DNA of 64,000 bases from positions 1 through 64,000 of the forward strand of contig NZ_CANNCR010000018.1 of the NCBI RefSeq assembly GCF_947503125.1. The letters run 5' to 3'. Both the position numbers and the translations under genes were made by a program. Shown one piece after another: positions 1 to 64,000 of the stretch. The notes beneath the pieces are model-generated. The model ran no database searches, was not told the origin of the DNA, and was given only the letters and a program-made list of their open reading frames with translations. Numbering within the stretch: position 1 is the stretch's first letter; each line of letters begins with the position of its first letter. Origin of the DNA: an uncultured Metabacillus sp. Lineage in GTDB: Bacteria > Bacillota > Bacilli > Bacillales > Bacillaceae.

Positions 1-98
1 GCAAGTTTTTTGCATTTAAAGCCCTTAAATTCAAAGATTATTAACTTTTTTAATATAAAAGTTTTTACAATACGGACTAGCAAGAGGAGGAGAAAGTA

Positions 99-1814
99 TT
101 GAAAATTGATATGCTGGTCGTAAATGCTAATGTTTACAATAGCTATTTTAAAACCTTTGATAAAGGCAATGTAGCGATAAAGGACGGTAAGTTTTTATAT
201 ATTGGTAAACGTGGAGCAGAAACTTTAAAAGCAAACGAAATCGTTGATGGTAACGGAAAGTATCTAATTCCCGGTTTGATTGATATTCATTTGCATATTG
301 AAAGCACAATGGTGACACCGTCTACGTTTTCCTACGGGTTAATAAAAAACGGTGTAACAACGATTGTCCCGGAGCCTCATGAGATAGCCAATGTGTTTGG
401 TATTTCAGGTGTAACGGAAATGATTAAGGCAAGTAAGGATTGTGTCGTCGATATGTTTTATGCCATTCCTAGTTCTGTTCCTGCTACTACGATGGAAACA
501 ACAGGAGGAGCAATTGAAATAAGTGATATCGATCAGCTGCTGAAAACGGAAGATATTAGATGTCTTGGCGAGATTATGAATTACTATGAGATCGTTTCAG
601 ATCATGATGGGAAAACGAATCAAATTTTGGAGTATATCCGCACACACTATCCAAATCTGATTATTGAGGGCCATGTTCCGAAATTGCTTGATTTAGACTT
701 GCAAAAAGTGGCATTCGCAGGAGTGAATTCAGATCATACTCATCAAACAGTAGAAGGAATGGAAGCGCGGATTGCGGCAGGAATGTTTCTTGAAATTCAG
801 GAAAAATCAATGACGAAAGACGTTATGAATTATTTAAATACAAAGCAAGTTGATGAGCATTTTTGTTTTGTGACAGATGATGTTATGGCTGATTCCTTCC
901 AAAAAAGAGGCCATTTAAATGTTCTATTGAAGAAAGCGATCCAGATGGGGATGTCGCCAGAAAAAGCGATTTATGCGTGCACTTATACACCTGCACAGCG
1001 GATGAGAATGTACGACCGAGGAGCTATTGCGCCAGGTAAAATAGCAGATTTTTTTCTTGTCGAAAATTTAAAGGATTTTGAAATTGAGATGGTTTATAAA
1101 AAAGGAGAGCTTGTGTTTGATGCATCCAAGCCTTATATTCAAGCAAGACAGGATGGAAAATTTCCAGCGCCTTTCTATCATAGTGTAATCCTGGAAGAAC
1201 TGACCGAGAAAGATTTTGTGATAAATGTTTCACTCGTTGATGATCACTATAACTGCCGAATTATGCACGTTCAAGATGGTTCGACATTTACTGAGGAAAG
1301 ACATGATCAGATCGAAGTAAAAGACGGTAAGCTATGCTGGGAAAATAGCCAATATGCGCAAATCACCACGTTTGCACGCTACGGCAAAAACAACAACCGT
1401 GCGCAAGGATTAATTGGCGGAGACATTTTAAAGCGAGGCGCGATCGCAACCACTTATTCTCATGATAATCACAATCTGTTAGTTGTTGGTTATAATAAGC
1501 AGGATATGGTTCTAGCAGCTAATGAGGTCATTCGCAAGCAAGGCGGTATCTGTTGTGTAGAAAATGGGAAAATCCTTTCTATGCTAGAATTACCAGTAGG
1601 TGGAATTCTTTCGGAAGAGCCGTTAGATGTTATCTCAAAGCAAGTCGATCATCTAACGAATGGTCTTAAATCGTTAGGGTACAAACATTACAATGTTATT
1701 ATGTCCTTGTCCACTCTTTCACTTCCTGTCAGTCCAGAATTAAAAATAACTGATTACGGATTGATTAGTGTTAATGAAGGGAAATTAGTTCCTTTGGTAC
1801 TTGATGGAGTATAG
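99..1814 (+). CDS. ade: Adenine deaminase
   Basis: Hydrolyses adenine to hypoxanthine and ammonia in cytosolic purine salvage. The 571-residue protein has the amidohydrolase-superfamily layout: an N-terminal beta-sandwich segment, then the metal-binding HLHIEST motif (about residue 64), the PEPHEIAN segment near 91, EGHVPK near 190 and TDDVM near 261, and the C-terminal domain typical of AdeC-type enzymes with SHDNHN near 454. Length fits the Bacillus family (about 577). The start is TTG at 99, set by the GAGGAGGAGA ribosome site at 83-92; the first ATG, at 111, is four codons inside. It stands alone and is followed by a good terminator. The promoter lies largely outside the window, so a purine-responsive leader cannot be excluded. 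Confidence 0.95.
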   Translation: MKIDMLVVNANVYNSYFKTFDKGNVAIKDGKFLYIGKRGAETLKANEIVDGNGKYLIPGLIDIHLHIESTMVTPSTFSYGLIKNGVTTIVPEPHEIANVFGISGVTEMIKASKDCVVDMFYAIPSSVPATTMETTGGAIEISDIDQLLKTEDIRCLGEIMNYYEIVSDHDGKTNQILEYIRTHYPNLIIEGHVPKLLDLDLQKVAFAGVNSDHTHQTVEGMEARIAAGMFLEIQEKSMTKDVMNYLNTKQVDEHFCFVTDDVMADSFQKRGHLNVLLKKAIQMGMSPEKAIYACTYTPAQRMRMYDRGAIAPGKIADFFLVENLKDFEIEMVYKKGELVFDASKPYIQARQDGKFPAPFYHSVILEELTEKDFVINVSLVDDHYNCRIMHVQDGSTFTEERHDQIEVKDGKLCWENSQYAQITTFARYGKNNNRAQGLIGGDILKRGAIATTYSHDNHNLLVVGYNKQDMVLAANEVIRKQGGICCVENGKILSMLELPVGGILSEEPLDVISKQVDHLTNGLKSLGYKHYNVIMSLSTLSLPVSPELKITDYGLISVNEGKLVPLVLDGV

Positions 1815-1844
1815 GGACCCTGTGCCTATTGAATGAAGATCAAT

Positions 1845-1893
1845 ATGCGAAGAAGAGAAGGTTTGTGTATGACTTTTTCTTCTTCGCATTTTT
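1845..1893 (+). terminator. Terminator after ade
   Basis: Perfect stem ATGCGAAGAAGA / TCTTCTTCGCAT with a T-rich tail, about 30 bases after the ade stop codon. Confidence 0.85.
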
Positions 1894-2084
1894 GCTATCG
1901 TAAAATTTGCTATGGATTGAGGCTTTCACCATTGGGAATGGGTGATTAGTCAAGTTTTTCTAAAATACCGAAATAATATGTATCAACACATACGGAGGGG
2001 TTTTAATGCCAAAAGACATAATAGTTTAGTTCATACGACCTGAAATTAGTTTATCATGTGTAGTTGGAATAATTAGGAAAAACG
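1894..2084. other. Gene-free stretch with an eight-codon ORF
   Basis: No gene-sized ORF is visible between ade and the LysR gene. At 2006-2029 there is a tiny ORF (ATG CCA AAA GAC ATA ATA GTT TAG) with a good GGAGGGG ribosome site at 1994-2000. It may be the 5' stub of a deleted gene. Nothing else is recognisable. Confidence 0.4.
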
Positions 2085-2140
2085 AAAACCAAGAAAGGGA
2101 ATGGTAAATTTGAAATTTCGCCATTCCCTTGGTTATTTTA
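2085..2140. terminator. Bidirectional terminator between ade and the LysR gene
   Basis: The arms AACCAAG...GGGAATGG (2087-2104) and CCATTCCCTTGGTT (2121-2134) pair with a short bulge. There are T-rich stretches on both sides, so it can end the convergent minus-strand LysR transcript as well as leftover readthrough from ade. Confidence 0.75.
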
Positions 2141-2217
2141 TAAAGTTTAAGAACACTTAGTAAAGAATATATACATTTAACCCTTGTATAAAATGAACAA
2201 AGGTTTTTAGGAAGTAT

Positions 2218-3111
2218 TTATTTCTCTTTCCAATCGAAATTTTTAATAAAATTGACGAAGGTATTAACAACATTCCATTCCAGCGATTCCTCATGGTAAT
2301 ACATCCACGTTCTTCGCATGATAGGATTTCCATTCTGATCAGTTAAGTCTATTTTATATAAATCATCAATCCCGGTAAGTACCCTGCTGGACAAGATTCC
2401 ATACCCTAAACCGTTGATCACCATTTGCTTACAGGTATCAACTTGGTCGACTGCTATACTAATAAAGGGTTCTTGAGCAAAGTTTTCAGCCCACCAATGA
2501 TCTTCTATTGATTTTAATAAGTAATCCCCTTTATATTCGATTTTTGGAAGATGGGGGAGTTCCGAAATATCTATTTCTTCCTTTGAGGTAATACATATTG
2601 TTTCTTCAAATAATAGATGTTTCATTAAACCTCTCCAACCATAGTCCCCGCGAATAAAGCTGATATGAACATCTTTATTGTGTATCAGTTGAGTGACGTC
2701 TCTGCTCCATCCTGTAATCACCTTAAACTCAACATGGGGATATTGCATTTTAAATAATTTTAAAATATAAGGAAGTTCATAATTGGCAAAAAAATTTGAT
2801 ACACCCAATTTTAATGTCCCCGCAACTTCATTACTGGAATTATTGCTCATATTTTGGACAGTTTCTTTGACTTTTTGATAATGAGCAAGGGCCTCGTCCG
2901 CACATTGGACAAGATATTCTCCTTGAGGAGTAAAATGAACTCCTCTGCTTTCACGGGTTACGATTTTAACACCCAATTCTTCCTGCATATGCTTTAAACG
3001 GTTTGTTAATGCTGGTTGGGTAATAAATAAAAGCCTGGCTGCTTTTGTTATATTTTTTTGGCTATAAAGAACCTTCAGTATTTCCCAATCACGATAATCC
3101 ATCAATTCCAC
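2218..3111 (-). CDS. LysR-family transcriptional regulator
   Basis: DNA-binding regulator of 297 residues. The N-terminal winged helix (about residues 5-65) contains the characteristic segment KAARLLFITQPALTNRLK, and the rest forms the periplasmic-binding-like effector domain. It is divergent from odhA across a 143-base AT-rich gap, so it may control odhAB, itself, or both; the effector is unknown. The longest frame begins at GTG 3111 (complement), but AAGGA lies only two bases before it. ATG at 3102 (294 residues, 11 bases from AAGGA) is at least as likely. Not confidently assignable to CitR, CcpC or another named member. Confidence 0.88.
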   Translation of the reverse strand: MELMDYRDWEILKVLYSQKNITKAARLLFITQPALTNRLKHMQEELGVKIVTRESRGVHFTPQGEYLVQCADEALAHYQKVKETVQNMSNNSSNEVAGTLKLGVSNFFANYELPYILKLFKMQYPHVEFKVITGWSRDVTQLIHNKDVHISFIRGDYGWRGLMKHLLFEETICITSKEEIDISELPHLPKIEYKGDYLLKSIEDHWWAENFAQEPFISIAVDQVDTCKQMVINGLGYGILSSRVLTGIDDLYKIDLTDQNGNPIMRRTWMYYHEESLEWNVVNTFVNFIKNFDWKEK

Positions 3112-3254
3112 AATCCTTGCGATATATTTTTTTTTTATATTTCTATATAATTTTTCACTATTTTATTTATTTCAATTATTGCATTATCCTTATTTGTAAG
3201 CAATCAATACTTATTTATCAAATCATACAATACAAATCAATGGGGGTATTGTAA

Positions 3255-6128
3255 TTGACAATACAGAAAAATCAACAAAATCCTTGGGCAAATTTTCATG
3301 GTCCGAACCTTGGCTATGTAATGGAACAATATGAGTTGTATGTAAATGATGCTGACACCGTTAGTCCAGAATTAAAGGAGCTATTTGTAAGTTGGGGTCC
3401 TCCTTTATTCGTGGAAGAAAAACAACAAAGCGTGAAAAGTTCAGGTCCTGTTCCTAACGATTTGACAGATACGAAAAAAATAATAAAAGCAGTAAAACTG
3501 CTTGATAACATCCGTTCATATGGACACTTAGGCGCGCGAATTAACCCGTTAGAAAGTAATGGGAATGATTCCGCTTTACCAACTCCTGAACAATATGGGT
3601 TAAGTGAGGAAGATTTGAAAGCGATTCCAGCCGAATTGGTATTGACAGACGTTCCAACAGGGATACACAACGCACTTGATGCAGTAAACCAACTAAAGAA
3701 TGTCTACACGGGCTCTTTGTCCTACGAGTTCGGTCATGTACACAATATGGAAGAACGAACTTGGTTAACGCAGATGGTGGAAAGTGGTGTTTTAAAACGT
3801 GCACGATCAAAAGAAGAACGTAAAAACTTGTTAGAGCGGCTGGCAGAAGTAGAAGGATTTGAACAGTTTTTACACAAAACGTTTGTTGGTCAAAAACGAT
3901 TCTCGATTGAAGGAGTCGACATGCTCGTGCCGATGCTCGAAGATGCGATTCATGAAGGTGCAGCGGATGGCGTTCACAATGTCATGATTGGGATGGCCCA
4001 CCGCGGACGTTTAAGTGTCCTGGCTCATGTGTTGGAAAAACCTTATCATAAGATTTTCTCTGAATTTCAGCACTCCTCCGCAAAACCACAAGGTCCATCA
4101 GAAGATTTGCTCGATATTAGTGGGGGATGGACTGGAGATGTGAAATACCATTTAGGCAGAGACCGATTTATGGAAGGTTTTGGTTCGGTTCGTACCCGCA
4201 TTACCTTAGCGAATAACCCTAGCCATCTTGAATTTGTCGATCCGGTTGTAGAGGGATTTGCTAGAGCCGCTCAAGAAGAACGCCATCAAGCCGGCTACCC
4301 TAGACAGGATACATCAAAAGCGTTTGCGATTTTAGTCCACGGTGATGCGGCATTTCCTGGTCAGGGAATTGTTGCCGAAACCTTGAATTTAGGGGGATTA
4401 AAAGGATATCAAACAGGAGGAACCATCCATATTATTGCCAACAACATGGTCGGTTTTACGACAGACAGCCATGATTCCCGTTTCACAAGATATGCAAGTG
4501 ACTTGGCGAAAGGATACGAAATTCCTGTTGTACACGTGAATGCCGATGACCCGGAAGATTGTCTGGCAGCCATCTATCTTGCCTATCAATACCGGGTACG
4601 CTTCCGAAAAGACTTTTTGATTGATTTAGTCGGATATCGACGCTTTGGACATAATGAAATGGATGATCCGGCGGTCACCCAGCCGCAGGTTTACAAAAAA
4701 GTGACAAAGCATCCAACCGTAAAAGCATTATATGCGGAACAATTAAAGGCAAACGGCACTCTTAATCAAGAAGAAATACAACAAATCGATCGCCGCGTGC
4801 AAGAAACCTTGCAAGCCGAGTATGAAAAAGCGTCAGAGAAGAAGCGAGAGGAACCAGTCGCAGAAGTAAATGTACCAGGGGTTATTGCTAAAGGAATTCC
4901 AAGTATCGAAACGAAGGTGCCGCTTGATGCTCTTCGCGAATTAAATCAGGCATTACTGAAATGGCCGGAAGGGTTTCATGTGTATCCAAAATTAAAGCGT
5001 ATTCTGGAACGTCGTGAAAACGCCTTAGAACAGAACGGAAAAGTAGAATGGGCGGTAGCGGAAGCTCTGGCATTCGCAACGTTACTAAAAGAGGGTACGC
5101 CAATTCGTCTAACCGGTCAGGATTCGGAGCGTGGAACGTTTGCCCAGCGTCACATTGTACTGCATGACACTGAAACAAACGAAACCTTTTCACCTTTGCA
5201 TCGTATCCCGCAAGCTCGTGCTTCGTTTGCGGTTCACAATAGCCCACTGTCAGAAGCAGGAGTTGTTGGTTTTGAATATGGCTACAATGTGTTTGCACCT
5301 GAAACACTCGTAATTTGGGAAGCGCAATACGGTGACTTTGCCAACACCGCCCAGGCGCTCTTTGATCAATTCATTTCCGCAGCGAGAGCGAAATGGGGGC
5401 AAAAATCAGGTCTCGTCCTCCTGTTGCCTCACGGTTATGAAGGGCAAGGTCCTGAACACTCCAGCGCCCGTCCGGAACGCTTTTTACAGTTGGCAGCTGA
5501 AAATAACTGGACAGTTGCGAACTTGACAAGTGCAGCCCAATATTTTCATATTTTACGTCGTCAGGGAGCTATTTTGGGAACAGAGTTTGTTCGACCGTTA
5601 GTGATTATGACGCCAAAAAGTCTGTTGCGTCACCCACTGACCGCCTCTGTCGGCAAAGAGCTTAGCGAAGGTCATTTCCGAACGGTAGTGGAACAGCCTC
5701 AGCTTGGAACTAAAGTGAACAAAGTGAAGCGTTTAGTATTCACAACCGGTAAAATGGCGATTGATTTGGCAGTAGAAATTGAAGCGACTAAAGAAAATCA
5801 AAGCCTGGATGAGATACACATCATTCGCATCGAACAATTGTATCCATTTCCAAAAGAAAAAGTAAAAGCAATCTTAAAGCGGTATCTGAACCTAGAAGAA
5901 ATAGTCTGGGTGCAAGAAGAACCGAAAAATATGGGAGCATGGCATTATATCGCACCAAAGCTTTTTGAGCTTGCTTCTGGCAGCTTAAAAGTAGGGTACA
6001 TTGGACGTCCAGATCGTTCCAGCCCAGCAGGCGGTGACCCGCTAGTTCATAAAAAAGAACAAGAACGCATTGTCCAACAAACGTTGACAATTGAAAGTAT
6101 AGTAGATACACAAAAACAAGGAATATAA
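3255..6128 (+). CDS. odhA: 2-oxoglutarate dehydrogenase E1 component
   Basis: Thiamine-diphosphate-dependent decarboxylase of the TCA-cycle 2-oxoglutarate dehydrogenase complex; it passes the succinyl group to lipoyl-OdhB. The 957-residue length matches Bacillus OdhA (about 944). Visible features are the N-terminal E2-binding segment ([13 protein letters not shown]), the [11 protein letters not shown] motif, the cofactor segment [12 protein letters not shown] followed by [13 protein letters not shown] and NNMVGFTT, and the transketolase-like C-terminal half with [12 protein letters not shown] and [17 protein letters not shown] 3255 is preceded by GGGGGT. It is followed at 89 bases by odhB, forming the usual odhAB operon; the E3 subunit is normally shared with pyruvate dehydrogenase. 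Confidence 0.97.
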
Positions 6129-6217
6129 ATGTTATAAACTAACCATCACAAGCGAGACGGAGACTGGTTAACACATTATTAAACTATGAAGACAAAAAGG
6201 CCGGGAGGAGAAATCAC

Positions 6218-7465
6218 ATGTTTGAAATCAAAGTACCAGATCTAGCAGAATCCATTACAGAGGGAACTATTTTAGAATGGCTAGTTACGATTGGTGATAA
6301 AGTGTCCAAAGGTGATAGTGTAGTAGAACTTGAAACAGACAAAGTCAATTTAGAAGTAAACACAGAATACTCAGGTGTCGTAACTAAAGTACTTAAGGAG
6401 CCTGGAGATACAGTAGAGGTAGGGGATGTAATCGCCATTTTAGAAGACAAAGTTGCAGAAGGCGAAGCGCCAGCTGTTCCAGCAGCTCCGGAAAAATCGT
6501 TAACGGATGAGGTTCAGCCTGCGAGTACCCCTCCAGCAGCAGAACTTCCAAAAGCAGCCCAACCGATTGCTTCTCCGTCGGCAAGAAAACTGGCAAGAGA
6601 ACTAGGAATTGATTTAAATCAAGTAGTCAGCAGGGATCCACTTGGAAGAATCAGACCGCACGATGTAAAAGCACACACGCAGACACCTGTTGCAAAGGAA
6701 GAGCCACAAGTAGAAAAGGCAAGTTCCAAGCCAGCCGCTAAACAGGCAGATCACGAGAACGACAAACCGATGGAACGTATAAAAATGTCCCGCCGTCGTC
6801 AAACCATTGCCAAACGTCTCGTTGAAGTCCAGCATACTGCTGCGATGTTAACGACATTTAACGAAGTCGATATGACTGCCGTTATGGAGTTACGAAAAAA
6901 ACGGAAAGATGCCTTTTTTGAAAAACATGATGTTCGCCTAGGATTCATGTCGTTCTTTACGAAAGCCGTTGTCGCAGCTTTAAAGAAATACCCGCTTTTG
7001 AATGCCGAAATTCAAGGTGATGAGCTTGTTATTAAGAAATTTTATGATATTGGAATCGCAGTAGCAGCTCCTGAAGGATTAGTTGTACCGGTTGTCCGTG
7101 ATGCGAATCAAAAAAGTTTCGCTGAAATTGAAAGAGATATTAGCAATCTCGGCAAAAAAGCACGAGACAATGCCCTCTCCTTAAAAGATTTACAAGGCGG
7201 TACATTTACCATTACAAATGGCGGAGTATTTGGATCATTAATGTCAACACCGATCCTAAACGCTCCACAGGTAGGGATTCTCGGTATGCATAAGATTCAA
7301 ACAAGACCGGTCGCTATCGATCATGATCGAATAGAAAACCGTCCAATGATGTATATTGCTCTTTCATATGATCATCGCATTGTCGATGGCAAAGAAGCTG
7401 TTAGCTTCCTGGCTATGATCAAAGAGCTGTTGGAGGATCCGGAGTCTTTATTATTAGAAGGATAA
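6218..7465 (+). CDS. odhB: 2-oxoglutarate dehydrogenase E2, dihydrolipoyl succinyltransferase
   Basis: Core of the 2-oxoglutarate dehydrogenase complex, transferring succinyl groups from lipoamide to CoA. The 415 residues comprise one lipoyl domain (modified lysine in [12 protein letters not shown]42), an Ala/Pro/Glu-rich linker, one peripheral-subunit-binding domain (about 112-146, [15 protein letters not shown]), a second linker, and the catalytic acyltransferase domain ending in [10 protein letters not shown] (His386, Asp390). ATG follows GGGAGGAG. It is co-transcribed with odhA. Confidence 0.97.
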
Positions 7466-7489
7466 AAGTTAAATAAAATGATTGTGATA

Positions 7490-7531
7490 TAGCTTCTCTG
7501 TAAGGAGCACTTGGTTCTAATAGAGAAGCTA
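7490..7531 (+). terminator. Hairpin after odhB
   Basis: Perfect 10-bp inverted repeat TAGCTTCTCT / AGAGAAGCTA 25 bases after the odhB stop. The tail is only weakly T-rich, so it is either a weak terminator or a 3'-end stabiliser. Confidence 0.55.
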
Positions 7532-7612
7532 AAATAAGTTTTCAAAGCCCCAGGTCATGAGTGGGGTAATCAACAGCGTCAATAGATTGATATGTTTTAA
7601 GGGGATGTAGGT

Positions 7613-8136
7613 ATGGAAGCAAAATATTGTAAAGAATCACGTGTGATACGAACAAGTCGTGTATTCCCAAACGATGTAAATAATCATAATACGTTATTTG
7701 GCGGAAAATTAATGAGTGATGTGGACCAAATTGCTTCCATTTCCGCAGCGCGCCATAGCCGGAAAGAATGTGTAACGGCTTCCACTGATTCAGTTGATTT
7801 TTTACACCCTGTTCAACCTACAGATTCAGTCTGTTTCGAATCCTATGTGACATGGACAGGCACATCGTCAATGGAAGTATTTGTGAAAATTATCGCAGAA
7901 GACTTAAAAAGCGGTAAGCGTAAAATGGCAGCGACTGCCCTCTTAACATTTGTCGCACTTGATGAACAAAACGTCCAACACGTGTTCCACAAGTAATTCC
8001 CGAAACAGAAGAAGAGAAAAAGTTACATGAAACCGCGCCAGAGCGAGCAAGGATGCGTAAAGAAAGAAAACAAAAAAGTAAGGAACTAGCTGCGTTTTTA
8101 ACAACAAATCAGCCATGGGATTTACATATCATGTAG
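7613..8136 (+). pseudogene. Acyl-CoA thioesterase (YkhA-like), frameshifted
   Basis: Hot-dog-fold thioesterase that would hydrolyse acyl-CoA esters. The first frame gives the family start with NDVNNHNTLFGGKLMSDVDQ, the hot-dog helix, and then TFVALDEQN, but stops at 7996. The family's C-terminal tail continues in another frame as VPQVIPETEEEKKLHETAPE and runs to TAG 8134. Adding one base at 7973-7974 (AAC GT CCA read as AAC GGT CCA) restores N-G-P-T-R-V-P and a 174-residue protein of normal length. This is a one-base deletion next to a G, either a real mutation or a sequence error. If real, the first-frame 127-residue product keeps most of the hot-dog domain and might still fold. Confidence 0.85.
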
Positions 8137-8289
8137 TGGTTTGGCTAAGGTACAGAATTCAGTTTGGTTTTGAATCATCATGATGACAATAAATTTGGAA
8201 TGATAAATAAAGAATATACTGCTGGTTTATGAATTACTGATCTATCTTTTATAGGAAATCATGAAACGTTATCTATGGGGGAATTTATT

Positions 8290-8451
8290 GTGTGGGTCAT
8301 TATTCACTATTCAAAGGCTAACATGACAATGTTTGAATTTGACACAGAAAAAGAAGCAAGGGAAATGTTCGACAACATCCAAGGCAGCAGCAAGATTCTT
8401 TCCGAAATTATTTACTTTGATGATCATCGTTTTCAAATTGCAACGGTCTAA
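8290..8451 (+). CDS. Small conserved-looking protein, 53 residues
   Basis: Short ORF beginning at GTG 8290 (VWVIIHYSKANMTMFEFDTE...) and ending at TAA 8449. It has a good ribosome site (GGGGGAA at 8277-8283, six bases before the start). The composition (mixed alpha/beta, DTEKEAREMF helix, SEIIYFDDHRFQI strand) looks like a genuine small Bacillus protein. I do not recognise a function. It lies alone between the thioesterase and malic enzyme genes. Confidence 0.6.
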   Translation: MWVIIHYSKANMTMFEFDTEKEAREMFDNIQGSSKILSEIIYFDDHRFQIATV

Positions 8452-8650
8452 GATTCTTACCATGTAAATAAGAGGAAAACAAATTGAACCCAAAGGTGTT
8501 TTCTTCGTTCCAGTTAACGTATTTTTTCAGATACCCTAGGCCCAGATATAAGGAAATAGTGGTTTAGTCGTTCTGCCTTTTAAACATGTACGAAGAGTCC
8601 TTATCTCATAAAATCATGATCTATTACACTAATTGAAGGAGAGTCATAAG

Positions 8651-9901
8651 ATGTCCACATTGCGTGAAGAAGCATTAAAGATGCACAAGGAAAATCAAGG
8701 AAAGCTTGGTGTCCACTCTAAAGTGGCTGTACGAAATGCAAAAGATTTAAGTCTAGCTTATTCACCAGGGGTAGCAGAGCCTTGTATAGAAATACATGAA
8801 GATGAAAGCAAAGTGTATAATTATACTATGAAGGGGAATCTTGTTGCGGTTGTCTCGAACGGAACAGCTGTACTTGGCCTTGGCAATATTGGCCCGAAAG
8901 CCGCTATGCCGGTAATGGAAGGTAAATCATTATTATTCAAGTCATTTGCTGATGTGGATGCCTTCCCTATTTGTCTGGATACAACTGATCCAGATAAAAT
9001 TGTTGAAGTTGTCAAATTATTGGAGCCAACGTTTGGTGGAGTTAATTTAGAGGATATTGCGGCACCACAATGCTTTGAAATTGAGGATCGCTTACGAAAA
9101 GCTTGTAATATTCCGATTTTTCACGATGACCAGCACGGTACTGCAATAGTAACGGCTGCCGGTTTAATCAATGCGTTAAAGCTAGCGAATAAAAAAATTG
9201 AAGATATTCGATTTGTCGTAAACGGTGCGGGTGCTGCAGGGGTGGCGATTGTTAAGCTGCTTCTTCATATGGGGACAAAAGATGTTGTTTTATGTGATAC
9301 AAAAGGAATCATTTATGAAGGTCGTCCTGTGGGAATGAACCTATTTAAAGAGGAAATGGCCCGCATTACTAACCGAGAACAAAAACAAGGGGTATTAGCA
9401 GATGCACTTGTGGGGGCAGATGTATTTGTAGGAGTCTCAGCAGCAGGTGCTATTACAAAAGAAATGGTTCGTTCCATGAATCATGATCCAATCATTTTTG
9501 CAATGGCGAATCCTGTACCGGAAATTATGCCGCAGGAGGCAAAAGAATCGGGGGCACTGGTAGTAGGAACAGGACGTTCTGATTTTCCCAACCAGGTCAA
9601 TAATGTGCTTGCATTCCCTGGTATTTTTCGGGGAGCATTAGACGTTCATGCAAAAGAAATCAATGAAGAAATGAAGCTTGCAGCTGTTTATGCAATCGCT
9701 GGATTAATTGATGAGAAGGATCTTCATAGCGATTATGTCATTCCAGATCCATTTGACAGCAGAGTTGCTCCTTATGTAGCGGCAGCCGTTGCTAACGCTG
9801 CAATGGAAACAGGTGTTGCTCAAAAGCATGTAAATGCAGAAGAAATTAAAAAGCGTCTATTATCCCTATCAGAAGAAAAACAACAAGCTGTTTTTGGATA
9901 A
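8651..9901 (+). CDS. ytsJ: NAD(P)-dependent malic enzyme (YtsJ type)
   Basis: Oxidative decarboxylation of malate to pyruvate, giving NAD(P)H. The sequence closely follows B. subtilis YtsJ: SLAYSPGVAEPC, TVLGLGNIGP-like segment, FHDDQHGTAIV (metal/substrate site), Rossmann motif NGAGAAGVAI, and IFAMANPVPEI. The chosen start is ATG 8651, seven bases after GAAGGAGAG; the longer frame from TTG 8633 would overlap that ribosome site. The 416-residue length fits the family (410). Single gene with its own terminator. With odhAB nearby this is a central-carbon segment. Confidence 0.95.
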   Translation: MSTLREEALKMHKENQGKLGVHSKVAVRNAKDLSLAYSPGVAEPCIEIHEDESKVYNYTMKGNLVAVVSNGTAVLGLGNIGPKAAMPVMEGKSLLFKSFADVDAFPICLDTTDPDKIVEVVKLLEPTFGGVNLEDIAAPQCFEIEDRLRKACNIPIFHDDQHGTAIVTAAGLINALKLANKKIEDIRFVVNGAGAAGVAIVKLLLHMGTKDVVLCDTKGIIYEGRPVGMNLFKEEMARITNREQKQGVLADALVGADVFVGVSAAGAITKEMVRSMNHDPIIFAMANPVPEIMPQEAKESGALVVGTGRSDFPNQVNNVLAFPGIFRGALDVHAKEINEEMKLAAVYAIAGLIDEKDLHSDYVIPDPFDSRVAPYVAAAVANAAMETGVAQKHVNAEEIKKRLLSLSEEKQQAVFG

Positions 9902-9966
9902 ATCTGGTTAAAATAAAGGAACATATTATTTACTGCAAAGGCAAATCTCTAAATCAAATGAAATAT

Positions 9967-10016
9967 AACCCAGGGAAAGGCGAATTCAACTTCACCTTTC
10001 CCTGGGTTGATTTTTG
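9967..10016 (+). terminator. Terminator after ytsJ
   Basis: Perfect 14-bp stem AACCCAGGGAAAGG / CCTTTCCCTGGGTT followed by GATTTTTG. Confidence 0.9.
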
Positions 10017-10067
10017 TGATTTATTCAGTATGATTCCTTTTGTTTATCAATTACTTTTACATCCCTA

Positions 10068-10241
10068 ACCATACCGGCTATTCTGGCGGCGAAACTAGAG
10101 AACAGCGGGTATAATGTTGACTTAGCAATGCCTTGGGATCAAGGACATGGCGGCGACTATGACCTGAAGGAGCTCTTTGCTTGGACAGATGAGATTGTTG
10201 CTGAAACAGCAAGTGCTTCTGATTTTAGCGAATTAAATTAA
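10068..10241 (+). pseudogene. C-terminal remnant of an alpha/beta-hydrolase (tannase/feruloyl-esterase-like)
   Basis: An open stretch without a start encodes TIPAILAAKLENSGYNVDLA, then MPWDQGHGGDYDLKELFAW and a stop. The GHGGDYDL-ELF-W segment resembles the C-terminal catalytic-histidine region of bacterial subtype-B tannase/esterase proteins. The rest of the gene is absent, so this is a deletion remnant. The family call is from memory and moderate. Confidence 0.5.
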
Positions 10242-10255
10242 GGCAAATAGAAGCA

Positions 10256-10296
10256 GAAGCCATCCACAGCTTGGTATCGCAAGTGTGGATGGCTTC
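10256..10296. terminator. Strong hairpin after the hydrolase remnant
   Basis: Perfect 13-bp inverted repeat GAAGCCATCCACA / TGTGGATGGCTTC with a 15-base loop and no long T run. Probably the old terminator of the deleted hydrolase gene. Confidence 0.55.
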
Positions 10297-10367
10297 TATA
10301 TATTGAAAGTTTCCAAGAAAGAATAACTTTTTGTACTTATTCCAATCTAACTAAAATTAGATACATA

Positions 10368-11681
10368 TTATACCAGTTCTCTGCTTTGAACCTTCCGAGA
10401 CCAAGCAACAACAGGTATCAGCAACAGGGAAAGAATCGCTCCAGAAAGAGATAGTACCGCATAACTGGAATGAGCGACGACCATTCCTGATAACGCTCCG
10501 CCGGAGGCACCTGATAGTGCAAGCAAGACATCAACCGACCCTTGAGTTTTTGCACGAATAGATGGATGTGTTGCATCGACAATGAGAGCCGTTCCGCTAA
10601 TTAAGCCAAAATTCCAGCCAGCGCCAAGCAGTACTAGTGCACAGATAAGTAGTATCATTGAGTCTCCTGGAGCAAAAGCTGCCAGTATACCAGAGGCCAG
10701 AAGCGTAGAACCAGATGCAACTGCCATCGCAGTACGGCCGACTTTATCTACTAATAGGCCTGTAACAAGGGAAGGAAAGTACATGGCACCTATATGAAAG
10801 CCTATAACCAATCCCACTTCTCTCAAACCATGGCCATGGTGTCCCATGTGTATCGGTGTCATTGTCATAATAGCAGCCATGACAAATTGTGTTAAAACCA
10901 TAACTGCAGCGCCGACTACAATTCCTCTTTTGCTTATTGGAGAGCTATTCGAATTTGGTTTTTCCTGCACTGTACTGTTTTCCTCTTGGGCATTTGCAAT
11001 GGCTGTAGATACAATCAATGGATCTGGACGAAGGAATAGGAGGAGAACCAATCCTGCAAGAATAAAAGCAGCCGCCCCTAAGATAAAGGGACCAGCCAAA
11101 GTTGGAATCCCAATAGAATCTGCAAATCCACCCATAACACCCACCAAGTTAGGACCCGCTACTGCACCGAAGGTAGTCGAAACCATAGCCATGCTTACAG
11201 CAGTTGCCCGTTGTTTAACTGTCGCCAGGTCTGTACCCGCGTATCGTGCTTGCAGATTTGAGGCGGTACCAGCTCCATAAAAAAGCAGAGAAGCAAATAA
11301 AAGAAAGACGCTGTTGATTAAGGCGGCGATTATTACGCCGATCGCACCAAGTCCGCCAGTAAGAAAACCTGCTGCAAGTCCTGCTCTGCGCCCGAAACGC
11401 TGAGAAAGCCTGCCTACAAGCAGTGCGGCCCCTGCAGAGCCTAAAGTAAGTAAGGCAACAGGAATCCCTGCTGCACTTTCAGTCCCCAGCATCTCTTGTG
11501 CAAGTAGTGCGCCTACCGTGATACCTGCTGCAAGTCCTGCCCCTCCAAAGATTTGTGACAGGATCACAATTTTTAACGTTCTTTTATAAAGCTGTTTTTG
11601 CTTTTCAGGTGAATCAATATAATCTTGAAGCCAAGCATACTGCTGTTTTACCCCTTTTGTAACTACTGTTTCAGTTATCAT
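10368..11681 (-). CDS. MFS transporter, probable drug/metabolite efflux
   Basis: Twelve-helix major-facilitator protein of 437 residues with a roughly 40-residue cytosolic N-terminus and a central loop (about 225-255) rich in Asn, Ser and Gln. The helix 2-3 loop motif reads GRLSQRFGRRAGL, and the conserved TPIHMGHHGHGL segment lies at the start of the second half. Substrate unknown; the lack of sugar or acid pathway neighbours favours efflux. The start is ATG 11681, nine bases after GAGGAA; the upstream GTG 11690 directly abuts that ribosome site. Confidence 0.85.
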   Translation of the reverse strand: MITETVVTKGVKQQYAWLQDYIDSPEKQKQLYKRTLKIVILSQIFGGAGLAAGITVGALLAQEMLGTESAAGIPVALLTLGSAGAALLVGRLSQRFGRRAGLAAGFLTGGLGAIGVIIAALINSVFLLFASLLFYGAGTASNLQARYAGTDLATVKQRATAVSMAMVSTTFGAVAGPNLVGVMGGFADSIGIPTLAGPFILGAAAFILAGLVLLLFLRPDPLIVSTAIANAQEENSTVQEKPNSNSSPISKRGIVVGAAVMVLTQFVMAAIMTMTPIHMGHHGHGLREVGLVIGFHIGAMYFPSLVTGLLVDKVGRTAMAVASGSTLLASGILAAFAPGDSMILLICALVLLGAGWNFGLISGTALIVDATHPSIRAKTQGSVDVLLALSGASGGALSGMVVAHSSYAVLSLSGAILSLLLIPVVAWSRKVQSRELV

Positions 11682-11790
11682 AAATGGCACTTCCTCATAA
11701 AATAATTTTTTTGATTTTACATGCTTTCCTACCTATCTTCTACTAGAATATTACTGTTTCGGGCAGCTATAGACCTATAATTAAGAAGAA

Positions 11791-11821
11791 GCTCATGATT
11801 GTCAACGACATGATCATGAGC
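11791..11821 (-). terminator. Terminator after the metallo-hydrolase gene
   Basis: Inverted repeat GCTCATGA / TCATGAGC with further internal pairing (GTC/GAC). It is followed on the minus strand by a T-rich stretch. Confidence 0.65.
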
Positions 11822-11895
11822 CCCTTGTTATTTCAAATGCGTAGGTAAATAAACATAAAAACCTTTCACACTATCAAATTCTTTTTTTTCTCTAT

Positions 11896-12657
11896 TTAAA
11901 ATGAGTATGATTCTCCGTCCTCTGGTACTAACACATTTGAAGAGATTCCTTTTTCCTCAATGAAGCTTTTTAATTCTTCTCGTGATAATGTCCAATGGTT
12001 GACAGCTTCCATATGGACAGAAATGATTTTGGCATTAGGAGCGGCTTTATGAACTTCATAGATGTCATCTTTCCCCATTACTAAGGATCCGCCTTGTAGG
12101 AATTGATTATCACCGCCATTTACAACAATGATTTCTGGTTTATGTGTATTGATCTCTTCTCGAACTCCATCATACCACACTGTATCTCCAGCCACATATA
12201 ACGTTTTTTCATTTAGGTGTTTGAAGACAACACCGCACACTATACCAGCAAGTTTTAAGATTTCTCCTCTTCCGTGTTCACCTTTTGTTTTCACTAATTG
12301 GATCCCTTCAAAGACTGTATCTTCTTGCAGCACCTCTACATGTAGAAACCCAGCGTTTCTTACTTCTTTCGCATCTTCATCATTTTGGACAAACATTTTG
12401 ATCTCCTTTGGCAATACTTCCTTGGCAGCATCATCAAAGTGGTCTAAATGCAGATGAGTGACAATGACAGCATCAACATTTTTTATAATGTCGTCAATAG
12501 ATGTTGGTAAGCTAACTAAAGGGTTATGTTGATCTTGTCTTACTGAATTAGGAAAAGGTGGGTAAGTTCCCTTATCTGCTAAAAATGGATCGATTAGAAA
12601 CTTTTTGCCTTTATATTCAACAACGATGGTTGCATTTCGAATATGTGTAATCTTCAT
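11896..12657 (-). CDS. Metallo-beta-lactamase-fold hydrolase, UlaG-like
   Basis: Metal-dependent hydrolase of 253 residues. The metal-binding signature is HLHLDHFDD (about residue 69), followed by a conserved Asp in YVAGDTVWYDG and a later His (SVHMEAVNHW). The compact architecture resembles UlaG/YtkL-type hydrolases of unknown substrate. It is divergent from the Lrp-type regulator across about 117 bases containing an inverted repeat, so that regulator probably controlled it. Confidence 0.85.
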   Translation of the reverse strand: MKITHIRNATIVVEYKGKKFLIDPFLADKGTYPPFPNSVRQDQHNPLVSLPTSIDDIIKNVDAVIVTHLHLDHFDDAAKEVLPKEIKMFVQNDEDAKEVRNAGFLHVEVLQEDTVFEGIQLVKTKGEHGRGEILKLAGIVCGVVFKHLNEKTLYVAGDTVWYDGVREEINTHKPEIIVVNGGDNQFLQGGSLVMGKDDIYEVHKAAPNAKIISVHMEAVNHWTLSREELKSFIEEKGISSNVLVPEDGESYSF

Positions 12658-12686
12658 TTTTACAACTCCTTTTCTTTCATTTGCGT

Positions 12687-12700
12687 ATAGTTTATACTAT
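12687..12700. promoter_or_regulatory. Inverted repeat in the metallo-hydrolase/Lrp divergent promoter
   Basis: ATAGT-TTAT-ACTAT inverted repeat midway between the two divergent starts. It is a plausible operator for the adjacent Lrp/AsnC-type regulator, inferred only from position and symmetry. Confidence 0.4.
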
Positions 12701-12774
12701 GTCCGAATACCATTTACATAGATAAAATCAAGTCTTTTGGCCGTTTCGCTTGATTAATGAAAGGAGTTGACTAA

Positions 12775-13183
12775 ATGTTAGATAACACAGATATGCGGAT
12801 CTTGGATGAGTTATCCAAAAACAGTCGGATTACGATGAAAGAATTAGGTGAGAAAGTCCACTTGACTGGACAAGCAGCAGCGTCCAGAGTCGCGAAATTA
12901 GAGGATAATGGAGTCATTGAGGGTTATACCATAAAAGTAAAAAGCTAAATTAGGCTGTTTTATCCATGCTTTGATTAATATCTATACAAAAAGTACCCAT
13001 CATGAACCTTATCTCTCCTTCATAAAAACACAAGAACAATTCGTCATAAACAACTATAAAATCAGTGGAGATAGTTGTTATCTTCTCGAATGCAAATTTC
13101 CATCTAATGAACGTTTGGATCAATTTTTAGTAGACTTAAACAAGCATGCAAACTATAAATTATCGATTGTTATTAATAAATAG
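12775..13183 (+). pseudogene. Lrp/AsnC-family regulator, frameshifted
   Basis: Frame one from ATG 12775 (AAGGAG at 12761-12766) encodes the AsnC-type helix-turn-helix: DMRILDELSKNSRITMKELG and GQAAASRVAKLEDNGVIEGY. It hits TAA at 12946. The effector (RAM) domain continues in the next frame as KAKLGCFIHALINIYTKS and runs to TAG 13183. The switch falls in an A5 run at 12939-12943; with four As the reading is V-K-A-K-L-G and gives an intact 135-residue regulator. A one-base insertion, real or a sequencing artefact. If real, only an isolated DNA-binding domain is made. Confidence 0.85.
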
Positions 13184-13302
13184 TGCTCCAATTAAAGATT
13201 GATGAAAATGTTAGTTGCCTTTTAACTTAGAATATCTATTTTAATATGATACATTATGATTAGAAAATAAATGTAACCTAATCAAATAAAACTGGTAACA
13301 TA

Positions 13303-13355
13303 GTCAGGACCTCTAAAAACAACTTGATATTGTTTTTAGAGGTCCTGACTTTTTT
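13303..13355. terminator. Strong terminator, probably bidirectional
   Basis: Perfect 20-bp stem beginning GTCAGGACCTCTAAAAACAA, with its mirror ending GAGGTCCTGAC followed by TTTTTT. It lies between the convergent Lrp-type and AraC genes. Confidence 0.92.
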
Positions 13356-13383
13356 GCATTGCTAAAAATGTAAGCTTATTCTT

Positions 13384-14217
13384 CTAAAATGTAATATTAC
13401 GAAACTTATTTGGAGGCAGACCATTTGCTTTTTTAAAAGAATTAATAAAATGTGTTTCGCTTTGAAATCCACAGGTGAATGCAATGCTTTTAATTGAAGA
13501 GTCGGTATTTTGCAATAAATGTTTGGCATGATTTAATCGGTGCCGAATTATGTATTGAATTGGTGTTACATTAGTAGATTTTTTAAATAGTCTTAAGAAG
13601 TAATATGGACTTAAATTGACATGTGATGAAATATCCTCCAAAGTAAGTTCTTTACTAAAATTGGCTTCAATAAAAGAAATGGCTTTCGTCACAACAGTAT
13701 TCATTTGATCTTGCTGCTTGAAGGCAATTTTGTTTAATTCGTAAAGAGTCTTACTGATTAAAATAGATATATGTTCTTCGTCATTCTGTTTTTTTTCTGC
13801 GTTTTCAAGAAGCTGGCTCAAAAGTATTTTTAGGTTGTTTTGAATAGTGGGGAAAACACACCCATGCTTTGAAAAAATCTGATCGAAATAGGCACGGCTG
13901 GCATTTCCTGCAAAGTGAACCCATTTAAACGTACTATTTCCTTCTGAGTAATAGATATGAGGTTTATAGCAGTTAAGAAAAATAAATTCGCCTTTTGTGG
14001 CGCAATACTCCTTGTTTTCAAACTTCACAATCATTTTTCCGTCTTCTACATATAGAAATAAAAAACTGTTCCAGTTGTTACGATTTACATGATAATCACT
14101 ATTTGTATAAAAGGTTCCGCTATAAATTAAATGGTATAAGGCCTTATACGCGAAGTCGCTTGGTTGATAAAAGCGCATTTCTGAATGAGGTAAAATACCT
14201 TTTTCGTTCATTTTCAA
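13384..14217 (-). CDS. AraC-family regulator of the adjacent sugar cluster
   Basis: The N-terminal cupin-type sugar-sensing domain (about 1-165) contains HIYYSEGNSTFKWVHF. The C-terminal double helix-turn-helix (about 175-277) contains LEDISSHVNLSPYYFLRLFK and then ATCGFQSETHFINSFKK-like motifs ending NKFRNI. It is divergent from the Gfo/Idh dehydrogenase gene at 14362 and is the obvious candidate activator of that cluster. The preferred start is TTG 14217, five to six bases after AGAGGTG. GTG 14226 overlaps the ribosome site and ATG 14211 is the alternative. Confidence 0.88.
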   Translation of the reverse strand: MKMNEKGILPHSEMRFYQPSDFAYKALYHLIYSGTFYTNSDYHVNRNNWNSFLFLYVEDGKMIVKFENKEYCATKGEFIFLNCYKPHIYYSEGNSTFKWVHFAGNASRAYFDQIFSKHGCVFPTIQNNLKILLSQLLENAEKKQNDEEHISILISKTLYELNKIAFKQQDQMNTVVTKAISFIEANFSKELTLEDISSHVNLSPYYFLRLFKKSTNVTPIQYIIRHRLNHAKHLLQNTDSSIKSIAFTCGFQSETHFINSFKKANGLPPNKFRNITF

Positions 14218-14300
14218 AGCTATCACCTCTTTTATTTCCGTTCATGCTATGTTTGGTTGGAAAGAGCAATTATTTACAATATAACAGCAAGAATCACTGA

Positions 14301-14314
14301 TGACAACGTTTTCT
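14301..14314 (+). promoter_or_regulatory. Catabolite-responsive element (cre)
   Basis: TGACAACGTTTTCT fits the CcpA consensus TGWNANCGNTNWCW at every fixed position. It lies just upstream of a TATAGT-like -10 and 48 bases before the dehydrogenase start, consistent with glucose repression of the sugar cluster. Confidence 0.7.
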
Positions 14315-14361
14315 TTAATCTATAGTATTAAATTAAACTTTTAATAGGGGGAATAAAAAAG

Positions 14362-15513
14362 ATGGATGTACGAATTGGTTTGGTAGGAGCAGGTTGGATG
14401 GGAAAAGCCCATGTTTCATCATTTCATCAAGCGGCAATGGTTTTTGGAAGCCGTAATGGAAAGCCGGTCTTTGAAATCATTGCAGATGTCAATATAGAGG
14501 TTGTTGAAAAGGCAAAAAATACTCTAGGTTTCAAGCGATCAACGACAAATTGGCTCGATGTTGTAACAGATCCCCATGTAGATATCGTTGATATTGCCAC
14601 ACCGAATGCCTTTCATTATGAAGTTGCGAAGGCTGCGTTAGAAAATGGGAAACATGTGTATTGCGAAAAACCTTTAACGCTTACGTTTGAACAATCATAT
14701 GAATTGGCGGAGCTGGCGAAAAAGAAAGGCGTAGTCAACTATGTCGGCTATAATAATGTCGTTAATCCAGCATCAGCCTACATTAAAGGGTTAATTGATT
14801 CCGGGAAACTGGGAGAAATCATTCGATTTAATGGCACCTATGATCAAGATAGCTTGCTTAACCCTGAAATTCCACTATCATGGCGCCATATCAACAAATA
14901 TTCAGGATCAGGTGCATTAGGGGATCTTGGTTCCCATTTACTAAGTTTGTCACAGTGTTTAATGGGAGATATAAAATCTGTTCAATCTACATCAAAAACA
15001 TTTATTAAAACTAGACCAAAAACAAATGGGTCACTTGAACATGGAACGGTTGAAAATGAAGACGTTTTACTGTCAATCGCTCAGTATGATAGCGGAGCAA
15101 TAGGTACCATATCTTGCAGTCGGGTTTCCGCTGGAAGAAAGAACTATTTAACCTATGAGATTCAGGGTACAAAAGGAAGTGTGTATTATTCACTTGAGGA
15201 TATGAATGAGGTTCACGTCTATTTTACCTCTGATGATCCTTTTGATAGAGGATTTAGAAGGGTGTTTTTAAACGAAGGGCATGAAGGCTACAGTGCTTTT
15301 CAGCCGGCTGCTGGAATTGCAATTGGTTATAACGATATGAAGGTGATAGAAGCACACAAATTGTTGAAAGCTGTTACTCAAGGTGCTGCTTATACATGTG
15401 ATTTTGCTTTTGCAGCAAAAGTTGATGCAACAGTGAAAGCGTTGCTAGAGTCAGCTAAGAGCAATATTTGGGTTAATGTGAAGACTGAAGGAGGAGTTAA
15501 CGTTGGCAATTAA
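14362..15513 (+). CDS. Gfo/Idh/MocA-family sugar dehydrogenase, levoglucosan-dehydrogenase-like
   Basis: NAD(P)-dependent sugar oxidoreductase of 383 residues. The Rossmann motif is LVGAGWMGKAH (residues 7-17), the family lysine is in CEKPL (about 99), and the C-terminal domain contains GSGALGDLGSHLL with the catalytic-region Asp/His. Length and the segments SWRHINKYSGSGALGD, YEIQGTKGSVYY and IGYNDMKVIEAH resemble bacterial levoglucosan dehydrogenase (C3 oxidation of 1,6-anhydroglucose) more than inositol 2-dehydrogenase. It overlaps the TIM-barrel gene by 11 bases. Substrate is inferred; inositol-type or other C3-oxidised sugars remain possible. Confidence 0.82.
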   Translation: MDVRIGLVGAGWMGKAHVSSFHQAAMVFGSRNGKPVFEIIADVNIEVVEKAKNTLGFKRSTTNWLDVVTDPHVDIVDIATPNAFHYEVAKAALENGKHVYCEKPLTLTFEQSYELAELAKKKGVVNYVGYNNVVNPASAYIKGLIDSGKLGEIIRFNGTYDQDSLLNPEIPLSWRHINKYSGSGALGDLGSHLLSLSQCLMGDIKSVQSTSKTFIKTRPKTNGSLEHGTVENEDVLLSIAQYDSGAIGTISCSRVSAGRKNYLTYEIQGTKGSVYYSLEDMNEVHVYFTSDDPFDRGFRRVFLNEGHEGYSAFQPAAGIAIGYNDMKVIEAHKLLKAVTQGAAYTCDFAFAAKVDATVKALLESAKSNIWVNVKTEGGVNVGN

Positions 15514-16405
15514 AATTGGTACTGCCCCTGATTCCTGGGGTGTTTGGTTTCCACAAGATGAAAAGCAAATCAATTGGAAGACATGCCTTGATGAAATGGC
15601 GCAAGCTGGCTATGAAGGGATCGAATTAGGGCCATGGGGGTATTTGCCTAATGATTATAAGACGTTAAAACATGAATTAGATTCGCGAAACCTTCAATTA
15701 GTAGCCACGACTTTAGTAGGCGATTTGATGTCAGTTGAAAAAACAGAAAATATGATCGAGCAGCTTCATATGATGGCAGAGCTGCAAGTGCAATTTGATA
15801 CTGCTCCATATGTTGTATTAATTGATGATTGCTATACAGACTTATTTACTGGTGAGATCTTGCGACCTGTTGAGCTGAACGAACAGCAGTGGAAGCATTT
15901 TATTGAGAATGTAAATCGTATTCGAAAAGTTGCAAAGGAAGACTATGATCTTGAAGTTGTGTTTCACCCCCATGCACAAAGTCATATAGAAACAGAAGAA
16001 CAAATAGAACGCTTATTAAAAGATACAGATATCAATCTTTGCCTGGATACTGGCCATCATGCTTACTGTGATGGAGATCCAGTTGCTTTTATGAAAAAAC
16101 ACCATGATCGCATTCCTTACTTGCATATTAAAAGCTGTGATATGGAAGTGAAAAAGATGATGCAAGCAAATAACTGGTCGTTTGCAGAGGCTGTTAAGAG
16201 AGATGTCATGTGCGAACCGGAGTTAGGTGTTGTTGATATGAAAGCATTCTTTCAGGTATTGGCTGACATTCGTTATGCAGGTTGGGTAGTTGTAGAACAA
16301 GATATGTACCCGGCACCTTCTGATAAACCATATCCAATTGCTAAACGAACAAAGGAGTATTTAGATGGGGTGTTAAGTCAAACGATGAATATGAGCAAGT
16401 CATGA
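15503..16405 (+). CDS. Sugar isomerase/epimerase-type TIM barrel (IolE/LgdB-like)
   Basis: Xylose-isomerase-like TIM barrel of 300 residues. It starts with the typical IKIGTAPDSWGVWFPQDEKQ and GYEGIELGPWGYLP, and has metal ligands in VVFHPHAQSHIE, CLDTGHHAYC and YLHIKS. Enzymes of this group act on keto-sugars or keto-inositols by dehydration, beta-elimination or epimerisation. Next to a levoglucosan-dehydrogenase-like gene it could perform the elimination step on the 3-keto sugar. TTG 15503 follows GGAGGAG and overlaps the upstream gene, indicating coupled translation. Confidence 0.82.
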   Translation: MAIKIGTAPDSWGVWFPQDEKQINWKTCLDEMAQAGYEGIELGPWGYLPNDYKTLKHELDSRNLQLVATTLVGDLMSVEKTENMIEQLHMMAELQVQFDTAPYVVLIDDCYTDLFTGEILRPVELNEQQWKHFIENVNRIRKVAKEDYDLEVVFHPHAQSHIETEEQIERLLKDTDINLCLDTGHHAYCDGDPVAFMKKHHDRIPYLHIKSCDMEVKKMMQANNWSFAEAVKRDVMCEPELGVVDMKAFFQVLADIRYAGWVVVEQDMYPAPSDKPYPIAKRTKEYLDGVLSQTMNMSKS

Positions 16406-16506
16406 AGATTAGTTGTTAAAAAACCGGTTATTTTTTAAGCTGGATTTGATAACTTAATTTTATTGCCAATCCTTTTCTCACATTCATTTTAGTGAAAAGC
16501 CACATT

Positions 16507-16567
16507 CGAATTTATGCGGTGTATTGTATAGTTTGGACAATCATGATGTATACACTGCATAAATTCG
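16507..16567. repeat. Long inverted repeat upstream of the sugar transporter
   Basis: The arms CGAATTTATGCGGTGTA (16507-16523) and TACACTGCATAAATTCG (16551-16567) pair with one mismatch around a 27-base loop and no T run. It could be an attenuator, a processing hairpin or an operator for the downstream transporter gene. Confidence 0.5.
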
Positions 16568-16643
16568 CTTCTAACCAAAAAGAACATTCTAGAAAAGAAA
16601 AAGGCAGATGAATAATCGAATAACCTAGAGAGGGGTTGTAGTT

Positions 16644-18110
16644 TTGAAAGCGTATTCAAACGAAGAAGAAAATCAATCCTCAAGAAAATATTTAATGTTA
16701 GTGGTAACCATCGCCACTTTTGGCGGATTATTATTTGGGTATGATACAGGTGTCATAAATGGAGCATTGCCATATATGTCGCAGCCGGGGCAACTTGACT
16801 TAAGCCCGCTGGGAGAAGGTTTTGTAGCGAGCTCTTTATTATTAGGGGCAGCATTCGGTGCATTATTCGTTGGCAGATTATCAGACTTTCAAGGAAGGCG
16901 TAAAACAATCTTACAACTATCGGTTGTATTTATCATAGCAACAATTGGTTGCAGCTTAGCCCCGAATTTTATAACAATGATTATAAGCAGATTTATTTTA
17001 GGGGTAGCAGTCGGTGGAGCGTCTGTTACAGTTCCAACATTTTTAGCAGAAATGGCACCTGCAGAAAAAAGAGGGAGACTCGTAACCCAAAATGAATTAA
17101 TGATTGTGACAGGGCAATTTTTGGCTTTTCTGTTTAACGCATTTCTTGGAAATATGTTTGGAGACACAAGCCATATTTGGCGTTATATGTTATTTATTGC
17201 AGCTATTCCGGCAGTGGTATTAGGAGTCGGCATGTTATTTATTGCAGCTATTCCGGCAGTGGTATTAGGAGTCGGCATGTTGTTTATGCCTGAAAGTCCA
17301 AGATGGCTTGCGGCAAAAGGAAGAGACCGTGACGCATTGGATGTGTTTAAAAAGGTGAGGGAGACAAAACAGGCCTCTGCTGAATTAGAAGAAGTCAAAA
17401 AGACGATTTTACTAGAATCCAAACAAACACAGGCTTCGTTAAAAGATTTAAATATAAAATGGATTCGAAACATTGTATTGCTCGGAATTGGAATTGGCGC
17501 GATTTCTCAATTAACAGGCGTGAATTCTATTATGTATTATGGAACGCAAATTTTACAAAATTCTGGTTTCGAGACAGAAGTAGCTTTAATTGCCAATATT
17601 GCAAATGGAGTGATATCTGTATTGGCATGTTTGGTAGGACTTTATCTGTTAGGGAAAGTCGGCAGACGGCCAATGTTTATTACCGGCTTAGCAGGAACAA
17701 CAACGGCATTAGTGTTAATAGGCATATTTTCCATTGTGTTTGATGGTTCCGAATGGCTTCCATATCTTGTTCTTTCTATGACTGTCATGTTTTTAGCGTT
17801 TTATCAAGGATCGATTGGCCCTCTGACGTGGCTGACATTGGCTGAAATATTCCCAATGCGGTTAAGGGGCTTAGGTATGGGTGCAGCCGTTTTTTGTCTC
17901 TGGATGATGAACTTTTTTGTAGGTCTTTTCTTTCCGGTTTTAATGAATAGTGTAGGCATCTCTATGACATTTTTCATTTTTGCAGGGTTTGGTATTTTGG
18001 GTCTTGTGTTTATTATAAATTATTTACCGGAAACAAAAGGGTTGAGTTTAGAAGAAGTCGAGCGTTACTTCAGAAATGAAACCGAACCAATTCGAAAAAT
18101 AAGTGGATAA
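16644..18110 (+). CDS. Sugar porter (MFS, IolT-like) with internal duplication
   Basis: Proton-coupled sugar/inositol symporter of 488 residues with twelve helices. Sugar-porter signatures are GYDTGVINGALP, the loop GRLSDFQGRRKT, PESPRWL after helix 6, QLTGVNSIMYYG in helix 7 and PETKGLSLEE at the end. TTG 16644 follows AGAGAGGGG. An exact 45-bp tandem duplication adds a second copy of MLFIAAIPAVVLGVG inside transmembrane helix 6, making the protein about 15 residues longer than IolT-type relatives. The frame is kept but function is doubtful. It completes the cluster as the uptake gene for its substrate. Confidence 0.9.
   Translation: MKAYSNEEENQSSRKYLMLVVTIATFGGLLFGYDTGVINGALPYMSQPGQLDLSPLGEGFVASSLLLGAAFGALFVGRLSDFQGRRKTILQLSVVFIIATIGCSLAPNFITMIISRFILGVAVGGASVTVPTFLAEMAPAEKRGRLVTQNELMIVTGQFLAFLFNAFLGNMFGDTSHIWRYMLFIAAIPAVVLGVGMLFIAAIPAVVLGVGMLFMPESPRWLAAKGRDRDALDVFKKVRETKQASAELEEVKKTILLESKQTQASLKDLNIKWIRNIVLLGIGIGAISQLTGVNSIMYYGTQILQNSGFETEVALIANIANGVISVLACLVGLYLLGKVGRRPMFITGLAGTTTALVLIGIFSIVFDGSEWLPYLVLSMTVMFLAFYQGSIGPLTWLTLAEIFPMRLRGLGMGAAVFCLWMMNFFVGLFFPVLMNSVGISMTFFIFAGFGILGLVFIINYLPETKGLSLEEVERYFRNETEPIRKISG
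17187..17276 (+). repeat. Exact 45-bp tandem duplication inside the transporter gene
   Basis: Copies at 17187-17231 and 17232-17276 are identical base for base. Each encodes MLFIAAIPAVVLGVG. The following MLFMPESP resumes the normal family sequence. Confidence 0.98.
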
Positions 18111-18172
18111 TTTAACAAATACGATTAGATAGAAAAAATAAGCCATATCAATCTCGTAATATTGTTGCACAG

Positions 18173-18209
18173 GATACCAATTGGTCTATGACCGATGGTA
18201 TCTTTTTTT
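18173..18209 (+). terminator. Terminator after the sugar porter
   Basis: GATACCA...TGGTATC stem with an inner GGTC/GACC pair, followed by seven Ts. Confidence 0.9.
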
Positions 18210-18322
18210 CTTCCCAAAATGTATAACGTTTTCTATTTTTATAAAATCTTTTCCTTTTCACCAAGTTTTCACCAAACTCTACTAAACTACAACCAATGAT
18301 AACGAAAGGAGGAAAGAAAACG

Positions 18323-18724
18323 ATGAGTTTTAAAGTCAAAAAATCGCTTTTTTGGGGGACAATCATCACTCCAATGGTGTTAGGAGTCTACTTTCTATTT
18401 GGGGGGGATCGTGCGCTGGCAGGCGGCCCTCATGGACATGGTCCAGGCGGAATGGGGCCGCGAGGAGGCTTCGATGGACATCACATGATGAATGGACCTT
18501 ATCATGGAGGATTTCCTTGGTTGAGCATTTTGCTATTTTTGATCATCGGAATCGCTATTTTGCTTCTTTTAGTGAAAATGCTTAGAAAGAAAGCGAAGGC
18601 TTCTTCGATGAAACAGTTTATTGATACATCTTTCATGAGTCCACGTCAACCGATCATGAACAAAAATGAGAGCTTTTTAGATCAGTGGGAAAAAAATGTA
18701 ACAACGAAAAAGGAGAATGAGTAA
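18323..18724 (+). CDS. Membrane protein with Gly/His-rich segment, pspA operon
   Basis: 133 residues: an N-terminal hydrophobic helix (about 10-30, LFWGTIITPMVLGVYFLFGG), an external Gly/His/Pro-rich stretch (about 35-62, with HGHGPGG, GHHMMNG, YHGG), a second hydrophobic helix (about 67-85) and a basic cytosolic tail ending in charged residues. ATG 18323 follows AAAGGAGG. The stop lies one base before the PspA start, so the two are co-transcribed and probably cooperate at the membrane. The His-rich stretch could bind metal. Family not recognised. Confidence 0.75.
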   Translation: MSFKVKKSLFWGTIITPMVLGVYFLFGGDRALAGGPHGHGPGGMGPRGGFDGHHMMNGPYHGGFPWLSILLFLIIGIAILLLLVKMLRKKAKASSMKQFIDTSFMSPRQPIMNKNESFLDQWEKNVTTKKENE

Positions 18725-18725
18725 G

Positions 18726-19406
18726 ATGGGTATTTTTAAGAGAATAAAAACAATTGCAAAGGCTGATATTAATCAACTGCTAGATGGGATAGAAGATCCA
18801 ATTGCCATGTTGAATGAGTATTCCAGAGAAATGGAAAAAGAAATGGCAAATGCCCAAAAGGCCCTTTCACGGCAGATGTTTGTAGAAAACAAACAAGCTG
18901 CGCTTATCCTTGAAACAAAAAGTTTAGTAGAAAAAAGAACTCGACAGGCGAAGCTGGCTGTCGAGCATAAAGAGGATTCAATCGCGAAGCTGGCTATTCA
19001 AGAAAAATTACATCACGAAAAGCAACTCAGCCTTTATCAGCAGCAATATGAAGCGATCCAAGCACAAACACAACTTCTAAAGGAAAAAGTAAGTGAGCTG
19101 CAAGAAATCTATTATGAGCTGCAGCATAAGAAAGTTTTATTGGCATCGCGAGCGAATGTGGCTCAATCTATTAAACAAATTCAAAATACAACGGCTTCCT
19201 TCCAAACTGATCATCTTGCAAGAGGGGTTGCCCGGGCAGAAGAACGAATTTTATTAATGGAAGCAGAAGTACAAGCTGGCAGCCAATTTTCTCATCCGTT
19301 GGCACAGCACGATGCTGCGTTCAGAAACTATGTGAATGAAGAAGAGCTAAATAGAGTGCTCGACATGCTAAAGAGTGAAAACGAGAGCCAGTCAAAGGCG
19401 AAATAG
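18726..19406 (+). CDS. pspA: PspA/IM30-family membrane-stress protein
   Basis: Peripheral membrane protein that assembles on and stabilises the cytoplasmic membrane under envelope stress. It begins with the conserved MGIFKRIKTIAKADINQLLD and EDPIAMLNEY, followed by a long coiled coil (about 25-190) with the A.A.A heptad pattern. At 226 residues it has the usual length. ATG 18726 is ten bases after AAGGAG; the in-frame ATG 18717 is too close to that site. It sits between two membrane-protein genes. Confidence 0.92.
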   Translation: MGIFKRIKTIAKADINQLLDGIEDPIAMLNEYSREMEKEMANAQKALSRQMFVENKQAALILETKSLVEKRTRQAKLAVEHKEDSIAKLAIQEKLHHEKQLSLYQQQYEAIQAQTQLLKEKVSELQEIYYELQHKKVLLASRANVAQSIKQIQNTTASFQTDHLARGVARAEERILLMEAEVQAGSQFSHPLAQHDAAFRNYVNEEELNRVLDMLKSENESQSKAK

Positions 19407-19420
19407 GATGAATACTGGAA

Positions 19421-19459
19421 AGAAAGCACCAGCACGATATGCTTAGGTGCTTCTTTTTC
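19421..19459 (+). terminator. Terminator after pspA
   Basis: AAGCACC / GGTGCTT stem with an inner AGCA...TGCT pair and CTTTTTC tail. It separates pspA from the M50-like gene, which has its own ribosome site 20 bases on. Confidence 0.8.
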
Positions 19460-19487
19460 TTAATCTATAAAAGAAAGGAGAATGATC

Positions 19488-20176
19488 ATGAATCTGTATC
19501 AATATCTAGATTTAAATCTAAATTTAAATCATCCATTTCCTATTCTTGTTTATCTGCTTACTGCATTGATTGTATCCCATATTCCTTATATAAGAGTGTA
19601 TTTTTCTCTTTGCAATACTCTCCTCCGTGAGGTCATTCGAGCCTTGTTAGCTAGGGGATTGTCTTATAGGATTAAGCTGAATAATGATGAAGCAAACCGG
19701 ATCACAAACAGTGATCATTCCTTATTTAAGCATACACTTATCACATATGCTGGATATACGGGAGAATCACTTACGGCTATTGGGTTATTTTATTTAGTGT
19801 CAATGCAAAACTATGAGTATATTCTCTTTCTGTTTATTGGATTGATAGGGATGGCTATTTTACTTTGGATACGAAATGTATGGGGATCCTCTGGGCATTG
19901 TCATTTGTGAGTTTATTAGCTATGCCTATTTATTTCAGGTATGATATCGCGATTATGCATATAAGTATCCTTCTATCATCCTTCATCCTTATCCAATCGA
20001 TTCTTAACGGAATTCAATTGTGCAAGCATATCCTTTTGAAACGAAAAAACCCTGCTATGTCAGGATTTCTTGCTAGGGTCAGATTAATCCCCGCTATGAT
20101 GCTGGGGGCAGTTCTTCTTGGACAATCTGTTTATACTGGATATTTTATTGTGAAAAATATTATAAGTTTATATTAA
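19488..20176 (+). pseudogene. M50-like multi-pass membrane protein, frameshifted
   Basis: Two frames together encode a 229-residue protein with about six hydrophobic segments. The order (TLLREVIRALLARGLSYRI, then HTLITYAGYTGESLTAIG) resembles M50B-type membrane peptidases, but the zinc motif HExxH is replaced by REVIRALL, so it would be catalytically inactive. Frame one ends at 19910 (NVWGSSGHCHL); frame two carries GILWALSFVSLLAMPIYF to 20176. One extra G in the G4 run at 19882-19885 rejoins them as W-G-I-L-W-A-L. ATG 19488 is seven bases after AAAGGAG. A real lesion or a homopolymer error. Confidence 0.75.
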
Positions 20177-20404
20177 CAAAATGAACAAGCGTTAAACTGT
20201 ATTACTTTGCGGAGATTTTCGCTATTTTAAGCTAAAAATAAAAGGTATTCCCCCCTTGTTACGAATATACAAATGACAATTATAAGGAAATTCAACGAGA
20301 TGGTTGGGAAGGGCCGATTCAAGCTTTTCATAACAACGAGTAATTAAAGTAGCATGTATATCTTGGCCTCCTCCAACCGATAATGGAGTTGTGGAGGTGT
20401 GTGA

Positions 20405-20644
20405 ATGAACGAAGATTTATATGTTATAAACGGGAAAGCAGCGATTTTATCATCGCTTTTAGACGGCAAGGTCACTTCCGCAGACGCTTGCGAGGTTACA
20501 CCAGAAGACTTCGCAAAGATATGCGGAGACATGAAGAAAGAAGGCTTAATTAGACAAGTCAATTTTGGAAATGTATTAAATGTTGAAGTAACGGAAAAAG
20601 GAATAAATTATTTCGATAGTATTACGAATAAATTAAGAACCTAA
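20405..20644 (+). CDS. Small winged-helix-like protein, 79 residues
   Basis: Starts at ATG 20405 after GGAGGTGTGTGA. Predicted helix-helix-turn-helix then strand pattern (SLLDGKVTSADACEVTPEDF, KKEGLIRQV, LNVEVTEKGINYFDSI) looks like a compact winged-helix domain, possibly a small DNA-binding or adaptor protein. Not recognised. Single gene with its own terminator. Confidence 0.65.
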   Translation: MNEDLYVINGKAAILSSLLDGKVTSADACEVTPEDFAKICGDMKKEGLIRQVNFGNVLNVEVTEKGINYFDSITNKLRT

Positions 20645-20645
20645 A

Positions 20646-20675
20646 GGCAATCGATTACTTACGGTTGTCTTTTTT
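20646..20675 (+). terminator. Terminator
   Basis: GGCAATCG / CGGTTGTC stem (two G-T pairs) followed by six Ts, directly after the 79-residue ORF. Confidence 0.75.
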
Positions 20676-20794
20676 AGTCGTATTTTAACTTGGTGTATGA
20701 TCCATGACTGATCGCTTTTTTAGAAAACCATTCAGTATTATTATTTCTATTTTAGTAAATACTTTGTTTATAGTCTTGACAATGGAGGATCACA

Positions 20795-21433
20795 ATGATG
20801 AAAAAAGGTTTAATTTTTGCAATCATATATGGGATTATCCTCCTTACAGCCATTTATTATAGAGATTTTTTATTAAATTGGCTAAATGACAGTGATTTAT
20901 CCCAAATTCCTTTAATGTTTTTTCTATCTATCGTTTTAAGTGTATTCCCTATCTTTCCATTTTCAGTATTTGCTGGAATGATGGGAGCGAAATATGGGAT
21001 CATGATTGGAAGTATTATAAACTGGTTTGGCTCTGTAGGTGGAGCAATCATCTTTTTTGTTCTTTCACGTTATTTTTTTATTGCTGAATTTAAAAAGTTT
21101 GTAAGTCGTTTTAATAAATTTGATAATTTAAATACAACGATTAATCGCAATCCTTTTTTTGCTGTATTATTGGCTCGAATCATTTATATTATCCCTCCCC
21201 TCGTAATCAATATTTATTCTGGTCTAAGCTCTATTTCGTTTAGAGTATATTTTTTTGCAACTGCTATTGGTCAAGTTCCAGCAATGATTGTCTATGCCTT
21301 GTTAGGAAATCAATTATTTACTTCAGTTCAATCTTTTCTGCAAGTTTTAATCATTTATATAGGATTTATTCTAATTGTTTTGTTTATTTATAGATGGTGG
21401 CTTAAAGAAAAGTCAAAGATTGCTGTTGAGTAA
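20795..21433 (+). CDS. VTT-domain (TVP38/TMEM64, DedA-like) membrane protein
   Basis: 212-residue integral membrane protein with about six helices. The family core is visible as SVFPIFPFSVFAGMMGAKYG, then NWFGSVGGAIIFFVLSRYF, LARIIYIIPPLVINIYSGL and ATAIGQVPAMIVYALLGNQ. Relatives are linked to lipid scrambling or flipping and membrane homeostasis. ATG 20795 or 20798 follows TGGAGG. Monocistronic. Confidence 0.88.
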   Translation: MMKKGLIFAIIYGIILLTAIYYRDFLLNWLNDSDLSQIPLMFFLSIVLSVFPIFPFSVFAGMMGAKYGIMIGSIINWFGSVGGAIIFFVLSRYFFIAEFKKFVSRFNKFDNLNTTINRNPFFAVLLARIIYIIPPLVINIYSGLSSISFRVYFFATAIGQVPAMIVYALLGNQLFTSVQSFLQVLIIYIGFILIVLFIYRWWLKEKSKIAVE

Positions 21434-21837
21434 CGATAAAGTCATTTTGGCAAGTAACGGATTATTATTAAATTCCTGCGTAAACAATAAAAAATGAACA
21501 AACGCCAAACCCTTGGACCAATACCGGGTTTGGCTATTTGGCTTATTTCCTAGAATTAGCAATATGTTAATCAGGGATGTATTTTCTATATATTTCTCTC
21601 GACTCTTAAAAGTATTGAGCATTGCAAAGTAGGGTAGGATGAATAACTAGATAAAGGCGTAAAAGTGCTCATCAGAATCAGATGCAACCTAATTTATTTA
21701 TTATATTACATCCCAAAGTCTTCTATTTAATGAATTCCGAAGACTTTTATGTTTTAACCCGATACGAAAAAATGAAAATAATGAACCAATAAACTTTCTA
21801 TTAATCTGGTAGAAGTTATTTTATTTACAGGTTTTTT
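21434..21837. other. Gene-free stretch with two hairpins
   Basis: No supported gene. It holds the terminator of the VTT gene (21504-21540) and an inverted repeat AAAGTCTTC / GAAGACTTT (21715-21747) followed by TATGTTTT, which looks like the terminator of a lost gene. Confidence 0.5.
21504..21540 (+). terminator. Terminator after the VTT-domain gene
   Basis: Perfect GCCAAACCC / GGGTTTGGC stem, followed by TATTTGG. Confidence 0.75.
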
Positions 21838-21863
21838 GTTTAAAGACTTTTCCTGCAGGGTAA
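21838..21863 (+). promoter_or_regulatory. Sigma-B-type promoter
   Basis: GTTTAA at 21838-21843, a 14-base spacer and GGGTAA at 21858-21863, matching the general-stress consensus GTTTAA-N12-14-GGGTAW. It sits 34 bases before the lipoprotein start and fits the stress-protein gene that follows. Confidence 0.8.
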
Positions 21864-21896
21864 AACCCATATAAGTAAAAAAGGAGGAGTTTAGCC

Positions 21897-22064
21897 ATGA
21901 ATCTTAATTGGAAGAAACGATTCCTAGTAGGTGGACTTTTTGCGACACTTACATTAGGAGGATTAACTGGATGTGCTGATGGGGTAGATCAAGATAATGG
22001 TCCTAGTGATGGTGAGCAGAAGGACGAGGTGGATACTGAAAATAAAAATCAAGAAACAAACTAA
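21897..22064 (+). CDS. Small acidic lipoprotein, 55 residues
   Basis: Short secreted lipoprotein: basic start NLNWKKRF, hydrophobic core, lipobox LTGC (Cys26), then a very acidic, disordered tail (DQDNGPSDGEQKDEVDTE). ATG 21897 follows AAAAAGGAGGAG. The lipobox predicts lipid anchoring outside the membrane. It is the first gene behind the sigma-B-type promoter and is probably co-transcribed with the stress gene 42 bases downstream. Function unknown. Confidence 0.8.
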   Translation: MNLNWKKRFLVGGLFATLTLGGLTGCADGVDQDNGPSDGEQKDEVDTENKNQETN

Positions 22065-22106
22065 TCTAGCATTATAAAATCAATTTTTTTAGGAGGTATT
22101 TATCTT

Positions 22107-22436
22107 ATGAAAGATGTAAAAGTTGTAGAAAATGCTGTTGAAGCAAGAGAAGCGATTGGACAATTTATCACTCAAGGGTTTACCAAAGATGAGGTTTACT
22201 TGCTGGCTCATGACAAAGACTTTTCTGAGGATCTAACAAGAATAACAAATACGGAAGAGATCGGTGTAAAAGAGCAAGGGGTTTTTGATTCAGCAGCAAA
22301 TGTGTTTCGTTCCCGCGGTGATGAATTACGCTCTAAAATTCAATCGTTAGGTGTTTCAGATGCAGGTGCACAACAACTAGAGGAAGAATTGGACCTGGGA
22401 CGCATCGTGGTGGTTGCAGCAAAATCAGTTTCATAA
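22107..22436 (+). CDS. General stress protein 17M-like protein (YflT family)
   Basis: 109 residues with the heat-induced/GSP17M domain: an N-terminal beta-alpha segment (VKVVENAVEAREAIGQFITQ), GFTKDEVYLLAHD, and the C-terminal ELDLGRIVVVA. Members belong to the Bacillus sigma-B regulon; biochemical role unknown. ATG 22107 follows AGGAGG. The upstream sigma-B-type promoter and a downstream terminator delimit a two-gene stress operon. Confidence 0.88.
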   Translation: MKDVKVVENAVEAREAIGQFITQGFTKDEVYLLAHDKDFSEDLTRITNTEEIGVKEQGVFDSAANVFRSRGDELRSKIQSLGVSDAGAQQLEEELDLGRIVVVAAKSVS

Positions 22437-22443
22437 TTTTCCT

Positions 22444-22471
22444 GAAAGGCTCGTCAGCAGGCGGGCTTTTC
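22444..22471 (+). terminator. Terminator of the stress operon
   Basis: Ten-bp stem GAAAGGCTCG / CGGGCTTTTC including two G-T pairs, ending in TTTT. Confidence 0.7.
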
Positions 22472-22563
22472 CATGTTAAATACATAAACTTCTTTTCCTA
22501 TTAATCTCTCCTCGTACTTAGATTCTCTAACGTCATAACAAGTAAACTAATGTTGGAGGACAT

Positions 22564-24066
22564 ATGAAAAAACGAAGAATTGAATTCTTTTTTGTACTTA
22601 TGATTATTGCATCCGTTTATATAATCTTTTTTACAAATAGCAGCTACCTATTAAAGACTGGTTTTGTTATTTTATACGGACTCATTATTATGACAACTAT
22701 TTTTTCATTAATCCTAGAAAACCGAACTGCACATAATACTCTATTATGGATGTATGTCTTGATCTTTCTCCCTGTTATTGGCTATATCTTTTATTTGTAT
22801 TCAGGTCAGCTGTACTTGAAAGGCTACCTTTTTCAAAGTAAACGAAAAAATGACCGCGAAGCTTTGAAGATGACGACACAGCAGCATACACCAGATTTAG
22901 CAAAGCTTAAAGAGCATCAAAAGGGCTTTGTCCATTATTCCCAACATGTTGCGTTAACGGAGATGAATACATCTACACAGACAAAGGTTTTAACAAATGG
23001 TGCTGAAACGTTCAATGAAATGAAAAAACAGCTTAAGAAAGCAAATGACTTTATTCATATCGAATACTATATTTTTCGTTCTGATCGACTTGGGAAAGAG
23101 ATCATGGATATTTTAATTACCAAAGCAAAAAATGGGGTAGAAGTACGGTTTATCTATGATGCAGTTGGAAGTCGGTCATTGTTAAGTAAAGATATAAAAA
23201 GAATGAAAGACGCGGGTGTTTCCGTCTATCCTTTCTTACCAATCAAGTATGGATTTTTTAACCAAAAATTCAATTTTCGCAATCACCGGAAAATTATTGT
23301 GATTGATGGGAAAATCGGATTTGTCGGCGGATTAAATGTGGGCATTGAGTACCTCGGACAAGATGAAGAGATCGGTTTTTGGCGGGATACCCACTTGATG
23401 ATAGAGGGAGAAGCCCTTCAAACACTGCATTCTATTTTTCTTTTAGATTGGGAATATATTAGCAATGAATGTTTGCTTGATGATCCGCACTACAACACGT
23501 CATACTCTGTAGAAGGAGATGGGCTGGTCCATGTCGTGGCAAGCGGACCAGATACGCAGGAGGATATTATAAGTGACATGTACTACACGATGATCTCCTT
23601 TGCCACCAAATCGATTTGGATTGCAACCCCATACTTTGTTCCAAATGAATCCATTCGGACAGCCTTAAGGGTAGCCGCGAAAAAAGGCGTTCAGGTTCGG
23701 GTGATGGTGCCAGAAATTAATGACGGCTTTCTTACCCAGTATGCAACAAGATCATACTTTCCTGAACTATTAAGGTGCGGTGTTGAAATTTATTCCTATC
23801 AAAAAGGATTTTTGCATCAAAAAATCATCATTGTTGATGGGGATCTTGCCTCAATTGGAACCGCGAATATGGATATGCGAAGCTTTCATTTAAACTTTGA
23901 AGTAAATGCTTTTTTAATTGGGACTAGTTCTATTCAGGATTTAGTGGCCGATTATGAAGCGGATATGGAAGCGAGTAAACGTATACGGCCTGTAGAATTT
24001 TATAAGCGGAGCCCCATCGAAAAGTTGAAGGAATCAATTGCCCGTTTGTTTTCCGGGGCTTTATAA
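22564..24066 (+). CDS. cls: Cardiolipin synthase
   Basis: Membrane phospholipase-D-type enzyme condensing two phosphatidylglycerols into cardiolipin and glycerol. The 500 residues begin with transmembrane helices (about 8-30, 38-55 and 60-80) and then two PLD domains. HKD motif one is in FRNHRKIIVIDGKIGFVGG (about 240-258), and motif two is in FLHQKIIIVDGDLASIGTAN (about 418-437). ATG 22564 follows GGAGGA. Placement near PspA and the VTT protein suggests a membrane-homeostasis neighbourhood. Confidence 0.94.
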   Translation: MKKRRIEFFFVLMIIASVYIIFFTNSSYLLKTGFVILYGLIIMTTIFSLILENRTAHNTLLWMYVLIFLPVIGYIFYLYSGQLYLKGYLFQSKRKNDREALKMTTQQHTPDLAKLKEHQKGFVHYSQHVALTEMNTSTQTKVLTNGAETFNEMKKQLKKANDFIHIEYYIFRSDRLGKEIMDILITKAKNGVEVRFIYDAVGSRSLLSKDIKRMKDAGVSVYPFLPIKYGFFNQKFNFRNHRKIIVIDGKIGFVGGLNVGIEYLGQDEEIGFWRDTHLMIEGEALQTLHSIFLLDWEYISNECLLDDPHYNTSYSVEGDGLVHVVASGPDTQEDIISDMYYTMISFATKSIWIATPYFVPNESIRTALRVAAKKGVQVRVMVPEINDGFLTQYATRSYFPELLRCGVEIYSYQKGFLHQKIIIVDGDLASIGTANMDMRSFHLNFEVNAFLIGTSSIQDLVADYEADMEASKRIRPVEFYKRSPIEKLKESIARLFSGAL

Positions 24067-24085
24067 TGTCTATAGGGGGATGATA

Positions 24086-24249
24086 ATGTTTTCTTATGAA
24101 GTAATTTGTTATAACTGCCAAAAAAAGTTTAAAGTTTATGAAGGTACAAGGCAATACCAATTGTATAAAGAAAACAGAAAAAGGCTTTTTGTTGTGAAGA
24201 CTGTAACCATAAAATACGTCTTGAAGCCATTAAATTCTTTTTTAGATAG
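24086..24249 (+). pseudogene. DUF2197-like small zinc-ribbon protein, frameshifted
   Basis: Frame one from ATG 24086 (TAGGGGGATG before it) gives VICYNCQKKFKVYEGTRQYQ with the first CxxC. It then runs into LFVVKTVTIKY and ends at 24268. In the shifted frame the expected second cysteine pair appears: FCCEDCNHKIRLEAIKFFFR, ending at TAG 24247. One missing base at the GGCTTTTT tract (24183-24190) explains the break; the intact protein would be 54 residues. Two Cys pairs predict a zinc ribbon of unknown role. Confidence 0.75.
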
Positions 24250-24266
24250 AGCGTTTAACAATAAGT

Positions 24267-24301
24267 GAGCATTTCTTTTAAGCAGGAGAAGTGCTCTTTT
24301 T
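24267..24301 (+). terminator. Terminator
   Basis: GAGCATTTCT / AGAAGTGCTC stem with five Ts, isolating the macrolide-resistance operon from upstream transcription. Confidence 0.85.
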
Positions 24302-24325
24302 GTTGAAGATTTGTGTTATAACCCT

Positions 24326-24354
24326 TTGACTTTTTTAAAAAGGAATTCTATAAT
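24326..24354 (+). promoter_or_regulatory. Sigma-A promoter of the resistance operon
   Basis: TTGACT, 17-base spacer, perfect TATAAT. It lies 40 bases before the leader-peptide start. Confidence 0.9.
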
Positions 24355-24393
24355 GGCATTGTACTTTTAAATATTAAGGAGGATTATTAAAAA

Positions 24394-24438
24394 ATGACAC
24401 ATGCTATGAGACTACGATTCCCAACTTTGAACCAGTAA
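24394..24438 (+). CDS. Macrolide-sensing leader peptide (ErmDL-like)
   Basis: Fourteen-residue ORF encoding MTHAMRLRFPTLNQ behind AAGGAGG (24377-24383). Apart from Ala4 this matches, as I recall it, the ErmD leader MTHSMRLRFPTLNQ. In that peptide the Arg-Leu-Arg (+X+) motif makes ribosomes stall with a macrolide in the exit tunnel. The last codons form the 5' arm of a hairpin, and two terminators lie between this ORF and the resistance genes. It is therefore the sensor of an inducible attenuator. In ermD the leader controls a methylase by translation; here the layout favours transcription attenuation. Confidence 0.88.
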   Translation: MTHAMRLRFPTLNQ

Positions 24439-24476
24439 TTGAATACGTTCAAAGTCTCTGCTTTGTGATTGCAGAG
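24424..24476 (+). promoter_or_regulatory. Attenuator stems overlapping the leader ORF
   Basis: Stem A pairs ACTTTGAAC (24424-24432, inside the leader ORF) with GTTCAAAGT (24447-24455). Stem B pairs CTCTGC (24456-24461) with GCAGAG (24471-24476). A ribosome stalled at the Arg-Leu-Arg codons would cover the 5' arm of stem A, so stalling can change downstream folding. Confidence 0.7.
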
Positions 24477-24587
24477 TAAATGGGATCAGTCTGTCCTTTT
24501 TTAATAATCTTCATTTCATATTTATTTGCCCATGCTAGCTTCTCTATGATGAGCAGTAGGCAAGTATAGAAAAAATATGTAATGTCC

Positions 24588-24622
24588 AGAAAGGCGGAGT
24601 AATCTGTCTTTCTTTATTTTTG
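24588..24622 (+). terminator. First leader terminator
   Basis: AGAAAG...CTTTCT stem followed by TTATTTTTG. It lies between the leader ORF and the methyltransferase gene. Confidence 0.55.
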
Positions 24623-24727
24623 TCTTAATTTCCTTCTTTTGGCCGGTAAAAGGAAGGTTTATTTGCTGACGGCTTCCTATTAGCCCCTAACTTCATAAGG
24701 GTGGGTATGTTTCTTCCCTTTACTCTG

Positions 24728-24757
24728 AATCACAGGCAGATGCTTGTGATTTTTTTA
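24728..24757 (+). terminator. Second leader terminator, just before the methyltransferase gene
   Basis: AATCACA...TGTGATT stem with an inner GC/GC pair and a run of Ts. It lies 20 bases before the start at 24777 and immediately upstream of its ribosome site. A strong intrinsic terminator here implies regulated readthrough. Confidence 0.85.
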
Positions 24758-24776
24758 TTAGAAAGGAAGAGAGAAC

Positions 24777-25688
24777 ATGGCCGATAAAGCAAAGAGTGTT
24801 AGTGAATTTCTGGAAGTATTTAGATGTCCGTATTGTAAAAATTCGTTTAGAGCGGTTGATTTAAAAAGCTTGAAATGTCCAAATAACCATACGTTTGATT
24901 TTGCAAAGCAAGGATATGTAAACATGATGATCCGTCCCTCTATTAGTCATTACAATAAGGCATTATTTGAGGCAAGGCAAAAAATGATTATGGAAAGTCA
25001 TTTGTATTCATTGCTTCATAAGGAGATTTCAAACTTGATAAAGGAACATTTGGGTGAATCATCTTCTCCATCTTTAATTCTTGATGCAGGATGTGGTGAA
25101 GGTTCCCATTTACAAAAGATTATAGAGGAAGCCAGGAATAGTTCCATAACAGGGATTGGGTTGGACATTTCAAAAGAAGGCATTCTTATGGCCGCAAAGA
25201 AATACAAAAACCTAATTTGGCTTGTAGGTGATGTAGCAAATGCTCCATTTGTGGATCAATCGTTTCAGATTATTCTCAATATCTTATCACCTTCAAATTA
25301 CACAGAATTTAAAAGATTGTTAGCTCCAAATGGTCTCGTCATGAAAGTTGTTCCTCGTTCTAGTTATCTAAAAGAACTACGGGAAGCACTTCTCAATGAT
25401 ACAGAAAAGAAGGTCTATCAAAATGATGATATCGTGTACCTTTTCAAAAAGCATTTCCAACTAAAAGATGTGATCAGCTTACGCTATACAAAAAAACTGG
25501 AGCAGACAGAGTTGGAACATTTCGTTCAGATGTCACCCCTTTCTTGGACATCAAATCAAGCAGATATTGAAGCGTTTATTCTTAAAGGTTTTTCGGAGGT
25601 CACAATCGATTTAGATATTTTAATTGGATTAAATAAAAAGAATGAAGAAAAAAGCGAGGTAATAAATAATGGAAAAAGTATGTCTTGA
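24777..25688 (+). CDS. rlmA: RlmA(II)-type 23S rRNA guanine-N1 methyltransferase
   Basis: SAM-dependent methylation of a guanine in helix 35 of 23S rRNA (G748 region), a site in the macrolide tunnel. The 303 residues have an N-terminal zinc-binding domain (CPYCKNSF, then CPNNHTFDFAKQGYVNMM, about 17-45) and a Rossmann methyltransferase domain with LDAGCGEGSH (about 102-111) and GLDISKEGI. These are features of RlmA/TlrB proteins; the type II assignment is from Gram-positive context. ATG follows AAAGGAAGAGAG. It overlaps the ABC-F gene by 20 bases. Tylosin-type macrolide resistance by TlrB supports a joint resistance role. Confidence 0.87.
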   Translation: MADKAKSVSEFLEVFRCPYCKNSFRAVDLKSLKCPNNHTFDFAKQGYVNMMIRPSISHYNKALFEARQKMIMESHLYSLLHKEISNLIKEHLGESSSPSLILDAGCGEGSHLQKIIEEARNSSITGIGLDISKEGILMAAKKYKNLIWLVGDVANAPFVDQSFQIILNILSPSNYTEFKRLLAPNGLVMKVVPRSSYLKELREALLNDTEKKVYQNDDIVYLFKKHFQLKDVISLRYTKKLEQTELEHFVQMSPLSWTSNQADIEAFILKGFSEVTIDLDILIGLNKKNEEKSEVINNGKSMS

Positions 25689-27132
25689 ACTAGAAAATAT
25701 CGAACTATCATTTTTAGATCGATTAGTATTAACGATTCCGCGGCTGGCGGTACATCAGTTTGATCGGATTGGGATTGTTGGCAAGAACGGGGCTGGTAAA
25801 AGCACGTTATTGAAACTTATGTACGGACAAATCAAGCCTGAGAAAGGCCATGTCAAACGCTTTGTGCAATTTGCTTATTTCGATCAACTGGAATCACCAG
25901 TTGAAAAAGATGTAGATTATGAACTAGTTGGAAAGTTATCCATCCCGCAAACCGATATTGAAAATTTTAGCGGCGGGGAACAAACAAGGCTGAAGTTAGC
26001 ACAAATTTTTTCAAACTACCATGAAGGTCTATTGATTGATGAGCCAACAACACATCTTGATGAAGAGGGTACACGCTTTTTTATCGATGAATTGACTTAT
26101 TATTATGGGGCACTTGTGCTTGTCAGTCATGACCGTTATATACTTGATAAACTCGTAACGAAAATTTGGGAAATCGAAGATGGATATGTAACTGAATATA
26201 CAGGAAACTATTCAGATTATGTAGCTCAAAAAGAGCTTCAGCGAAATCAGCAGCAACAGCAGCATGAAAACTATTTAAAAGAAAAAACACGTCTGTTAAA
26301 GGCTGCAGAAGAAAAAATGAAAAAGGCTGAAAAAATCACACAAGCAAATGGACATATTTCTAAGAAGGAAACGAAAGCAAAAGCAAATAAAATGTTTATG
26401 ACAAAATCAAAAGATACAAGCCAAAAAGCAGTTCAACGTGCCGCAAAGTCGATTGAGCAACGAGTGAAACAGCTTGAGGCAGTTGACGCTCCAACAGTAG
26501 AACAGGCATTAAGGTTTCATCAGCCAAGTGCACTTCAGATGCATAATAAGTTTCCTATTATGGCGGATCGCCTGACACTAAAGATTGGCAATAAGATGCT
26601 TTTGAAGGAAGCATCTTTCCAATTTCCATTGGGGAACACCATTGCCATAAAAGGAAAGAATGGTACAGGAAAATCAACCTTACTCCGCCACATTTATCAA
26701 AGGGGAGAAGGGATGATCATTTCACCGAAAGCGGTCATCGGACGTTATGAACAAATGGGTTACCAATTTGAAAAAGACAAAAGTGTATTAGACTATATGA
26801 AAGAAAGAAGCGACTATGATGAAGGGAAAATTCGGGCAGCACTTCATGCGATGAATTTTGTAGGTAATGATGTTAAGAAAAATGTCCGGGAATTAAGTGG
26901 CGGTGAAGCGGTTCGTTTGGAATTGTGCCAGCTTTTTTTAGGGAGATATAATGTATTGATCTTAGATGAACCAACCAATTTTTTAGATGTTTTTTGTATT
27001 GAAGCATTAGAACGCTTTTTGAAGGCATATGAAGGTACAGTCCTTCTTGTATCACATGATCGCACCTTTATTGAACGGGTAGCTGATTGTGTATATTTAA
27101 TCGAAAATGAAAAATTACTCGTAATAAAATAA
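25669..27132 (+). CDS. Msr-type ABC-F ribosomal protection protein
   Basis: Cytosolic tandem ATPase without membrane segments that binds the ribosomal E site and dislodges antibiotic. NBD1 has Walker A GKNGAGKST, signature FSGGEQTRLKLA and Walker B LLIDEPTTHLD. A charged Gln/Lys-rich interdomain linker follows (about 185-285). NBD2 has GKNGTGKST, LSGGEAVRLELCQ and LILDEPTNFLD. The 487-residue length and the N-terminal sequence pattern fit Msr-type macrolide/streptogramin proteins (MsrA 488) better than longer Vga or Lsa types. ATG 25669 follows GAGGT inside the methyltransferase gene, so translation is probably coupled. Drug specificity is inferred from the leader peptide and the partner gene. 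Confidence 0.88.
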   Translation: MEKVCLELENIELSFLDRLVLTIPRLAVHQFDRIGIVGKNGAGKSTLLKLMYGQIKPEKGHVKRFVQFAYFDQLESPVEKDVDYELVGKLSIPQTDIENFSGGEQTRLKLAQIFSNYHEGLLIDEPTTHLDEEGTRFFIDELTYYYGALVLVSHDRYILDKLVTKIWEIEDGYVTEYTGNYSDYVAQKELQRNQQQQQHENYLKEKTRLLKAAEEKMKKAEKITQANGHISKKETKAKANKMFMTKSKDTSQKAVQRAAKSIEQRVKQLEAVDAPTVEQALRFHQPSALQMHNKFPIMADRLTLKIGNKMLLKEASFQFPLGNTIAIKGKNGTGKSTLLRHIYQRGEGMIISPKAVIGRYEQMGYQFEKDKSVLDYMKERSDYDEGKIRAALHAMNFVGNDVKKNVRELSGGEAVRLELCQLFLGRYNVLILDEPTNFLDVFCIEALERFLKAYEGTVLLVSHDRTFIERVADCVYLIENEKLLVIK

Positions 27133-27138
27133 TGTGGG

Positions 27139-27164
27139 GAAGCAGAGGGATCTCTGCTTCTTTT
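27139..27164 (+). terminator. Terminator of the resistance operon
   Basis: Perfect 9-bp stem GAAGCAGAG / CTCTGCTTC with a four-base loop, then TTTTA. Confidence 0.9.
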
Positions 27165-27201
27165 AGTTCAAAGTAAAATAAAATTTGAACTTAGTTTTAG
27201 T

Positions 27202-27320
27202 GTCTAGCTCCAGGCGCCATCGGCTCTAGGGTCTAGTCAAATAGGAATTGAAGGTAAAGAACACCTTCTATTCCTATTCGCCTTATGCTTGTCGCCGAAT
27301 GCTAAGCACCTTGCGCTTTT
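27202..27320. repeat. Bacillaceae palindromic intergenic repeat, copy 1
   Basis: Begins TCTAGCTCCAGGCGCC and ends CACCTTGCGCTTTTC. The central hairpin is ATAGGAAT (27241-27248) with ATTCCTAT (27270-27277), plus GAAGG/CCTTC. Related copies lie at 58101-58223 and 59505-59630. Confidence 0.9.
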
Positions 27321-27412
27321 CTTAATCACATAGTTGAAAAAGTTTTTGAAACGAAAAGAACATGAATCCGTATATATAGGTAAGGGAGAATTTCCATAAA
27401 GAGGTGAATGAA

Positions 27413-27676
27413 ATGGGTTTATACACAACACTTGGGATTATTGGTGCATATCTGTTATTATCGTTACTCTTATTACCGATGCAATATAGGTATATCAAAC
27501 AATTAAAGGAAGACGAAAAGGAACGAAAGGTATTAGGCTTAACCGCAGATGCATATTATGAACGAATGGGGTTTGAAACACAACAATTACACTTCAATGC
27601 ACAAGGAAACTTATTATTTTTAGGTGCCAACCTTTTGGCCACTCTTGTCTATAATTGGAAACATAAGAGAAGCTAA
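27413..27676 (+). CDS. Small membrane protein, DUF3949-like
   Basis: 87 residues: one N-terminal hydrophobic helix (LGIIGAYLLLSLLLLPMQY), then a charged amphipathic stretch (KQLKEDEKERKVLGLTADAYY) and a second hydrophobic segment near the end (LLFLGANLLATLVYNW). ATG 27413 is six bases after GAGGTG; the upstream GTG 27404 lies inside that ribosome site. The DUF assignment is from memory; function unknown. Confidence 0.65.
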   Translation: MGLYTTLGIIGAYLLLSLLLLPMQYRYIKQLKEDEKERKVLGLTADAYYERMGFETQQLHFNAQGNLLFLGANLLATLVYNWKHKRS

Positions 27677-27813
27677 AATACGATACGGGAATGCTTCGTT
27701 TTAAAAGCTGTTCTAAAAACAAAATCTAATTGCTGAAATAATGCTTGTACTTTTATTTATCCTGAAGTATTTTTAATCTATTAAATTTACTTTGATCAAA
27801 GAGGAGCAAGCAC

Positions 27814-28563
27814 ATGGAAGAATCCCGCTTACAAGAATTATTGAATGTCGTGCAAAAGAACACATCTTATTATCATCTAAAATGGGGATCGGTTAGTGAC
27901 CCTGGGAAGCAAAACACGTGGAATTGGGCCGCGTTTTTCTTTTCTACATTCTGGCTGGCGTATCGTAAAATGTATAAGTTGTTTTTTCTTTTTCTAGGAA
28001 TTGAATTGCTTTGGACCATTCCTGCCTATTTTGTAGATCTTCCCCTATGGGTGATGTATAGCTTTTATCCGCTTGTAGCAATCATTACTGGCTTGTACGG
28101 AAATCGCTGGTATTATTTACACACTGTAAAGATTTTACATGAATCTCAAAAATGTCCTGATTCTCAGCAAGAATCTTATGTGAAAACGAAGGGCGGGGCA
28201 CATCTTGGGATTATGTTCGGTCTTATGGCATTTAGTCTATTATTCTACTTTCTAACAGACTTTGCTCTTGCTCATGTCCCAACTACGACTAATATTAAAG
28301 ATATTGTCCGCTATAGTGATGATGCGATTACACTTGAAGTATTTACAGAAGATTATTAGTGGAATTATGTGGAGAAAAAAGATCGCTACCATGTGGTAGA
28401 ATTCAAAGGCTATGACTATACAGAAGATGAAGATGTGCGTATTCTCTTTCATGTGTTTTTTGATAAACTGATCTACGAATGGAGAGATGTCTACCTGAAC
28501 GGTCAGAAACTCAGTGAAGAAGAAGCGATAGACTATGAATTGTGGATTGAAGAAAACTGGTAG
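27814..28563 (+). pseudogene. DUF2628-type membrane protein interrupted by an in-frame TAG
   Basis: The first 181 codons encode a membrane protein: the WNWAAFFFSTFWLAYRKMYK signature of DUF2628, then four hydrophobic helices. TAG at 28357 follows FTEDY. The same frame then continues without a break (WNYVEKKDRYHVVEFKGYDY and on to IEENW) for 67 more codons, which look like the family's usual extracytoplasmic C-terminal domain. There is no credible ribosome site for an independent second ORF. So this is a nonsense mutation of a roughly 250-residue gene, a sequence error or, less likely, stop readthrough. ATG 27814 follows AGAGGAG. Confidence 0.75.
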
Positions 28564-28582
28564 ACGTAGTGAAAGCTTCAAT

Positions 28583-28614
28583 AAAAACCCCTCAACCGAC
28601 TCTGAGGGGTTTTT
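28583..28614. terminator. Bidirectional terminator overlapping the eamA stop
   Basis: Perfect AAAAACCCCTCA / TGAGGGGTTTTT stem between convergent genes. The minus-strand stop codon (28592-28594) lies inside the stem, so the last DMT-exporter codons double as terminator sequence. Confidence 0.92.
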
Positions 28615-29542
28615 CATTTTTAAATGTTTTACTAGTTTTAGAGGAAGACTTTTTATTCAAAGCTAATATTAAAATCATCGTGATAATGCAGGCTGTACCA
28701 ACCCATTGGAAAAATCCAAATGATTCTTTTAACCAAAAGACGGTAGTTAAAACTGCTGCCAACGGTTCTAAACTGCTTAAAAGACTTGTTTCTTTAGGCG
28801 AAAGACTTTGCAAGCTTTCGATATAAAACCAAAAGGCCAGCATCGTGCCAAAGATGATCACGAATAGTAGGTAGACGTAAGTTTCCAGCGTAAAGCTTGA
28901 AGTATCTACCTGCCAAGGGGGATGGATAATGCTTAAAGCTAAACCGCCGATGACCATCGCCCAGCCAACAATGACAAGTGAATCGTACTCCTTCAGCAGA
29001 GGAACAGCATATAACGTATAAAATGCTAATGCAACTCCAGATAAAATCCCCCAAATGATCGCTGGTGAAGGCACAGATAATTGTGAGATTGAGCCATTTG
29101 TTAACAAGAAAAAGCAGCCGATTAAAGCAAGCAAAATCGTGACTGAATCTCTTCCTGTTAAAACAGTTTGCTTACGTAATAGGAGATAAATGATAATCAT
29201 CACAGGTGCTAAATATTGCAATAATGTAGCAACAGCTGCATTACCATGAAGGATGGATGACATATACGTATATTGAACGGCAAGCATGCCAACTAAGCCG
29301 AAGATGATTAGTTGAACAGCTGACGTACGATTTTTCCACACACCAACGATTTGAGAACGGTCTTTTCCTAAAAATTGAACGGTTAATAATAATAAACCAG
29401 CGATAAGCAATCGTACTGTAACAAGCCAATTTACATCGATTGCGTATTGAAAGAGCTTTTGTGCAACTGTCCCGCCAACTCCCCAAAATACCGCTCCAAT
29501 TATCACGAGGAACAACCCTGTTCTTCTCACAGGTTTATTCAT
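28592..29542 (-). CDS. EamA/DMT-family metabolite exporter
   Basis: 316-residue ten-helix drug/metabolite transporter with two EamA repeats. Repeat one starts [22 protein letters not shown]; repeat two starts [22 protein letters not shown]. The paired motif [13 protein letters not shown] near the end is typical. ATG 29542 follows AAAGGTGGAGAGG. It is divergent from an AraC regulator 107 bases away, which probably activates it. The exported substrate cannot be read from sequence; amino acids or amino-acid-like compounds are common in this family. Confidence 0.88.
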
Positions 29543-29649
29543 GATTGCCTCTCCACCTTTAAATATAATAATATTGTTATTATAAGTGTAAAGATGGGTT
29601 TATTCTACTGAAATTGAACGAAAAAATATCAATATATTGAGGTGGTCGT

Positions 29650-30537
29650 ATGCAAATAAAGAATTTTGTCATTGATCAAAACTTAAAAGAGCAAACGAAG
29701 CATCGCACAGTGGCGTTACCGATTGCCTGCTACGAAACAACGATTCAGCAAAATATACATGGTTTTATACCACTACATTGGCATGATGAACTACAATTTG
29801 TCCTAATTGTAAAAGGGGAAGCAATTTTTCAAATAAATGAAGAGAAAATAGTGGTTCGAGAAGGTAATGGACTATTTATAAATAGCGGCTGCCTTCACAT
29901 GGCGAAAGACCACAATCAATCAGGATGTGTTTATATTTGCTTAAATAGTTCACCTCATTTCGTTTTACCCCAGGAACTTTATACAACCTATGTCTTTCCC
30001 TATATTCAAGCGACTAATTTACCTTTTTTATGTATAGATGCAGCTGAGCCTTGGGGGAAAAACATTTTAGATGCCATGATTAAAATCAATCAATGGGTCC
30101 AACAAAAACCATCATTCTTTGAAATCGACATTACCCTACAGCTGACGATCATTTGGCAAAACTTAATCATTAATGGCTTTCAATTAGAATTCGATGAGAC
30201 AGAGATGGTGAAAAATAGCCGTATGAAGGAAATGTTAAATTGGATACATCTCCATTATGCTGAGAAAATTTTGCTGGACGATATTGCAAAAGCAGGCCAA
30301 TTGAGCCGCTCTGAATGCTGCCGGTATTTTAAGCGGATATTAAACACTACCCCATTAAAGTATGTAACCGATTATCGAATTCAAAAAAGCTTAAGCTTAT
30401 TGCAGCAAACAGAATCCAATGTGACGGAAGTCGCCTTTCAAGTAGGATTTAATAGTACGAGCTATTTTATTGATAAATTTCGAAAGTCGATGAATATGAC
30501 GCCATTGGCCTATAAAAAATCGAGAGTAGGCGATTAA
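29650..30537 (+). CDS. AraC-family regulator, probable activator of the DMT exporter
   Basis: 295 residues: N-terminal cupin domain (HWHDELQFVLIVKGEA and INSGCLHMAKD, about 40-110) and C-terminal double helix-turn-helix (about 190-290: LLDDIAKAGQLSRSECCRYF and VAFQVGFNSTSYFIDKFRKS). ATG 29650 follows TTGAGGTGG. The divergent arrangement with the EamA exporter is a common AraC-type regulator/exporter pairing in Bacillus. Confidence 0.88.
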   Translation: MQIKNFVIDQNLKEQTKHRTVALPIACYETTIQQNIHGFIPLHWHDELQFVLIVKGEAIFQINEEKIVVREGNGLFINSGCLHMAKDHNQSGCVYICLNSSPHFVLPQELYTTYVFPYIQATNLPFLCIDAAEPWGKNILDAMIKINQWVQQKPSFFEIDITLQLTIIWQNLIINGFQLEFDETEMVKNSRMKEMLNWIHLHYAEKILLDDIAKAGQLSRSECCRYFKRILNTTPLKYVTDYRIQKSLSLLQQTESNVTEVAFQVGFNSTSYFIDKFRKSMNMTPLAYKKSRVGD

Positions 30538-30583
30538 ATTCATATATAGCCCAAACAAATGCAGCCAAGTGAGTATAAAAGCT

Positions 30584-30621
30584 GATTCCTTTCTGGATGA
30601 GGAAGGATCCTTTTGTTTTTT
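30584..30621 (+). terminator. Terminator after the AraC gene
   Basis: GATTCCTT / AAGGATC stem followed by TTTTGTTTTTTTG. Confidence 0.7.
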
Positions 30622-30644
30622 TGTTGAAAATTCAAAAAATAGCA

Positions 30645-30673
30645 TTGACACTTTTATTATTTGATATTATGTT
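30645..30673 (+). promoter_or_regulatory. Sigma-A promoter of the first srlAE operon
   Basis: TTGACA, 17-base spacer, TATGTT. The bases just upstream (AATTCAAAAAAT) also precede the promoter at 32673, suggesting the two promoters arose by duplication. Confidence 0.75.
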
Positions 30674-30688
30674 ATATACATAACATAT

Positions 30689-30712
30689 GTAACATATATG
30701 AACAAATGTAAA
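30689..30712 (+). promoter_or_regulatory. Shared operator, site 1
   Basis: 24-base element starting GTAACATATAT and ending GAACAAATGTAAA, 15 bases downstream of the -10. Almost the same 24 bases occur at 32712-32735 and 37549-37572. Probable SorC-type regulator site. Confidence 0.72.
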
Positions 30713-30871
30713 TGAACGTCATTGTTTATTAATCTGGGAAACATATGTTTTTGCACTTTTTCAGAAATAAAATGACAGCGTTTTAATTATGTGATCGGAA
30801 AGTATTAAGCTGCCATCACATAACCAAAAAGACATAAGGGGAGGATTTATTTTCTAAAGCAAGATTGAATT

Positions 30872-30885
30872 TGAAAGCGCTTAAA
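30872..30885 (+). promoter_or_regulatory. Probable cre site
   Basis: TGAAAGCGCTTAAA, one mismatch from the CcpA consensus, in the 5' untranslated region 40 bases before srlA. Consistent with a roadblock-type glucose repression. Confidence 0.55.
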
Positions 30886-30925
30886 TTATTTGAATATCGA
30901 CAAAGGGGAAGGAGTGCAAGAAATA

Positions 30926-31456
30926 ATGGAATGGATTCAATGGTTTGGAGAACACTTTATTGGGATGTTTAATGCTGGCGGAGAAACATTTATGGGTTTA
31001 TTAACCGGCATTGTTCCAACATTAGTTGTGCTATTAACCTTTACGTATGCTGTAATGAAATTTATTGGGGAAGAGAGAGTAAACAAAGCGATTCAGTTTG
31101 CAGCAAAATATACATTATTACGATATACGGTGATGCCTATTCTAGCAGTCTTGCTTTTAACAAATCCCATGGCTTATACATTTGGCCGTTTTTTACCTGA
31201 AAAGCAAAAGCCGGCATTTTATGATTCAGCTGTTTCGTTTGTTCATCCTGTAACAGCGTTATTTCCATATGCAAATGCAGGTGAGCTTTTCGTTTATCTT
31301 GGCATTGCAAACGGAATTAAGGAAGCGGGTTATTCCATGTCAGAGCTTGCCGTGCGTTATTTTTTAGTTGGTATCTTAATCATTTTCATACGCGGGATTG
31401 TGACGGAAATGATTACAAAGTATTTAGCGAAAAAAATGGAAGTCAAATCATTATAG
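30926..31456 (+). CDS. srlA: PTS glucitol/sorbitol-type enzyme IIC2 (copy 1)
   Basis: Membrane subunit of a glucitol-family PTS permease. The 176 residues start MEWIQWFGEHFIGMFNAGG and contain LLTGIVPTLVVLLTFTYAV and MAYTFGRF.PEKQKP, as in SrlA/GutA. By eye it differs from copy 2 (47405-47932) at roughly 28 positions. ATG 30926 is chosen because the upstream GGGGAAGGAG and the copy 2 gene agree; a longer TTG frame from 30890 exists. It pairs with srlE 16 bases downstream. No EIIA gene is in this operon, so it must borrow SrlB from the second copy. Confidence 0.92.
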   Translation: MEWIQWFGEHFIGMFNAGGETFMGLLTGIVPTLVVLLTFTYAVMKFIGEERVNKAIQFAAKYTLLRYTVMPILAVLLLTNPMAYTFGRFLPEKQKPAFYDSAVSFVHPVTALFPYANAGELFVYLGIANGIKEAGYSMSELAVRYFLVGILIIFIRGIVTEMITKYLAKKMEVKSL

Positions 31457-31472
31457 AAGGAGGAGATGTTAG

Positions 31473-32486
31473 ATGGCCTATCGTGCGGTTTTTGTTGCAA
31501 AAGGATCTGGCGGCTGGGGAGCAGGGCTTCATATTGAACCAAAAGGCAAAAGAACAAAGGTCGTGTCTATTACTGGAGGCGGGATTCATCCGGTTGCAAG
31601 AAAAATTGCTGAATTAACTGGAACAGAAGCAATTGATGGCTTTAAAAATGCTGTTCCAGAAGATGAGATGATGTGTGTTGTTATTGACTGTGGCGGTACG
31701 GCACGGATTGGGCTATATCCAATGAAGCGAATTCCAACTGTTGATATTATGGCATCTTCACCTTCTGGTCCGCTTGCAAGGCATATAACCGAGGATATTT
31801 TTGTTTCGGGTGTTACTGAAAAAGAAGTTGCTGTTGCCGAAGGATACAATGAAGCAGCAGGTGCTATGGAAGCTTCACAAGAATCCGTGTTTAACACAAA
31901 GGATAAAGAGAAATTTAAAGAAAACTATGAAAAGCTCAAAAAAGAAAAACTAGGAAATAGTGATAATTTTTTAACGAAATTTTCAAGAGGAATTGGGAAA
32001 GTAACAGGTACGTTCTATCAGGCTGGACGTGATTCGGTTGAAATGTTAATAAAAAATATTATCCCATTCATGGCTTTTGTCAGTATGTTAATTGGGATTA
32101 TTAACTATACAGGAATCGGTGACTTCATTGCGAACTTTTTATCTCCGCTTGCAAGCTCACTTGTAGGTTTGATTGTTATCGTAGTGGTATGTACTTTGCC
32201 ATTTTTATCACCAGTACTAGGCCCTGGTGCCGTTATTGCCCAGGTTATCGGAGTATTAATTGGCAGTCAAATTGCCTTAGGAAATATACCTCCTCAATTT
32301 GCGCTGCCGGCCCTATTTGCTATAAATGGTCAAGTTGGCTGTGACTTTATCCCCGTAGGTTTATCGCTGGGAGAAGCAAAGCCTGAAACGGTTCAATACG
32401 GTGTACCCGCGGTTTTATACAGCCGCCTTATTACTGGTGCATTTGCCGTCGTGATTGCTTATTTTGCTAGTTTTGGAATGTACTAG
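31473..32486 (+). CDS. srlE: PTS glucitol/sorbitol-type enzyme IIBC1 (copy 1)
   Basis: 337 residues: N-terminal IIB domain with the phosphorylated cysteine in [12 protein letters not shown] (Cys73), a charged linker (about 125-165), and a membrane IIC1 domain with [11 protein letters not shown] and [20 protein letters not shown]. It transfers phosphate to the incoming polyol together with SrlA. ATG 31473 follows GAAGGAGGAG. Very similar throughout to copy 2. Its substrate need not be glucitol, given the Aco-type complex downstream. Confidence 0.93.
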
Positions 32487-32544
32487 ATAATTGCAAAACA
32501 TATGCTGTTTTTATGTTAGTAAAATTGTATAGGATTCCATTTTT

Positions 32545-32594
32545 AAAGTGGCTGTCTTAGAAGGATTTGTACCCTCTTTAGACAGCCGCTTTTT
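32545..32594 (+). terminator. Terminator after srlE copy 1
   Basis: Thirteen-bp stem AAAGTGGCTGTCT / AGACAGCCGCTTT followed by TTG. Confidence 0.85.
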
Positions 32595-32672
32595 GTGGTT
32601 GAAGAATAAATGTTTGTTCTGTTAATTTTTTAAACGGAAAAATAAAAAATTCAAAAAATTACAGACAATACC

Positions 32673-32701
32673 TTGACTATTTTCAATAATAGGATTACGA
32701 T
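32673..32701 (+). promoter_or_regulatory. Sigma-A promoter of the aco-type operon
   Basis: TTGACT, 17-base spacer, TACGAT. Confidence 0.65.
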
Positions 32702-32711
32702 ATTTACAAAT

Positions 32712-32735
32712 GTAACACATAAGAACAAATGTAAA
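32712..32735 (+). promoter_or_regulatory. Shared operator, site 2
   Basis: Starts GTAACACATAA and ends GAACAAATGTAAA; preceded by TTTACAAAT, so ACAAATGTAA occurs twice as a direct repeat. It runs into the ribosome site, placing a bound regulator over the transcript start. Confidence 0.75.
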
Positions 32736-32751
32736 AGGAGGAAGGGAATTG

Positions 32752-33735
32752 ATGTTAAGCACAGTTAAATTGCCACCCCATATCACCAATGAGAAGCTAA
32801 TTTCACTCTATAAAGAAATGTGGTTAATTCGTTATTTTGATGAAAAGGTTGACCAGTTTTTTGCTAAAGGAATGATTCACGGCACAACCCATTTATGTGT
32901 TGGGCAGGAGCCTTCTGCAGCGGGGCCAATCGCTGCTTTAAAAGATATAGATAAAATTACAAGCACACATCGAGGGCATGGCCATTGTATTTCAAAAGGA
33001 GCAGATGTTAAGCGCATGATGGCAGAGCTGTTTGGACGGGAAACAGGCTACTGCAAAGGAAAAGGCGGTTCCATGCATATTGCTGACCTCGAAAAAGGGA
33101 ATTTAGGAGCAAATGGAATTGTAGGCGGGGGGATCCCGATCGCTGTAGGCGCAGCATTAACGTCAAAAATGAAAAAGTTAGGCTATGTTGTCCTCTGTTA
33201 TTTTGGTGATGGTGCAAGCAATGAAGGAAGTTTCCATGAAGCTCTTAATCTAGCATCCATCTGGGATTTACCGGTCGTCTTTATTTGTGAAAATAACCAA
33301 TATGGAATGAGCGGTCCTGTAAAGGAAATGACAAATATTGAACATATTGCTGAACGTGGCAGCAGTTACGGAATACCGGGGAAAATTGTTGATGGCACAG
33401 ATGTGATTGAAATGATGAATACCGTTTACGATGCGGTTGAACATGCTCGCAGCGGCAATGGGCCAACATTAATTGAAGCAAAAACATATCGTTGGAAAGG
33501 GCATTCGAAAAGTGATGCGAAAAAATATCGGACACGTGAGGAAGAGCAAGAATGGAGAAATAGAGACGGCATTAAGAAGTATAAGGAGCTATTAATTTCA
33601 GAAGGCCTCTTTACCGAAGAAGAAGCGAAACAACTTCAAATGGAAGCAAAAGAGGAAATTGAAGCTGCTGTTACCTATGCAGAAAATAGTCCAGAACCAT
33701 CCATTAATACTTTATTAGAAGATGTGTATGCGTAA
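32752..33735 (+). CDS. acoA: Acetoin-dehydrogenase-type E1 alpha subunit
   Basis: Thiamine-diphosphate E1 alpha of the 2-oxoacid/acetoin dehydrogenase family, 327 residues. It has STHRGHGHCISKGAD, the YCKGKGGSMHI segment and the ThDP motif GDGASNEGSFHEALNLA...ENNQYG. The length and the short N-terminus match AcoA rather than pyruvate E1 alpha (about 370). AcoA-type complexes cleave acetoin into acetyl-CoA and acetaldehyde. Here the PTS neighbours and shared operator suggest another methyl-ketol, for example a 1-deoxyketose phosphate; that is inference. ATG 32752 is ten bases after GGAGG; TTG 32749 is an alternative. Confidence 0.88.
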   Translation: MLSTVKLPPHITNEKLISLYKEMWLIRYFDEKVDQFFAKGMIHGTTHLCVGQEPSAAGPIAALKDIDKITSTHRGHGHCISKGADVKRMMAELFGRETGYCKGKGGSMHIADLEKGNLGANGIVGGGIPIAVGAALTSKMKKLGYVVLCYFGDGASNEGSFHEALNLASIWDLPVVFICENNQYGMSGPVKEMTNIEHIAERGSSYGIPGKIVDGTDVIEMMNTVYDAVEHARSGNGPTLIEAKTYRWKGHSKSDAKKYRTREEEQEWRNRDGIKKYKELLISEGLFTEEEAKQLQMEAKEEIEAAVTYAENSPEPSINTLLEDVYA

Positions 33736-33753
33736 GGAAAGGAGGAACGTAGC

Positions 33754-34737
33754 ATGAGAGAGATTACCTATTTAGAAGCCGTCAGGGAAGCAATGAGTCA
33801 AGAAATGAGACAGAACGAGGACGTTTTTATTTTAGGCGAGGATATCGGAGTTTATGGAGGCGCTTTTGGTGTAACCCGTGGAATGATTGAAGAATTTGGG
33901 CCTGAGCGTGTCCGTAACACTCCAATATCTGAAGCAGCTATTGCAGGTGGTGCAGTTGGTGCAGCATTAACAGGGATGAGACCAATTTTAGAACTACAAT
34001 TCTCTGATTTTATTACAATTGCAATGGACCAAATGGTTAACCAAGCAGCTAAGCTTCGCTATATGAACGGCGGGATTGGGAGTGTGCCAATGGTGCTGCG
34101 TACACCAGCCGGGTCAGGTACAGGTGCGGCGGCACAGCACTCACAAAGCTTAGAGGCTTGGATGGCACATATTCCAGGTCTTAAAGTGATCCAGCCTTCA
34201 ACAGCTTATGATGCAAAAGGCTTGCTCAAGGCTGCGATAGATGACGATAATCCCGTGATTTTCTATGAGCATAAGCTTCTTTATAAAACGAAAGGTGATG
34301 TTCCTGAGGAGCAGTATTCGATTCCGATTGGTAAGGCTGACGTGAAGCGGAAAGGAACGGATGTCACGATTGTCGCAACATCCATTATGGTCCATAAAGC
34401 ATTGGAAGCAGCTGCAGAGCTTGAAAAAGAGGGAGTTGACGTAGAGATCGTTGATCCAAGAACACTCGTCCCCTTAGATGAAGAAACGATCATTGAATCT
34501 GTAAAAAAGACTGGCCGCTTAATCGTAGTTCATGAAGCTGTAAAGCGGGGCGGATTTGGCGGTGAGATTGCAAGCATGATTGCAGAAAGTGAAGCTTTTG
34601 ACTATCTTGATGCACCTATTAAACGCTTAGGCGGACTTTCAATTCCCATTCCATATAATCCAACTCTAGAAAAAGCGGCAATACCGCAAGTACCAGATAT
34701 TATCGGAGCTGTAAAAGAAATCGTTCGCTACAAATAA
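33754..34737 (+). CDS. acoB: Acetoin-dehydrogenase-type E1 beta subunit
   Basis: 327-residue transketolase-like beta subunit forming the E1 tetramer with the preceding protein. It begins [17 protein letters not shown] and has the conserved [44 protein letters not shown] and LVPLDEETI segments. ATG follows AAAGGAGGAACGTAGC; 18 bases separate it from the alpha gene. Position and spacing are as in acoABCL operons. Confidence 0.92.
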
Positions 34738-34750
34738 GGAGGGATGATCG

Positions 34751-36091
34751 ATGGCAAAGGAAATTTTCATGCCGAAATTAAGCAGTACGATGGAAGTCGG
34801 AACCCTCCTTCAATGGTTTAAAGATGAAGGAGAGTCGGTAGAAATTGGGGAACCCTTGTTTGAAATTATGACAGACAAAATCAATATTGAAGTAGAGTCT
34901 TATGAAGATGGGATTTTACTAAAAAAATACTTTGACGTGGATCAGGAAGTTCCTGTAAATCAAATCATTGGCTATATTGGTGAGGAAAGTGAAAAAGTAC
35001 CTGCGGAATCACCAGGGATCTCTTCAGGAGACTCAAGTGAGGAAGGCATTGCAGCAAGCCCAGAGGAAAAGGATGCATCAAGCACTGTTGAAGAAAAACA
35101 ACCAGATTCAGCTGAAAAGATACGGGCAACTCCTGCGGCAAGAAGAGTTGCAAGAGAAAAGAAAATCGCGCTCACTCTTGTAACCGGCAGCGGACCAAAT
35201 GGCCGTATTCATGAAAAAGATGTGAAGCATATGTCTGAGAATAAGGCAGCAGCTGTAAAAATGACACCGCTCGCTAGAAAAATTGCCCAATCAGAACAAG
35301 TGGATGTTTCAAAAATAACGGGTACAGGTACAAACGGAAAAATCGTAAAAGACGATCTTGTAAGTCCCCGAAGAGGTCAGAATGCCGTAGCAGAAACAAA
35401 TCAATCAAACCGTAAAAAGCTTTCTGGTATGCGAAAAGTGATCGCAGATCGTATGCAAAAAAGCGTAACAACTGCCCCACATGTTACGTTAACAAGTGAT
35501 ATCGATATGACAAAGGTAAAAGAATTACGTGGGCAGCTTTTGCCAACAATCGAGAAACAAACTGGCTATCGTTTATCATTCACTGAAGTCATTATCAAAG
35601 CGGCAGGTATGGTTCTCTCACGTTATCCATCTGTTAATGCCTCGATAATCAATGATGAAATTGTGATGAACGAACAAATAAACATTGGCTTGGCAGTTGC
35701 ACTTGAGGATGGCTTAATAGTACCGGTGTTAAAGGATGTTAATAAAAAAGGATTAAGTATATTAACATCTGAAGCGAAAGATATTGGAAAACGAGCAAGG
35801 GAGTTAAAGTTACGTCCAGATGAAATGAAGGGCTCGACCTTCACGATTAGTAATCTTGGTATGTATGCGATTGATACGTTTACTCCAATTATTAATTTGC
35901 CAGAAACAGCGATCTTAGGTGTAGGAAGAATTCAAGATAAGCCGGTTGTGATCAATCAGGAAATTGTGATACGACCAATGATGGCAGTCAGTCTTTCCTT
36001 TGATCACCGGGCAATTGATGGTGCTCCTGCCGCTGCATTTTTAACAGAGCTTAAACATGTACTGGAAAATCCATTTGAATTGCTAGTTTAG
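34751..36091 (+). CDS. acoC: Dihydrolipoamide acyltransferase E2 with two E3-binding domains
   Basis: 446-residue E2 core that moves the acyl group from lipoate to CoA. It has one lipoyl domain (modified Lys43 in EIMTDKINIEVES), an acidic Ser/Glu linker and two consecutive peripheral-subunit-binding domains: about 124-159 (ATPAARRVAREKKIALTLV) and about 170-203 (MTPLARKIAQSEQVDVSKI). The catalytic domain ends LSFDHRAIDG (His419, Asp423). B. subtilis AcoC has, as I recall, only one binding domain, so the second is unusual. ATG follows AAGGAGGGATGATCG. Confidence 0.93.
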   Translation: MAKEIFMPKLSSTMEVGTLLQWFKDEGESVEIGEPLFEIMTDKINIEVESYEDGILLKKYFDVDQEVPVNQIIGYIGEESEKVPAESPGISSGDSSEEGIAASPEEKDASSTVEEKQPDSAEKIRATPAARRVAREKKIALTLVTGSGPNGRIHEKDVKHMSENKAAAVKMTPLARKIAQSEQVDVSKITGTGTNGKIVKDDLVSPRRGQNAVAETNQSNRKKLSGMRKVIADRMQKSVTTAPHVTLTSDIDMTKVKELRGQLLPTIEKQTGYRLSFTEVIIKAAGMVLSRYPSVNASIINDEIVMNEQINIGLAVALEDGLIVPVLKDVNKKGLSILTSEAKDIGKRARELKLRPDEMKGSTFTISNLGMYAIDTFTPIINLPETAILGVGRIQDKPVVINQEIVIRPMMAVSLSFDHRAIDGAPAAAFLTELKHVLENPFELLV

Positions 36092-36103
36092 GAGGTGCAA
36101 AGA

Positions 36104-37513
36104 ATGTCAAAAAGCTATGATATTGTCGTTATAGGCGGAGGACCTGGCGGCTATGTTTCCGCTATCCAAGCAGCTGAATTAGGGAAAAGCGTAGCGTTGA
36201 TAGAAGCAGAATTTTTGGGCGGCACCTGTTTAAATCGCGGGTGTATCCCGTCAAAAACATTCCTCAGACATGCGGAAATCATTGAATCGATTGAACAAGC
36301 AAAAGCTTGGGGCTTTGAAACAGGTGAGCTCACCTTTTCATTTGAGAAAATGAAAAAACGAAAAGATGATGTTATACATCGGTTGCGCAACGGGATTTCC
36401 TTCTTAATGAAACAAGGTAAAATTGATGTTTATGAAGGATTTGGCATGATAGAAACCCAAAACCAAATTAAGATTGTCTCAAATGAACAGTATGAGTACA
36501 TTCAAGCAGATAAAATCATCATTGCTACAGGTTCTACACCAGTCGTACCGGGCATACCTGGACTTGAAGCTGTGCAATTCGATACAAGTGATTCGATTTT
36601 TGATTTGCCTAAGATACCAGAGTCGATCACCATTATCGGCGGTGGTGTGATCGGTGTTGAGTTTGCTTGTATTTTTGCCAGCTTAAACACGAACGTAACA
36701 ATCATCGAAATGGCTGATCGTCTTGTACCGAGTGAAGATAAAGACGCTTCAAAGCTTTTAGAAAAGCAATTAAAGAAAAAAGGAGTGCAGATTTTAACTG
36801 GCACTACCCTCGAACGTGTTGAACAAACAGATCAACTCAAACACATCATTTGTACCAACAAAAAAGGTAATGAAAAAATTGTTGAATCAGAAATCTTGAT
36901 TGTGTGTATTGGTAGAAAGCCAAATCTCTCTGCTATAGCACAAATAAAGCTTGAAATGGACGGACCATTTATCAAAGTTAATGAAAAAATGGAAACAAGT
37001 TTAGCAAATGTTTATGCAGTAGGGGATGTCGTGGGAGGTTATCAGCTAGCACATGTAGCAAGCGCTGAAGGTATTGTTGCGGCAAATAATGCTTCAGGTG
37101 TTGCTGACACAATTGATTATAAAGTTGTCCCTCGTTGCATCTATACACTTCCTGAAATCGCTAGCGTTGGTATGACAGAAGATGAAGCGCGTGGAAAAGG
37201 CCTTGCAGTCATAACGGAAAAATTTGATCACGTTGGTAACGGAAAGGCCCTTACCATCGGCGAAACATCGGGCTTCACAAAGATTGTCTACGAAGAAAAA
37301 TACGGAGAGATCATCGGAGTAACAATGGTTGGACCACATGTAACGGAAATGATTTCAGAAGCTTCAGCTTTTATGTATTTAGAAGGAACCGTAGATGAAG
37401 CAGCTAAAATGATCCATCCTCACCCAACGGTATCTGAAACCTTTTATGAAGCAGCGCTGAATCTAGCGAATAAGGAAAGAAAGAAACGAAAAGAAATAGT
37501 GAAAACTACTTGA
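36104..37513 (+). CDS. acoL: Dihydrolipoamide dehydrogenase E3
   Basis: FAD-dependent enzyme reoxidising dihydrolipoamide with NAD, 469 residues. FAD motif VVIGGGPGGYVSAIQAAELG, redox disulfide GGTCLNRGCIPSK (Cys42-Cys47), NAD motif IIGGGVIGVEFA, ANVYAVGDV, and the active-site HPHPTVSET near the C-terminus. ATG 36104 follows AGGAGGTG; the GTG at 36095 lies in that site. A dedicated E3 completes a self-sufficient four-gene complex. Confidence 0.94.
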   Translation: MSKSYDIVVIGGGPGGYVSAIQAAELGKSVALIEAEFLGGTCLNRGCIPSKTFLRHAEIIESIEQAKAWGFETGELTFSFEKMKKRKDDVIHRLRNGISFLMKQGKIDVYEGFGMIETQNQIKIVSNEQYEYIQADKIIIATGSTPVVPGIPGLEAVQFDTSDSIFDLPKIPESITIIGGGVIGVEFACIFASLNTNVTIIEMADRLVPSEDKDASKLLEKQLKKKGVQILTGTTLERVEQTDQLKHIICTNKKGNEKIVESEILIVCIGRKPNLSAIAQIKLEMDGPFIKVNEKMETSLANVYAVGDVVGGYQLAHVASAEGIVAANNASGVADTIDYKVVPRCIYTLPEIASVGMTEDEARGKGLAVITEKFDHVGNGKALTIGETSGFTKIVYEEKYGEIIGVTMVGPHVTEMISEASAFMYLEGTVDEAAKMIHPHPTVSETFYEAALNLANKERKKRKEIVKTT

Positions 37514-37538
37514 TTGAATTTTAAGAATATTTTATAAT
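37510..37538 (+). promoter_or_regulatory. Sigma-A promoter of the gat-type operon
   Basis: TTGATT (overlapping the E3 stop codon), 17-base spacer, perfect TATAAT. Confidence 0.8.
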
Positions 37539-37548
37539 TTTTACAAAA

Positions 37549-37572
37549 GTAACATGTAAGAACAAATGTAAA
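37549..37572 (+). promoter_or_regulatory. Shared operator, site 3
   Basis: Starts GTAACATGTAA and ends GAACAAATGTAAA, ten bases after the -10. Same element as at 30689 and 32712. Confidence 0.75.
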
Positions 37573-37651
37573 TGATGTTCTGACATGTTATGATAAAGAG
37601 TTTTTGAAAAGAGTATAGTAAGAAATATTTTTGAGTAAAGGGGAGGAATAA

Positions 37652-38128
37652 ATGGGGGAGTTATTTTGTTTAGATCAACAAGTTGTTTTTTTAGATGTTG
37701 AAGCAGAAAAAAGTGAAGAAGTCATTACGTTTCTTTATGAAAAATTGAAAGATTTAAACTATGTAAAAGAATCATTTCTACAGGCTATCTTGGAAAGAGA
37801 AAATGTTTATCCAACAGGATTGCCATTGGCAAATATGGGGGTAGCTATTCCACATACAGACCCTGAACATATTGTCAGCCCCATGATTTCGTTCGCTAAA
37901 TTGTATAAACCGGTACAATTTCAAATGATGGGAAATCCAGGGGAAACCGTTGATGCCGATATCGTATTTATGTTGGCGATCAAAGAACCAGAAAAACAAC
38001 TTGTGATGTTAGAAAGACTAATGGGGGTTTTTCAAAACGAAGAAACGATGTCACGATTACAAGATGCAAAAAGTGCTGAAGCAGTAACAAATATACTTAA
38101 TAAAGAACTAAATCGAGTAAGTAATTAG
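37652..38128 (+). CDS. gatA: PTS EIIA, galactitol type
   Basis: 158-residue cytosolic phosphocarrier of the fructose/mannitol EIIA fold. The phosphorylated histidine is in GVAIPHTD (His68), preceded by LERENVYPTGLPL as in GatA. It takes phosphate from HPr and passes it to GatB. ATG 37652 follows AAGGGGAGGA. First gene of an operon under the shared operator. Confidence 0.9.
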   Translation: MGELFCLDQQVVFLDVEAEKSEEVITFLYEKLKDLNYVKESFLQAILERENVYPTGLPLANMGVAIPHTDPEHIVSPMISFAKLYKPVQFQMMGNPGETVDADIVFMLAIKEPEKQLVMLERLMGVFQNEETMSRLQDAKSAEAVTNILNKELNRVSN

Positions 38129-38149
38129 AGATGTTAAGGGCGTTAAAAA

Positions 38150-38163
38150 TGTAAGCGCTATCT
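38150..38163 (+). promoter_or_regulatory. cre site between gatA and gatC
   Basis: TGTAAGCGCTATCT fits the CcpA consensus at all fixed positions. It lies inside the operon, 20 bases before gatC, so it could act as a transcription roadblock. Confidence 0.7.
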
Positions 38164-38182
38164 ATACTGAGGAGGTGGATGA

Positions 38183-39601
38183 ATGATTAAACAGGCTGTT
38201 GATTTTGTTTTGGATTTGGGTCCTACAATCATGCTTCCGATTATTATGACGATTTTTGGAATGCTGCTTAAACAAGGGTTTAAAAAGTCATTTACAGCAG
38301 GTGTAACAATCGGAATTGGGTTTGTAGGTGTGAATCTCGTTATTGGTCTTTTAACTAGTGCTCTTGGGCCTGCCGCACAGGCTATGGTGACTTCTTTAGG
38401 TCTAAATTTGGATATATTAGATGTCGGCTGGCCAATTGGGGCTGCAATATCATTTGGAACACCAGTTGCACCACTTATGATTCCATTAGTTTTACTTTTA
38501 AATGTAGTGATGCTTTCACTAAATGTAACCAAGACACTTAATGTAGATATTTGGAACTTTTGGCATTTAATCTTTGCGGCATCTGTAACCTATTATGCCT
38601 ATGACAACATGGTTTTAGCATTAGTAGTGGGACTAATTGTGTCAGCTATTACGCTTAAATTAGCTGATTGGACCGCACCTGCAGTCGAGCATCATTTCGG
38701 ATTAAATGGTGTTTCAATGGCTCATTCTGAAACAGTTAATTTTGCACCGATTACGTATGCTAGTAATCGAATACTCGATAAAATTCCAGGTATAAATAAA
38801 CTTCATGCTGATCCAGAAACATTAAGTAAAAGATTTGGACTTTTTGGAGAACCGCTTGTTATGGGGTTAGTACTAGGGATGATTATCGGTTTACTTGGTG
38901 GATATGATGTGAAAGGCGTATTAATGCTGGGAGTTCAAATGGCAGCGGTATTAATTTTAATGCCTAGAATGGTTGCTTTATTAATGGAAGGGCTTATTCC
39001 AATTTCCGAAGGTGCCAGGGAAATGATTAATAAAAGGTTTCCAGGAAAGGATGTCTATATCGGATTAGATACAGCAATCGTAATTGGCACACCATCAAAC
39101 ATGGCCGTTGCGTTAATCATGGTCCCAATTACCATTCTTCTGGCTGTTACCCTTCCATACAATGGAATGTTGCCGTTTGCAGATTTCTCTGTGTTGCCAT
39201 TCACAGTTGTCTGGGCGGTTGCAGCCGCAAGAGGAAATATCATTAGGGGGATCATTAATAGTATCGTAACGTTAATGATTGTATTCTTTATAGCTACCAA
39301 TCTTGCAGACTTGGCAACCACGATGGGCAGGGCTGTTGGATTTGACTTCCCAGAAGGAGCTACCAGCATTTCTGGCATCGATTTAGGATCACATGTTATT
39401 CCATGGATTATTGTTCGCTTATTAGATCCAAGTAATCCATATTTTATAGGTGCTATTATTGCTGCAATTGCCTATGCATTACTATGGTTTTGGGTTCGGA
39501 ATGATATCAAAAAACAATATGCAAAACAGATGGGATTGGATCCAGTAACATTAAAGGCTGAGCAAGTAATTGAGGCTAACGGAAATACAAAGAGTCTATA
39601 A
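38183..39601 (+). CDS. gatC: PTS EIIC, galactitol type
   Basis: 472-residue polytopic membrane transporter of the GatC family. It starts with FVLDLGPTIMLPIIMTIFGM and has the conserved GFVGVNLVIGLL, GWPIGAAISFGTPVAP and the substrate-region PISEGAREMINKRF. ATG follows GAGGAGGTG. The order A-C-B differs from the E. coli A-B-C order. The substrate is likely a polyol related to that of the Srl systems, since regulation is shared. Confidence 0.92.
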   Translation: MIKQAVDFVLDLGPTIMLPIIMTIFGMLLKQGFKKSFTAGVTIGIGFVGVNLVIGLLTSALGPAAQAMVTSLGLNLDILDVGWPIGAAISFGTPVAPLMIPLVLLLNVVMLSLNVTKTLNVDIWNFWHLIFAASVTYYAYDNMVLALVVGLIVSAITLKLADWTAPAVEHHFGLNGVSMAHSETVNFAPITYASNRILDKIPGINKLHADPETLSKRFGLFGEPLVMGLVLGMIIGLLGGYDVKGVLMLGVQMAAVLILMPRMVALLMEGLIPISEGAREMINKRFPGKDVYIGLDTAIVIGTPSNMAVALIMVPITILLAVTLPYNGMLPFADFSVLPFTVVWAVAAARGNIIRGIINSIVTLMIVFFIATNLADLATTMGRAVGFDFPEGATSISGIDLGSHVIPWIIVRLLDPSNPYFIGAIIAAIAYALLWFWVRNDIKKQYAKQMGLDPVTLKAEQVIEANGNTKSL

Positions 39602-39629
39602 AAGAAAATGAGGAATGGAGGAAACAAAC

Positions 39630-39908
39630 ATGGCAAAACGTATTTTAGTATCTTGTGGTACAGCAGTTGCAACTTCAACAGTAGTAGCAAAAAAGGTAGA
39701 GGAGGTTTTAAAGAGTAAAGGGTATGACGTGGTAGTTGAACAATGTAAAGCTTCAGAGGTCCCATCTAAGGCTGAACGAGCAGACCTTATTGTGACAACT
39801 ACACCAGTAAGCGGGGTAGGAAGTAAGCCTGTTATTCATACACTTTCTTTCCTTACAGGGGTAGGAGTAGAGGAGGATATTAAAAAAATTATCGAATATC
39901 TTGATTAA
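39630..39908 (+). CDS. gatB: PTS EIIB, galactitol type
   Basis: 92-residue phosphocarrier of the lactose/galactitol IIB fold: RILVSCGTAVATSTVVAKKV with active Cys9 in the P-loop, then ADLIVTTTPV. ATG 39630 is used because GGAGGAAA lies directly before it; ATG 39615 overlaps that site. Closes the gatACB set. Confidence 0.9.
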   Translation: MAKRILVSCGTAVATSTVVAKKVEEVLKSKGYDVVVEQCKASEVPSKAERADLIVTTTPVSGVGSKPVIHTLSFLTGVGVEEDIKKIIEYLD

Positions 39909-39947
39909 TATTTGCTTCATAGTAGTGGAAAGCCATTTATAAACCAA

Positions 39948-39999
39948 GGTGCTCGGTCTACTAAGGAAAAGGAGTTTACTTAGTGTGGACCTGAGCACC
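39948..39999 (+). terminator. Long hairpin after gatB
   Basis: GGTGCTC...GAGCACC outer stem, with inner GGTC/GGACC and CTAAG/CTTAG stems. The tail is only GTTTAG, so partial termination or mRNA processing is likely, lowering expression of the following dehydrogenase genes relative to the PTS. Confidence 0.6.
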
Positions 40000-40026
40000 G
40001 TTTAGAATAAAACTGGAGGAATGGTC

Positions 40027-40452
40027 ATGAAAAAATATGTTTATAGCAAACCAGATCTTTGGGTTTCTATTATTTTGCCTGTATTTTTAATGATGGGCTT
40101 ATTTCTTTGGGCCATTTATCGAAGTTTAATGGAAGGTCCTCTTCCATTCTATCAGTTACTTATCATCACGATGCCGCTTCTTTTGTTATCAACATTAATG
40201 GGTCTTCATAATCCTTCTTCTGTTACCGTTACAACCAATTCAATTATCTTTGAGGGGTTCGGCAGAAAGCATGAATATCTTTGGGAGGACATTGAAGGTT
40301 TGTCAGTAAAAAATTACGGATATGCTGGAAAATCCTTTATAAGAATTGGGAAATATCGTTTATTCGGAGGAAGGTATTGGATATCAAACAAAATGCATGG
40401 CTATAAGGAGCTGCTGAACTTTTTACAAACAAAATTTGGCCAATTGGGGTGA
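40027..40452 (+). CDS. Two-helix membrane protein with a PH-like tail
   Basis: 141 residues: two hydrophobic helices (VSIILPVFLMMGLFLWAIY and FYQLLIITMPLLLLSTLMG) and a cytosolic beta-rich segment resembling bacterial PH domains (SVTVTTNSIIFEGFGRKHEY and on). ATG 40027 is six bases after GGAGGA; ATG 40021 abuts it. It sits between gatB and the dehydrogenase in the polyol operon. Role unknown. Confidence 0.65.
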   Translation: MKKYVYSKPDLWVSIILPVFLMMGLFLWAIYRSLMEGPLPFYQLLIITMPLLLLSTLMGLHNPSSVTVTTNSIIFEGFGRKHEYLWEDIEGLSVKNYGYAGKSFIRIGKYRLFGGRYWISNKMHGYKELLNFLQTKFGQLG

Positions 40453-40456
40453 AAGA

Positions 40457-41482
40457 ATGAAGGCTGCTGTTTATTATGACAAAGGTGACTTTCGATTTCA
40501 GGAGATGCCTCTTCCATTAATAAAAGAAGATGAAGTTTTACTCAAAATGCATGCCTGTGGCTTATGTGGAACAGATATTCATAAGGCTTTGGAGAAGACA
40601 GTACCTCCTAAAACCGTACTAGGACATGAGGTTTCAGGAGAAATTGTCAAGATTGGAAGTGAAGTAGATGGTTATCAGGTTGGTGACAGGGTATTTGTTG
40701 CACACCATGTTCCTTGTTTTACATGCCATTATTGTAGAAAAGGATCTTATAGCTTATGCCCGCAATTTAAGCAAACAAATCTTGATCCTGGTGGATTTTC
40801 AGAATATATACGAGTCCCGTCATTACATGTTAAACATACAATGGGAAAAATTCCAGAGGATTTGAGCTATGAAGAAGGTGCCTTGGTTGAGCCAATTGCA
40901 TGTTGCCTTCATGGATTTGAGTCCATATTGTTTCAGCCTGGTGATTCAGTACTTATTATGGGTGCTGGTCAAATTGGTTGTATGCAAGTCCAAATTGCAA
41001 AGTATTTAATGGCAGGGAAAATAATGGTAAGTGATATTAACCCATATCGCTTAAATAAATCGTTAGAATTTGGTGCAGATTATGCGATTGATAGCAAGAA
41101 TGAGGATGTCGTTCAACAGATCATGGATATAACAGATGGATTGGGCGTAAATATTGCGATCATTTCAGCAGGGATCCAGTCCCTTTTGCCTCAAGCGATG
41201 GAATGTGTAGCAAGGGGAGGAACCATATTAGTTTTTGCTCCATTTAAAAACGAATTGGTTCCGGTACAAGCAGCACGATTCTTTAATGATGAAGTTAAGA
41301 TTATTGGCTCCTATTCCTCTAATCCATATAATTATCAGGTTGCTTTGGAAATGTTAAGAAATCGAGTATTTGATGTTGAAAAAATGGTGACTCATCGCTT
41401 TTCTCTAGCCCAGCTAAACGAGGCGATCGAATGTGCACATGATCCTAGTGAACAGGTTCTAAAGGTGTTAATAAAACCATAA
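40457..41482 (+). CDS. Zinc-dependent polyol dehydrogenase (MDR family)
   Basis: 341-residue medium-chain dehydrogenase. Catalytic zinc site: CGLCGTDIH (about 37-45) and GHEVSGEI. Structural zinc site: CFTCHYCRKGSYSLC with four cysteines. NAD motif GAGQIGCMQ. The family includes sorbitol and galactitol-1-phosphate dehydrogenases. In this operon it should oxidise the phosphorylated or free polyol brought in by the PTS. ATG 40457 follows GGGGTGAAAG; it starts four bases after the previous stop. Confidence 0.88.
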   Translation: MKAAVYYDKGDFRFQEMPLPLIKEDEVLLKMHACGLCGTDIHKALEKTVPPKTVLGHEVSGEIVKIGSEVDGYQVGDRVFVAHHVPCFTCHYCRKGSYSLCPQFKQTNLDPGGFSEYIRVPSLHVKHTMGKIPEDLSYEEGALVEPIACCLHGFESILFQPGDSVLIMGAGQIGCMQVQIAKYLMAGKIMVSDINPYRLNKSLEFGADYAIDSKNEDVVQQIMDITDGLGVNIAIISAGIQSLLPQAMECVARGGTILVFAPFKNELVPVQAARFFNDEVKIIGSYSSNPYNYQVALEMLRNRVFDVEKMVTHRFSLAQLNEAIECAHDPSEQVLKVLIKP

Positions 41483-41504
41483 TCTACAAATAATGGAGGG
41501 TGCC

Positions 41505-42218
41505 ATGTATCATTTCAATTTGAATAATAAAGTAGCACTGGTCACAGGTGTGGCAGATCATCTCGGTATCGAGATTTGTGAAATGCTTGAAAAAGCAGGT
41601 GCTTATGTATGGCAACACCAATTTAATGAAGACCATTTGGTTGAGGAGATTCTTACTAAACTTCGCACTGATGGTAGTAAAATACAAACAATAACAGGTG
41701 ATTTAAGAACTCCTTACACAGTAAAATCCTTAATCGGAGAGATATTGGATAAGAGTGGAAAAATAGATATCCTTATTAATTTATCAGAGATTGCTTCTCC
41801 AAGATCTTTACACGAATTAACACCTGAGGAATGGCTAGATACTTTTGCGGTTAATTTAGATGTTCCGTTTTTATGTTGCCAGGAGATTATACCTTTAATG
41901 GTGGAAAATGGAGGAGGAGTTATTGTTAATATTTCCTCCCAAGCAGCTGAGACCGGAGGAATAGGTCCCCATTATGCATCAACAAAAAGTGCTCTAGACT
42001 CGTTAACAAAAGGGATATTAAGAGAATATAAAGAAAAAGGAGTTAGGGTCAATACCATTTCTCCTTCTGTTCAACTTCATGATGAATCCTTATCGGAACA
42101 GATTAAAAAGAACATCAGAGCAACAATAGCCAATATGATTTTACTTTTAAGCTCATCCTCTACATGTTTGGTAAATGGGGAAACTCTTTTTATAGGCAAG
42201 GAGGCCACCATAAAATGA
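41505..42218 (+). CDS. Short-chain dehydrogenase/reductase 1
   Basis: 237-residue Rossmann-fold oxidoreductase with the active-site pattern NISSQ...YASTK. The N-terminal cofactor loop reads TGVADHLG, lacking the middle glycine of TGxxxGIG, so cofactor binding may be altered. ATG 41505 follows GGAGGG; ATG 41493 overlaps that site. Translationally coupled by ATGA overlap to the next SDR gene. Confidence 0.85.
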   Translation: MYHFNLNNKVALVTGVADHLGIEICEMLEKAGAYVWQHQFNEDHLVEEILTKLRTDGSKIQTITGDLRTPYTVKSLIGEILDKSGKIDILINLSEIASPRSLHELTPEEWLDTFAVNLDVPFLCCQEIIPLMVENGGGVIVNISSQAAETGGIGPHYASTKSALDSLTKGILREYKEKGVRVNTISPSVQLHDESLSEQIKKNIRATIANMILLLSSSSTCLVNGETLFIGKEATIK

Positions 42219-42949
42219 AGAATGTTTTAGTTATTGGGGGAGCGGCTGGTATTGGTAAGGACATTGCTTTGAGTTTCGTAATGGAAGGCAATACGGTGGC
42301 GATTGCTGACATTAATAAACAGGCTCTTACCAAAATGAAGAATGAATATGGAAAGGAAAATAAACTTTTTGTTTTTGAAGCAGATGCTAGCGAATGGAAG
42401 AGCATTGAAGATTTAGCAAAGCAAGTAAAGGAGCAAATTGGAACAATTGATCTTCTGGTCTACTCAGCAGGGATTACAAAGCGAATAAAATTTGAAGAAA
42501 TTGATTGGGAAACATGGAAGAAGACGATGGCCGTTAATTTGCATGGTTTATTTTATAGTATAAAGTCATTTTATCCTTTTTTAGAATTTGGAGGCAGTGT
42601 CGTCATTATAGGATCGGGTTCTGCCATAACAGGATCCGGCGGTGGAATCCACTATGCCTCTTCTAAAGGGGGAGCATTCGGATTCATGAGATCATTAGTA
42701 ACAGATTTAGGTAAGTTGGGGATAACTATTAATGTTTTGGCACCGAGAGTGATTGAATCTGAAATGCTTGATGCACTATATCCTTCACATGAAGCGAAGC
42801 AACAATTAACAAATGAAATTCCTATCGGGAGATTGGGAAAGCCTTCCGATATTACGAGTGCTGTTAAATATTTATGCAGTGATCAAGCTAAGTACATTCA
42901 TGGGCAAGTTATCTTATTAGATGGCGGGAGAACGTATAAAAGCTCCTAA
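42215..42949 (+). CDS. Short-chain dehydrogenase/reductase 2
   Basis: 244-residue SDR: cofactor motif IGGAAGIGKDIA, AGITKR after the NAG-type strand, and catalytic Ser plus YASSKGG. ATG 42215 overlaps the preceding stop by four bases (ATGA) and follows AAGGAGG; the longer frame from 42164 is internal to SDR 1. Sugar-alcohol oxidoreductase by context; substrate unknown. Confidence 0.9.
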   Translation: MKNVLVIGGAAGIGKDIALSFVMEGNTVAIADINKQALTKMKNEYGKENKLFVFEADASEWKSIEDLAKQVKEQIGTIDLLVYSAGITKRIKFEEIDWETWKKTMAVNLHGLFYSIKSFYPFLEFGGSVVIIGSGSAITGSGGGIHYASSKGGAFGFMRSLVTDLGKLGITINVLAPRVIESEMLDALYPSHEAKQQLTNEIPIGRLGKPSDITSAVKYLCSDQAKYIHGQVILLDGGRTYKSS

Positions 42950-42976
42950 TATAGAACAGCAATAAGAGATGAAGTT

Positions 42977-43016
42977 CACCTCCCTATTTATTAAAAGAGA
43001 GGTGTTTTCTCTTTTT
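42977..43016 (+). terminator. Terminator after the SDR genes
   Basis: CACCTC / GAGGTG stem, followed by TTTTCTCTTTTTGG. Confidence 0.7.
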
Positions 43017-43107
43017 GGTATAAAAACACACTCTTACCATAGCAGTCCAACCAGTAAATACGATATGATAGAACTAAAACATATAATCAAAGGCTTGAGG
43101 TGAAGCT

Positions 43108-44061
43108 ATGCTAAGCTGGGAAGAAAGAAGACAGCTAGTGAAAACGGCTAGCTTGTATTATATAGAAGGATTAACTCAGGAGCAGATTGCGAAAAGGGTT
43201 GGAGTATCAAGGCCTGTTATCTCGAAGCATCTGCAAAAAGCTAAGGAATACGGAATCGTCGAAGTGTTTATTAAGGATGAAAGCTTACATACAGTTGAGC
43301 TTGAAAACAAACTTGAGACAAGATTTAACTTAAAGGACGCTGTCGTTGTTCCAAATACAAGTTCCAAAGAGCTAAGCAAAAAAGCAGTCGGTCAGGCAGC
43401 AGCAAACTACGTATCCAAAAATTTAAAGCGTGTAAAAAAGATAGGAATCAGCTGGGGAACGACGTTAGCGGAGTTTGTGAAGGAATACCCGTTTGAAAGA
43501 AGAGAGCATATGAAAATTGTCCCATTAGTAGGAGGAATGGGAAGTCAGCATGTTGAAATTCATGCTAATCAATTAGCTTATGAATTGGCGAAAAAAATGA
43601 ATGCAGCGTGCTCGTATCTTTATGTCCCGGCTTTTATTGAGTCTGGGGAATTAAAAGAACGGTTAGTGGATATGACAGACGTTAAATATGTCCTTGAAGA
43701 AGGAAAAAATGTTGATATGGCTATTGTCGGCATTGGAAACCCATATCATGATTCCATCCTAGAAAAAATCGGTTACTTAACAGCAAAAGAATTAGAGGAA
43801 TTTAAAAAGGTGGAAACCGTGGGTGATATCTCATCCCGCTTTGTCGATATAAATGGAAGGTTAATCAATCACCCTATAAATGATAAGGTGATTGGAATAA
43901 CCTTGGAAGAACTAAAGGAAATTGATGATGTTATTGCTGTTGCAGAAGGATTAAATAAAGTTGAAAGTATTTTAGGAGCACTAAATAGCCACTGCCTTGA
44001 CGTGTTAATCATTGATGAATCAACAGCAGCAGCTCTTTTAGAAAGAGTGGGGGACCTATAG
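43108..44061 (+). CDS. SorC-family sugar-responsive regulator 1
   Basis: 317 residues: N-terminal helix-turn-helix (YYIEGLTQEQIAKRVGVSRP then VISKHLQKAKE) and the SorC sugar-phosphate-binding domain with ISWGTTLAEF, VPLVGGMGS and VAEGLNKV. This is the best candidate to bind the operator repeated upstream of srlAE, the aco-type operon and the gat operon. ATG 43108 follows TTGAGGTGAAG. A paralogue closes the second PTS operon (49419). Confidence 0.88.
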   Translation: MLSWEERRQLVKTASLYYIEGLTQEQIAKRVGVSRPVISKHLQKAKEYGIVEVFIKDESLHTVELENKLETRFNLKDAVVVPNTSSKELSKKAVGQAAANYVSKNLKRVKKIGISWGTTLAEFVKEYPFERREHMKIVPLVGGMGSQHVEIHANQLAYELAKKMNAACSYLYVPAFIESGELKERLVDMTDVKYVLEEGKNVDMAIVGIGNPYHDSILEKIGYLTAKELEEFKKVETVGDISSRFVDINGRLINHPINDKVIGITLEELKEIDDVIAVAEGLNKVESILGALNSHCLDVLIIDESTAAALLERVGDL

Positions 44062-44186
44062 TATAATAACCATGACAAAGATTCGCTTTATTGTATAGCG
44101 TTAGTTTTAATGTTTAGTATTAGTGTAGGGAAATATCGCGAAATAAAGTTTTACTTTAGCAATTGATGAAAAAGGGGCGATAAACA

Positions 44187-44522
44187 TTGAAAAGATCTGA
44201 GATGGATGCTAATCTTTTTTGTATTTATTGCAATGATGAGACACCACATGTGCTCGTATATCTTAATGATGAAATTACCAGAATTGAATGCAAGGAATGT
44301 CATCATATCGTTGAGCTGAAGGTGGATATTATGAAAGAATTTTACAAAGAGATATATGAACGCGTCTCAACAAAGCCATCTCGAATAACGAGTGAGTATA
44401 AGAAGGATCTAAGCAGCTTTTTATCGAAACTCCCAATAAGAATTGCCAGCAAACCTTATCGGTTAATGCATGATTTAAACGAATCAAGAAAAATAATTAG
44501 AAAGTACAAGAAAAAGCAATAA
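44187..44522 (+). CDS. Small zinc-ribbon-containing protein
   Basis: 111 residues with an N-terminal four-cysteine zinc ribbon (CIYCND and CKECHH, about 12-39) and a basic helical C-terminus (SRKIIRKYKKKQ). Similar small proteins occur singly in Bacillus genomes, annotated only as bh protein; function unknown. TTG 44187 is used after AAAGGGGCGATA; ATG 44202 is possible. Confidence 0.65.
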   Translation: MKRSEMDANLFCIYCNDETPHVLVYLNDEITRIECKECHHIVELKVDIMKEFYKEIYERVSTKPSRITSEYKKDLSSFLSKLPIRIASKPYRLMHDLNESRKIIRKYKKKQ

Positions 44523-44535
44523 TTAATTTTTAATA

Positions 44536-44582
44536 AAAAATAATCCACCCGTTTTGAACAAAAAAACGGTGGATTATTTTAT
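44536..44582. terminator. Bidirectional terminator
   Basis: AATAATCCACC / GGTGGATTATT with an inner CGTTTT/AAAACG stem, between the zinc-ribbon gene and the convergent cupin gene. Confidence 0.9.
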
Positions 44583-44624
44583 GTATCCTTGTTTCAGTTA
44601 AACGAACAATCCAAGTTGGCTTTA

Positions 44625-45047
44625 TTATTTTCCTCCTTGTAACCATTCTTTTATTTCATCCGTCGTCTCAATCACCTGTTTATCGTTTCCTGGCGGTGTT
44701 TTAACGAAAAAAATCTCGGTACCTGGTTGTGAACGTTGTGCATACTTAATTCCAGGAGGTGTCACATAAAAGTCGCCTTGTTTAAAGGTATATACTTCTC
44801 CGGTTTCTACATCTATATATTCGGTCATCCCTTTCACAATAAACTGATATTCATAAGCTTGTGTATGATAATGCGGAGATTCGCTAATATATTCATCATA
44901 TGAAGTAATCCCAATCTCCAACTTATCATCTTCGATATAATCAAGCTCTTGAGGGCGTGATAACCTTCCTACTAAGTACTGTCTACTTGTATTTTCCAAT
45001 GATTTTACTATTTGTTCTCCTCTAATAATTTGAATTTGCTTTTTCAT
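44625..45047 (-). CDS. Cupin-domain protein
   Basis: 140-residue single cupin: metal-binding HYHTQAYEYQFIVKG (first motif) and GDFYVTPPGIKYA (second motif, with the usual His replaced by Lys). Such proteins are sugar isomerases, dioxygenase-like or regulatory; not assignable here. ATG 45047 follows AAGGAGGAAG. The longer open frame up to 45257 is repeat DNA and not credible as coding. Confidence 0.75.
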   Translation of the reverse strand: MKKQIQIIRGEQIVKSLENTSRQYLVGRLSRPQELDYIEDDKLEIGITSYDEYISESPHYHTQAYEYQFIVKGMTEYIDVETGEVYTFKQGDFYVTPPGIKYAQRSQPGTEIFFVKTPPGNDKQVIETTDEIKEWLQGGK

Positions 45048-45123
45048 CTTACTTCCTCCTTGTAAACGATTCTCTGATATTTTTGAAATAGGTTCCATTA
45101 TAAATTTATTTAAAAGGGAAATC

Positions 45124-45240
45124 TGGAATTTCGCTGATAAATCGTAAAAAACGCCGATAAAATTGGAATTTCGCTGATAAATCGTAAAAAACGCCGATAA
45201 AACTTGGATTTCGCCGATATACCGGAATTTCACGATAAAA
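45124..45240. repeat. Tandem 40-bp repeats upstream of the cupin gene
   Basis: Two nearly identical 40-base units at 45124-45163 and 45164-45203 (TGGAATTTCGCTGATAAATC, then GTAAAAAACGCCGATAAAA), followed by a degenerate third. Repeated TTTCGCYGATAA and CGCCGATAAA words. Confidence 0.85.
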
Positions 45241-45412
45241 CAAATGGCCAATAGCATAAAACTCCTCTGATAGCTTAAGTTTACCAGAGTAGCCCTTTAA
45301 GAACGCTGCCTTAGCTTCCTGCAATTTATAAACACTCTTAAAAATATGTATGAATGAAACCCGTCTACATCATATTTTTACCCTTTCACCTATATTATTT
45401 CAAATTTTATTG

Positions 45413-45486
45413 TTGACAACCCTTTCATTTCGTTTTAGAATGAACACATAACTTGTAACGAATGATAATGATTGTAACATATGTTA
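45413..45486 (+). promoter_or_regulatory. Promoter and palindrome of the DRL-gutM-srlAEB operon
   Basis: TTGACA (45413-45418), 17-base spacer, TAGAAT (45436-45441). Downstream is the perfect 12-base palindrome TAACATATGTTA (45475-45486), preceded by GTAACG and GTAAC words. The layout resembles the three shared operators but the sequence differs, fitting control by the second SorC protein. Confidence 0.7.
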
Positions 45487-45601
45487 TAAATTAATTATTT
45501 TTGTTCTTAAAAGGAATAATTGTTGTATCAGTTTTAAAAGTGTTATTGAGATTAACAAAAGTTATATATTTTTGATTTACACAAAGGGAGGATATTAGAA
45601 T

Positions 45602-46855
45602 ATGTCAATTTATCAACAGCTTTTAGAAAGAGAACGTGCGAATGAACCAATTAAAGTAGGAGTCATCGGTGCTGGACAAATGGGTTTTGGAATGATTGCT
45701 CAAATTTCTACGATTCCTGGGATGAGTGTTACAGGAATTAGTGATATCAATTTAGAGGCAGCAAAAAGAGCCGAAGATTTCTATCTATCACATTCAGCAA
45801 GAAAAGAATCAATCGTTGTATCAAATGATTTTCGTGAAGTGATTCATTCTCCAAATGTTGAAGTAATTGTTGATGCTACTGGTGTTCCAGAAGTTGGAGC
45901 TAATATTTCTTTAGAGGCTTTAACAGCTAAAAAACACCTTGTTTTATTAAATGTTGAAGTCGATATCACAATCGGTTCCATCATGCATCAACAATTTAAA
46001 AATGCTGGCTTGGTTTACACAGGGTCAGCAGGTGATGAGCCAGCAGCAACACTTGAGTTATATGAGTTTGCGAAAACAATGGGTATGGAAGTATTAGTTG
46101 CTGGTAAAGGAAAGAATAACAAATTACGAGTTACAGCAAATCCAGATACAGCAAGAGAAGAAGCTAAAAAGAATAAAATGGCAGCACATATGCTGGCTGC
46201 GTTCCAAGATGGTACGAAAACGATGGCGGAAATGAACTTATTGTCCAATGCGATTGGATTTGTTCCAGATGTTGTTGGAATGCATGGTATTGCTGGGGAT
46301 CTTGATTCTGTATTAAAAGATTTAGATCTTAAAGAAAAAGGCGGAGTTTTAAGTCAATATGGTGTAGTTGAATATGTAGACGGTCTTGCACCTGGGGTAT
46401 TTGTCATTGTAAAGGGACAAAATGAAGGTGTAGCACATGAATTAAATTATTTGTTGAAAAAAGGTGAAAGAGACCATCACATTCTATATCGCCCATATCA
46501 CTTAGCAAGTTTAGAAACACCAATTACAATTGCGAAAGCCGTTTTACAGCATGATTCATCGATTCATCCGTTAGGTGCACCGATTTCAGATACGGTTACG
46601 GTTGCAAAGCGTGATATCAAAGCTGGTGAAACATTAGATGGTATTGGCGGTTATTCCGTACGCGGTGTTCTTGAAACACATCAAGAAATGAAGCGTAACG
46701 GACATATTCCAATCGGCCTCATCAGCGGAAAGGTTGTTGCGAAAAGGGATATTCGTCAAGGTCAATTCCTTACAACTGACGATGTTGAATTAGATCATTC
46801 AACAACAGTTTGGAAGCTGAGAGCGCTTCAAGATACGTTATTCCCAACAGTTTAA
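45602..46855 (+). CDS. DRL (DXR-like)/SAF-domain NADP oxidoreductase in a polyol operon
   Basis: 417-residue oxidoreductase. The Rossmann domain has VGVIGAGQMGFGM (about 19-31). Conserved blocks VDATGVPEVGA, LLNVEVDITIG, GSAGDEPAATLELYEF and VAGKGKNNKL follow, and a C-terminal SAF-type domain (about 330-410, KRDIKAGETLDGIGGY). These blocks resemble Brucella DRL, the alternative 1-deoxyxylulose-5-phosphate reductoisomerase, as I remember it. The family also has many members of unknown role. Being the first gene of a PTS operon argues for catabolism, not isoprenoid synthesis: it could oxidise and isomerise a branched polyol phosphate to a 1-deoxyketose phosphate, or act on a related branched sugar. 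ATG follows AAAGGGAGG. Confidence 0.75.
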   Translation: MSIYQQLLERERANEPIKVGVIGAGQMGFGMIAQISTIPGMSVTGISDINLEAAKRAEDFYLSHSARKESIVVSNDFREVIHSPNVEVIVDATGVPEVGANISLEALTAKKHLVLLNVEVDITIGSIMHQQFKNAGLVYTGSAGDEPAATLELYEFAKTMGMEVLVAGKGKNNKLRVTANPDTAREEAKKNKMAAHMLAAFQDGTKTMAEMNLLSNAIGFVPDVVGMHGIAGDLDSVLKDLDLKEKGGVLSQYGVVEYVDGLAPGVFVIVKGQNEGVAHELNYLLKKGERDHHILYRPYHLASLETPITIAKAVLQHDSSIHPLGAPISDTVTVAKRDIKAGETLDGIGGYSVRGVLETHQEMKRNGHIPIGLISGKVVAKRDIRQGQFLTTDDVELDHSTTVWKLRALQDTLFPTV

Positions 46856-46884
46856 GGGAAAGTACAATCGTATTGTAAAACTAT

Positions 46885-46933
46885 AAAGGGTGTTGCAAAG
46901 CCAAATCTTTCCATCAGTTTTGTAACACCTTTT
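46885..46933 (+). terminator. Hairpin between the DRL-type gene and gutM
   Basis: AAAGG-GTGTT-CAAA pairs with TTTTG-AACAC-CTTTT. The short T tail suggests partial termination or processing inside the operon. Confidence 0.6.
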
Positions 46934-46964
46934 AGAAAACATAAATGAGGGGTGGATGCTCTTT

Positions 46965-47384
46965 ATGAAAATTGCCATTATTCTCTGTTGTTTATTAGTC
47001 ATTCAATATGCCCTAACCTTTATACAAGTACGTTATTATCGAAAAAGTATGGATAAGATTGTAAGCCGTTACACTCAGAAAGAGGGATATTATTTGTTTT
47101 CTGGTATGGAAAGACGGCAATTCCGCCCTGGAGCGATTGCGATGCTAGTGGTGGACAATCAATATATTATTCAAGAATGTCATGTCGTAAATGGTTTTTC
47201 GGTATTATCAAAGTTTAAAGAGTTGGAGAAATATAAAGGACAGCATGTAGGAGCTGTACTAGATAGTGTTCAAGAAAATAGCGGGGAGAAGCGCAAAAAA
47301 ATGCCAGCAATCAGTTCAGCTCTTGCAAAAGCTGCTGAAAATGCCTTGTTGTCGATATCGAAAAAAAATATCTCCATGGTTTAA
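46965..47384 (+). CDS. gutM: Glucitol operon activator-like protein GutM
   Basis: 139 residues with an N-terminal membrane helix (KIAIILCCLLVIQYALTFI) and a cytosolic domain containing RRQFRPGAIAMLVVD and ECHVVNGF. GutM/SrlM proteins modulate expression of glucitol PTS operons; the mechanism is poorly known. ATG 46965 is nine bases after GAGGGGTGG; ATG 46956 abuts it. Directly upstream of srlA, as in classic gut operons. Confidence 0.9.
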   Translation: MKIAIILCCLLVIQYALTFIQVRYYRKSMDKIVSRYTQKEGYYLFSGMERRQFRPGAIAMLVVDNQYIIQECHVVNGFSVLSKFKELEKYKGQHVGAVLDSVQENSGEKRKKMPAISSALAKAAENALLSISKKNISMV

Positions 47385-47404
47385 TGGGAAGGAGTGTTTA
47401 AATA

Positions 47405-47932
47405 ATGGAATGGATTCAATGGTTTGGTGAACATTTTATTGGAATGTTTAATGCTGGTGGAAAACAATTTATGAGTCTATTAACTGGCATTGTTCCAACG
47501 TTAGTTGTTTTATTAACATTTACGTATGCTGTTATTAAATTTGTTGGGGAAGAGAGAGTTAATAAAGTTATTCAATTCGCTGCTAAATATATGATCTTAC
47601 GTTATACGTTAATGCCAATCTTATCAATCTTGTTATTAACGAATCCAATGGCTTATACATTTGGTCGTTTTGTTCCAGAAAAACAAAAACCAGCCTTTTT
47701 TGATTCTTTAGTATCCTTCTTACATCCAGTTACAGCGTTATTTCCGTATGCTAATGCTGGTGAGCTCTTTGTTTATTTGGGAATCGCCAATGGTTTAGCG
47801 GAAGCAGGCTATTCGATGTCAGAACTTGCGGTTCGTTACTTCTTAGTCGGGATTGTCATTATGTTGATGCGCGGAGTAATCACAGAGTTGATTACAAAAT
47901 ATCTTGCTAGAAAAATGGAAGCGAATTCTTAA
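47405..47932 (+). CDS. srlA: PTS glucitol/sorbitol-type enzyme IIC2 (copy 2)
   Basis: 175-residue membrane subunit, with the same start (MEWIQWFGEHFIGMFNAGG) and the same conserved blocks as copy 1. ATG 47405 follows GGGAAGGAGTG, which fixes the start of copy 1 by comparison. Together with srlE and srlB it forms a complete permease. Confidence 0.95.
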   Translation: MEWIQWFGEHFIGMFNAGGKQFMSLLTGIVPTLVVLLTFTYAVIKFVGEERVNKVIQFAAKYMILRYTLMPILSILLLTNPMAYTFGRFVPEKQKPAFFDSLVSFLHPVTALFPYANAGELFVYLGIANGLAEAGYSMSELAVRYFLVGIVIMLMRGVITELITKYLARKMEANS

Positions 47933-47950
47933 TTACGAGGAGGTATCATC

Positions 47951-48967
47951 ATGACACAACGAGCAATTTTTGTTGATAAAGGTTCAGGCGGTTGGGGAGT
48001 CGGTCTTAGAATTGAACCGAAAGGAAAAAAAGTAAAGGTTGTTTCCATTACAGGTGGCGGAATTCACCCTGTTGCCAAGAAAATTGCAGAGTTATCAGGA
48101 ACGGAAGCTGTCGATGGCTTCAAAAACTCTGTACCTGAAGATGAGATGATGTGCGTTGTTATTGACTGTGGAGGAACAGCAAGAATCGGTCTATATCCAA
48201 TGAAGCGTATTCCAACAGTGGATATTTTGCCTTCTTCTCCATCTGGCCCGTTAGCAAAACACATTACAGAAGATATATTTGTATCAGGTGTAACGGAGAA
48301 AGAAATTAAACTAGCTGACGAAGCAACAGTTGTAACAAGCCAGCAAGAAGAAGCAGAAACTCCTAAGTTTGATACTAAGGATAAAGAAAGCTTTAAAGAA
48401 AACTATGAGAAGTTAAAGAAAGAAAATCGAGAAAGCAATGATAATTTCTTAATGAAATTTTCAAGAGGCATTGGAAAAGTTACTGGAACATTTTATCAAG
48501 CAGGCCGTGATTCCGTAGACATGTTGATTAAAAACATTATTCCTTTTATGGCATTTGTCAGTATGTTAATTGGAATCATCAATTACACTGGAATTGGTGA
48601 TGTGATTGCGAATTTCCTATCACCGCTGGCAGGTTCACTTTGGGGCTTAATCGTCATTGTTTTTGTTTGTACCTTGCCGTTCTTATCTCCAGTGCTTGGT
48701 CCAGGTGCCGTCATTGCACAAGTAATTGGGGTGTTGATTGGTACGCAGATTGCTGCTGGAAACATTCCGCCACAGTTTGCCCTTCCAGCATTATTTGCTA
48801 TAAATGGGCAGGTTGGTGCGGACTTCGTACCGGTTGGTTTATCATTAGGTGAAGCAAAACCGGAAACCGTTCAATATGGGGTGCCTGCTGTATTGTACAG
48901 TCGCTTAATCACAGGTGTACTTGCTGTTGTCATCGCTTATGTTGCGAGTTTTGGGATGTATGAGTAA
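47951..48967 (+). CDS. srlE: PTS glucitol/sorbitol-type enzyme IIBC1 (copy 2)
   Basis: 338 residues: IIB domain with phospho-Cys73 ([12 protein letters not shown]), linker of different sequence from copy 1 (about 118-150), and IIC1 membrane domain with [11 protein letters not shown] and [19 protein letters not shown] follows ACGAGGAGGTATC. The divergence from copy 1 is concentrated in the linker, and the permease core is nearly the same, so both probably recognise similar polyols. Confidence 0.95.
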   Translation: MTQRAIFVDKGSGGWGVGLRIEPKGKKVKVVSITGGGIHPVAKKIAELSGTEAVDGFKNSVPEDEMMCVVIDCGGTARIGLYPMKRIPTVDILPSSPSGPLAKHITEDIFVSGVTEKEIKLADEATVVTSQQEEAETPKFDTKDKESFKENYEKLKKENRESNDNFLMKFSRGIGKVTGTFYQAGRDSVDMLIKNIIPFMAFVSMLIGIINYTGIGDVIANFLSPLAGSLWGLIVIVFVCTLPFLSPVLGPGAVIAQVIGVLIGTQIAAGNIPPQFALPALFAINGQVGADFVPVGLSLGEAKPETVQYGVPAVLYSRLITGVLAVVIAYVASFGMYE

Positions 48968-49010
48968 ACTTTTAATAGTGTAGAATGCTATCTAAAATGG
49001 AGGAATGAAC

Positions 49011-49370
49011 ATGTATAAAAGTATAGTAAAAGAAATTGGAGCATTAGCCTTATCGTTTGAAGAAGAAAAAATTGTCATCTTATTTGGCCCTCAAGCACCT
49101 CAAGAACTAAAAGAAGTAGCTGTTATTCATGAATTCGAAGAAGATAGCTCAGATGAACCAATTAAGGTTGGAGGCATTCTTCAAGTAGATGATCAACAAT
49201 TTACCATTACAGCTGTAGGTTCAGCAGCGAATAATAATCTAAAGGAACTTGGTCATATTTCAATTTATTTCTCAGAGCCAGCTGAACAAGTTCTTCCAGG
49301 AGCTGTATTTGCAAGTCCTTATGAGCTTCCAAAATTTAAAGATGGCAGTGTAATAGAATTTAAAGGGTAA
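49011..49370 (+). CDS. srlB: PTS glucitol/sorbitol-type EIIA
   Basis: 119-residue phosphocarrier with the active histidine in VAVIHEF (His40) and the conserved C-terminal LGHISIYFSEP and LPGAVFASP. ATG 49011 is six bases after GGAGGA; ATG 49005 abuts it. It is the only EIIA-Gut in the window and must serve both SrlAE copies. Confidence 0.93.
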   Translation: MYKSIVKEIGALALSFEEEKIVILFGPQAPQELKEVAVIHEFEEDSSDEPIKVGGILQVDDQQFTITAVGSAANNNLKELGHISIYFSEPAEQVLPGAVFASPYELPKFKDGSVIEFKG

Positions 49371-49418
49371 TGTCACCTAGACATGAATTGATAAGAACGG
49401 AATAAAGGGGGTGCTGAT

Positions 49419-50363
49419 TTGTCCTTTTTTGAAGATAGAAGATTGCTTGTAAAAATTGCACATATGTACTATGAGGAGGGGGCTACTCAATCACAGATTG
49501 CCGACGAAATTGGGGTAAGCCGTTCGCTGATCTCGAAATACCTCTCCAAAGCCCGAGAGCTTGGGATTGTGGAAATTATTATTCACGACGATACCATTCA
49601 CCCCTTTAGACAGCTTGAAGGAAAGATTGAACGGTTATATGGGCTGCGTGAAGTGGTTTGTGTTCCAAACCTTGGTAATGAATCATCAAAGGCTCGAGTA
49701 GGAGCTGCAGCGGGTAAATATCTGCTAAGAGTCATCCGGGATGGACAAACCATTGGAGTTTCGTCTGGAACGACGATACATGAAATGGTAGAAGCGATTT
49801 CTACCAACCAGCAATTTCCAACTGTTACGTTTGTCCCGCTAGTTGGCGGAATGGGAAATGAGCGGGTTGATATTCATGCCAATCATATAGCAGCTACGTT
49901 TGCTGAAAGAATGCAAGCTCAATATAAGCTCCTCCATGCTCCGGTTGTTGTAGATTCGAAAGAAGCGAAAGAAATCTTTATGAGGCAAACTTCAATCCAG
50001 AATATCTTTTCTTTAGGTACGAAAGCGAATATAGCGATTGTAGGGATTGGCGGAACTCCTGAACATTCGACAATGGTAAAGTCCTATTTAGGGCAGGAGC
50101 ATCAAGAATATTTTGATCAATCAGATGTAGTCGGAGATATTTGTTATAACTTTATCAATGAGCATGGACAGGCATCAAATGTGTCATGGAATGAAAAAGT
50201 TATTGCTTTGGAAGTAGAGAAACTAAAAGATATTCCGCTAGTTGTTGGAGTAGCTTGCGGAGTGGAAAAAGTTAAGGCTATAAAGGCATCATTGGAAGGG
50301 AAACTAATAGATGTTCTTGTTACTGATGAGCAAACGGCAAAAGCCTTATTAGAGGAAGTATAG
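49419..50363 (+). CDS. SorC-family sugar-responsive regulator 2
   Basis: 314 residues, paralogue of the 43108 gene: helix-turn-helix YYEEGATQSQIADEIGVSRS then LISKYLSKARELG, and a SorC sensor domain with GVSSGTTIHEM, VPLVGGMGNERVDIHANHIA and VGVACGVEKVKAI. TTG 49419 follows AAAGGGGG. Last gene of the DRL-gutM-srlAEB operon and its probable autoregulated controller. Confidence 0.88.
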   Translation: MSFFEDRRLLVKIAHMYYEEGATQSQIADEIGVSRSLISKYLSKARELGIVEIIIHDDTIHPFRQLEGKIERLYGLREVVCVPNLGNESSKARVGAAAGKYLLRVIRDGQTIGVSSGTTIHEMVEAISTNQQFPTVTFVPLVGGMGNERVDIHANHIAATFAERMQAQYKLLHAPVVVDSKEAKEIFMRQTSIQNIFSLGTKANIAIVGIGGTPEHSTMVKSYLGQEHQEYFDQSDVVGDICYNFINEHGQASNVSWNEKVIALEVEKLKDIPLVVGVACGVEKVKAIKASLEGKLIDVLVTDEQTAKALLEEV

Positions 50364-50433
50364 CTTTATTATGGGACGAAATAATGTTATCGTCCCATTC
50401 TAATTTTTTTGGAAAATTTTTTTAACAACAATT

Positions 50434-50454
50434 AACTGAATATTCAGTTATAAT
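50434..50454 (+). promoter_or_regulatory. Perfect 16-bp palindrome overlapping a -10 box
   Basis: AACTGAATATTCAGTT (50434-50449) is perfectly self-complementary, and TATAAT follows at 50449-50454. The TGAATATTCA core is typical of TetR-family operators; no TetR gene is in the window. Confidence 0.7.
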
Positions 50455-50500
50455 AGAACTACTAAATATAGGTAAGCTAGAAATTGGGAGGAAGAATAAA

Positions 50501-50746
50501 ATGACGACGAGATACAACCTGATTTTACGTAATAAAGTTTATGTGGTTGATTTTGCACGTCCAAAAGAATCGAACGAAGCGCTGCTCGATTTCTTTTCTG
50601 ATGTTCAAAAGATAGATAGTAATATAGAATGTTTAGATCAGATCATCACAAAAATGAGAGGTAGAAATGTTGTTGATCATGATATTGTGCAACTTGCAAA
50701 AACGTATGAAAAAAATCTAGAGGAGCGGTATAATTTTGATCGATAA
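50501..50746 (+). CDS. Small uncharacterised protein, 81 residues
   Basis: ATG 50501 follows GGGAGGAAG. The sequence is mixed: a short beta-rich start (YNLILRNKVYVVDFAR) then helices (ALLDFFSDVQKIDSNIECLD and so on). Not recognised. Its promoter carries a perfect palindrome, so its expression is probably controlled by a repressor elsewhere. Confidence 0.6.
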   Translation: MTTRYNLILRNKVYVVDFARPKESNEALLDFFSDVQKIDSNIECLDQIITKMRGRNVVDHDIVQLAKTYEKNLEERYNFDR

Positions 50747-51240
50747 ACTTTGCCGTTCTCATTTGTTATTTCCTCTTTTCATCAACTCCAAAATGAACTT
50801 CAACGATTTTTTGACAAGGTGAATTAGAAACCATCCAAGTAATTGAAAAATCATAGTTTTTGCGAACTTTGCAGTAAGGAAATGTATTCTAGGTGAATGA
50901 AAGACGAAATTAATCAATAAAATCCCTTGAGAATATCTAATTTTCAAGGGATTATTTTATTGATTTTTCCAATCTGTGGATTTTTTGCAAAAACATCATA
51001 AATTCTCATGCAGTTGCAATAAATAATTTACAATTGCTTATTATCCTGTTTTTATAATTAAAATCTATTTGATTAATTACTAGACAGGCAATAAAAGTTT
51101 TTGAGTTCAATGAAAAGATTTCTCCTCTACTGGAAAGCTCGTAATAAATCAGATCAGCCACTGTATTTGCTCCTATAGCATTTTTATTTATCCATTTTTG
51201 TCATTTTTTAAATTATCTCTTGTTTAGAATTCTATTTTAG
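50747..51240. other. Gene-free AT-rich stretch
   Basis: Contains one terminator (50917-50961) and otherwise no gene, repeat or riboswitch that I can support. No purine-riboswitch core is visible before the efflux gene. Confidence 0.5.
50917..50961. terminator. Terminator
   Basis: AATAAAATCCCTTGA pairs with TCAAGGGATTATTTTATT around a 12-base loop; T-rich on both sides. Confidence 0.75.
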
Positions 51241-51260
51241 GTTACTATCTTAGTAGTAAC
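51241..51260 (+). promoter_or_regulatory. Inverted repeat at the purine-efflux promoter
   Basis: GTTACTA (51241-51247) and TAGTAAC (51254-51260) separated by six bases, 23 bases before the efflux gene start. Probable operator. Confidence 0.6.
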
Positions 51261-51282
51261 TTTGATAAAGGGGAGCAAGAGA

Positions 51283-52470
51283 ATGGATAAACGTGTCTAC
51301 TTATTAACAATCGTTTCGTTTGTTGTTGGAATGGTTGAATTGATAATCGGCGGGATCCTTGATTTAATTTCGTCAGATTTAAATATAGGCCTGGGAAAAG
51401 CAGGATTTCTCATCACAGTGTTCTCACTTGTTTTTGCGGTTGCGGCACCGGTTTTATTGACCATGACAGCGGGTGTTGAGCGAAAGCGATTAACCTTGCT
51501 TTCGTTATTAATCTTTTTCATCGGGAACGGCTTGGCTGTCTTCAGTCCATCCTATAGCATGCTGTTAATTGCGCGAATTATTTCCGCTGCGAGCGGATCC
51601 TTGCTTGTCGTATTATGTGTAACGATTGCTTCAAGCATTGTCGCAGAAAAATACCGGGCGCGTGCAATTGGCGTGGTATTTATGGGAATCAGCGCTTCTC
51701 TTGTGCTAGGTGTTCCCATCGGCTTGATGTTAGGAAATGAATTTGGATGGCGGGCTCCATTCATTCTGATTCTCGCGTTAACACTGCTATCAGTAATCGG
51801 TGTGTATTTCTTTATGGATAAAATTGATCCGAAGCCTGCCATACCAATTAGGGTTCAGCTTCGTACGTTGAAGAATCGGAAGGTATTATTTGCCCAGCTC
51901 ACATCCTTTTTATTTTTGGCAGGGCATTTAACACTATATGGCTATTTAACTCCATACTTAAAAATGGAGATTGGCCTTGATGGAACATGGGTAAGTATTG
52001 TCTACTTAATCTTTGGTGTTGCTGCCGTAGCTGGCGGAGGTATTGGCGGGTTTCTAGCTGACCGCTTCGGTACAAAGCCTACCATTTTGTTTGTGACGGT
52101 TGTTTTTGGAATTGCCATCTTTTCCATTCCATTTACGACTTTCGCTCTTCCGTTATTTTTAGCGGTCATGATGATTTGGAGCATGTTAAGCTGGGCGATT
52201 ACGCCTGCTATGCAAAGCTATCTAATCGAGTCTGCTCCTGAAACGTCTGAGATTCAGCAAAGCTTAAATAATTCTGCCCTTCATTTTGGTATTGCTTTTG
52301 GATCGTTTATCGGAGGGGCTGTGATCGAGAAAGGATCAGTCGCCTTAAACCCTCAAGTTGGAGGTTTAATTATTATTGCCGCTTTGGGAGCTGCAGTGAT
52401 ATCAATGGCTCAACATGATCATTCGTTCATGTCATTTACTAAAAATAGAGAAATGAACGAAAAAATATAA
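51283..52470 (+). CDS. pbuE: Purine base/nucleoside efflux pump, PbuE-like MFS
   Basis: 395-residue, twelve-helix MFS exporter following B. subtilis PbuE: VGMVELIIGGIL in helix 1, ERKRLTLLSLLIFF, YRARAIGVVFMGISASLVLGVPIG, LAGHLTLYGYLTPYL and MIWSMLSWAITPAMQSYLIE. ATG 51283 follows AAAGGGGAGC; the ORF extends further upstream only through the ribosome site. Followed by deoD, so excess purine bases released by phosphorolysis could be exported. Confidence 0.86.
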   Translation: MDKRVYLLTIVSFVVGMVELIIGGILDLISSDLNIGLGKAGFLITVFSLVFAVAAPVLLTMTAGVERKRLTLLSLLIFFIGNGLAVFSPSYSMLLIARIISAASGSLLVVLCVTIASSIVAEKYRARAIGVVFMGISASLVLGVPIGLMLGNEFGWRAPFILILALTLLSVIGVYFFMDKIDPKPAIPIRVQLRTLKNRKVLFAQLTSFLFLAGHLTLYGYLTPYLKMEIGLDGTWVSIVYLIFGVAAVAGGGIGGFLADRFGTKPTILFVTVVFGIAIFSIPFTTFALPLFLAVMMIWSMLSWAITPAMQSYLIESAPETSEIQQSLNNSALHFGIAFGSFIGGAVIEKGSVALNPQVGGLIIIAALGAAVISMAQHDHSFMSFTKNREMNEKI

Positions 52471-52506
52471 ATCTAGTTTTTTACTATTTACGATGGAGGT
52501 GAACAT

Positions 52507-52534
52507 CATGACAATTGTTACCCAATTGTCATGA
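52507..52534 (+). promoter_or_regulatory. Stem-loop and nine-codon ORF between ribosome site and deoD start
   Basis: GGAGGTG (52495-52501) is followed six bases later by ATG 52508, which opens an eight-residue [11 protein letters not shown] ending TGA 52532-52534. The ORF is almost wholly an 11-bp perfect inverted repeat, CATGACAATTG / CAATTGTCATG with a five-base loop (52507-52533). Its stop overlaps ATG 52531 of deoD (ATGA), suggesting translational coupling. Confidence 0.75.
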
Positions 52535-53250
52535 TCAATAAAATGAGTACACATATTAACGCTAAACAAGGTGAAATCGCAGAAACTATTCTATTGCCTG
52601 GAGATCCGCTTCGTGCAAAATATATTGCGGAGACATTTTTGGAAGATGTCATTTGCTATAACAATGTAAGAGGAATGTTAGGATTTACTGGAACATTTAA
52701 TGGAAAACGTGTGTCTGTGCAAGGTACTGGTATGGGAATTCCTTCTATTTCGATCTATGTCAATGAACTGATTCGTGACTATGGCGTAAAAAATTTAATT
52801 CGCGTGGGAACATGCGGTGCGATTCAAAAGGATGTGAATGTGCGAGATGTCATTGTTGCGATGACAGCTTGTACCGATTCGAATATAAACCGCCTAACCT
52901 TTCCGGGAATTGATTTTGCCCCATGTGCAAGCTTTGATTTATTAAAGAAGGCGTATGATTCTGGAGTTGAAAAAGGACTGTTTGTACGAGCGGGAAATGT
53001 TTTAACAGCGGATATTTTTTATCGTGATAGCATGGAAATAGTAGAGAAATTAGCCGCTTACGGGGTACTGGCTGTGGAAATGGAAACAACCGCTCTATAC
53101 ACCCTTGCCGCAAAATATGGTGTTAATGCCCTGTCAATCTTAACGGTTAGTGATCATATTTTCACTGGTGAAGAAACATCTGCTGAAGAACGGCAAACAA
53201 CCTTTAATGATATGATTGATATGGCGTTGATAGCAGCGATTTCGTCCTAA
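52531..53250 (+). CDS. deoD: Purine nucleoside phosphorylase, DeoD type
   Basis: Hexameric phosphorylase cleaving (deoxy)purine nucleosides with phosphate to base and (deoxy)ribose-1-phosphate. It has the family start [20 protein letters not shown], phosphate site [21 protein letters not shown] and the catalytic-region [11 protein letters not shown]. The family's usual first residue corresponds to ATG 52543 (235 residues), but that start has no ribosome site. ATG 52531 (239 residues) overlaps the stop of the upstream mini-ORF and may be used by coupling. In the same direction as pbuE, 60 bases after it. Confidence 0.95.
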
Positions 53251-53263
53251 TTTCTTCGGTAAG

Positions 53264-53290
53264 AGAGGCGGCTCATATGAGTCAGCCTCT
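53264..53290. terminator. Terminator after deoD
   Basis: AGAGGC / GCCTCT stem with an inner GCTCATATGAGTC palindrome, between convergent genes. Confidence 0.75.
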
Positions 53291-53310
53291 ATTTGTATTG
53301 AAAAAAATAC

Positions 53311-54072
53311 CTAGTAGCGCAATTTCATCAGAATGTTTTTGATCTCTTCATCATTCATCAACAGATCAAAATGCTTTTCATTAATTTTTGCCAGTGCCAC
53401 ATCATGGTAGAAGAACTCGGTAAAAACCTTGATAAATGGTTTTGACATTGTCTTCATGGCTTGCCAGGATTGATCCTCCATGCCGGCAAAAATGACTTCT
53501 TTATCGTCAACGATAATCAAGCGAAACCGTTCTAATGAATGGTGTTCTTTTGCTGGAATCAGTGAATGAATAGTCGATAAGGATGTTTCCAATTCACCAA
53601 CGACCAGCACCTCGACATCTACGCCTTGTTTTTCTTTTTCAGTTAACAATGGCAGGTATTCGTCTAGGTCATCCTTCCAGGCCGAAATACGGATTGATTC
53701 TTTGGCTTCTTGAACAAGCTGTTTACTTTGGGCGCGAATGGATGTATCCACCTTCAAGCTCCAGACATGCTCATCATTGTAGGACCGCTTTTTGATGCCG
53801 CTCTTTTTTAATTGTTCAACGTTTGCTTGAAATTCTGTTGTTAATTTTTCAATCGCAAGCGATAGTGGCAGCCCGGTATAAAGCTTTTTATTATCTGAAA
53901 TGGAATCCATTATCATGCCTTTTTCAATCATGCGTGAGATCACTTCATAAATTTTTGCCTTTGGGACACCTGAATATTTAACAATGGTAGTAGCGTCCAT
54001 AGGCTCCTCGCTTGTCGCCAGAACTTCATAAACTTTACTCTCATATTGTGAAAAGCCAAATTTTTGTAACAT
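53311..54072 (-). CDS. TrmB-family sugar-sensing regulator
   Basis: 253 residues: N-terminal winged helix (GFSQYESKVYEVLATSEEPM and YSGVPKAKIYEVISRMIEKG, about 5-60), a coiled-coil linker, and a phospholipase-D-like sensor domain (SIRISAWKDDLDEYLP, VDDKEVIFAGMED). TrmB proteins sense sugars or maltose-like ligands. Its target is not evident: neighbours are deoD (convergent) and the decayed ribulokinase. ATG 54072 follows TTGGAGGAACC. Confidence 0.85.
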   Translation of the reverse strand: MLQKFGFSQYESKVYEVLATSEEPMDATTIVKYSGVPKAKIYEVISRMIEKGMIMDSISDNKKLYTGLPLSLAIEKLTTEFQANVEQLKKSGIKKRSYNDEHVWSLKVDTSIRAQSKQLVQEAKESIRISAWKDDLDEYLPLLTEKEKQGVDVEVLVVGELETSLSTIHSLIPAKEHHSLERFRLIIVDDKEVIFAGMEDQSWQAMKTMSKPFIKVFTEFFYHDVALAKINEKHFDLLMNDEEIKNILMKLRY

Positions 54073-54304
54073 GGTTCCTCCAATGTTATCCTATAGAATT
54101 TTCTGTTTTAATAAAGGGGGATATCTATTAATCATAATCATATTGTAAGTGGAAAATCAATTTCAAAAGCTCCTTGCTTTAAATCTAATAACGGATTGTT
54201 TCAGGAAGAGGATGTACAAGCCTTGAAGCTCTGATTTTCTCAATGGATATTATTTCTTGCAAATATTGGAGTTATGTTATTTGCATAGAGCAATCATATA
54301 AAAA

Positions 54305-54336
54305 AGCTTCAAATCCTTTTTATTAGGATTGAAGCT
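54305..54336 (-). terminator. Terminator of the ribulokinase remnant
   Basis: AGCTTCAAATCCT / AGGATTGAAGCT stem with one bulged base; on the minus strand it is followed by six Ts. Confidence 0.8.
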
Positions 54337-54343
54337 CTATTTT

Positions 54344-55155
54344 TTAGGTAGACATTAATTCAATGGATTTATTCTTTTGATTTCGCAGCTTTTTTAATGT
54401 TTTCATCATTTCTACATGCTGTATACCATAGTAATATTTCCATGTAATTTTGATAGAAGTGTTGAACCAAACTCTGCATCAAGCTCATTAAAAAATTCCT
54501 CTGGAAATCCGTCTCTTTCGTTCCAAAAAGCCTTGAACCCTAAAGAGCAATTGTTTCTAATTAAGGTGGATGTCAGAGTTGAAACAATCCAGTCTGCAGC
54601 CTCTAAAAAATACGCTGAAGCTTCATATACATCACGAGCATCTTCAAAGACCTCATATATTTTCGGGATTGCCCATTCCTCTGAAATATTAAATCCCAAT
54701 TTTCGAAGCCATATTTCTTTTCTTTTAGTGGCTGCTTTATATATTTTGTCTGTTTGAACTTTTGTACGATGATGTTTCCAAAGCTTAGGCCAAGCATGAT
54801 GATAATACTTCCAATCCTTATGAAAACATAAAGGCGTAAGGTCGTAATCTACCGGTAAAATAGTAGATGATGTAAAGTCAACTCCTAAACCAATAATTTG
54901 ATTTGAATGGATGCCAGCTTTGGCCATCGCACAAGGTATTCCCACTTCTAAAACTTCCAAATAGTCTTGTGGATGCTGAAGAGCACTTCCTATAGGAATT
55001 CGTCTCGGATTGTCAGGTAATGATTCAGTTATAACCCCGTGTTTATATGGAATAACATGCATACCTTTTATCTCGCCGGTTTTTATATTAATAATTAATA
55101 CTCTTCCTGATTCTGAACCATAATCAATTCCAATTGAATAATGTGATTTTGTCAT
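54344..55155 (-). pseudogene. Ribulokinase (AraB-like FGGY kinase) with internal deletion
   Basis: The N-terminal half of a ribulokinase is intact: IGIDYGSESGRVLI, ALQHPQDYLEVLE, GLGVDFTSSTILPVD, KLWKHH, EAADWIVS and NCSLGFKAFW. The frame stops at 54412 after about 248 residues of an expected 550-560. In another frame immediately downstream, HVEMMKTLKKLRNQKNKS runs to a stop at 54344, which looks like the C-terminal tail of the same kinase family. Thus roughly half the gene, including the C-terminal ATPase lobe, is deleted. ATG 55155 follows GAGGGGTG. The kinase step of the neighbouring pentitol cluster is therefore lost here. Confidence 0.8.
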
Positions 55156-55206
55156 TGTTTCGTACACCCCTCATTGTAAACCTTTTCAAAATCTAAAAGT
55201 AATTTT

Positions 55207-55234
55207 AACACAAATGAACAATAATGAGCAATAA
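55207..55234. promoter_or_regulatory. DeoR-type operator repeats, site 1
   Basis: CACAAATGAACAATAATGAG and the following CAATAAA contain repeated TGARCA words, upstream of the ribulokinase remnant and the divergent polyol permease. A second element, CATAAATAAACAAAAGTG, lies at 55323-55340. Confidence 0.5.
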
Positions 55235-55415
55235 ATTTATAAAAAACGATAAAAATCGCGTATTTTTTGTTAAAAATATATTGAATTAATTAAAATTACA
55301 CATTAATTTTAATGATAACAAGCATAAATAAACAAAAGTGAAAGAGGTGGACGCTCATTCTTTTCTGTAAGCTCGTTTTTGTTATGTTTAACATTTAATA
55401 GAGGAGGTAGCAAGC

Positions 55416-56666
55416 ATGAATACAATTTTAAATAAAATGGGGTTGCCGAGTAATCTCGTTTGGGGCTATTTGGGAGTATTGGTTTTTATGATGGGGGATG
55501 GTCTTGAGATTGCTTGGTTAAGCCCATGGCTGATAGAAAATGGATTTAGTGTACAACAGAATTCCTTGTTGTTTGCTGTGTATGGTGTGACAATTACTCT
55601 TTCATCTTGGTTTTCAGGCGTATTAGTCGAATCATTTGGACCGAAGAGAACGATGTGGCTTGGTGTACTCATGTATATTTTAGGGACAACAGGCTTTATT
55701 GGTTTAGGGGTAGCTGCGGATTTACATTATGGAATGATGCTTGTTTTTTATTCTGTAAGAGGGTTAGGATATCCATTGTTTGCTTATTCATTCTTAGTGT
55801 GGATTGCTTACAGGGCCCCGCAAGAAAAGCTTGGAACTGCTGTAGGCTGGTTTTGGTTTGTGTTTACAGGGGGGTTAAATGTATTGGGTGCTTATTATTC
55901 AACTTGGGCTATAAAGCATTTAGGCCATGTTAATACCTTGTGGAGCTCGATTATCGTTGTTTTGATTGGTGCAGTTTTAGCATTATTTGTGAATCGAGAT
56001 AAATTAGAAAGAAAGTCGAAACAAGGGGCACAGGGCAAAGCGAAGGAATTATTGAAAGGGCTTACCATTGTCAAGGAAGAACCCAAAGTCTTGTTGGGAG
56101 GCATCGTTCGTACGATCAATACGACAGCCCAATTTGCTTTTCCTGTTTTCTTGCCAACTTATCTTGAGGATTATGGAGTTCCGACCACAACATGGCTTGG
56201 AATATGGGGGACCATTTTTATCGGGAATATTCTCTTTAATCTTTTATTCGGAATCATTGGCGACAAATTAGGCTGGCAAAATACGATCATGTGGTTTGGC
56301 GGAGTGGGATGCGGTATTACGACTTTAGCGTTATATTATGCTCCTCAATGGTTTTCTGGAAACATTTGGGTTGTAGGATTTATCGGTTTCTTATGGGGAG
56401 CTCTATTAGCTGGATATGTACCGCTTTCTGCACTTGTCCCATCTTTGGTAAAAGAAAATAAAGGGGCTGCTATGTCTATTCTAAATCTTGGAGCAGGTTT
56501 TCCAGTTTTTCTTGGACCAGCAATCGTAGGTGTCTTTATTGGAGAAATTGGCCCTCAAGGAGTCGTGTGGATTTTAGCTATTTTATATTTCGTAAGTGCC
56601 CTATTAACAAAGTTTATTAGTGTTCCAGAGCAAAAGAAATCACAAGTAGAAAAAGCAGTTTCCTAA
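55416..56666 (+). CDS. Pentitol permease (RbtT/DalT-type MFS)
   Basis: 416-residue twelve-helix symporter of the polyol-permease family. The N-terminal LPSNLVWGYLGVLVFMMGDG and LEIAWLSPWLIENG are family hallmarks, followed by SVRGLGYPLFAYSFLVW, GWFWFVFTGGLNVLGAYYS and LSALVPSLVKENKG. ATG follows AGAGGAGG. With the TarJ-like dehydrogenase and DeoR regulator behind it, ribitol or an arabinitol is the likely substrate. Confidence 0.88.
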   Translation: MNTILNKMGLPSNLVWGYLGVLVFMMGDGLEIAWLSPWLIENGFSVQQNSLLFAVYGVTITLSSWFSGVLVESFGPKRTMWLGVLMYILGTTGFIGLGVAADLHYGMMLVFYSVRGLGYPLFAYSFLVWIAYRAPQEKLGTAVGWFWFVFTGGLNVLGAYYSTWAIKHLGHVNTLWSSIIVVLIGAVLALFVNRDKLERKSKQGAQGKAKELLKGLTIVKEEPKVLLGGIVRTINTTAQFAFPVFLPTYLEDYGVPTTTWLGIWGTIFIGNILFNLLFGIIGDKLGWQNTIMWFGGVGCGITTLALYYAPQWFSGNIWVVGFIGFLWGALLAGYVPLSALVPSLVKENKGAAMSILNLGAGFPVFLGPAIVGVFIGEIGPQGVVWILAILYFVSALLTKFISVPEQKKSQVEKAVS

Positions 56667-56780
56667 TGATTAATATACCCATGAATTTTTACACATTTGT
56701 GTAAAAAAATAATGGGTATTATTCATTTAAAAGGATGCGCATAATTGCTTATATTCATTTTGTTTACATTTAAAAAATGA

Positions 56781-56837
56781 TTGACTTCGTATTTTTAATG
56801 ATATTATCATAATTAATGAACAAAAATAAACATTTTA
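56781..56837 (+). promoter_or_regulatory. Promoter and DeoR-type operator, site 2
   Basis: TTGACT (56781-56786), 18-base spacer, TATCAT (56805-56810), then AATGAACAAAAATAAACA (56816-56833) with TGAACA/TAAACA repeats over the transcription start of the dehydrogenase gene. Confidence 0.6.
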
Positions 56838-56915
56838 TTCACTTATTCAAGCATTTGTAGGAAGGGAATTGAAGAATAGTGCCAATTTTTAATGATGATG
56901 AGGAGGACTAGGAGT

Positions 56916-58004
56916 ATGCAATCAACAAAAACATCCGTAGATTCACGTACATTTCGTTTAGTAAATCCGGGACAAGTAGAGGAAATCATTGTACAGCGAT
57001 CGATTCGAAAAGGAGAAGTTGCAGTAGAGCCAACAATAGGAAGTATATGTCATGCAGATTTAAGGTATTATATGGGGCTTAGAAGGCCGGAAGCACTTGC
57101 TAAAAAGCTGCCTATGGCCCTTCTTCATGAGGGAATAGGAAGGATCGTAGAAAGCAGCTCAGATTCACTAAAAGTAGGTCAAAGAGTTGTCATTGTTCCC
57201 AATATACCTGGAAAAGAGGATACTGAAGAGTGCAGTTCTTTATGTGATAAAGAGTTTATTGATAATTACAGTGAGAAAAATCATTTCTTAGGAAGCGGCT
57301 ATGATGGAATAGCACAGAGCCGCTTAGTATTACCAGAAGCGTGTGCAATTCCAATTCCAGATCAAATTCCAGATGAAATTGCAGTCTTGGCTGAATTATG
57401 TACAGTTTCCTATCATGCGCTAAGCAGAGTAAAGGGTAAACTAGCATTTCCTAAAGTAAAGGTTGCTGTTTTTGGAGATGGTCCAGTTGGATACTTAACA
57501 GCTGCGATGCTTCATCATATTTATGGGCTTGATCAGACAAGATTGAAAGTTTTTGGTGCAATTCCGGAAAAGCTTGAGCAATTCAGTTTTGCTGATCGTG
57601 CTCTCGTACAAGAGTTTGATATTTTCGAAGCTGAAAAAGTGGATATAGTTATAGAGTGTACAGGAGGGAGATTTAGTGAAAGTGCAGTGAATCAAGGGAT
57701 TGATTTATTAGCACGAGGTGGTTCTCTAATTTTAATGGGAGTAACAGAAGAAAGAGTGCCAATTAATACGCGGGATGTATTAGAAAAAGGACTTACCTTA
57801 TATGGAAGCAGCAGAAGCTCAGCACCTGATTATCATGCCGTGTTATCAGCCATGCAAAACATCGAATATCAAGAAACCTTGCGAGCGATTCTTCCAGAAA
57901 AATTTACACCGATCGAAAATGTTAACGATTTTAAAGAAGCAATGGATTCCGCTGCTGAGCATAAAAGCTGGCAAAAGGTCATCCTTGATTTCAATTGGTC
58001 ATAA
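56916..58004 (+). CDS. TarJ-like ribitol-5-phosphate 2-dehydrogenase family protein
   Basis: 362-residue medium-chain dehydrogenase matching TarJ: FRLVNPGQVEEI, SICHADLRYYMGLRRPE, KLPMALLHEGIGRI, FGDGPVGYLTAAML, IECTGGRFSESAVNQ and KGLTLYGSSRS. Teichoic-acid TarJ reduces ribulose-5-phosphate for cell-wall ribitol. Here no tarI or teichoic gene is nearby, and a pentitol permease and DeoR repressor are, so oxidation of ribitol-5-phosphate (or a related pentitol phosphate) to ribulose-5-phosphate in catabolism is more likely. ATG 56916 follows AGGAGGACTAGGAG; upstream in-frame ATGs precede that site. Confidence 0.85.
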   Translation: MQSTKTSVDSRTFRLVNPGQVEEIIVQRSIRKGEVAVEPTIGSICHADLRYYMGLRRPEALAKKLPMALLHEGIGRIVESSSDSLKVGQRVVIVPNIPGKEDTEECSSLCDKEFIDNYSEKNHFLGSGYDGIAQSRLVLPEACAIPIPDQIPDEIAVLAELCTVSYHALSRVKGKLAFPKVKVAVFGDGPVGYLTAAMLHHIYGLDQTRLKVFGAIPEKLEQFSFADRALVQEFDIFEAEKVDIVIECTGGRFSESAVNQGIDLLARGGSLILMGVTEERVPINTRDVLEKGLTLYGSSRSSAPDYHAVLSAMQNIEYQETLRAILPEKFTPIENVNDFKEAMDSAAEHKSWQKVILDFNWS

Positions 58005-58014
58005 TGCTTGAATA

Positions 58015-58052
58015 CAGTCTGCCTTTAGCAATTAAGGGCGGACTGTTTTTTT
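58015..58052 (+). terminator. Terminator after the TarJ-like gene
   Basis: CAGTCTGCC / GGGCGGACTG stem followed by seven Ts. Confidence 0.9.
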
Positions 58053-58100
58053 AATAATATCAGAATTTATATATTTTCTTAACATAGCTTGCGTTTCTGA

Positions 58101-58223
58101 ATCTAGCTCCAGGCGCCATCGGCTCGAGGTCATAAGTCAAACAGGAATTGAAGGTAAAGTACACCTTCTATTCCTGTTCGCCTTATGCTTGTCGCCGATA
58201 GGCAGGCGCCTTGCGCTTTTTTT
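58101..58223. repeat. Bacillaceae palindromic intergenic repeat, copy 2
   Basis: Begins ATCTAGCTCCAGGCGCC and ends GGCGCCTTGCGCTTTTTTT. Its central arms ACAGGAAT/ATTCCTGT differ from copy 1 (ATAGGAAT/ATTCCTAT) by matched changes that keep pairing. The T run could also let it terminate transcription. Confidence 0.92.
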
Positions 58224-58236
58224 ATTTTCTATATGC

Positions 58237-58296
58237 TTGACAATCAACTTCAATTAAACATAATCTTAAATAAGATAAACATAAATGAACATAAAA
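58237..58296 (+). promoter_or_regulatory. Promoter and DeoR-type operator, site 3
   Basis: TTGACA (58237-58242), 16-base spacer, CATAAT (58259-58264), then GATAAACATAAATGAACA (58274-58291) with repeated AACATAAA words: probable autoregulation site of the DeoR gene. Confidence 0.65.
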
Positions 58297-58334
58297 ATTG
58301 TGAAATATAAGAAATGTTTTAAAGGAGGACTGTC

Positions 58335-59096
58335 ATGCTAGCTGCGGAGCGAAAGCTGAAAATCATTGATTATGTCAAAAAAAATAATGTTGCTTCAGTT
58401 GCCCAATTATCAGCCGAATTCAATGTGCATGAAGCTACAATTCGAAGAGATTTGTCTGAAATTGAAAAAGAGGGACTTTTAAGGAGGACACATGGAGGAG
58501 TTGTGCTTGGTGAAGGGATCAGCTCAGAACCATCGTTTACCGTCCGTGTGACAGAAAGGGTAGACGAAAAGCAAAGAATTGGAGAAAAAGCTGCCGCGAT
58601 GATTAACGAGGGAGAACATATCATCCTAGACTCAGGCACAACAACCTTGCAGATTGCTAAAAATATCGTGAATAGGTCAAATATAACGGTCGTAACAAAT
58701 GACGTGAATATTGCAGCGGAGCTGAGAGATTCAAAAGGGATTAAAGTTATTGTAACAGGAGGGATTCTTTATCCTGAAAGCTTTATGTTAAATGGCATGT
58801 TTACGAATGAAGTATTAAAGACGTTGCATGTGCATAAAGCTTTTGTTGGAACTCCGGCAATTCACCCTGAATTTGGGCTTACTCATTTTGAAGAGCAGTT
58901 AGTTCCTGCAAAAATGGGCATGATTCAAGCGGCTAAAGAAGTCATTGTTGTTACTGACCATACGAAAATAGGCGGTGTTTCCCTTCATACTGTATCTCCG
59001 ATCAATAACATACACAAGCTTGTTACAGGTAAAGAAGCTTCAGAGCTTCAAATCCACCAATTTGAGGAGAAGGGCATAAGCGTTATTACGGCATAA
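58335..59096 (+). CDS. DeoR-family repressor of the pentitol cluster
   Basis: 253 residues: N-terminal DeoR helix-turn-helix (NNVASVAQLSAEFNVHEATI then RRDLSEIEKEGLLRRTHGG) and C-terminal sugar-phosphate sensor (LDSGTTTLQIAKN, VVTNDVNIA, KAFVGTPAIHPEFG, DHTKIGGVSLH). ATG 58335 follows AAAGGAGG. AT-rich TGAACA/TAAACA repeats before this gene, the TarJ-like gene and the permease are candidate sites. The inducer is probably the pentitol-derived ketose phosphate. Confidence 0.9.
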   Translation: MLAAERKLKIIDYVKKNNVASVAQLSAEFNVHEATIRRDLSEIEKEGLLRRTHGGVVLGEGISSEPSFTVRVTERVDEKQRIGEKAAAMINEGEHIILDSGTTTLQIAKNIVNRSNITVVTNDVNIAAELRDSKGIKVIVTGGILYPESFMLNGMFTNEVLKTLHVHKAFVGTPAIHPEFGLTHFEEQLVPAKMGMIQAAKEVIVVTDHTKIGGVSLHTVSPINNIHKLVTGKEASELQIHQFEEKGISVITA

Positions 59097-59210
59097 TTTT
59101 AGAAAAATTCTAACTGAGCTATTGGTTTGACTTTGTCAATTCTACTGTTGAAAATGTAACTGACGTCCTCCTATGACCATGATAAAAAGTAAAAAATTAA
59201 CTTTTTCACT

Positions 59211-59243
59211 CCCCATTTTAAATCTATATGGCGAAATGGGGAT
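59211..59243. terminator. Hairpin after the DeoR gene
   Basis: CCCCATTT / AAATGGGG perfect stem with a T-poor tail; likely terminator. Confidence 0.6.
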
Positions 59244-59337
59244 GTTTATATAATAAATAAAGACAATGAATTTTAAACAAAAGTTAAAGTTTTTCAATTA
59301 TGGATGATAAGAATCCGAAACGAAACATATAATAAAA

Positions 59338-59369
59338 GCGACACTAAAAGATCTGTGTCGCTATTTTTT
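59338..59369. terminator. Bidirectional terminator
   Basis: GCGACAC / GTGTCGC stem; TATTTTTT on the plus side and T-rich DNA on the minus side. It directly follows the minus-strand micro-ORF. Confidence 0.85.
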
Positions 59370-59370
59370 A

Positions 59371-59433
59371 TTATGAACGTTTACCAGTACCGCCTACATC
59401 TCTTGTTACATCTTTTCTTTCATCTCTTGTCAA
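59371..59433 (-). CDS. Candidate 20-residue microprotein
   Basis: TTG start at 59433 (complement) behind GTGAGGTG; product begins LTRDERKDVTRDVGG and ends GKRS, very charged. The strong terminator begins right after the stop codon. Ribosome site, start, stop and terminator are in perfect order, but the short length makes chance possible. Confidence 0.4.
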   Translation of the reverse strand: MTRDERKDVTRDVGGTGKRS

Positions 59434-59504
59434 TTTAAGCACCTCACTAACATTTTGTATTGTTTAGTAAATTATAAAATTCTTATACTTTGGATAAACG
59501 CGCG

Positions 59505-59630
59505 ATATCCAGCTCCAGCGCCTAGCCCCCTCGAGGTCATAAGCCAATTTAGAATTGAAGGCAAAGAGCGCCTTCTATTCTAAATCGTCTTATGCTTGTC
59601 GGGGCTGAACGAGGCACTTGCGCTTTTGTT
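59505..59630. repeat. Bacillaceae palindromic intergenic repeat, copy 3
   Basis: Begins ATATCCAGCTCCAGCGCCTA and ends GGCACTTGCGCTTTTGTTC. Central arms ATTTAGAAT / ATTCTAAAT again differ from the other copies by compensating changes; outer arms TAGCCCC / GGGGCT. Confidence 0.9.
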
Positions 59631-59671
59631 CTTACTCATAAGTTGTCCACGAAAAGGAGGTGATATACATA

Positions 59672-60295
59672 ATGAATAAAAAAAATAATTCAGAACAAAA
59701 TAAGGTCACATATGTTAGTTTTGGCGACAGTCAGAAATCTGAAACTGAGGACCAATCTAAACAAGATGAATATGTATTTATAAAAGTGGGCTTTAAAAAA
59801 GAAAACTTTGATAAAATTAAAGATTACACAACCTATGCAAATGTAGAAGCAAAAATGGATAAAGTCGATGTGGAGTATACCCCGGAGGATTTCATAAAGG
59901 GCGCAACTATGCTTTTTATCGACTCTATGCTTGATAATATTGATGCACACCAGCCGAAGGAAATAACTAGGAAATTATATGAATCCCTGCCTGAATTTTT
60001 GCCGATTATAAATGAGGCCGCTAAGCAAATGAGCGACACTCCTAAGGAAAATGTTGAATCACTTATTAACCGTCATGAGGGGATTATTAAAAATAATATA
60101 AAGAAAATCATGAAGCAACAAAAACTGACGCAAAAAGAGCTTTCAGAATTGACCGGCATTGATAAAAGCAATTTATCCATTTATATGAATAATAAATCTC
60201 AACCATCGATTGAATTTTTTCTGCGGATTTGGCATGCGCTTAACTATCCTCCCCTAAACGAAATGTTATATAGAGAAAAAACACGCGATGCTTAA
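59672..60295 (+). CDS. XRE-type helix-turn-helix protein
   Basis: 207 residues: a charged, mostly helical N-terminal region (1-135) of no recognised family and a C-terminal XRE DNA-binding domain (about 150-195: QQKLTQKELSELTGIDKSNL and SIYMNNKSQPSIEF). ATG 59672 follows the near-perfect AAAGGAGGTGAT; GTG 59660 lies inside that site. It precedes the small toxin candidate, but no regulatory link is shown. Confidence 0.78.
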   Translation: MNKKNNSEQNKVTYVSFGDSQKSETEDQSKQDEYVFIKVGFKKENFDKIKDYTTYANVEAKMDKVDVEYTPEDFIKGATMLFIDSMLDNIDAHQPKEITRKLYESLPEFLPIINEAAKQMSDTPKENVESLINRHEGIIKNNIKKIMKQQKLTQKELSELTGIDKSNLSIYMNNKSQPSIEFFLRIWHALNYPPLNEMLYREKTRDA

Positions 60296-60313
60296 GAAAA
60301 GGCATCTTTTTTT
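60287..60313 (+). terminator. Terminator overlapping the XRE gene end
   Basis: GATGC / GCATC stem with a ten-base loop followed by seven Ts. Confidence 0.75.
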
Positions 60314-60466
60314 CTGTACGGAAGTTAAAAATTTTTAATAAAAGTTAAAAATTTTTAAAAAAAGGTCATAAAACATGCACCAACCTCAATATGCTATACC
60401 ATAAGAAATAAGTGAATATTTTTGTGCCATGACATTATGACAATGACCAGCTGGGTTGGCATAAAA

Positions 60467-60484
60467 GCCTCCCATCATGGAGGT
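60467..60484 (+). promoter_or_regulatory. Hairpin sequestering the toxin ribosome site
   Basis: GCCTCC (60467-60472) pairs with GGAGGT (60479-60484), the ribosome site of the ORF at 60491, around a six-base loop. Typical of translational locking in type I toxin mRNAs. Confidence 0.65.
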
Positions 60485-60490
60485 GCACCG

Positions 60491-60568
60491 ATGGATATTA
60501 ATACAGCGATGTTTATGATTGCCTTAGTTACGTTGGTCGTTTTATTAGTTGAAAAAGTTAAAAAGTAA
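60491..60568 (+). CDS. Holin-like small hydrophobic toxin candidate, 25 residues
   Basis: Starts MDINTAMFMIALVTLV and ends LVEKVKK: one membrane helix with a short charged tail, as in Bacillus putative holin-like toxins of type I systems. GGAGGTG lies seven bases before ATG and is masked by a hairpin. A strong terminator follows. An antisense RNA antitoxin would be expected from the opposite strand; I cannot show its promoter. Confidence 0.68.
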   Translation: MDINTAMFMIALVTLVVLLVEKVKK

Positions 60569-60611
60569 TCAGCCTTTATTTATCACTATGAGGGTTGGTT
60601 ACTCTTTTTTT
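60564..60611 (+). terminator. Terminator of the toxin-like gene
   Basis: AGTAATCAGCC pairs with GGTTGGTTACT, followed by seven Ts after one C. Confidence 0.8.
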
Positions 60612-60712
60612 GTTATAATTCTCATATTTTCACCTGATTTTTGTGAAAATTAGTAAGGTATTTTTAGCGTCTTTCCTCCTTTAAAATGAAGATACAGAAA
60701 AGGAGGAGTCTT

Positions 60713-61684
60713 ATGGAAACGGTAAAAAAGAAACCGATTACTAGAGGAAATCTGACGATGAAAACGAAAAAGACACGGAATTTTTGGAAGGTGTTTTCAA
60801 GTCAAAAAATCCTTTATGCGATGTCACTTCCTTTTGTTGCATGGGTGTTTGTTTTTAATTATTTACCTTTATGGGGCTGGACGATGGCGTTTCAAAATTA
60901 TCGGCCTGCAAGGTCATTCTTTGAACAAGAGTGGGTCGGCTTCGAGCATTTTATTACCTTGTTTACCGATGAACGTTTTTACCTGGTGTTAAGAAATACG
61001 TTGGCGATGAGTTTCCTTAGTTTAATCATTGGGTTTACGATTCCTATTTTGTTCGCTGTTTTGCTCAATGAAGTTCGTCATTCAGTCTTTAAACGAACTG
61101 TGCAGACGGTCACTTATTTGCCTCACTTTGTGTCATGGGTTGTGGTGGCAGGGATCGTCACAAAAATGCTATCAATTGATGGCGGTATTGTTAATGACCT
61201 TTTATTGAAATTAAACATTCTTGATGAGCCTTTTCAGTTTATGGCCCAAGGGACATGGTTCTGGGGAATCGTAACGGCCTCAGATTTATGGAAGGAAATG
61301 GGCTGGAATGCGATTATTTTTTTAGCGGCGATTGCCGGACTTGATCCACAGCTTTATGAAGCTGCAAAAGTAGATGGAGCGGGCAGATTAAGAAGAATCT
61401 GGCATGTGACATTACCAGGCATTCGTCCAACCATTCTCGTAGTACTGATTTTAAATATCGGTCACTTGGTCAGCATTGGATTTGAAAAACAGATGTTATT
61501 AGGGAACTCACTTGTTGTTGATTATTCAGAGGTCTTAGATTTGTATGCGCTTAATTATGGAATTGGGTTAGGACAATTTTCTTATGGGACAGCCATTGGC
61601 ATTTTTAATTCAGTCGTTAGTATTATCCTTTTGTTTATTGCGAATGGAATCTTTAAGCGCTTTTCAAATCAAAGTGTCATGTAA
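60713..61684 (+). CDS. ABC sugar permease, LplB type
   Basis: 323-residue binding-protein-dependent permease with six helices. The EAA loop is EAAKVDGAGRLRRIWHVTLP. The long N-terminus with FNYLPLWGWTMAFQNYRP is typical of the LplB/YtcP group, which import plant or host oligosaccharides. ATG 60713 follows AAAAGGAGGAGTC. Paired with the LplC-type permease 14 bases downstream. Confidence 0.9.
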   Translation: METVKKKPITRGNLTMKTKKTRNFWKVFSSQKILYAMSLPFVAWVFVFNYLPLWGWTMAFQNYRPARSFFEQEWVGFEHFITLFTDERFYLVLRNTLAMSFLSLIIGFTIPILFAVLLNEVRHSVFKRTVQTVTYLPHFVSWVVVAGIVTKMLSIDGGIVNDLLLKLNILDEPFQFMAQGTWFWGIVTASDLWKEMGWNAIIFLAAIAGLDPQLYEAAKVDGAGRLRRIWHVTLPGIRPTILVVLILNIGHLVSIGFEKQMLLGNSLVVDYSEVLDLYALNYGIGLGQFSYGTAIGIFNSVVSIILLFIANGIFKRFSNQSVM

Positions 61685-61698
61685 AGGAGAACGGATAA

Positions 61699-62613
61699 AT
61701 GGCTGCGAATCGAGCATTAAATAGAGTTATGAACAAAGACCGCGTATTCGATCTACTAAACTATACTTTTTTAACGGTGGTCATGATTGTCACACTTTAT
61801 CCTTTTTTAAATATATTGGCGATATCATTAAATGAATCAACTGATACAGTAAGAGGCGGCATCTATTTATGGCCGAGAGAGTTCACGTTTAATAATTACT
61901 TAGAAATTGCTAAATACGATAACTTAGTGACAGGTTTTTTTAATTCTGTCATGCGAACAGTGGTTGGCACCGTTTTGGGCGTATTTGTTCAAGCAATGGT
62001 TGCTTTTACCTTAAGCCGGGCAGACTTCCAAGGGCGGAAGTTTGTATCCACTTTTATTGTGTTAACGATGTATTTTTCCGGGGGGTTAATTCCTGGTTAT
62101 ATGCTTGTGAGAGATTTAGGCTTAATGAATTCATTTTGGGTATATATTTTGCCGGGTTTAGTTAGTGCTTTTAATATCATTATTATCCGGTCGTTTATGG
62201 ATGGTCTGCCATTTTCCCTCCAGGAATCAGCGAAAATGGATGGAGCAAATGATTTTACAATCTTTTACCGGATTATCCTGCCGCTCTGTAAGCCAGTGTT
62301 AGCGACAATCGCATTATTTGTCGCAGTAGGACAATGGAATAGTTGGTTTGACACTTATTTATACAATAGCATGAATGAAAGTTTGACAACCTTACAGTAT
62401 GAATTAATGAAAATTTTAGATAATACCTCCATGAGTGGAAGTGTTGATGCGAATCAGATGCGGCCAAACGCGGAGCAGCAATCAAACATGGTTTCACCAG
62501 AATCCATTAAAATGGCGATCACTATGATTACCGTTATACCGATTATCTTGGTGTATCCATTCGTGCAAAGATATTTTATTCAAGGGATGACATTGGGGGC
62601 AGTAAAACAGTAA
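61699..62613 (+). CDS. ABC sugar permease, LplC type
   Basis: 304-residue partner permease: helix 1 YTFLTVVMIVTLYPFLNILA, then the EAA-type loop QESAKMDGANDFTIFYRIIL. It carries the LplC insert near the C-terminus (MRPNAEQQSNMVSPESIKMA). ATG follows AAAGGAGAACGG. The binding protein and glycoside hydrolase expected next are missing; only a short coding remnant follows, so the system is probably incomplete unless a binding protein lies elsewhere. Confidence 0.9.
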   Translation: MAANRALNRVMNKDRVFDLLNYTFLTVVMIVTLYPFLNILAISLNESTDTVRGGIYLWPREFTFNNYLEIAKYDNLVTGFFNSVMRTVVGTVLGVFVQAMVAFTLSRADFQGRKFVSTFIVLTMYFSGGLIPGYMLVRDLGLMNSFWVYILPGLVSAFNIIIIRSFMDGLPFSLQESAKMDGANDFTIFYRIILPLCKPVLATIALFVAVGQWNSWFDTYLYNSMNESLTTLQYELMKILDNTSMSGSVDANQMRPNAEQQSNMVSPESIKMAITMITVIPIILVYPFVQRYFIQGMTLGAVKQ

Positions 62614-62666
62614 GAACTAAAATATCGCTTCTGCAGGTTTACCTGTTGTCGGACAATACCCTCTAG

Positions 62667-62765
62667 CTGACAATTGAAGGACTAACAGATGTTGAAAAAG
62701 TAGTTCTGAAAAATGATGTATGGAAATCGTTTAATTATGGAGCAAGGAATAAAGTGTTAATTTGA
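62667..62765 (+). pseudogene. C-terminal remnant of an unidentified gene
   Basis: An open stretch of 32 codons without a start (LTIEGLTDVEKVVLKNDVWK and SFNYGARNKVLI) ends exactly at a terminator. It reads like the C-terminus of a larger protein, possibly the deleted partner of the ABC permeases. Not identifiable. Confidence 0.35.
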
Positions 62766-62794
62766 AATAGGGTCCTGAAGGCAGGACCCTATTT
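62765..62794. terminator. Bidirectional terminator
   Basis: AAATAGGGTCCTG / CAGGACCCTATTT perfect stem with a four-base loop; TTTTG on the plus side. The minus-strand stop (62789-62791) lies inside it. Confidence 0.92.
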
Positions 62795-63637
62795 TGTTAG
62801 CTCGATTAATAATTTCAGTGCATTTTCTTTATTTTTTGAGTCTACCCGTATTGCGGCAATTTTCTTCTCATCATTGACTTGGATTCCATTAAAGAATTTT
62901 GTGTCAGAAACGACAACTCCGTATAAATGCTCAGCATTATCTTCAGGTGATGTGGCATAGATAAGTTTGTCTGGATCAACATTTTCTTTAAGCGAAGGCT
63001 CCAAGTCGTCCAAAGGCAGGAACATTTCATTCGTCATAAGCTGTTCAAAGTTAATAGAATCCATAACGTAAACATCTGATTTATCAGAAGCAAGTGTCAC
63101 AACACTTTTCTGCTGCATGCCAACATCCATTGAGTCGTTTACTTCAGTCGGTGAGTAGTTCAAATTAACGGTAACCCGCTCCCATGAAGGAATGTCAGCC
63201 AAAACATTATCCGATACAGGCGATTTGTTACTATTTGGGTCAAAATAGTCACCATGCAGCATAATGCTTACATTTTCAGGAGGAAGGCTTGCCAATCTTT
63301 TTTGTTCCTGAAAATGAGAAACGACACTTTGGGTTATATAGATGCAAAGCGCAATCAGGATGATCACCCCGACCATATGGAGCTTGTAATAATGAAGAAA
63401 ATGATCCATTTTCTCACGGAAAGTAGTCGGGCCTTGCTTGTCCTCGGTACCATCCCGATAAGCTTTAATCTTATTATAGGCATTTGTAATCTTATCGAAA
63501 TCAAAAGGCTTTTCTGCATCCTCCTGACTTTGGTACGCATGATTCCGCCGAATCCATGTCATATATTGTTTTTCAATTTGATCATCAGTAGCATCCTCTG
63601 GAACACCTAGTACTTTGTAAGCTTCTTGTATGTCCAA
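62789..63637 (-). CDS. Membrane protein with a degenerate J domain
   Basis: About 282 residues: an N-terminal J-domain-like helical bundle (EAYKVLGVPEDATDDQIEKQ, about 3-65) in which the essential HPD is replaced (RRNHAYQ), one membrane helix (about 88-110, MVGVIILIALCIYITQSVV), and a large extracytoplasmic domain. Without HPD it cannot stimulate DnaK ATPase in the usual way. The outer domain (DVYVMDSINFEQL, YGVVVSDTKFF) resembles solute-binding-like folds. GTG 63649 abuts the GAGGA site, so TTG 63637 is preferred. Function unknown. Confidence 0.72.
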   Translation of the reverse strand: MDIQEAYKVLGVPEDATDDQIEKQYMTWIRRNHAYQSQEDAEKPFDFDKITNAYNKIKAYRDGTEDKQGPTTFREKMDHFLHYYKLHMVGVIILIALCIYITQSVVSHFQEQKRLASLPPENVSIMLHGDYFDPNSNKSPVSDNVLADIPSWERVTVNLNYSPTEVNDSMDVGMQQKSVVTLASDKSDVYVMDSINFEQLMTNEMFLPLDDLEPSLKENVDPDKLIYATSPEDNAEHLYGVVVSDTKFFNGIQVNDEKKIAAIRVDSKNKENALKLLIELTK

Positions 63638-63978
63638 TTTTAGCGTCACTCCTCATTTCCTAGTTTGCTTTTTCGTTTGTAAGTGAAAATGTTAAATATA
63701 AGATAGATTACTATAAAGATACCTCAAATTGAAGGCGTTTGCACTATGTATAAGGATATTGGGAAAAGTTTTTTGCTAAGTCTATTAAATGTTTATGGAT
63801 AATAAATATAGATGGATTTTAATAGAATGCAAAGAAAGATTTAAGAAAATGTTAAGAAAAGAACTATTCAATCATTTGTCAATTAAAGGTATACTAACAT
63901 GTGGGATTAAGAATATTGCTTTCCGATTTATTTAAAAGAATAATAATGTAAATTGATTCAGTAATAATGGAGGTTTAA
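63638..63978. other. Gene-free AT-rich stretch
   Basis: The intergenic region between divergent genes. I see promoter-like AT-rich DNA but no confident -35/-10 pair, repeat or RNA element. Confidence 0.5.
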
Positions 63979-64000
63979 ATGGAAAATTGGATAACAGGTA
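63979..64000 (+). CDS. Start of a gene running off the window
   Basis: ATG 63979 after TGGAGG opens MENWITG. The first residues resemble DedA-family membrane proteins, but seven codons are too few to be sure. Confidence 0.4.

Follow-up and report, generated by a model that had tools for sequence, protein, structure and literature searches.

A candidate PTS-linked route from 2-C-methylerythritol through DXP to acetyl-CoA in a Metabacillus gene region

A DXR-II-type oxidoreductase (DRL) and a complex resembling acetoin dehydrogenase (Aco-like), encoded at 30.6-50.4 kb of the 64,000-nucleotide stretch of DNA from an uncultured Metabacillus sp. analysed here (the window), appear to act in succession behind a phosphotransferase system (PTS). 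The best reading of the region, which we regard as rather probable, is that 2-C-methylerythritol would be taken up by the PTS, converted to DXP by DRL and cleaved in a CoA-dependent reaction. A preliminary description had proposed DRL and the complex as successive steps behind the PTS; this order is strongly supported by their co-occurrence across genomes, by minimal gene runs and by an operator common to both in one relative locus (L125), but by clade the complex falls outside acetoin dehydrogenase, and NAD+ is predicted as the DRL cofactor in place of NADP+. Literature searches found no paper on such a pathway.

Results

Gene content of the region

Profile searches (Pfam, NCBIfam) recovered all the genes named in the preliminary description, on the + strand; they are given here with the proposed operators:

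30687..30711, +, operator 1 (SorC1/aco type) upstream of srlA1; 0 mismatches, PWM score 33.1
30926..31456, +, srlA1, glucitol-type PTS IIC; PF03608 1.7e-78, NF049923 over cut-off (scores computed on 30890-31453)
31473..32486, +, srlE1, glucitol-type PTS IIBC; NF049924 2e-156, over cut-off
32710..32734, +, operator 1 upstream of acoA; pattern match
32749..33735, +, acoA-like E1 alpha; PF00676 5.3e-89, ThDP motif, basic loop, clade sister to acetoin dehydrogenase
33754..34737, +, acoB-like E1 beta; PF02779/PF02780, NF006667 419.7 bits
34751..36091, +, acoC-like E2 acyltransferase with lipoyl and E3-binding domains; PF00198, PF02817, PF00364, DHRAIDG motif
36095..37513, +, acoL, dihydrolipoyl dehydrogenase; TIGR01350 538.7 bits, over cut-off, CLNRGC motif
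37547..37571, +, operator 1 upstream of gatA; 2 mismatches, PWM score 36.3
37652..38128, +, gatA-like PTS IIA; PF00359 5.2e-37
38183..39601, +, gatC-like PTS IIC; PF03611 2.8e-91, TIGR00827 470 bits, below the cut-off of 542
39615..39908, +, gatB-like PTS IIB; PF02302 6.5e-13
40021..40452, +, orf40021, conserved small protein, membrane-like by eye; no Pfam/NCBIfam match
40436..41482, +, zinc-dependent alcohol dehydrogenase of the gat module; PF08240, PF00107
41493..42218, +, SDR 1 of the gat module; PF00106 2.7e-39
42164..42949, +, SDR 2 of the gat module; PF13561 1.6e-53
43108..44061, +, sorC1 regulator; PF04198 5.6e-78
44187..44522, +, conserved CxxC..CxxC protein, travelling with sorC1/aco or DRL; no Pfam match
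about 45460..45488, +, operator 2 (SorC2 type) upstream of DRL; palindrome read by eye
45602..46855, +, DRL/DXR-II-type oxidoreductase; PF21135 (DRL_cat) 1.2e-57 and SAF domain, Brucella DXR-II 3upl 3e-86
46956..47384, +, gutM; PF06923 1e-21
47405..47932, +, srlA2, PTS IIC; PF03608 8.9e-76
47951..48967, +, srlE2, PTS IIBC; NF049924 527.9 bits
49005..49370, +, srlB, PTS IIA; PF03829 5.2e-37
49419..50363, +, sorC2 regulator; PF04198 4e-70

The galactitol-type PTS with its three dehydrogenases, the complete AcoABCL-type complex (in one operon), the DRL/SAF-family oxidoreductase and the two SorC regulators were thus all present as described. The description had also listed two glucitol-type PTS sets; the second comprises gutM and srlAEB, but the first consists of srlA-srlE only, without gutM or a IIA (srlB). 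The sets are closely similar (85% identity for srlA1/A2, 84% for srlE1/E2), the genome holds one GutA-type IIA besides srlB (at C29:36319), and the srlB product may perhaps serve srlAE1 as well. In relative loci, orf40021 has a counterpart at the equivalent place (L015, L065, L117 and L125), a sorC1 relative (57-73%) follows aco (seven loci), and the CxxC..CxxC protein (cluster 15) occurs in 13 of 70 sources and in further loci.

DRL and the E1 type occur together across Bacilli

In a sample of 250 Bacilli genomes, with the E1 type counted at 471 bits or more (the next E1 matches reached at most 392 bits), we found the E1 type in 26, DRL in 25 and both in 23 (Fisher p=4e-27), spanning 19 genera and 11 families; the co-occurrence that the preliminary description had proposed as a check is therefore present. 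An acetoin-dehydrogenase-like E1, used as a control in the same genomes, showed no association with DRL (p=0.80). In three of the 23 genomes DRL and the E1 type lie 178-240 kb apart. Only G209 and G167 had DRL without the E1 type, and the DRL of G167 lacks K193, F178 and R320; with G167 set aside, 23 of the 24 remaining DRL genomes in the sample also carry the E1 type.

A second set comprised 34 queried genomes with no aco beside the DRL locus. The E1 type was found elsewhere in the genome in 18, among them four of the six (L002, L003, L004, L005, L007 and L061) with a DRL 87-90% identical to that of the window, and only as a contig-edge fragment in G304. The other 15 have DRL without the E1 type (two Listeria, four lactobacilli, two Tetragenococcus, two Murdochiella, Trichococcus, E. 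dongliensis, Enterococcus CSURQ0835, B. inaquosorum and Bacillus ISL-34), and DRL must therefore have another fate there.

Minimal runs were found in Vagococcus and Enterococcus, in the order DRL-srlB-sorC-acoABCL (L035, L038) or DRL-sorC-acoABCL-srlB (L027), with gaps of 3 to 99 bases. These runs contain only DRL, a PTS IIA, sorC and acoABCL, with no other dehydrogenase, so that DRL and the complex should take a PTS product to central metabolism. In 62-65 of 70 sources, DRL has Srl PTS genes nearby; the Murdochiella loci (L054, L056) have DRL without Srl genes nearby. In the DRL tree, the window protein and its L002 counterpart sit together, close to the base of the Bacillaceae clade.

The DRL protein is a DXR-II family member with a predicted preference for NAD+

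The window DRL shows full-length similarity to DXR-II, with both DRL_cat and SAF domains, and belongs to that family. All six residues that distinguish DXR-II from DLO1/2 or contact fosmidomycin (K191, K193, T229, H250, R320 and G121; positions from PMC3847144) are present. In an alignment of 95 rows (94 distinct), K191, T229 and G121 are found in 95 and K193, H250 and R320 in 94. Asp48 is invariant (95/95 rows), whereas the Brucella enzyme carries Ala at this position, with Arg-Arg after it; with Asp48 placed at the cofactor site, DRL is predicted to prefer NAD+ over the NADP+ proposed earlier. Asp48, like the E1 loop described below, is presumably in the active site, as judged from the alignment and from what is generally known of such enzymes.

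A biosynthetic (isoprenoid) role of DRL seems unlikely from the gene complement: DXR-I is present in 22 of the 23 genomes holding both DRL and the E1 type, and among 21 linked genomes eight are without DXR-I, six of these also without DXS over cut-off, three of the linked genomes without DXR-I/DXS being small MAGs. A 2013 DXR-II survey asked why owners of DXR-I would keep a second, unrelated enzyme and recorded DXR-II in genomes without any other isoprenoid gene; neither "catabol" nor "degradation" occurs in its main text (PMC3847144).

The Aco-like complex falls outside the acetoin dehydrogenase clade

In the E1 tree, the window E1 lies in a 41-member clade (support 0.96), outside and sister to six acetoin-type E1s; two of these carry the label on the strength of their gene order and neighbouring sigma-54 activators, and the other four are presumed to be of that type. 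By clade, the complex is predicted not to be the plain acetoin dehydrogenase that had been entertained before. The E1 loop reads YRWKGHSKSDAKKYR in the window type vs YRNYGHFEGDAQ in acetoin dehydrogenase; Lys or Arg occupies both new positions in 40/40 distinct E1s that are at least 60% identical and in none of the six acetoin-type E1s. In L110 and L111, the E1 has an MFS carrier and a sigma-54 activator as neighbours but no PTS, and keeps the loop Arg; the basic loop therefore need not indicate phosphate. A separate acetoin-type operon is found at C37 of the same genome (E1 53%), with an alcohol dehydrogenase and a GAF/sigma-54 activator, and the acetoin-type operon of B. inaquosorum also has a sigma-54 activator. 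No AcoR-type activator was found beside the window aco genes, whose neighbours are SorC and PTS genes. We propose that the acoA-like protein is the E1 of a 1-deoxyketose-phosphate (DXP) dehydrogenase.

Operators and the gat branch

The 25-bp operator 1 pattern has three sites vs 0.02 expected, a flattering figure because the first two sites had served to define the pattern, by eye; the srlA1 and gatA sites were themselves used to build the PWM. Its core is found upstream of acoA in 13 of 26 relative loci holding aco. By position, SorC1 is proposed to bind operator 1. Operator 2 differs from operator 1 but is related to it, and similar sites precede DRL in L010, L015, L059 and L061; by position of the window sites, SorC2 would control DRL and srl2. 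DRL and aco appear to belong to two separate regulons in the window. In L125 one operator is common to the promoters of gutM-srlAEB-DRL and aco.

No sorbitol-6-phosphate dehydrogenase was found over cut-off among the tested window genes, nor any in the srl operons; the nearest match was a gat-operon SDR (134 bits vs a cut-off of 307). GatD, like GatC, scored below its curated cut-off (154 vs 550), and no GatY/Z was found among the genes of the gat operon. The tie between the gat branch and the Aco-like complex was borne out by their linkage in other genomes. Three genomes combine a gat PTS and aco without a dehydrogenase (L109, L113, L115), and L006, L047 and L094 pair gat with an AraD-like epimerase, arrangements compatible with a PTS that delivers the ketol itself or its epimer.

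Discussion

Proposed pathway

The Srl/Gut PTS, assigned by family, would import and phosphorylate 2-C-methyl-D-erythritol or a stereoisomer. DRL, with the DXR-II residues kept, would oxidise and rearrange MEP to DXP, the isoprenoid step in reverse. E1, with ThDP, would attack the C2 carbonyl of DXP and release glyceraldehyde 3-phosphate, and E2/E3 would transfer the acetyl unit to CoA and electrons to NAD+. The net reaction would be methyltetritol + PEP + CoA + 2 NAD+ -> acetyl-CoA + glyceraldehyde-3-P + pyruvate + 2 NADH. Both the chemistry and the DXR-II residues are compatible with DXP as the intermediate between the two enzymes, and 2-C-methylerythritol is the candidate substrate. The gat-ADH-SDR-SDR module may supply other 1-deoxyketose phosphates to the same complex, SorC1 governing srlAE1, aco and gat and SorC2 governing DRL and srl2, as the sites are placed.

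Alternative readings

DRL could instead act on an apiitol- or hamamelitol-type hydroxymethyl-branched polyol phosphate, yielding an ordinary ketose phosphate that transketolase or phosphoketolase could use, with the Aco-like complex serving gat only. We consider this unlikely, although transketolase adjoins several of the closest relatives of the window DRL (L003-L007), phosphoketolase lies near some enterococcal and lactobacillus DRLs, and RpiB or transaldolase genes near some DRLs would suit such a product better; the 15 of 34 genomes without the E1 type and the differing site types of DRL and aco in the window point the same way. Against it stand the 23 of 24 DRL genomes with the E1 type, the minimal runs, the common operator of L125 and the E1 type elsewhere in four of six close relatives; moreover, a lipoyl complex would not be needed for an ordinary ketose phosphate. 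It is quite improbable that the PTS imports 1-deoxyketoses or 1-deoxypolyols (e.g. 1-deoxy-D-xylulose) for cleavage by Aco and that DRL forms or drains MEP in a side reaction or as a signal: gat and aco without a dehydrogenase, or with the epimerase, would agree with this, but 23 of the 26 genomes with the E1 type also have DRL, no further dehydrogenase is encoded in the minimal runs, and the NAD-type site speaks for oxidation.

Ordinary use of sorbitol, galactitol and acetoin by chance neighbours, as the names of the families (Srl and Gat PTS, Aco subunits) would suggest, is very hard to credit, given the lack of a sorbitol-6-phosphate dehydrogenase over cut-off among the tested window genes and given the acetoin-type E1, which forms a separate clade, has its own copy on C37 and is not associated with DRL; the co-occurrence of DRL and the E1 type already contradicts it. 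Equally hard to credit is the published reading of DXR-II as a spare isoprenoid enzyme: its members do complement dxr mutants (PMC3847144), but 22 of 23 genomes have DXR-I, some linked genomes lack both DXR-I and DXS, Srl PTS genes are the usual neighbours, and the cofactor site is of the NAD type.

Returning to the DXP route, there is about an even chance that a widespread DXP:CoA dehydrogenase (1-deoxyketose-phosphate dehydrogenase) family exists in Bacilli and Erysipelotrichia and, with an NAD-dependent DXR-II, reverses entry into the isoprenoid pathway for energy, allowing growth on plant 2-C-methylerythritol and isoprene-derived 2-methyltetrols. If so, a methyl-branched sugar alcohol would be split into two ordinary central metabolites, methylerythritol and perhaps 2-methyltetrols would have a biological sink, and 2-oxoacid/acetoin dehydrogenase complexes would gain a new substrate class. 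Much of Firmicutes DXR-II would serve catabolism and not be a spare enzyme of isoprenoid synthesis, which would answer both puzzles of the survey (PMC3847144), and DXR-II alone would prove neither isoprenoid synthesis nor a fosmidomycin target.

Comparison with known systems

The DRL protein resembles the Brucella-type DXR-II/DRL enzymes (PDB 3upl, 3upy) in full-length similarity (3e-86), SAF domain and fosmidomycin-contact residues, but has Asp48 in place of Ala-Arg-Arg, and the present DRLs lie in PTS operons of genomes that mostly keep DXR-I. With the glucitol (Srl/Gut) PTS the region shares srlA, srlE, srlB and gutM, but DRL replaces sorbitol-6-phosphate dehydrogenase and the regulator is a SorC protein; with the galactitol (Gat) PTS it shares gatA, gatB and gatC, but the operon has no tagatose-bisphosphate aldolase, has two SDRs, is linked to aco and has a GatC below the curated cut-off. 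The complex matches acetoin dehydrogenase AcoABCL in subunit set, gene order and nearest E1 clade, whereas the latter has loop YRNYGHFEGDAQ and a sigma-54 activator and the former loop YRWKGHSKSDAKKYR, SorC and PTS genes. DXS, transketolase and PDH share with the proposed reaction the addition of ThDP to a C2 carbonyl and an acetyl-type intermediate; unlike them, the window complex is proposed to work in the cleaving direction on DXP, CoA and NAD+ being the acceptors. Formation of 1-deoxy-D-xylulose by purified PDH, and of DXP by aceE mutants, is described in PMC3424233.

Gene organization and regulation

In the window (G000:C18:1-64000, from a host genome of 5.44 Mb), the annotated genes between 30.6 and 50.4 kb are all on the forward strand, bar one reverse ORF. 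The region begins with srlA1-srlE1, acoABCL and gatA-gatC-gatB, continues with genes for a small conserved protein, for a zinc-dependent alcohol dehydrogenase (ADH) and for two SDRs, and ends with sorC1, a gene for a small CxxC protein, the gene for DRL (a DXR-II-type oxidoreductase), gutM-srlA2-srlE2-srlB and sorC2. The gene calls of the preliminary description were correct overall, except that the first of its two glucitol-type PTS sets is without IIA and GutM. The features referred to below are:

32749-37513, forward, acoABCL-like genes for an E1-E2-E3 complex
40021-40452, forward, small conserved protein without a family, between gatB and the ADH gene of the gat-aco module
44187-44522, forward, family-less CxxC protein of 110 aa, with two CxxC pairs and no Pfam match
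44625-45257, reverse, cupin, the sole exception to the forward-strand genes at 30.6-50.4 kb
45602-46855, forward, DRL

The CxxC protein (cluster 15) accompanies sorC1/aco or DRL in several genera, being also found at the relative loci L004, L008, L012, L026, L032, L033, L047, L058, L061, L064, L066 and L068; the family-less small protein was also found at L015, L065, L117 and L125.

The window was scanned, with up to three mismatches allowed, for the pattern ATGTAACANATNNGAACAAATGTAA, which had been drawn up by eye on the basis of sites one and two. Three matches were found (0.02 expected), at 30687, 32710 and 37547, upstream of srlA1, acoA and gatA, respectively. Of the 69 relative loci, 26 hold aco, and the core GAACAAATGTAA is located directly upstream of acoA in 13 of these (L006, L010, L012, L013, L015, L018, L020, L026, L032, L033, L047, L058 and L068), the exact core not being found before acoA in the remaining 13. 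L003 and L005 also have this core, at a distance from aco. A position matrix made from the aco-type sites was then used to scan the loci. An aco-type site was detected at position 16803 of L015 (score 34.7), upstream of gatA (start at 16847), and two in L125, before acoA (31.0) and before the gutM-srlAEB-DRL operon (33.2). Many of the Bacillaceae loci scanned have a second, related type of site, with a weaker matrix score (about 9-25), before gutM and DRL; this type was identified by eye in the promoter of the window DRL (45460-45488). A single regulon for the whole window was rejected, as neither the pattern nor the matrix scan found the aco operator upstream of the window DRL. Since this promoter bears the second type of site and aco-type sites precede srlA1, acoA and gatA, the window seems to be organized in two regulons, one comprising srlAE1, aco and gat under SorC1 and the other DRL and srl2 under SorC2; we infer the pairing of each SorC protein with its sites from gene position.

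DRL and the E1 co-occur across the Bacilli

The preliminary description had made its reading depend in part on these genes also being found together elsewhere. We examined an unbiased sample of 250 Bacilli genomes, drawn evenly across the class; matches to the window E1 alpha subunit (E up to 1e-70; at most eight candidates scored per genome) were split into a group of at least 471 bits, in 26 genomes, and a group of at most 392 bits. DRL, detected by its DRL_cat domain, was present in 25 genomes, and in 23 of them, representing 19 genera and 11 families, together with a high-scoring E1 (p = 4e-27, which overstates the certainty because kinship makes the genomes non-independent). Two genomes have DRL without this E1 (G167, G209) and three this E1 without DRL (G102, G095, G189). 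As a control, an acetoin dehydrogenase-like E1 of 300-392 bits (hand-picked rows; 240-300 bit rows omitted) occurs in 55 genomes, six of which with DRL, and is unrelated to it (p = 0.80). A chance neighbourhood of DRL and aco was rejected on the basis of the co-occurrence and this control. The link is more than synteny, because in three of the 23 genomes (G139, G172, G043) the two genes are 178-240 kb apart; G187 and G269 were not counted as distant, since DRL and E1 are on different contigs there and the DRL gene is close (1-2 kb) to the end of its contig.

Among 34 genomes reached via DRL loci without adjacent aco, the E1 is encoded elsewhere in 18, absent in 15 and a fragment in one (34 of 43 such loci were queried; eight of the other nine are in genomes already queried and the ninth, L057, ends at a contig edge). 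Six of those queried have a DRL 87-90% identical to that of the window, and the E1 is held by four (those of L002, L004, L005 and L007) and absent from two (L003 and L061); the genome of L006 likewise holds it. Vagococcus allomyrinae (G011) has three copies of this type of E1, at L035, L094 and L101, one each in a DRL-srl, a gat-AraD and a gat-SDR context.

The E1 belongs to a sister clade of acetoin-type E1s

In an E1 alpha tree, a clade of 41 members (support 0.96) unites the sequences from loci that are DRL-linked or related to these. Its sister group consists of six acetoin-type E1s, and five of the six share a genome with an E1 of the 41-member type. The window's genome is one example: its second copy, on contig C37 (53% identity), is of the acetoin type, and downstream of the acoABCL run that encodes it are genes for a zinc ADH and a GAF/sigma-54 activator; the acetoin-type copy of B. 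inaquosorum is also followed by a sigma-54 activator gene. Classical acetoin operons likewise have a sigma-54 activator, AcoR.

Several E1 positions switch fully between 38 DRL-type rows (37 distinct; L102, L110, L111 and L121 excluded) and the six acetoin-type sequences: a loop reads YRWKGHSKSDAKKYR in the former and YRNYGHFEGDAQ in the latter, and residues 45-47 are Gly-Thr-Thr in the former and Gly-Phe-Val in the latter. Both of the new basic loop positions are occupied by Lys or Arg in every one of the 40 distinct E1s with 60% identity or more; among the excluded rows, L121 has Lys and L110 and L111 Arg at both, and L102 (52% identity, but within the 41-member clade) has the loop YRYHGHSKSD. 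The loop aligns with YRYHGHSMSDP of human PDH, presumably the phosphorylation loop at the mouth of the active site, and because the alignment places it there, the basic loop could plausibly bind phosphate. That the complex is a plain acetoin dehydrogenase, an alternative retained in the preliminary description, fits neither the position of the E1 in the tree nor its loop; pyruvate or another 2-oxo acid could conceivably still be its substrate. At L110 and L111, the E1 is found with an MFS carrier, two SDRs and a sigma-54 activator, in the absence of a PTS and with the basic residues kept, perhaps reflecting another substrate for the clade.

The DRL enzyme

The closest solved relative of the window DRL is Brucella DXR-II (3upl; 3e-86). 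Residue positions described for DXR-II (PMC3847144) were mapped, via the 3upl alignment, onto 95 DRL rows (94 distinct), including one from the window and the DRLs of all 25 DRL genomes of the sample. G121, K191 and T229 are kept in all rows, K193, H250, R320 and F178 in 94, E174 in 77 and Y322 in 67, with Phe in the other 28. The aco-linked L047 protein has Asn at the position of H250. The G167 protein looks like a DLO paralogue, because K193, R320 and F178 are all missing, the only such row. The second Rossmann strand ends in Asp in each of the 95 rows, where the Brucella protein has Ser-Ala-Arg-Arg. An Asp at this position in Rossmann enzymes generally goes with a preference for NAD+ over NADP+, and DRL is predicted to use NAD+, as would befit a catabolic oxidation. 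The Asp is also present in the G167 outlier and is therefore not specific to aco-linked DRLs. In a tree, the window DRL groups with that of L002 near the base of a Bacillaceae clade.

DXR-I is encoded in 22 of the 23 genomes with both DRL and this E1. Of the 21 genomes in which DRL and aco are linked, eight are without DXR-I and six of these also without DXS over the cut-off, although three of these last are small, possibly incomplete MAGs; in G011 and G014, which do encode DXR-I, no DXS passes the cut-off. PMC3847144 reports an active DXR-II from Finegoldia magna, whose genome showed no further gene of the MEP or MVA pathway, which a catabolic role would explain.

Gene neighbourhoods of DRL

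The 69 loci come from a search of named genomes with the DRL protein as query; together with the window they make 70 sources. ORF clustering placed srlB and sorC near DRL in 65 sources each, gutM and srlA in 63 each, srlE in 62, acoA and acoB in 27 each, acoC in 26 and acoL in 25. The gene run is DRL-srlB-sorC-acoABCL in Vagococcus (L035) and E. rivorum (L038), and DRL-sorC-acoABCL-srlB in E. innesii (L027). The genes of these runs are separated by 3 to 99 bases and enclose no further enzyme gene; gutM-srlA-srlE adjoins each run divergently. In Erysipelotrichia, the same stretch also encodes a protein related to octanoyl/lipoyl transferases (scoring below curated cut-offs), which could assist charging of E2. 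At L066 (Metabacillus arenae), a DRL relative (85-87%), in several pieces as deposited, is found upstream of acoABCL.

Other contexts bear on what else DRL might do. Methylthioribose or 5-deoxyribose salvage was rejected as a common theme, since mtnK/mtnA are beside DRL only in six loci of the Enterococcus avium group (L014, L017, L019, L022, L024, L025); there, mtnK-mtnA is located upstream of the DRL-srl operon together with an AraD/aldolase-family gene, which hints at a connection to 5-deoxy- or methylthio-pentose salvage. An erythritol-like pathway was likewise rejected: TPI-like or RpiB genes are near some DRLs, but absent from the window genes annotated at 24.8-55.2 kb and from the minimal runs. 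In some lineages without the E1, genes for transketolase, RpiB, phosphoketolase, a TPI-like protein or an aldolase are found near DRL; as a family, DRLs therefore probably act on more than one branched polyol or feed more than one sink.

Phosphoketolase genes are found near DRL operons without adjacent aco in enterococci and lactobacilli (L041, L043, L044, L049, L051, L069; all but L041 called by membership of cluster 35), which suggests a different DRL product there. Class II aldolase, TPI-like and YjbQ genes, as a partial or complete set, adjoin DRL at L037, L039, L041, L043, L044, L060, L062 and L063, in several genera. In two Murdochiella loci (L054, L056), no Srl genes were found near DRL, which adjoins others, such as a transaldolase-like gene, a different kind of context. 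At L112 (G209; 9702-13310), DRL and gatACB are flanked by a clpC-type gene and radA and precede ispD-ispF by about 3 kb, in a genome with DXR-I and no Aco-type E1.

Gat-type feeders

The E1 is found with a gat-ADH-SDR set like that of the window at L015, L065, L117 and L125, and with gat and an AraD-like epimerase at L006, L047 and L094 (the L006 protein passes the PRK06557 cut-off; the others are relatives). A C4 epimerase would suit such loci, because cleavage of a 1-deoxypentulose phosphate retains C4 as C2 of glyceraldehyde phosphate. In G102, G139 and G172, the E1 is accompanied only by a gat PTS, sorC, the CxxC protein and a probably regulator-like protein whose C-terminal domain is of the EIIA type; there, the PTS product would be the ketol itself, e.g. 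DXP from 1-deoxy-D-xylulose.

A proposed route and its precedents

We infer that 2-C-methylerythritol would be taken up by the PTS, its phosphate oxidized by DRL to DXP, and DXP cleaved by the Aco-like complex to acetyl-CoA and glyceraldehyde-3-phosphate. A search of the openly accessible journal literature found no title on methylerythritol or DXP catabolism. Isoprene oxidation yields 2-methyltetrols. Their supply in nature is uncertain, because PMC12177631 describes them as mostly condensed-phase products and as identified in the atmosphere by no field campaign.

In the proposed cleavage, DXP, a CH3-CO-CHOH-R ketol, would be split by ThDP between C2 and C3, in a reversal of the carboligation catalyzed by DXS. 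According to PMC3424233, pyruvate and D-glyceraldehyde are joined to 1-deoxy-D-xylulose by purified PDH, and DXP is raised in vivo in aceE mutants, the output of wild-type PDH being insufficient to substitute for DXS; the paper also cites a 1986 paper titled on 1-deoxyketoses formed by pyruvate and acetoin dehydrogenases.
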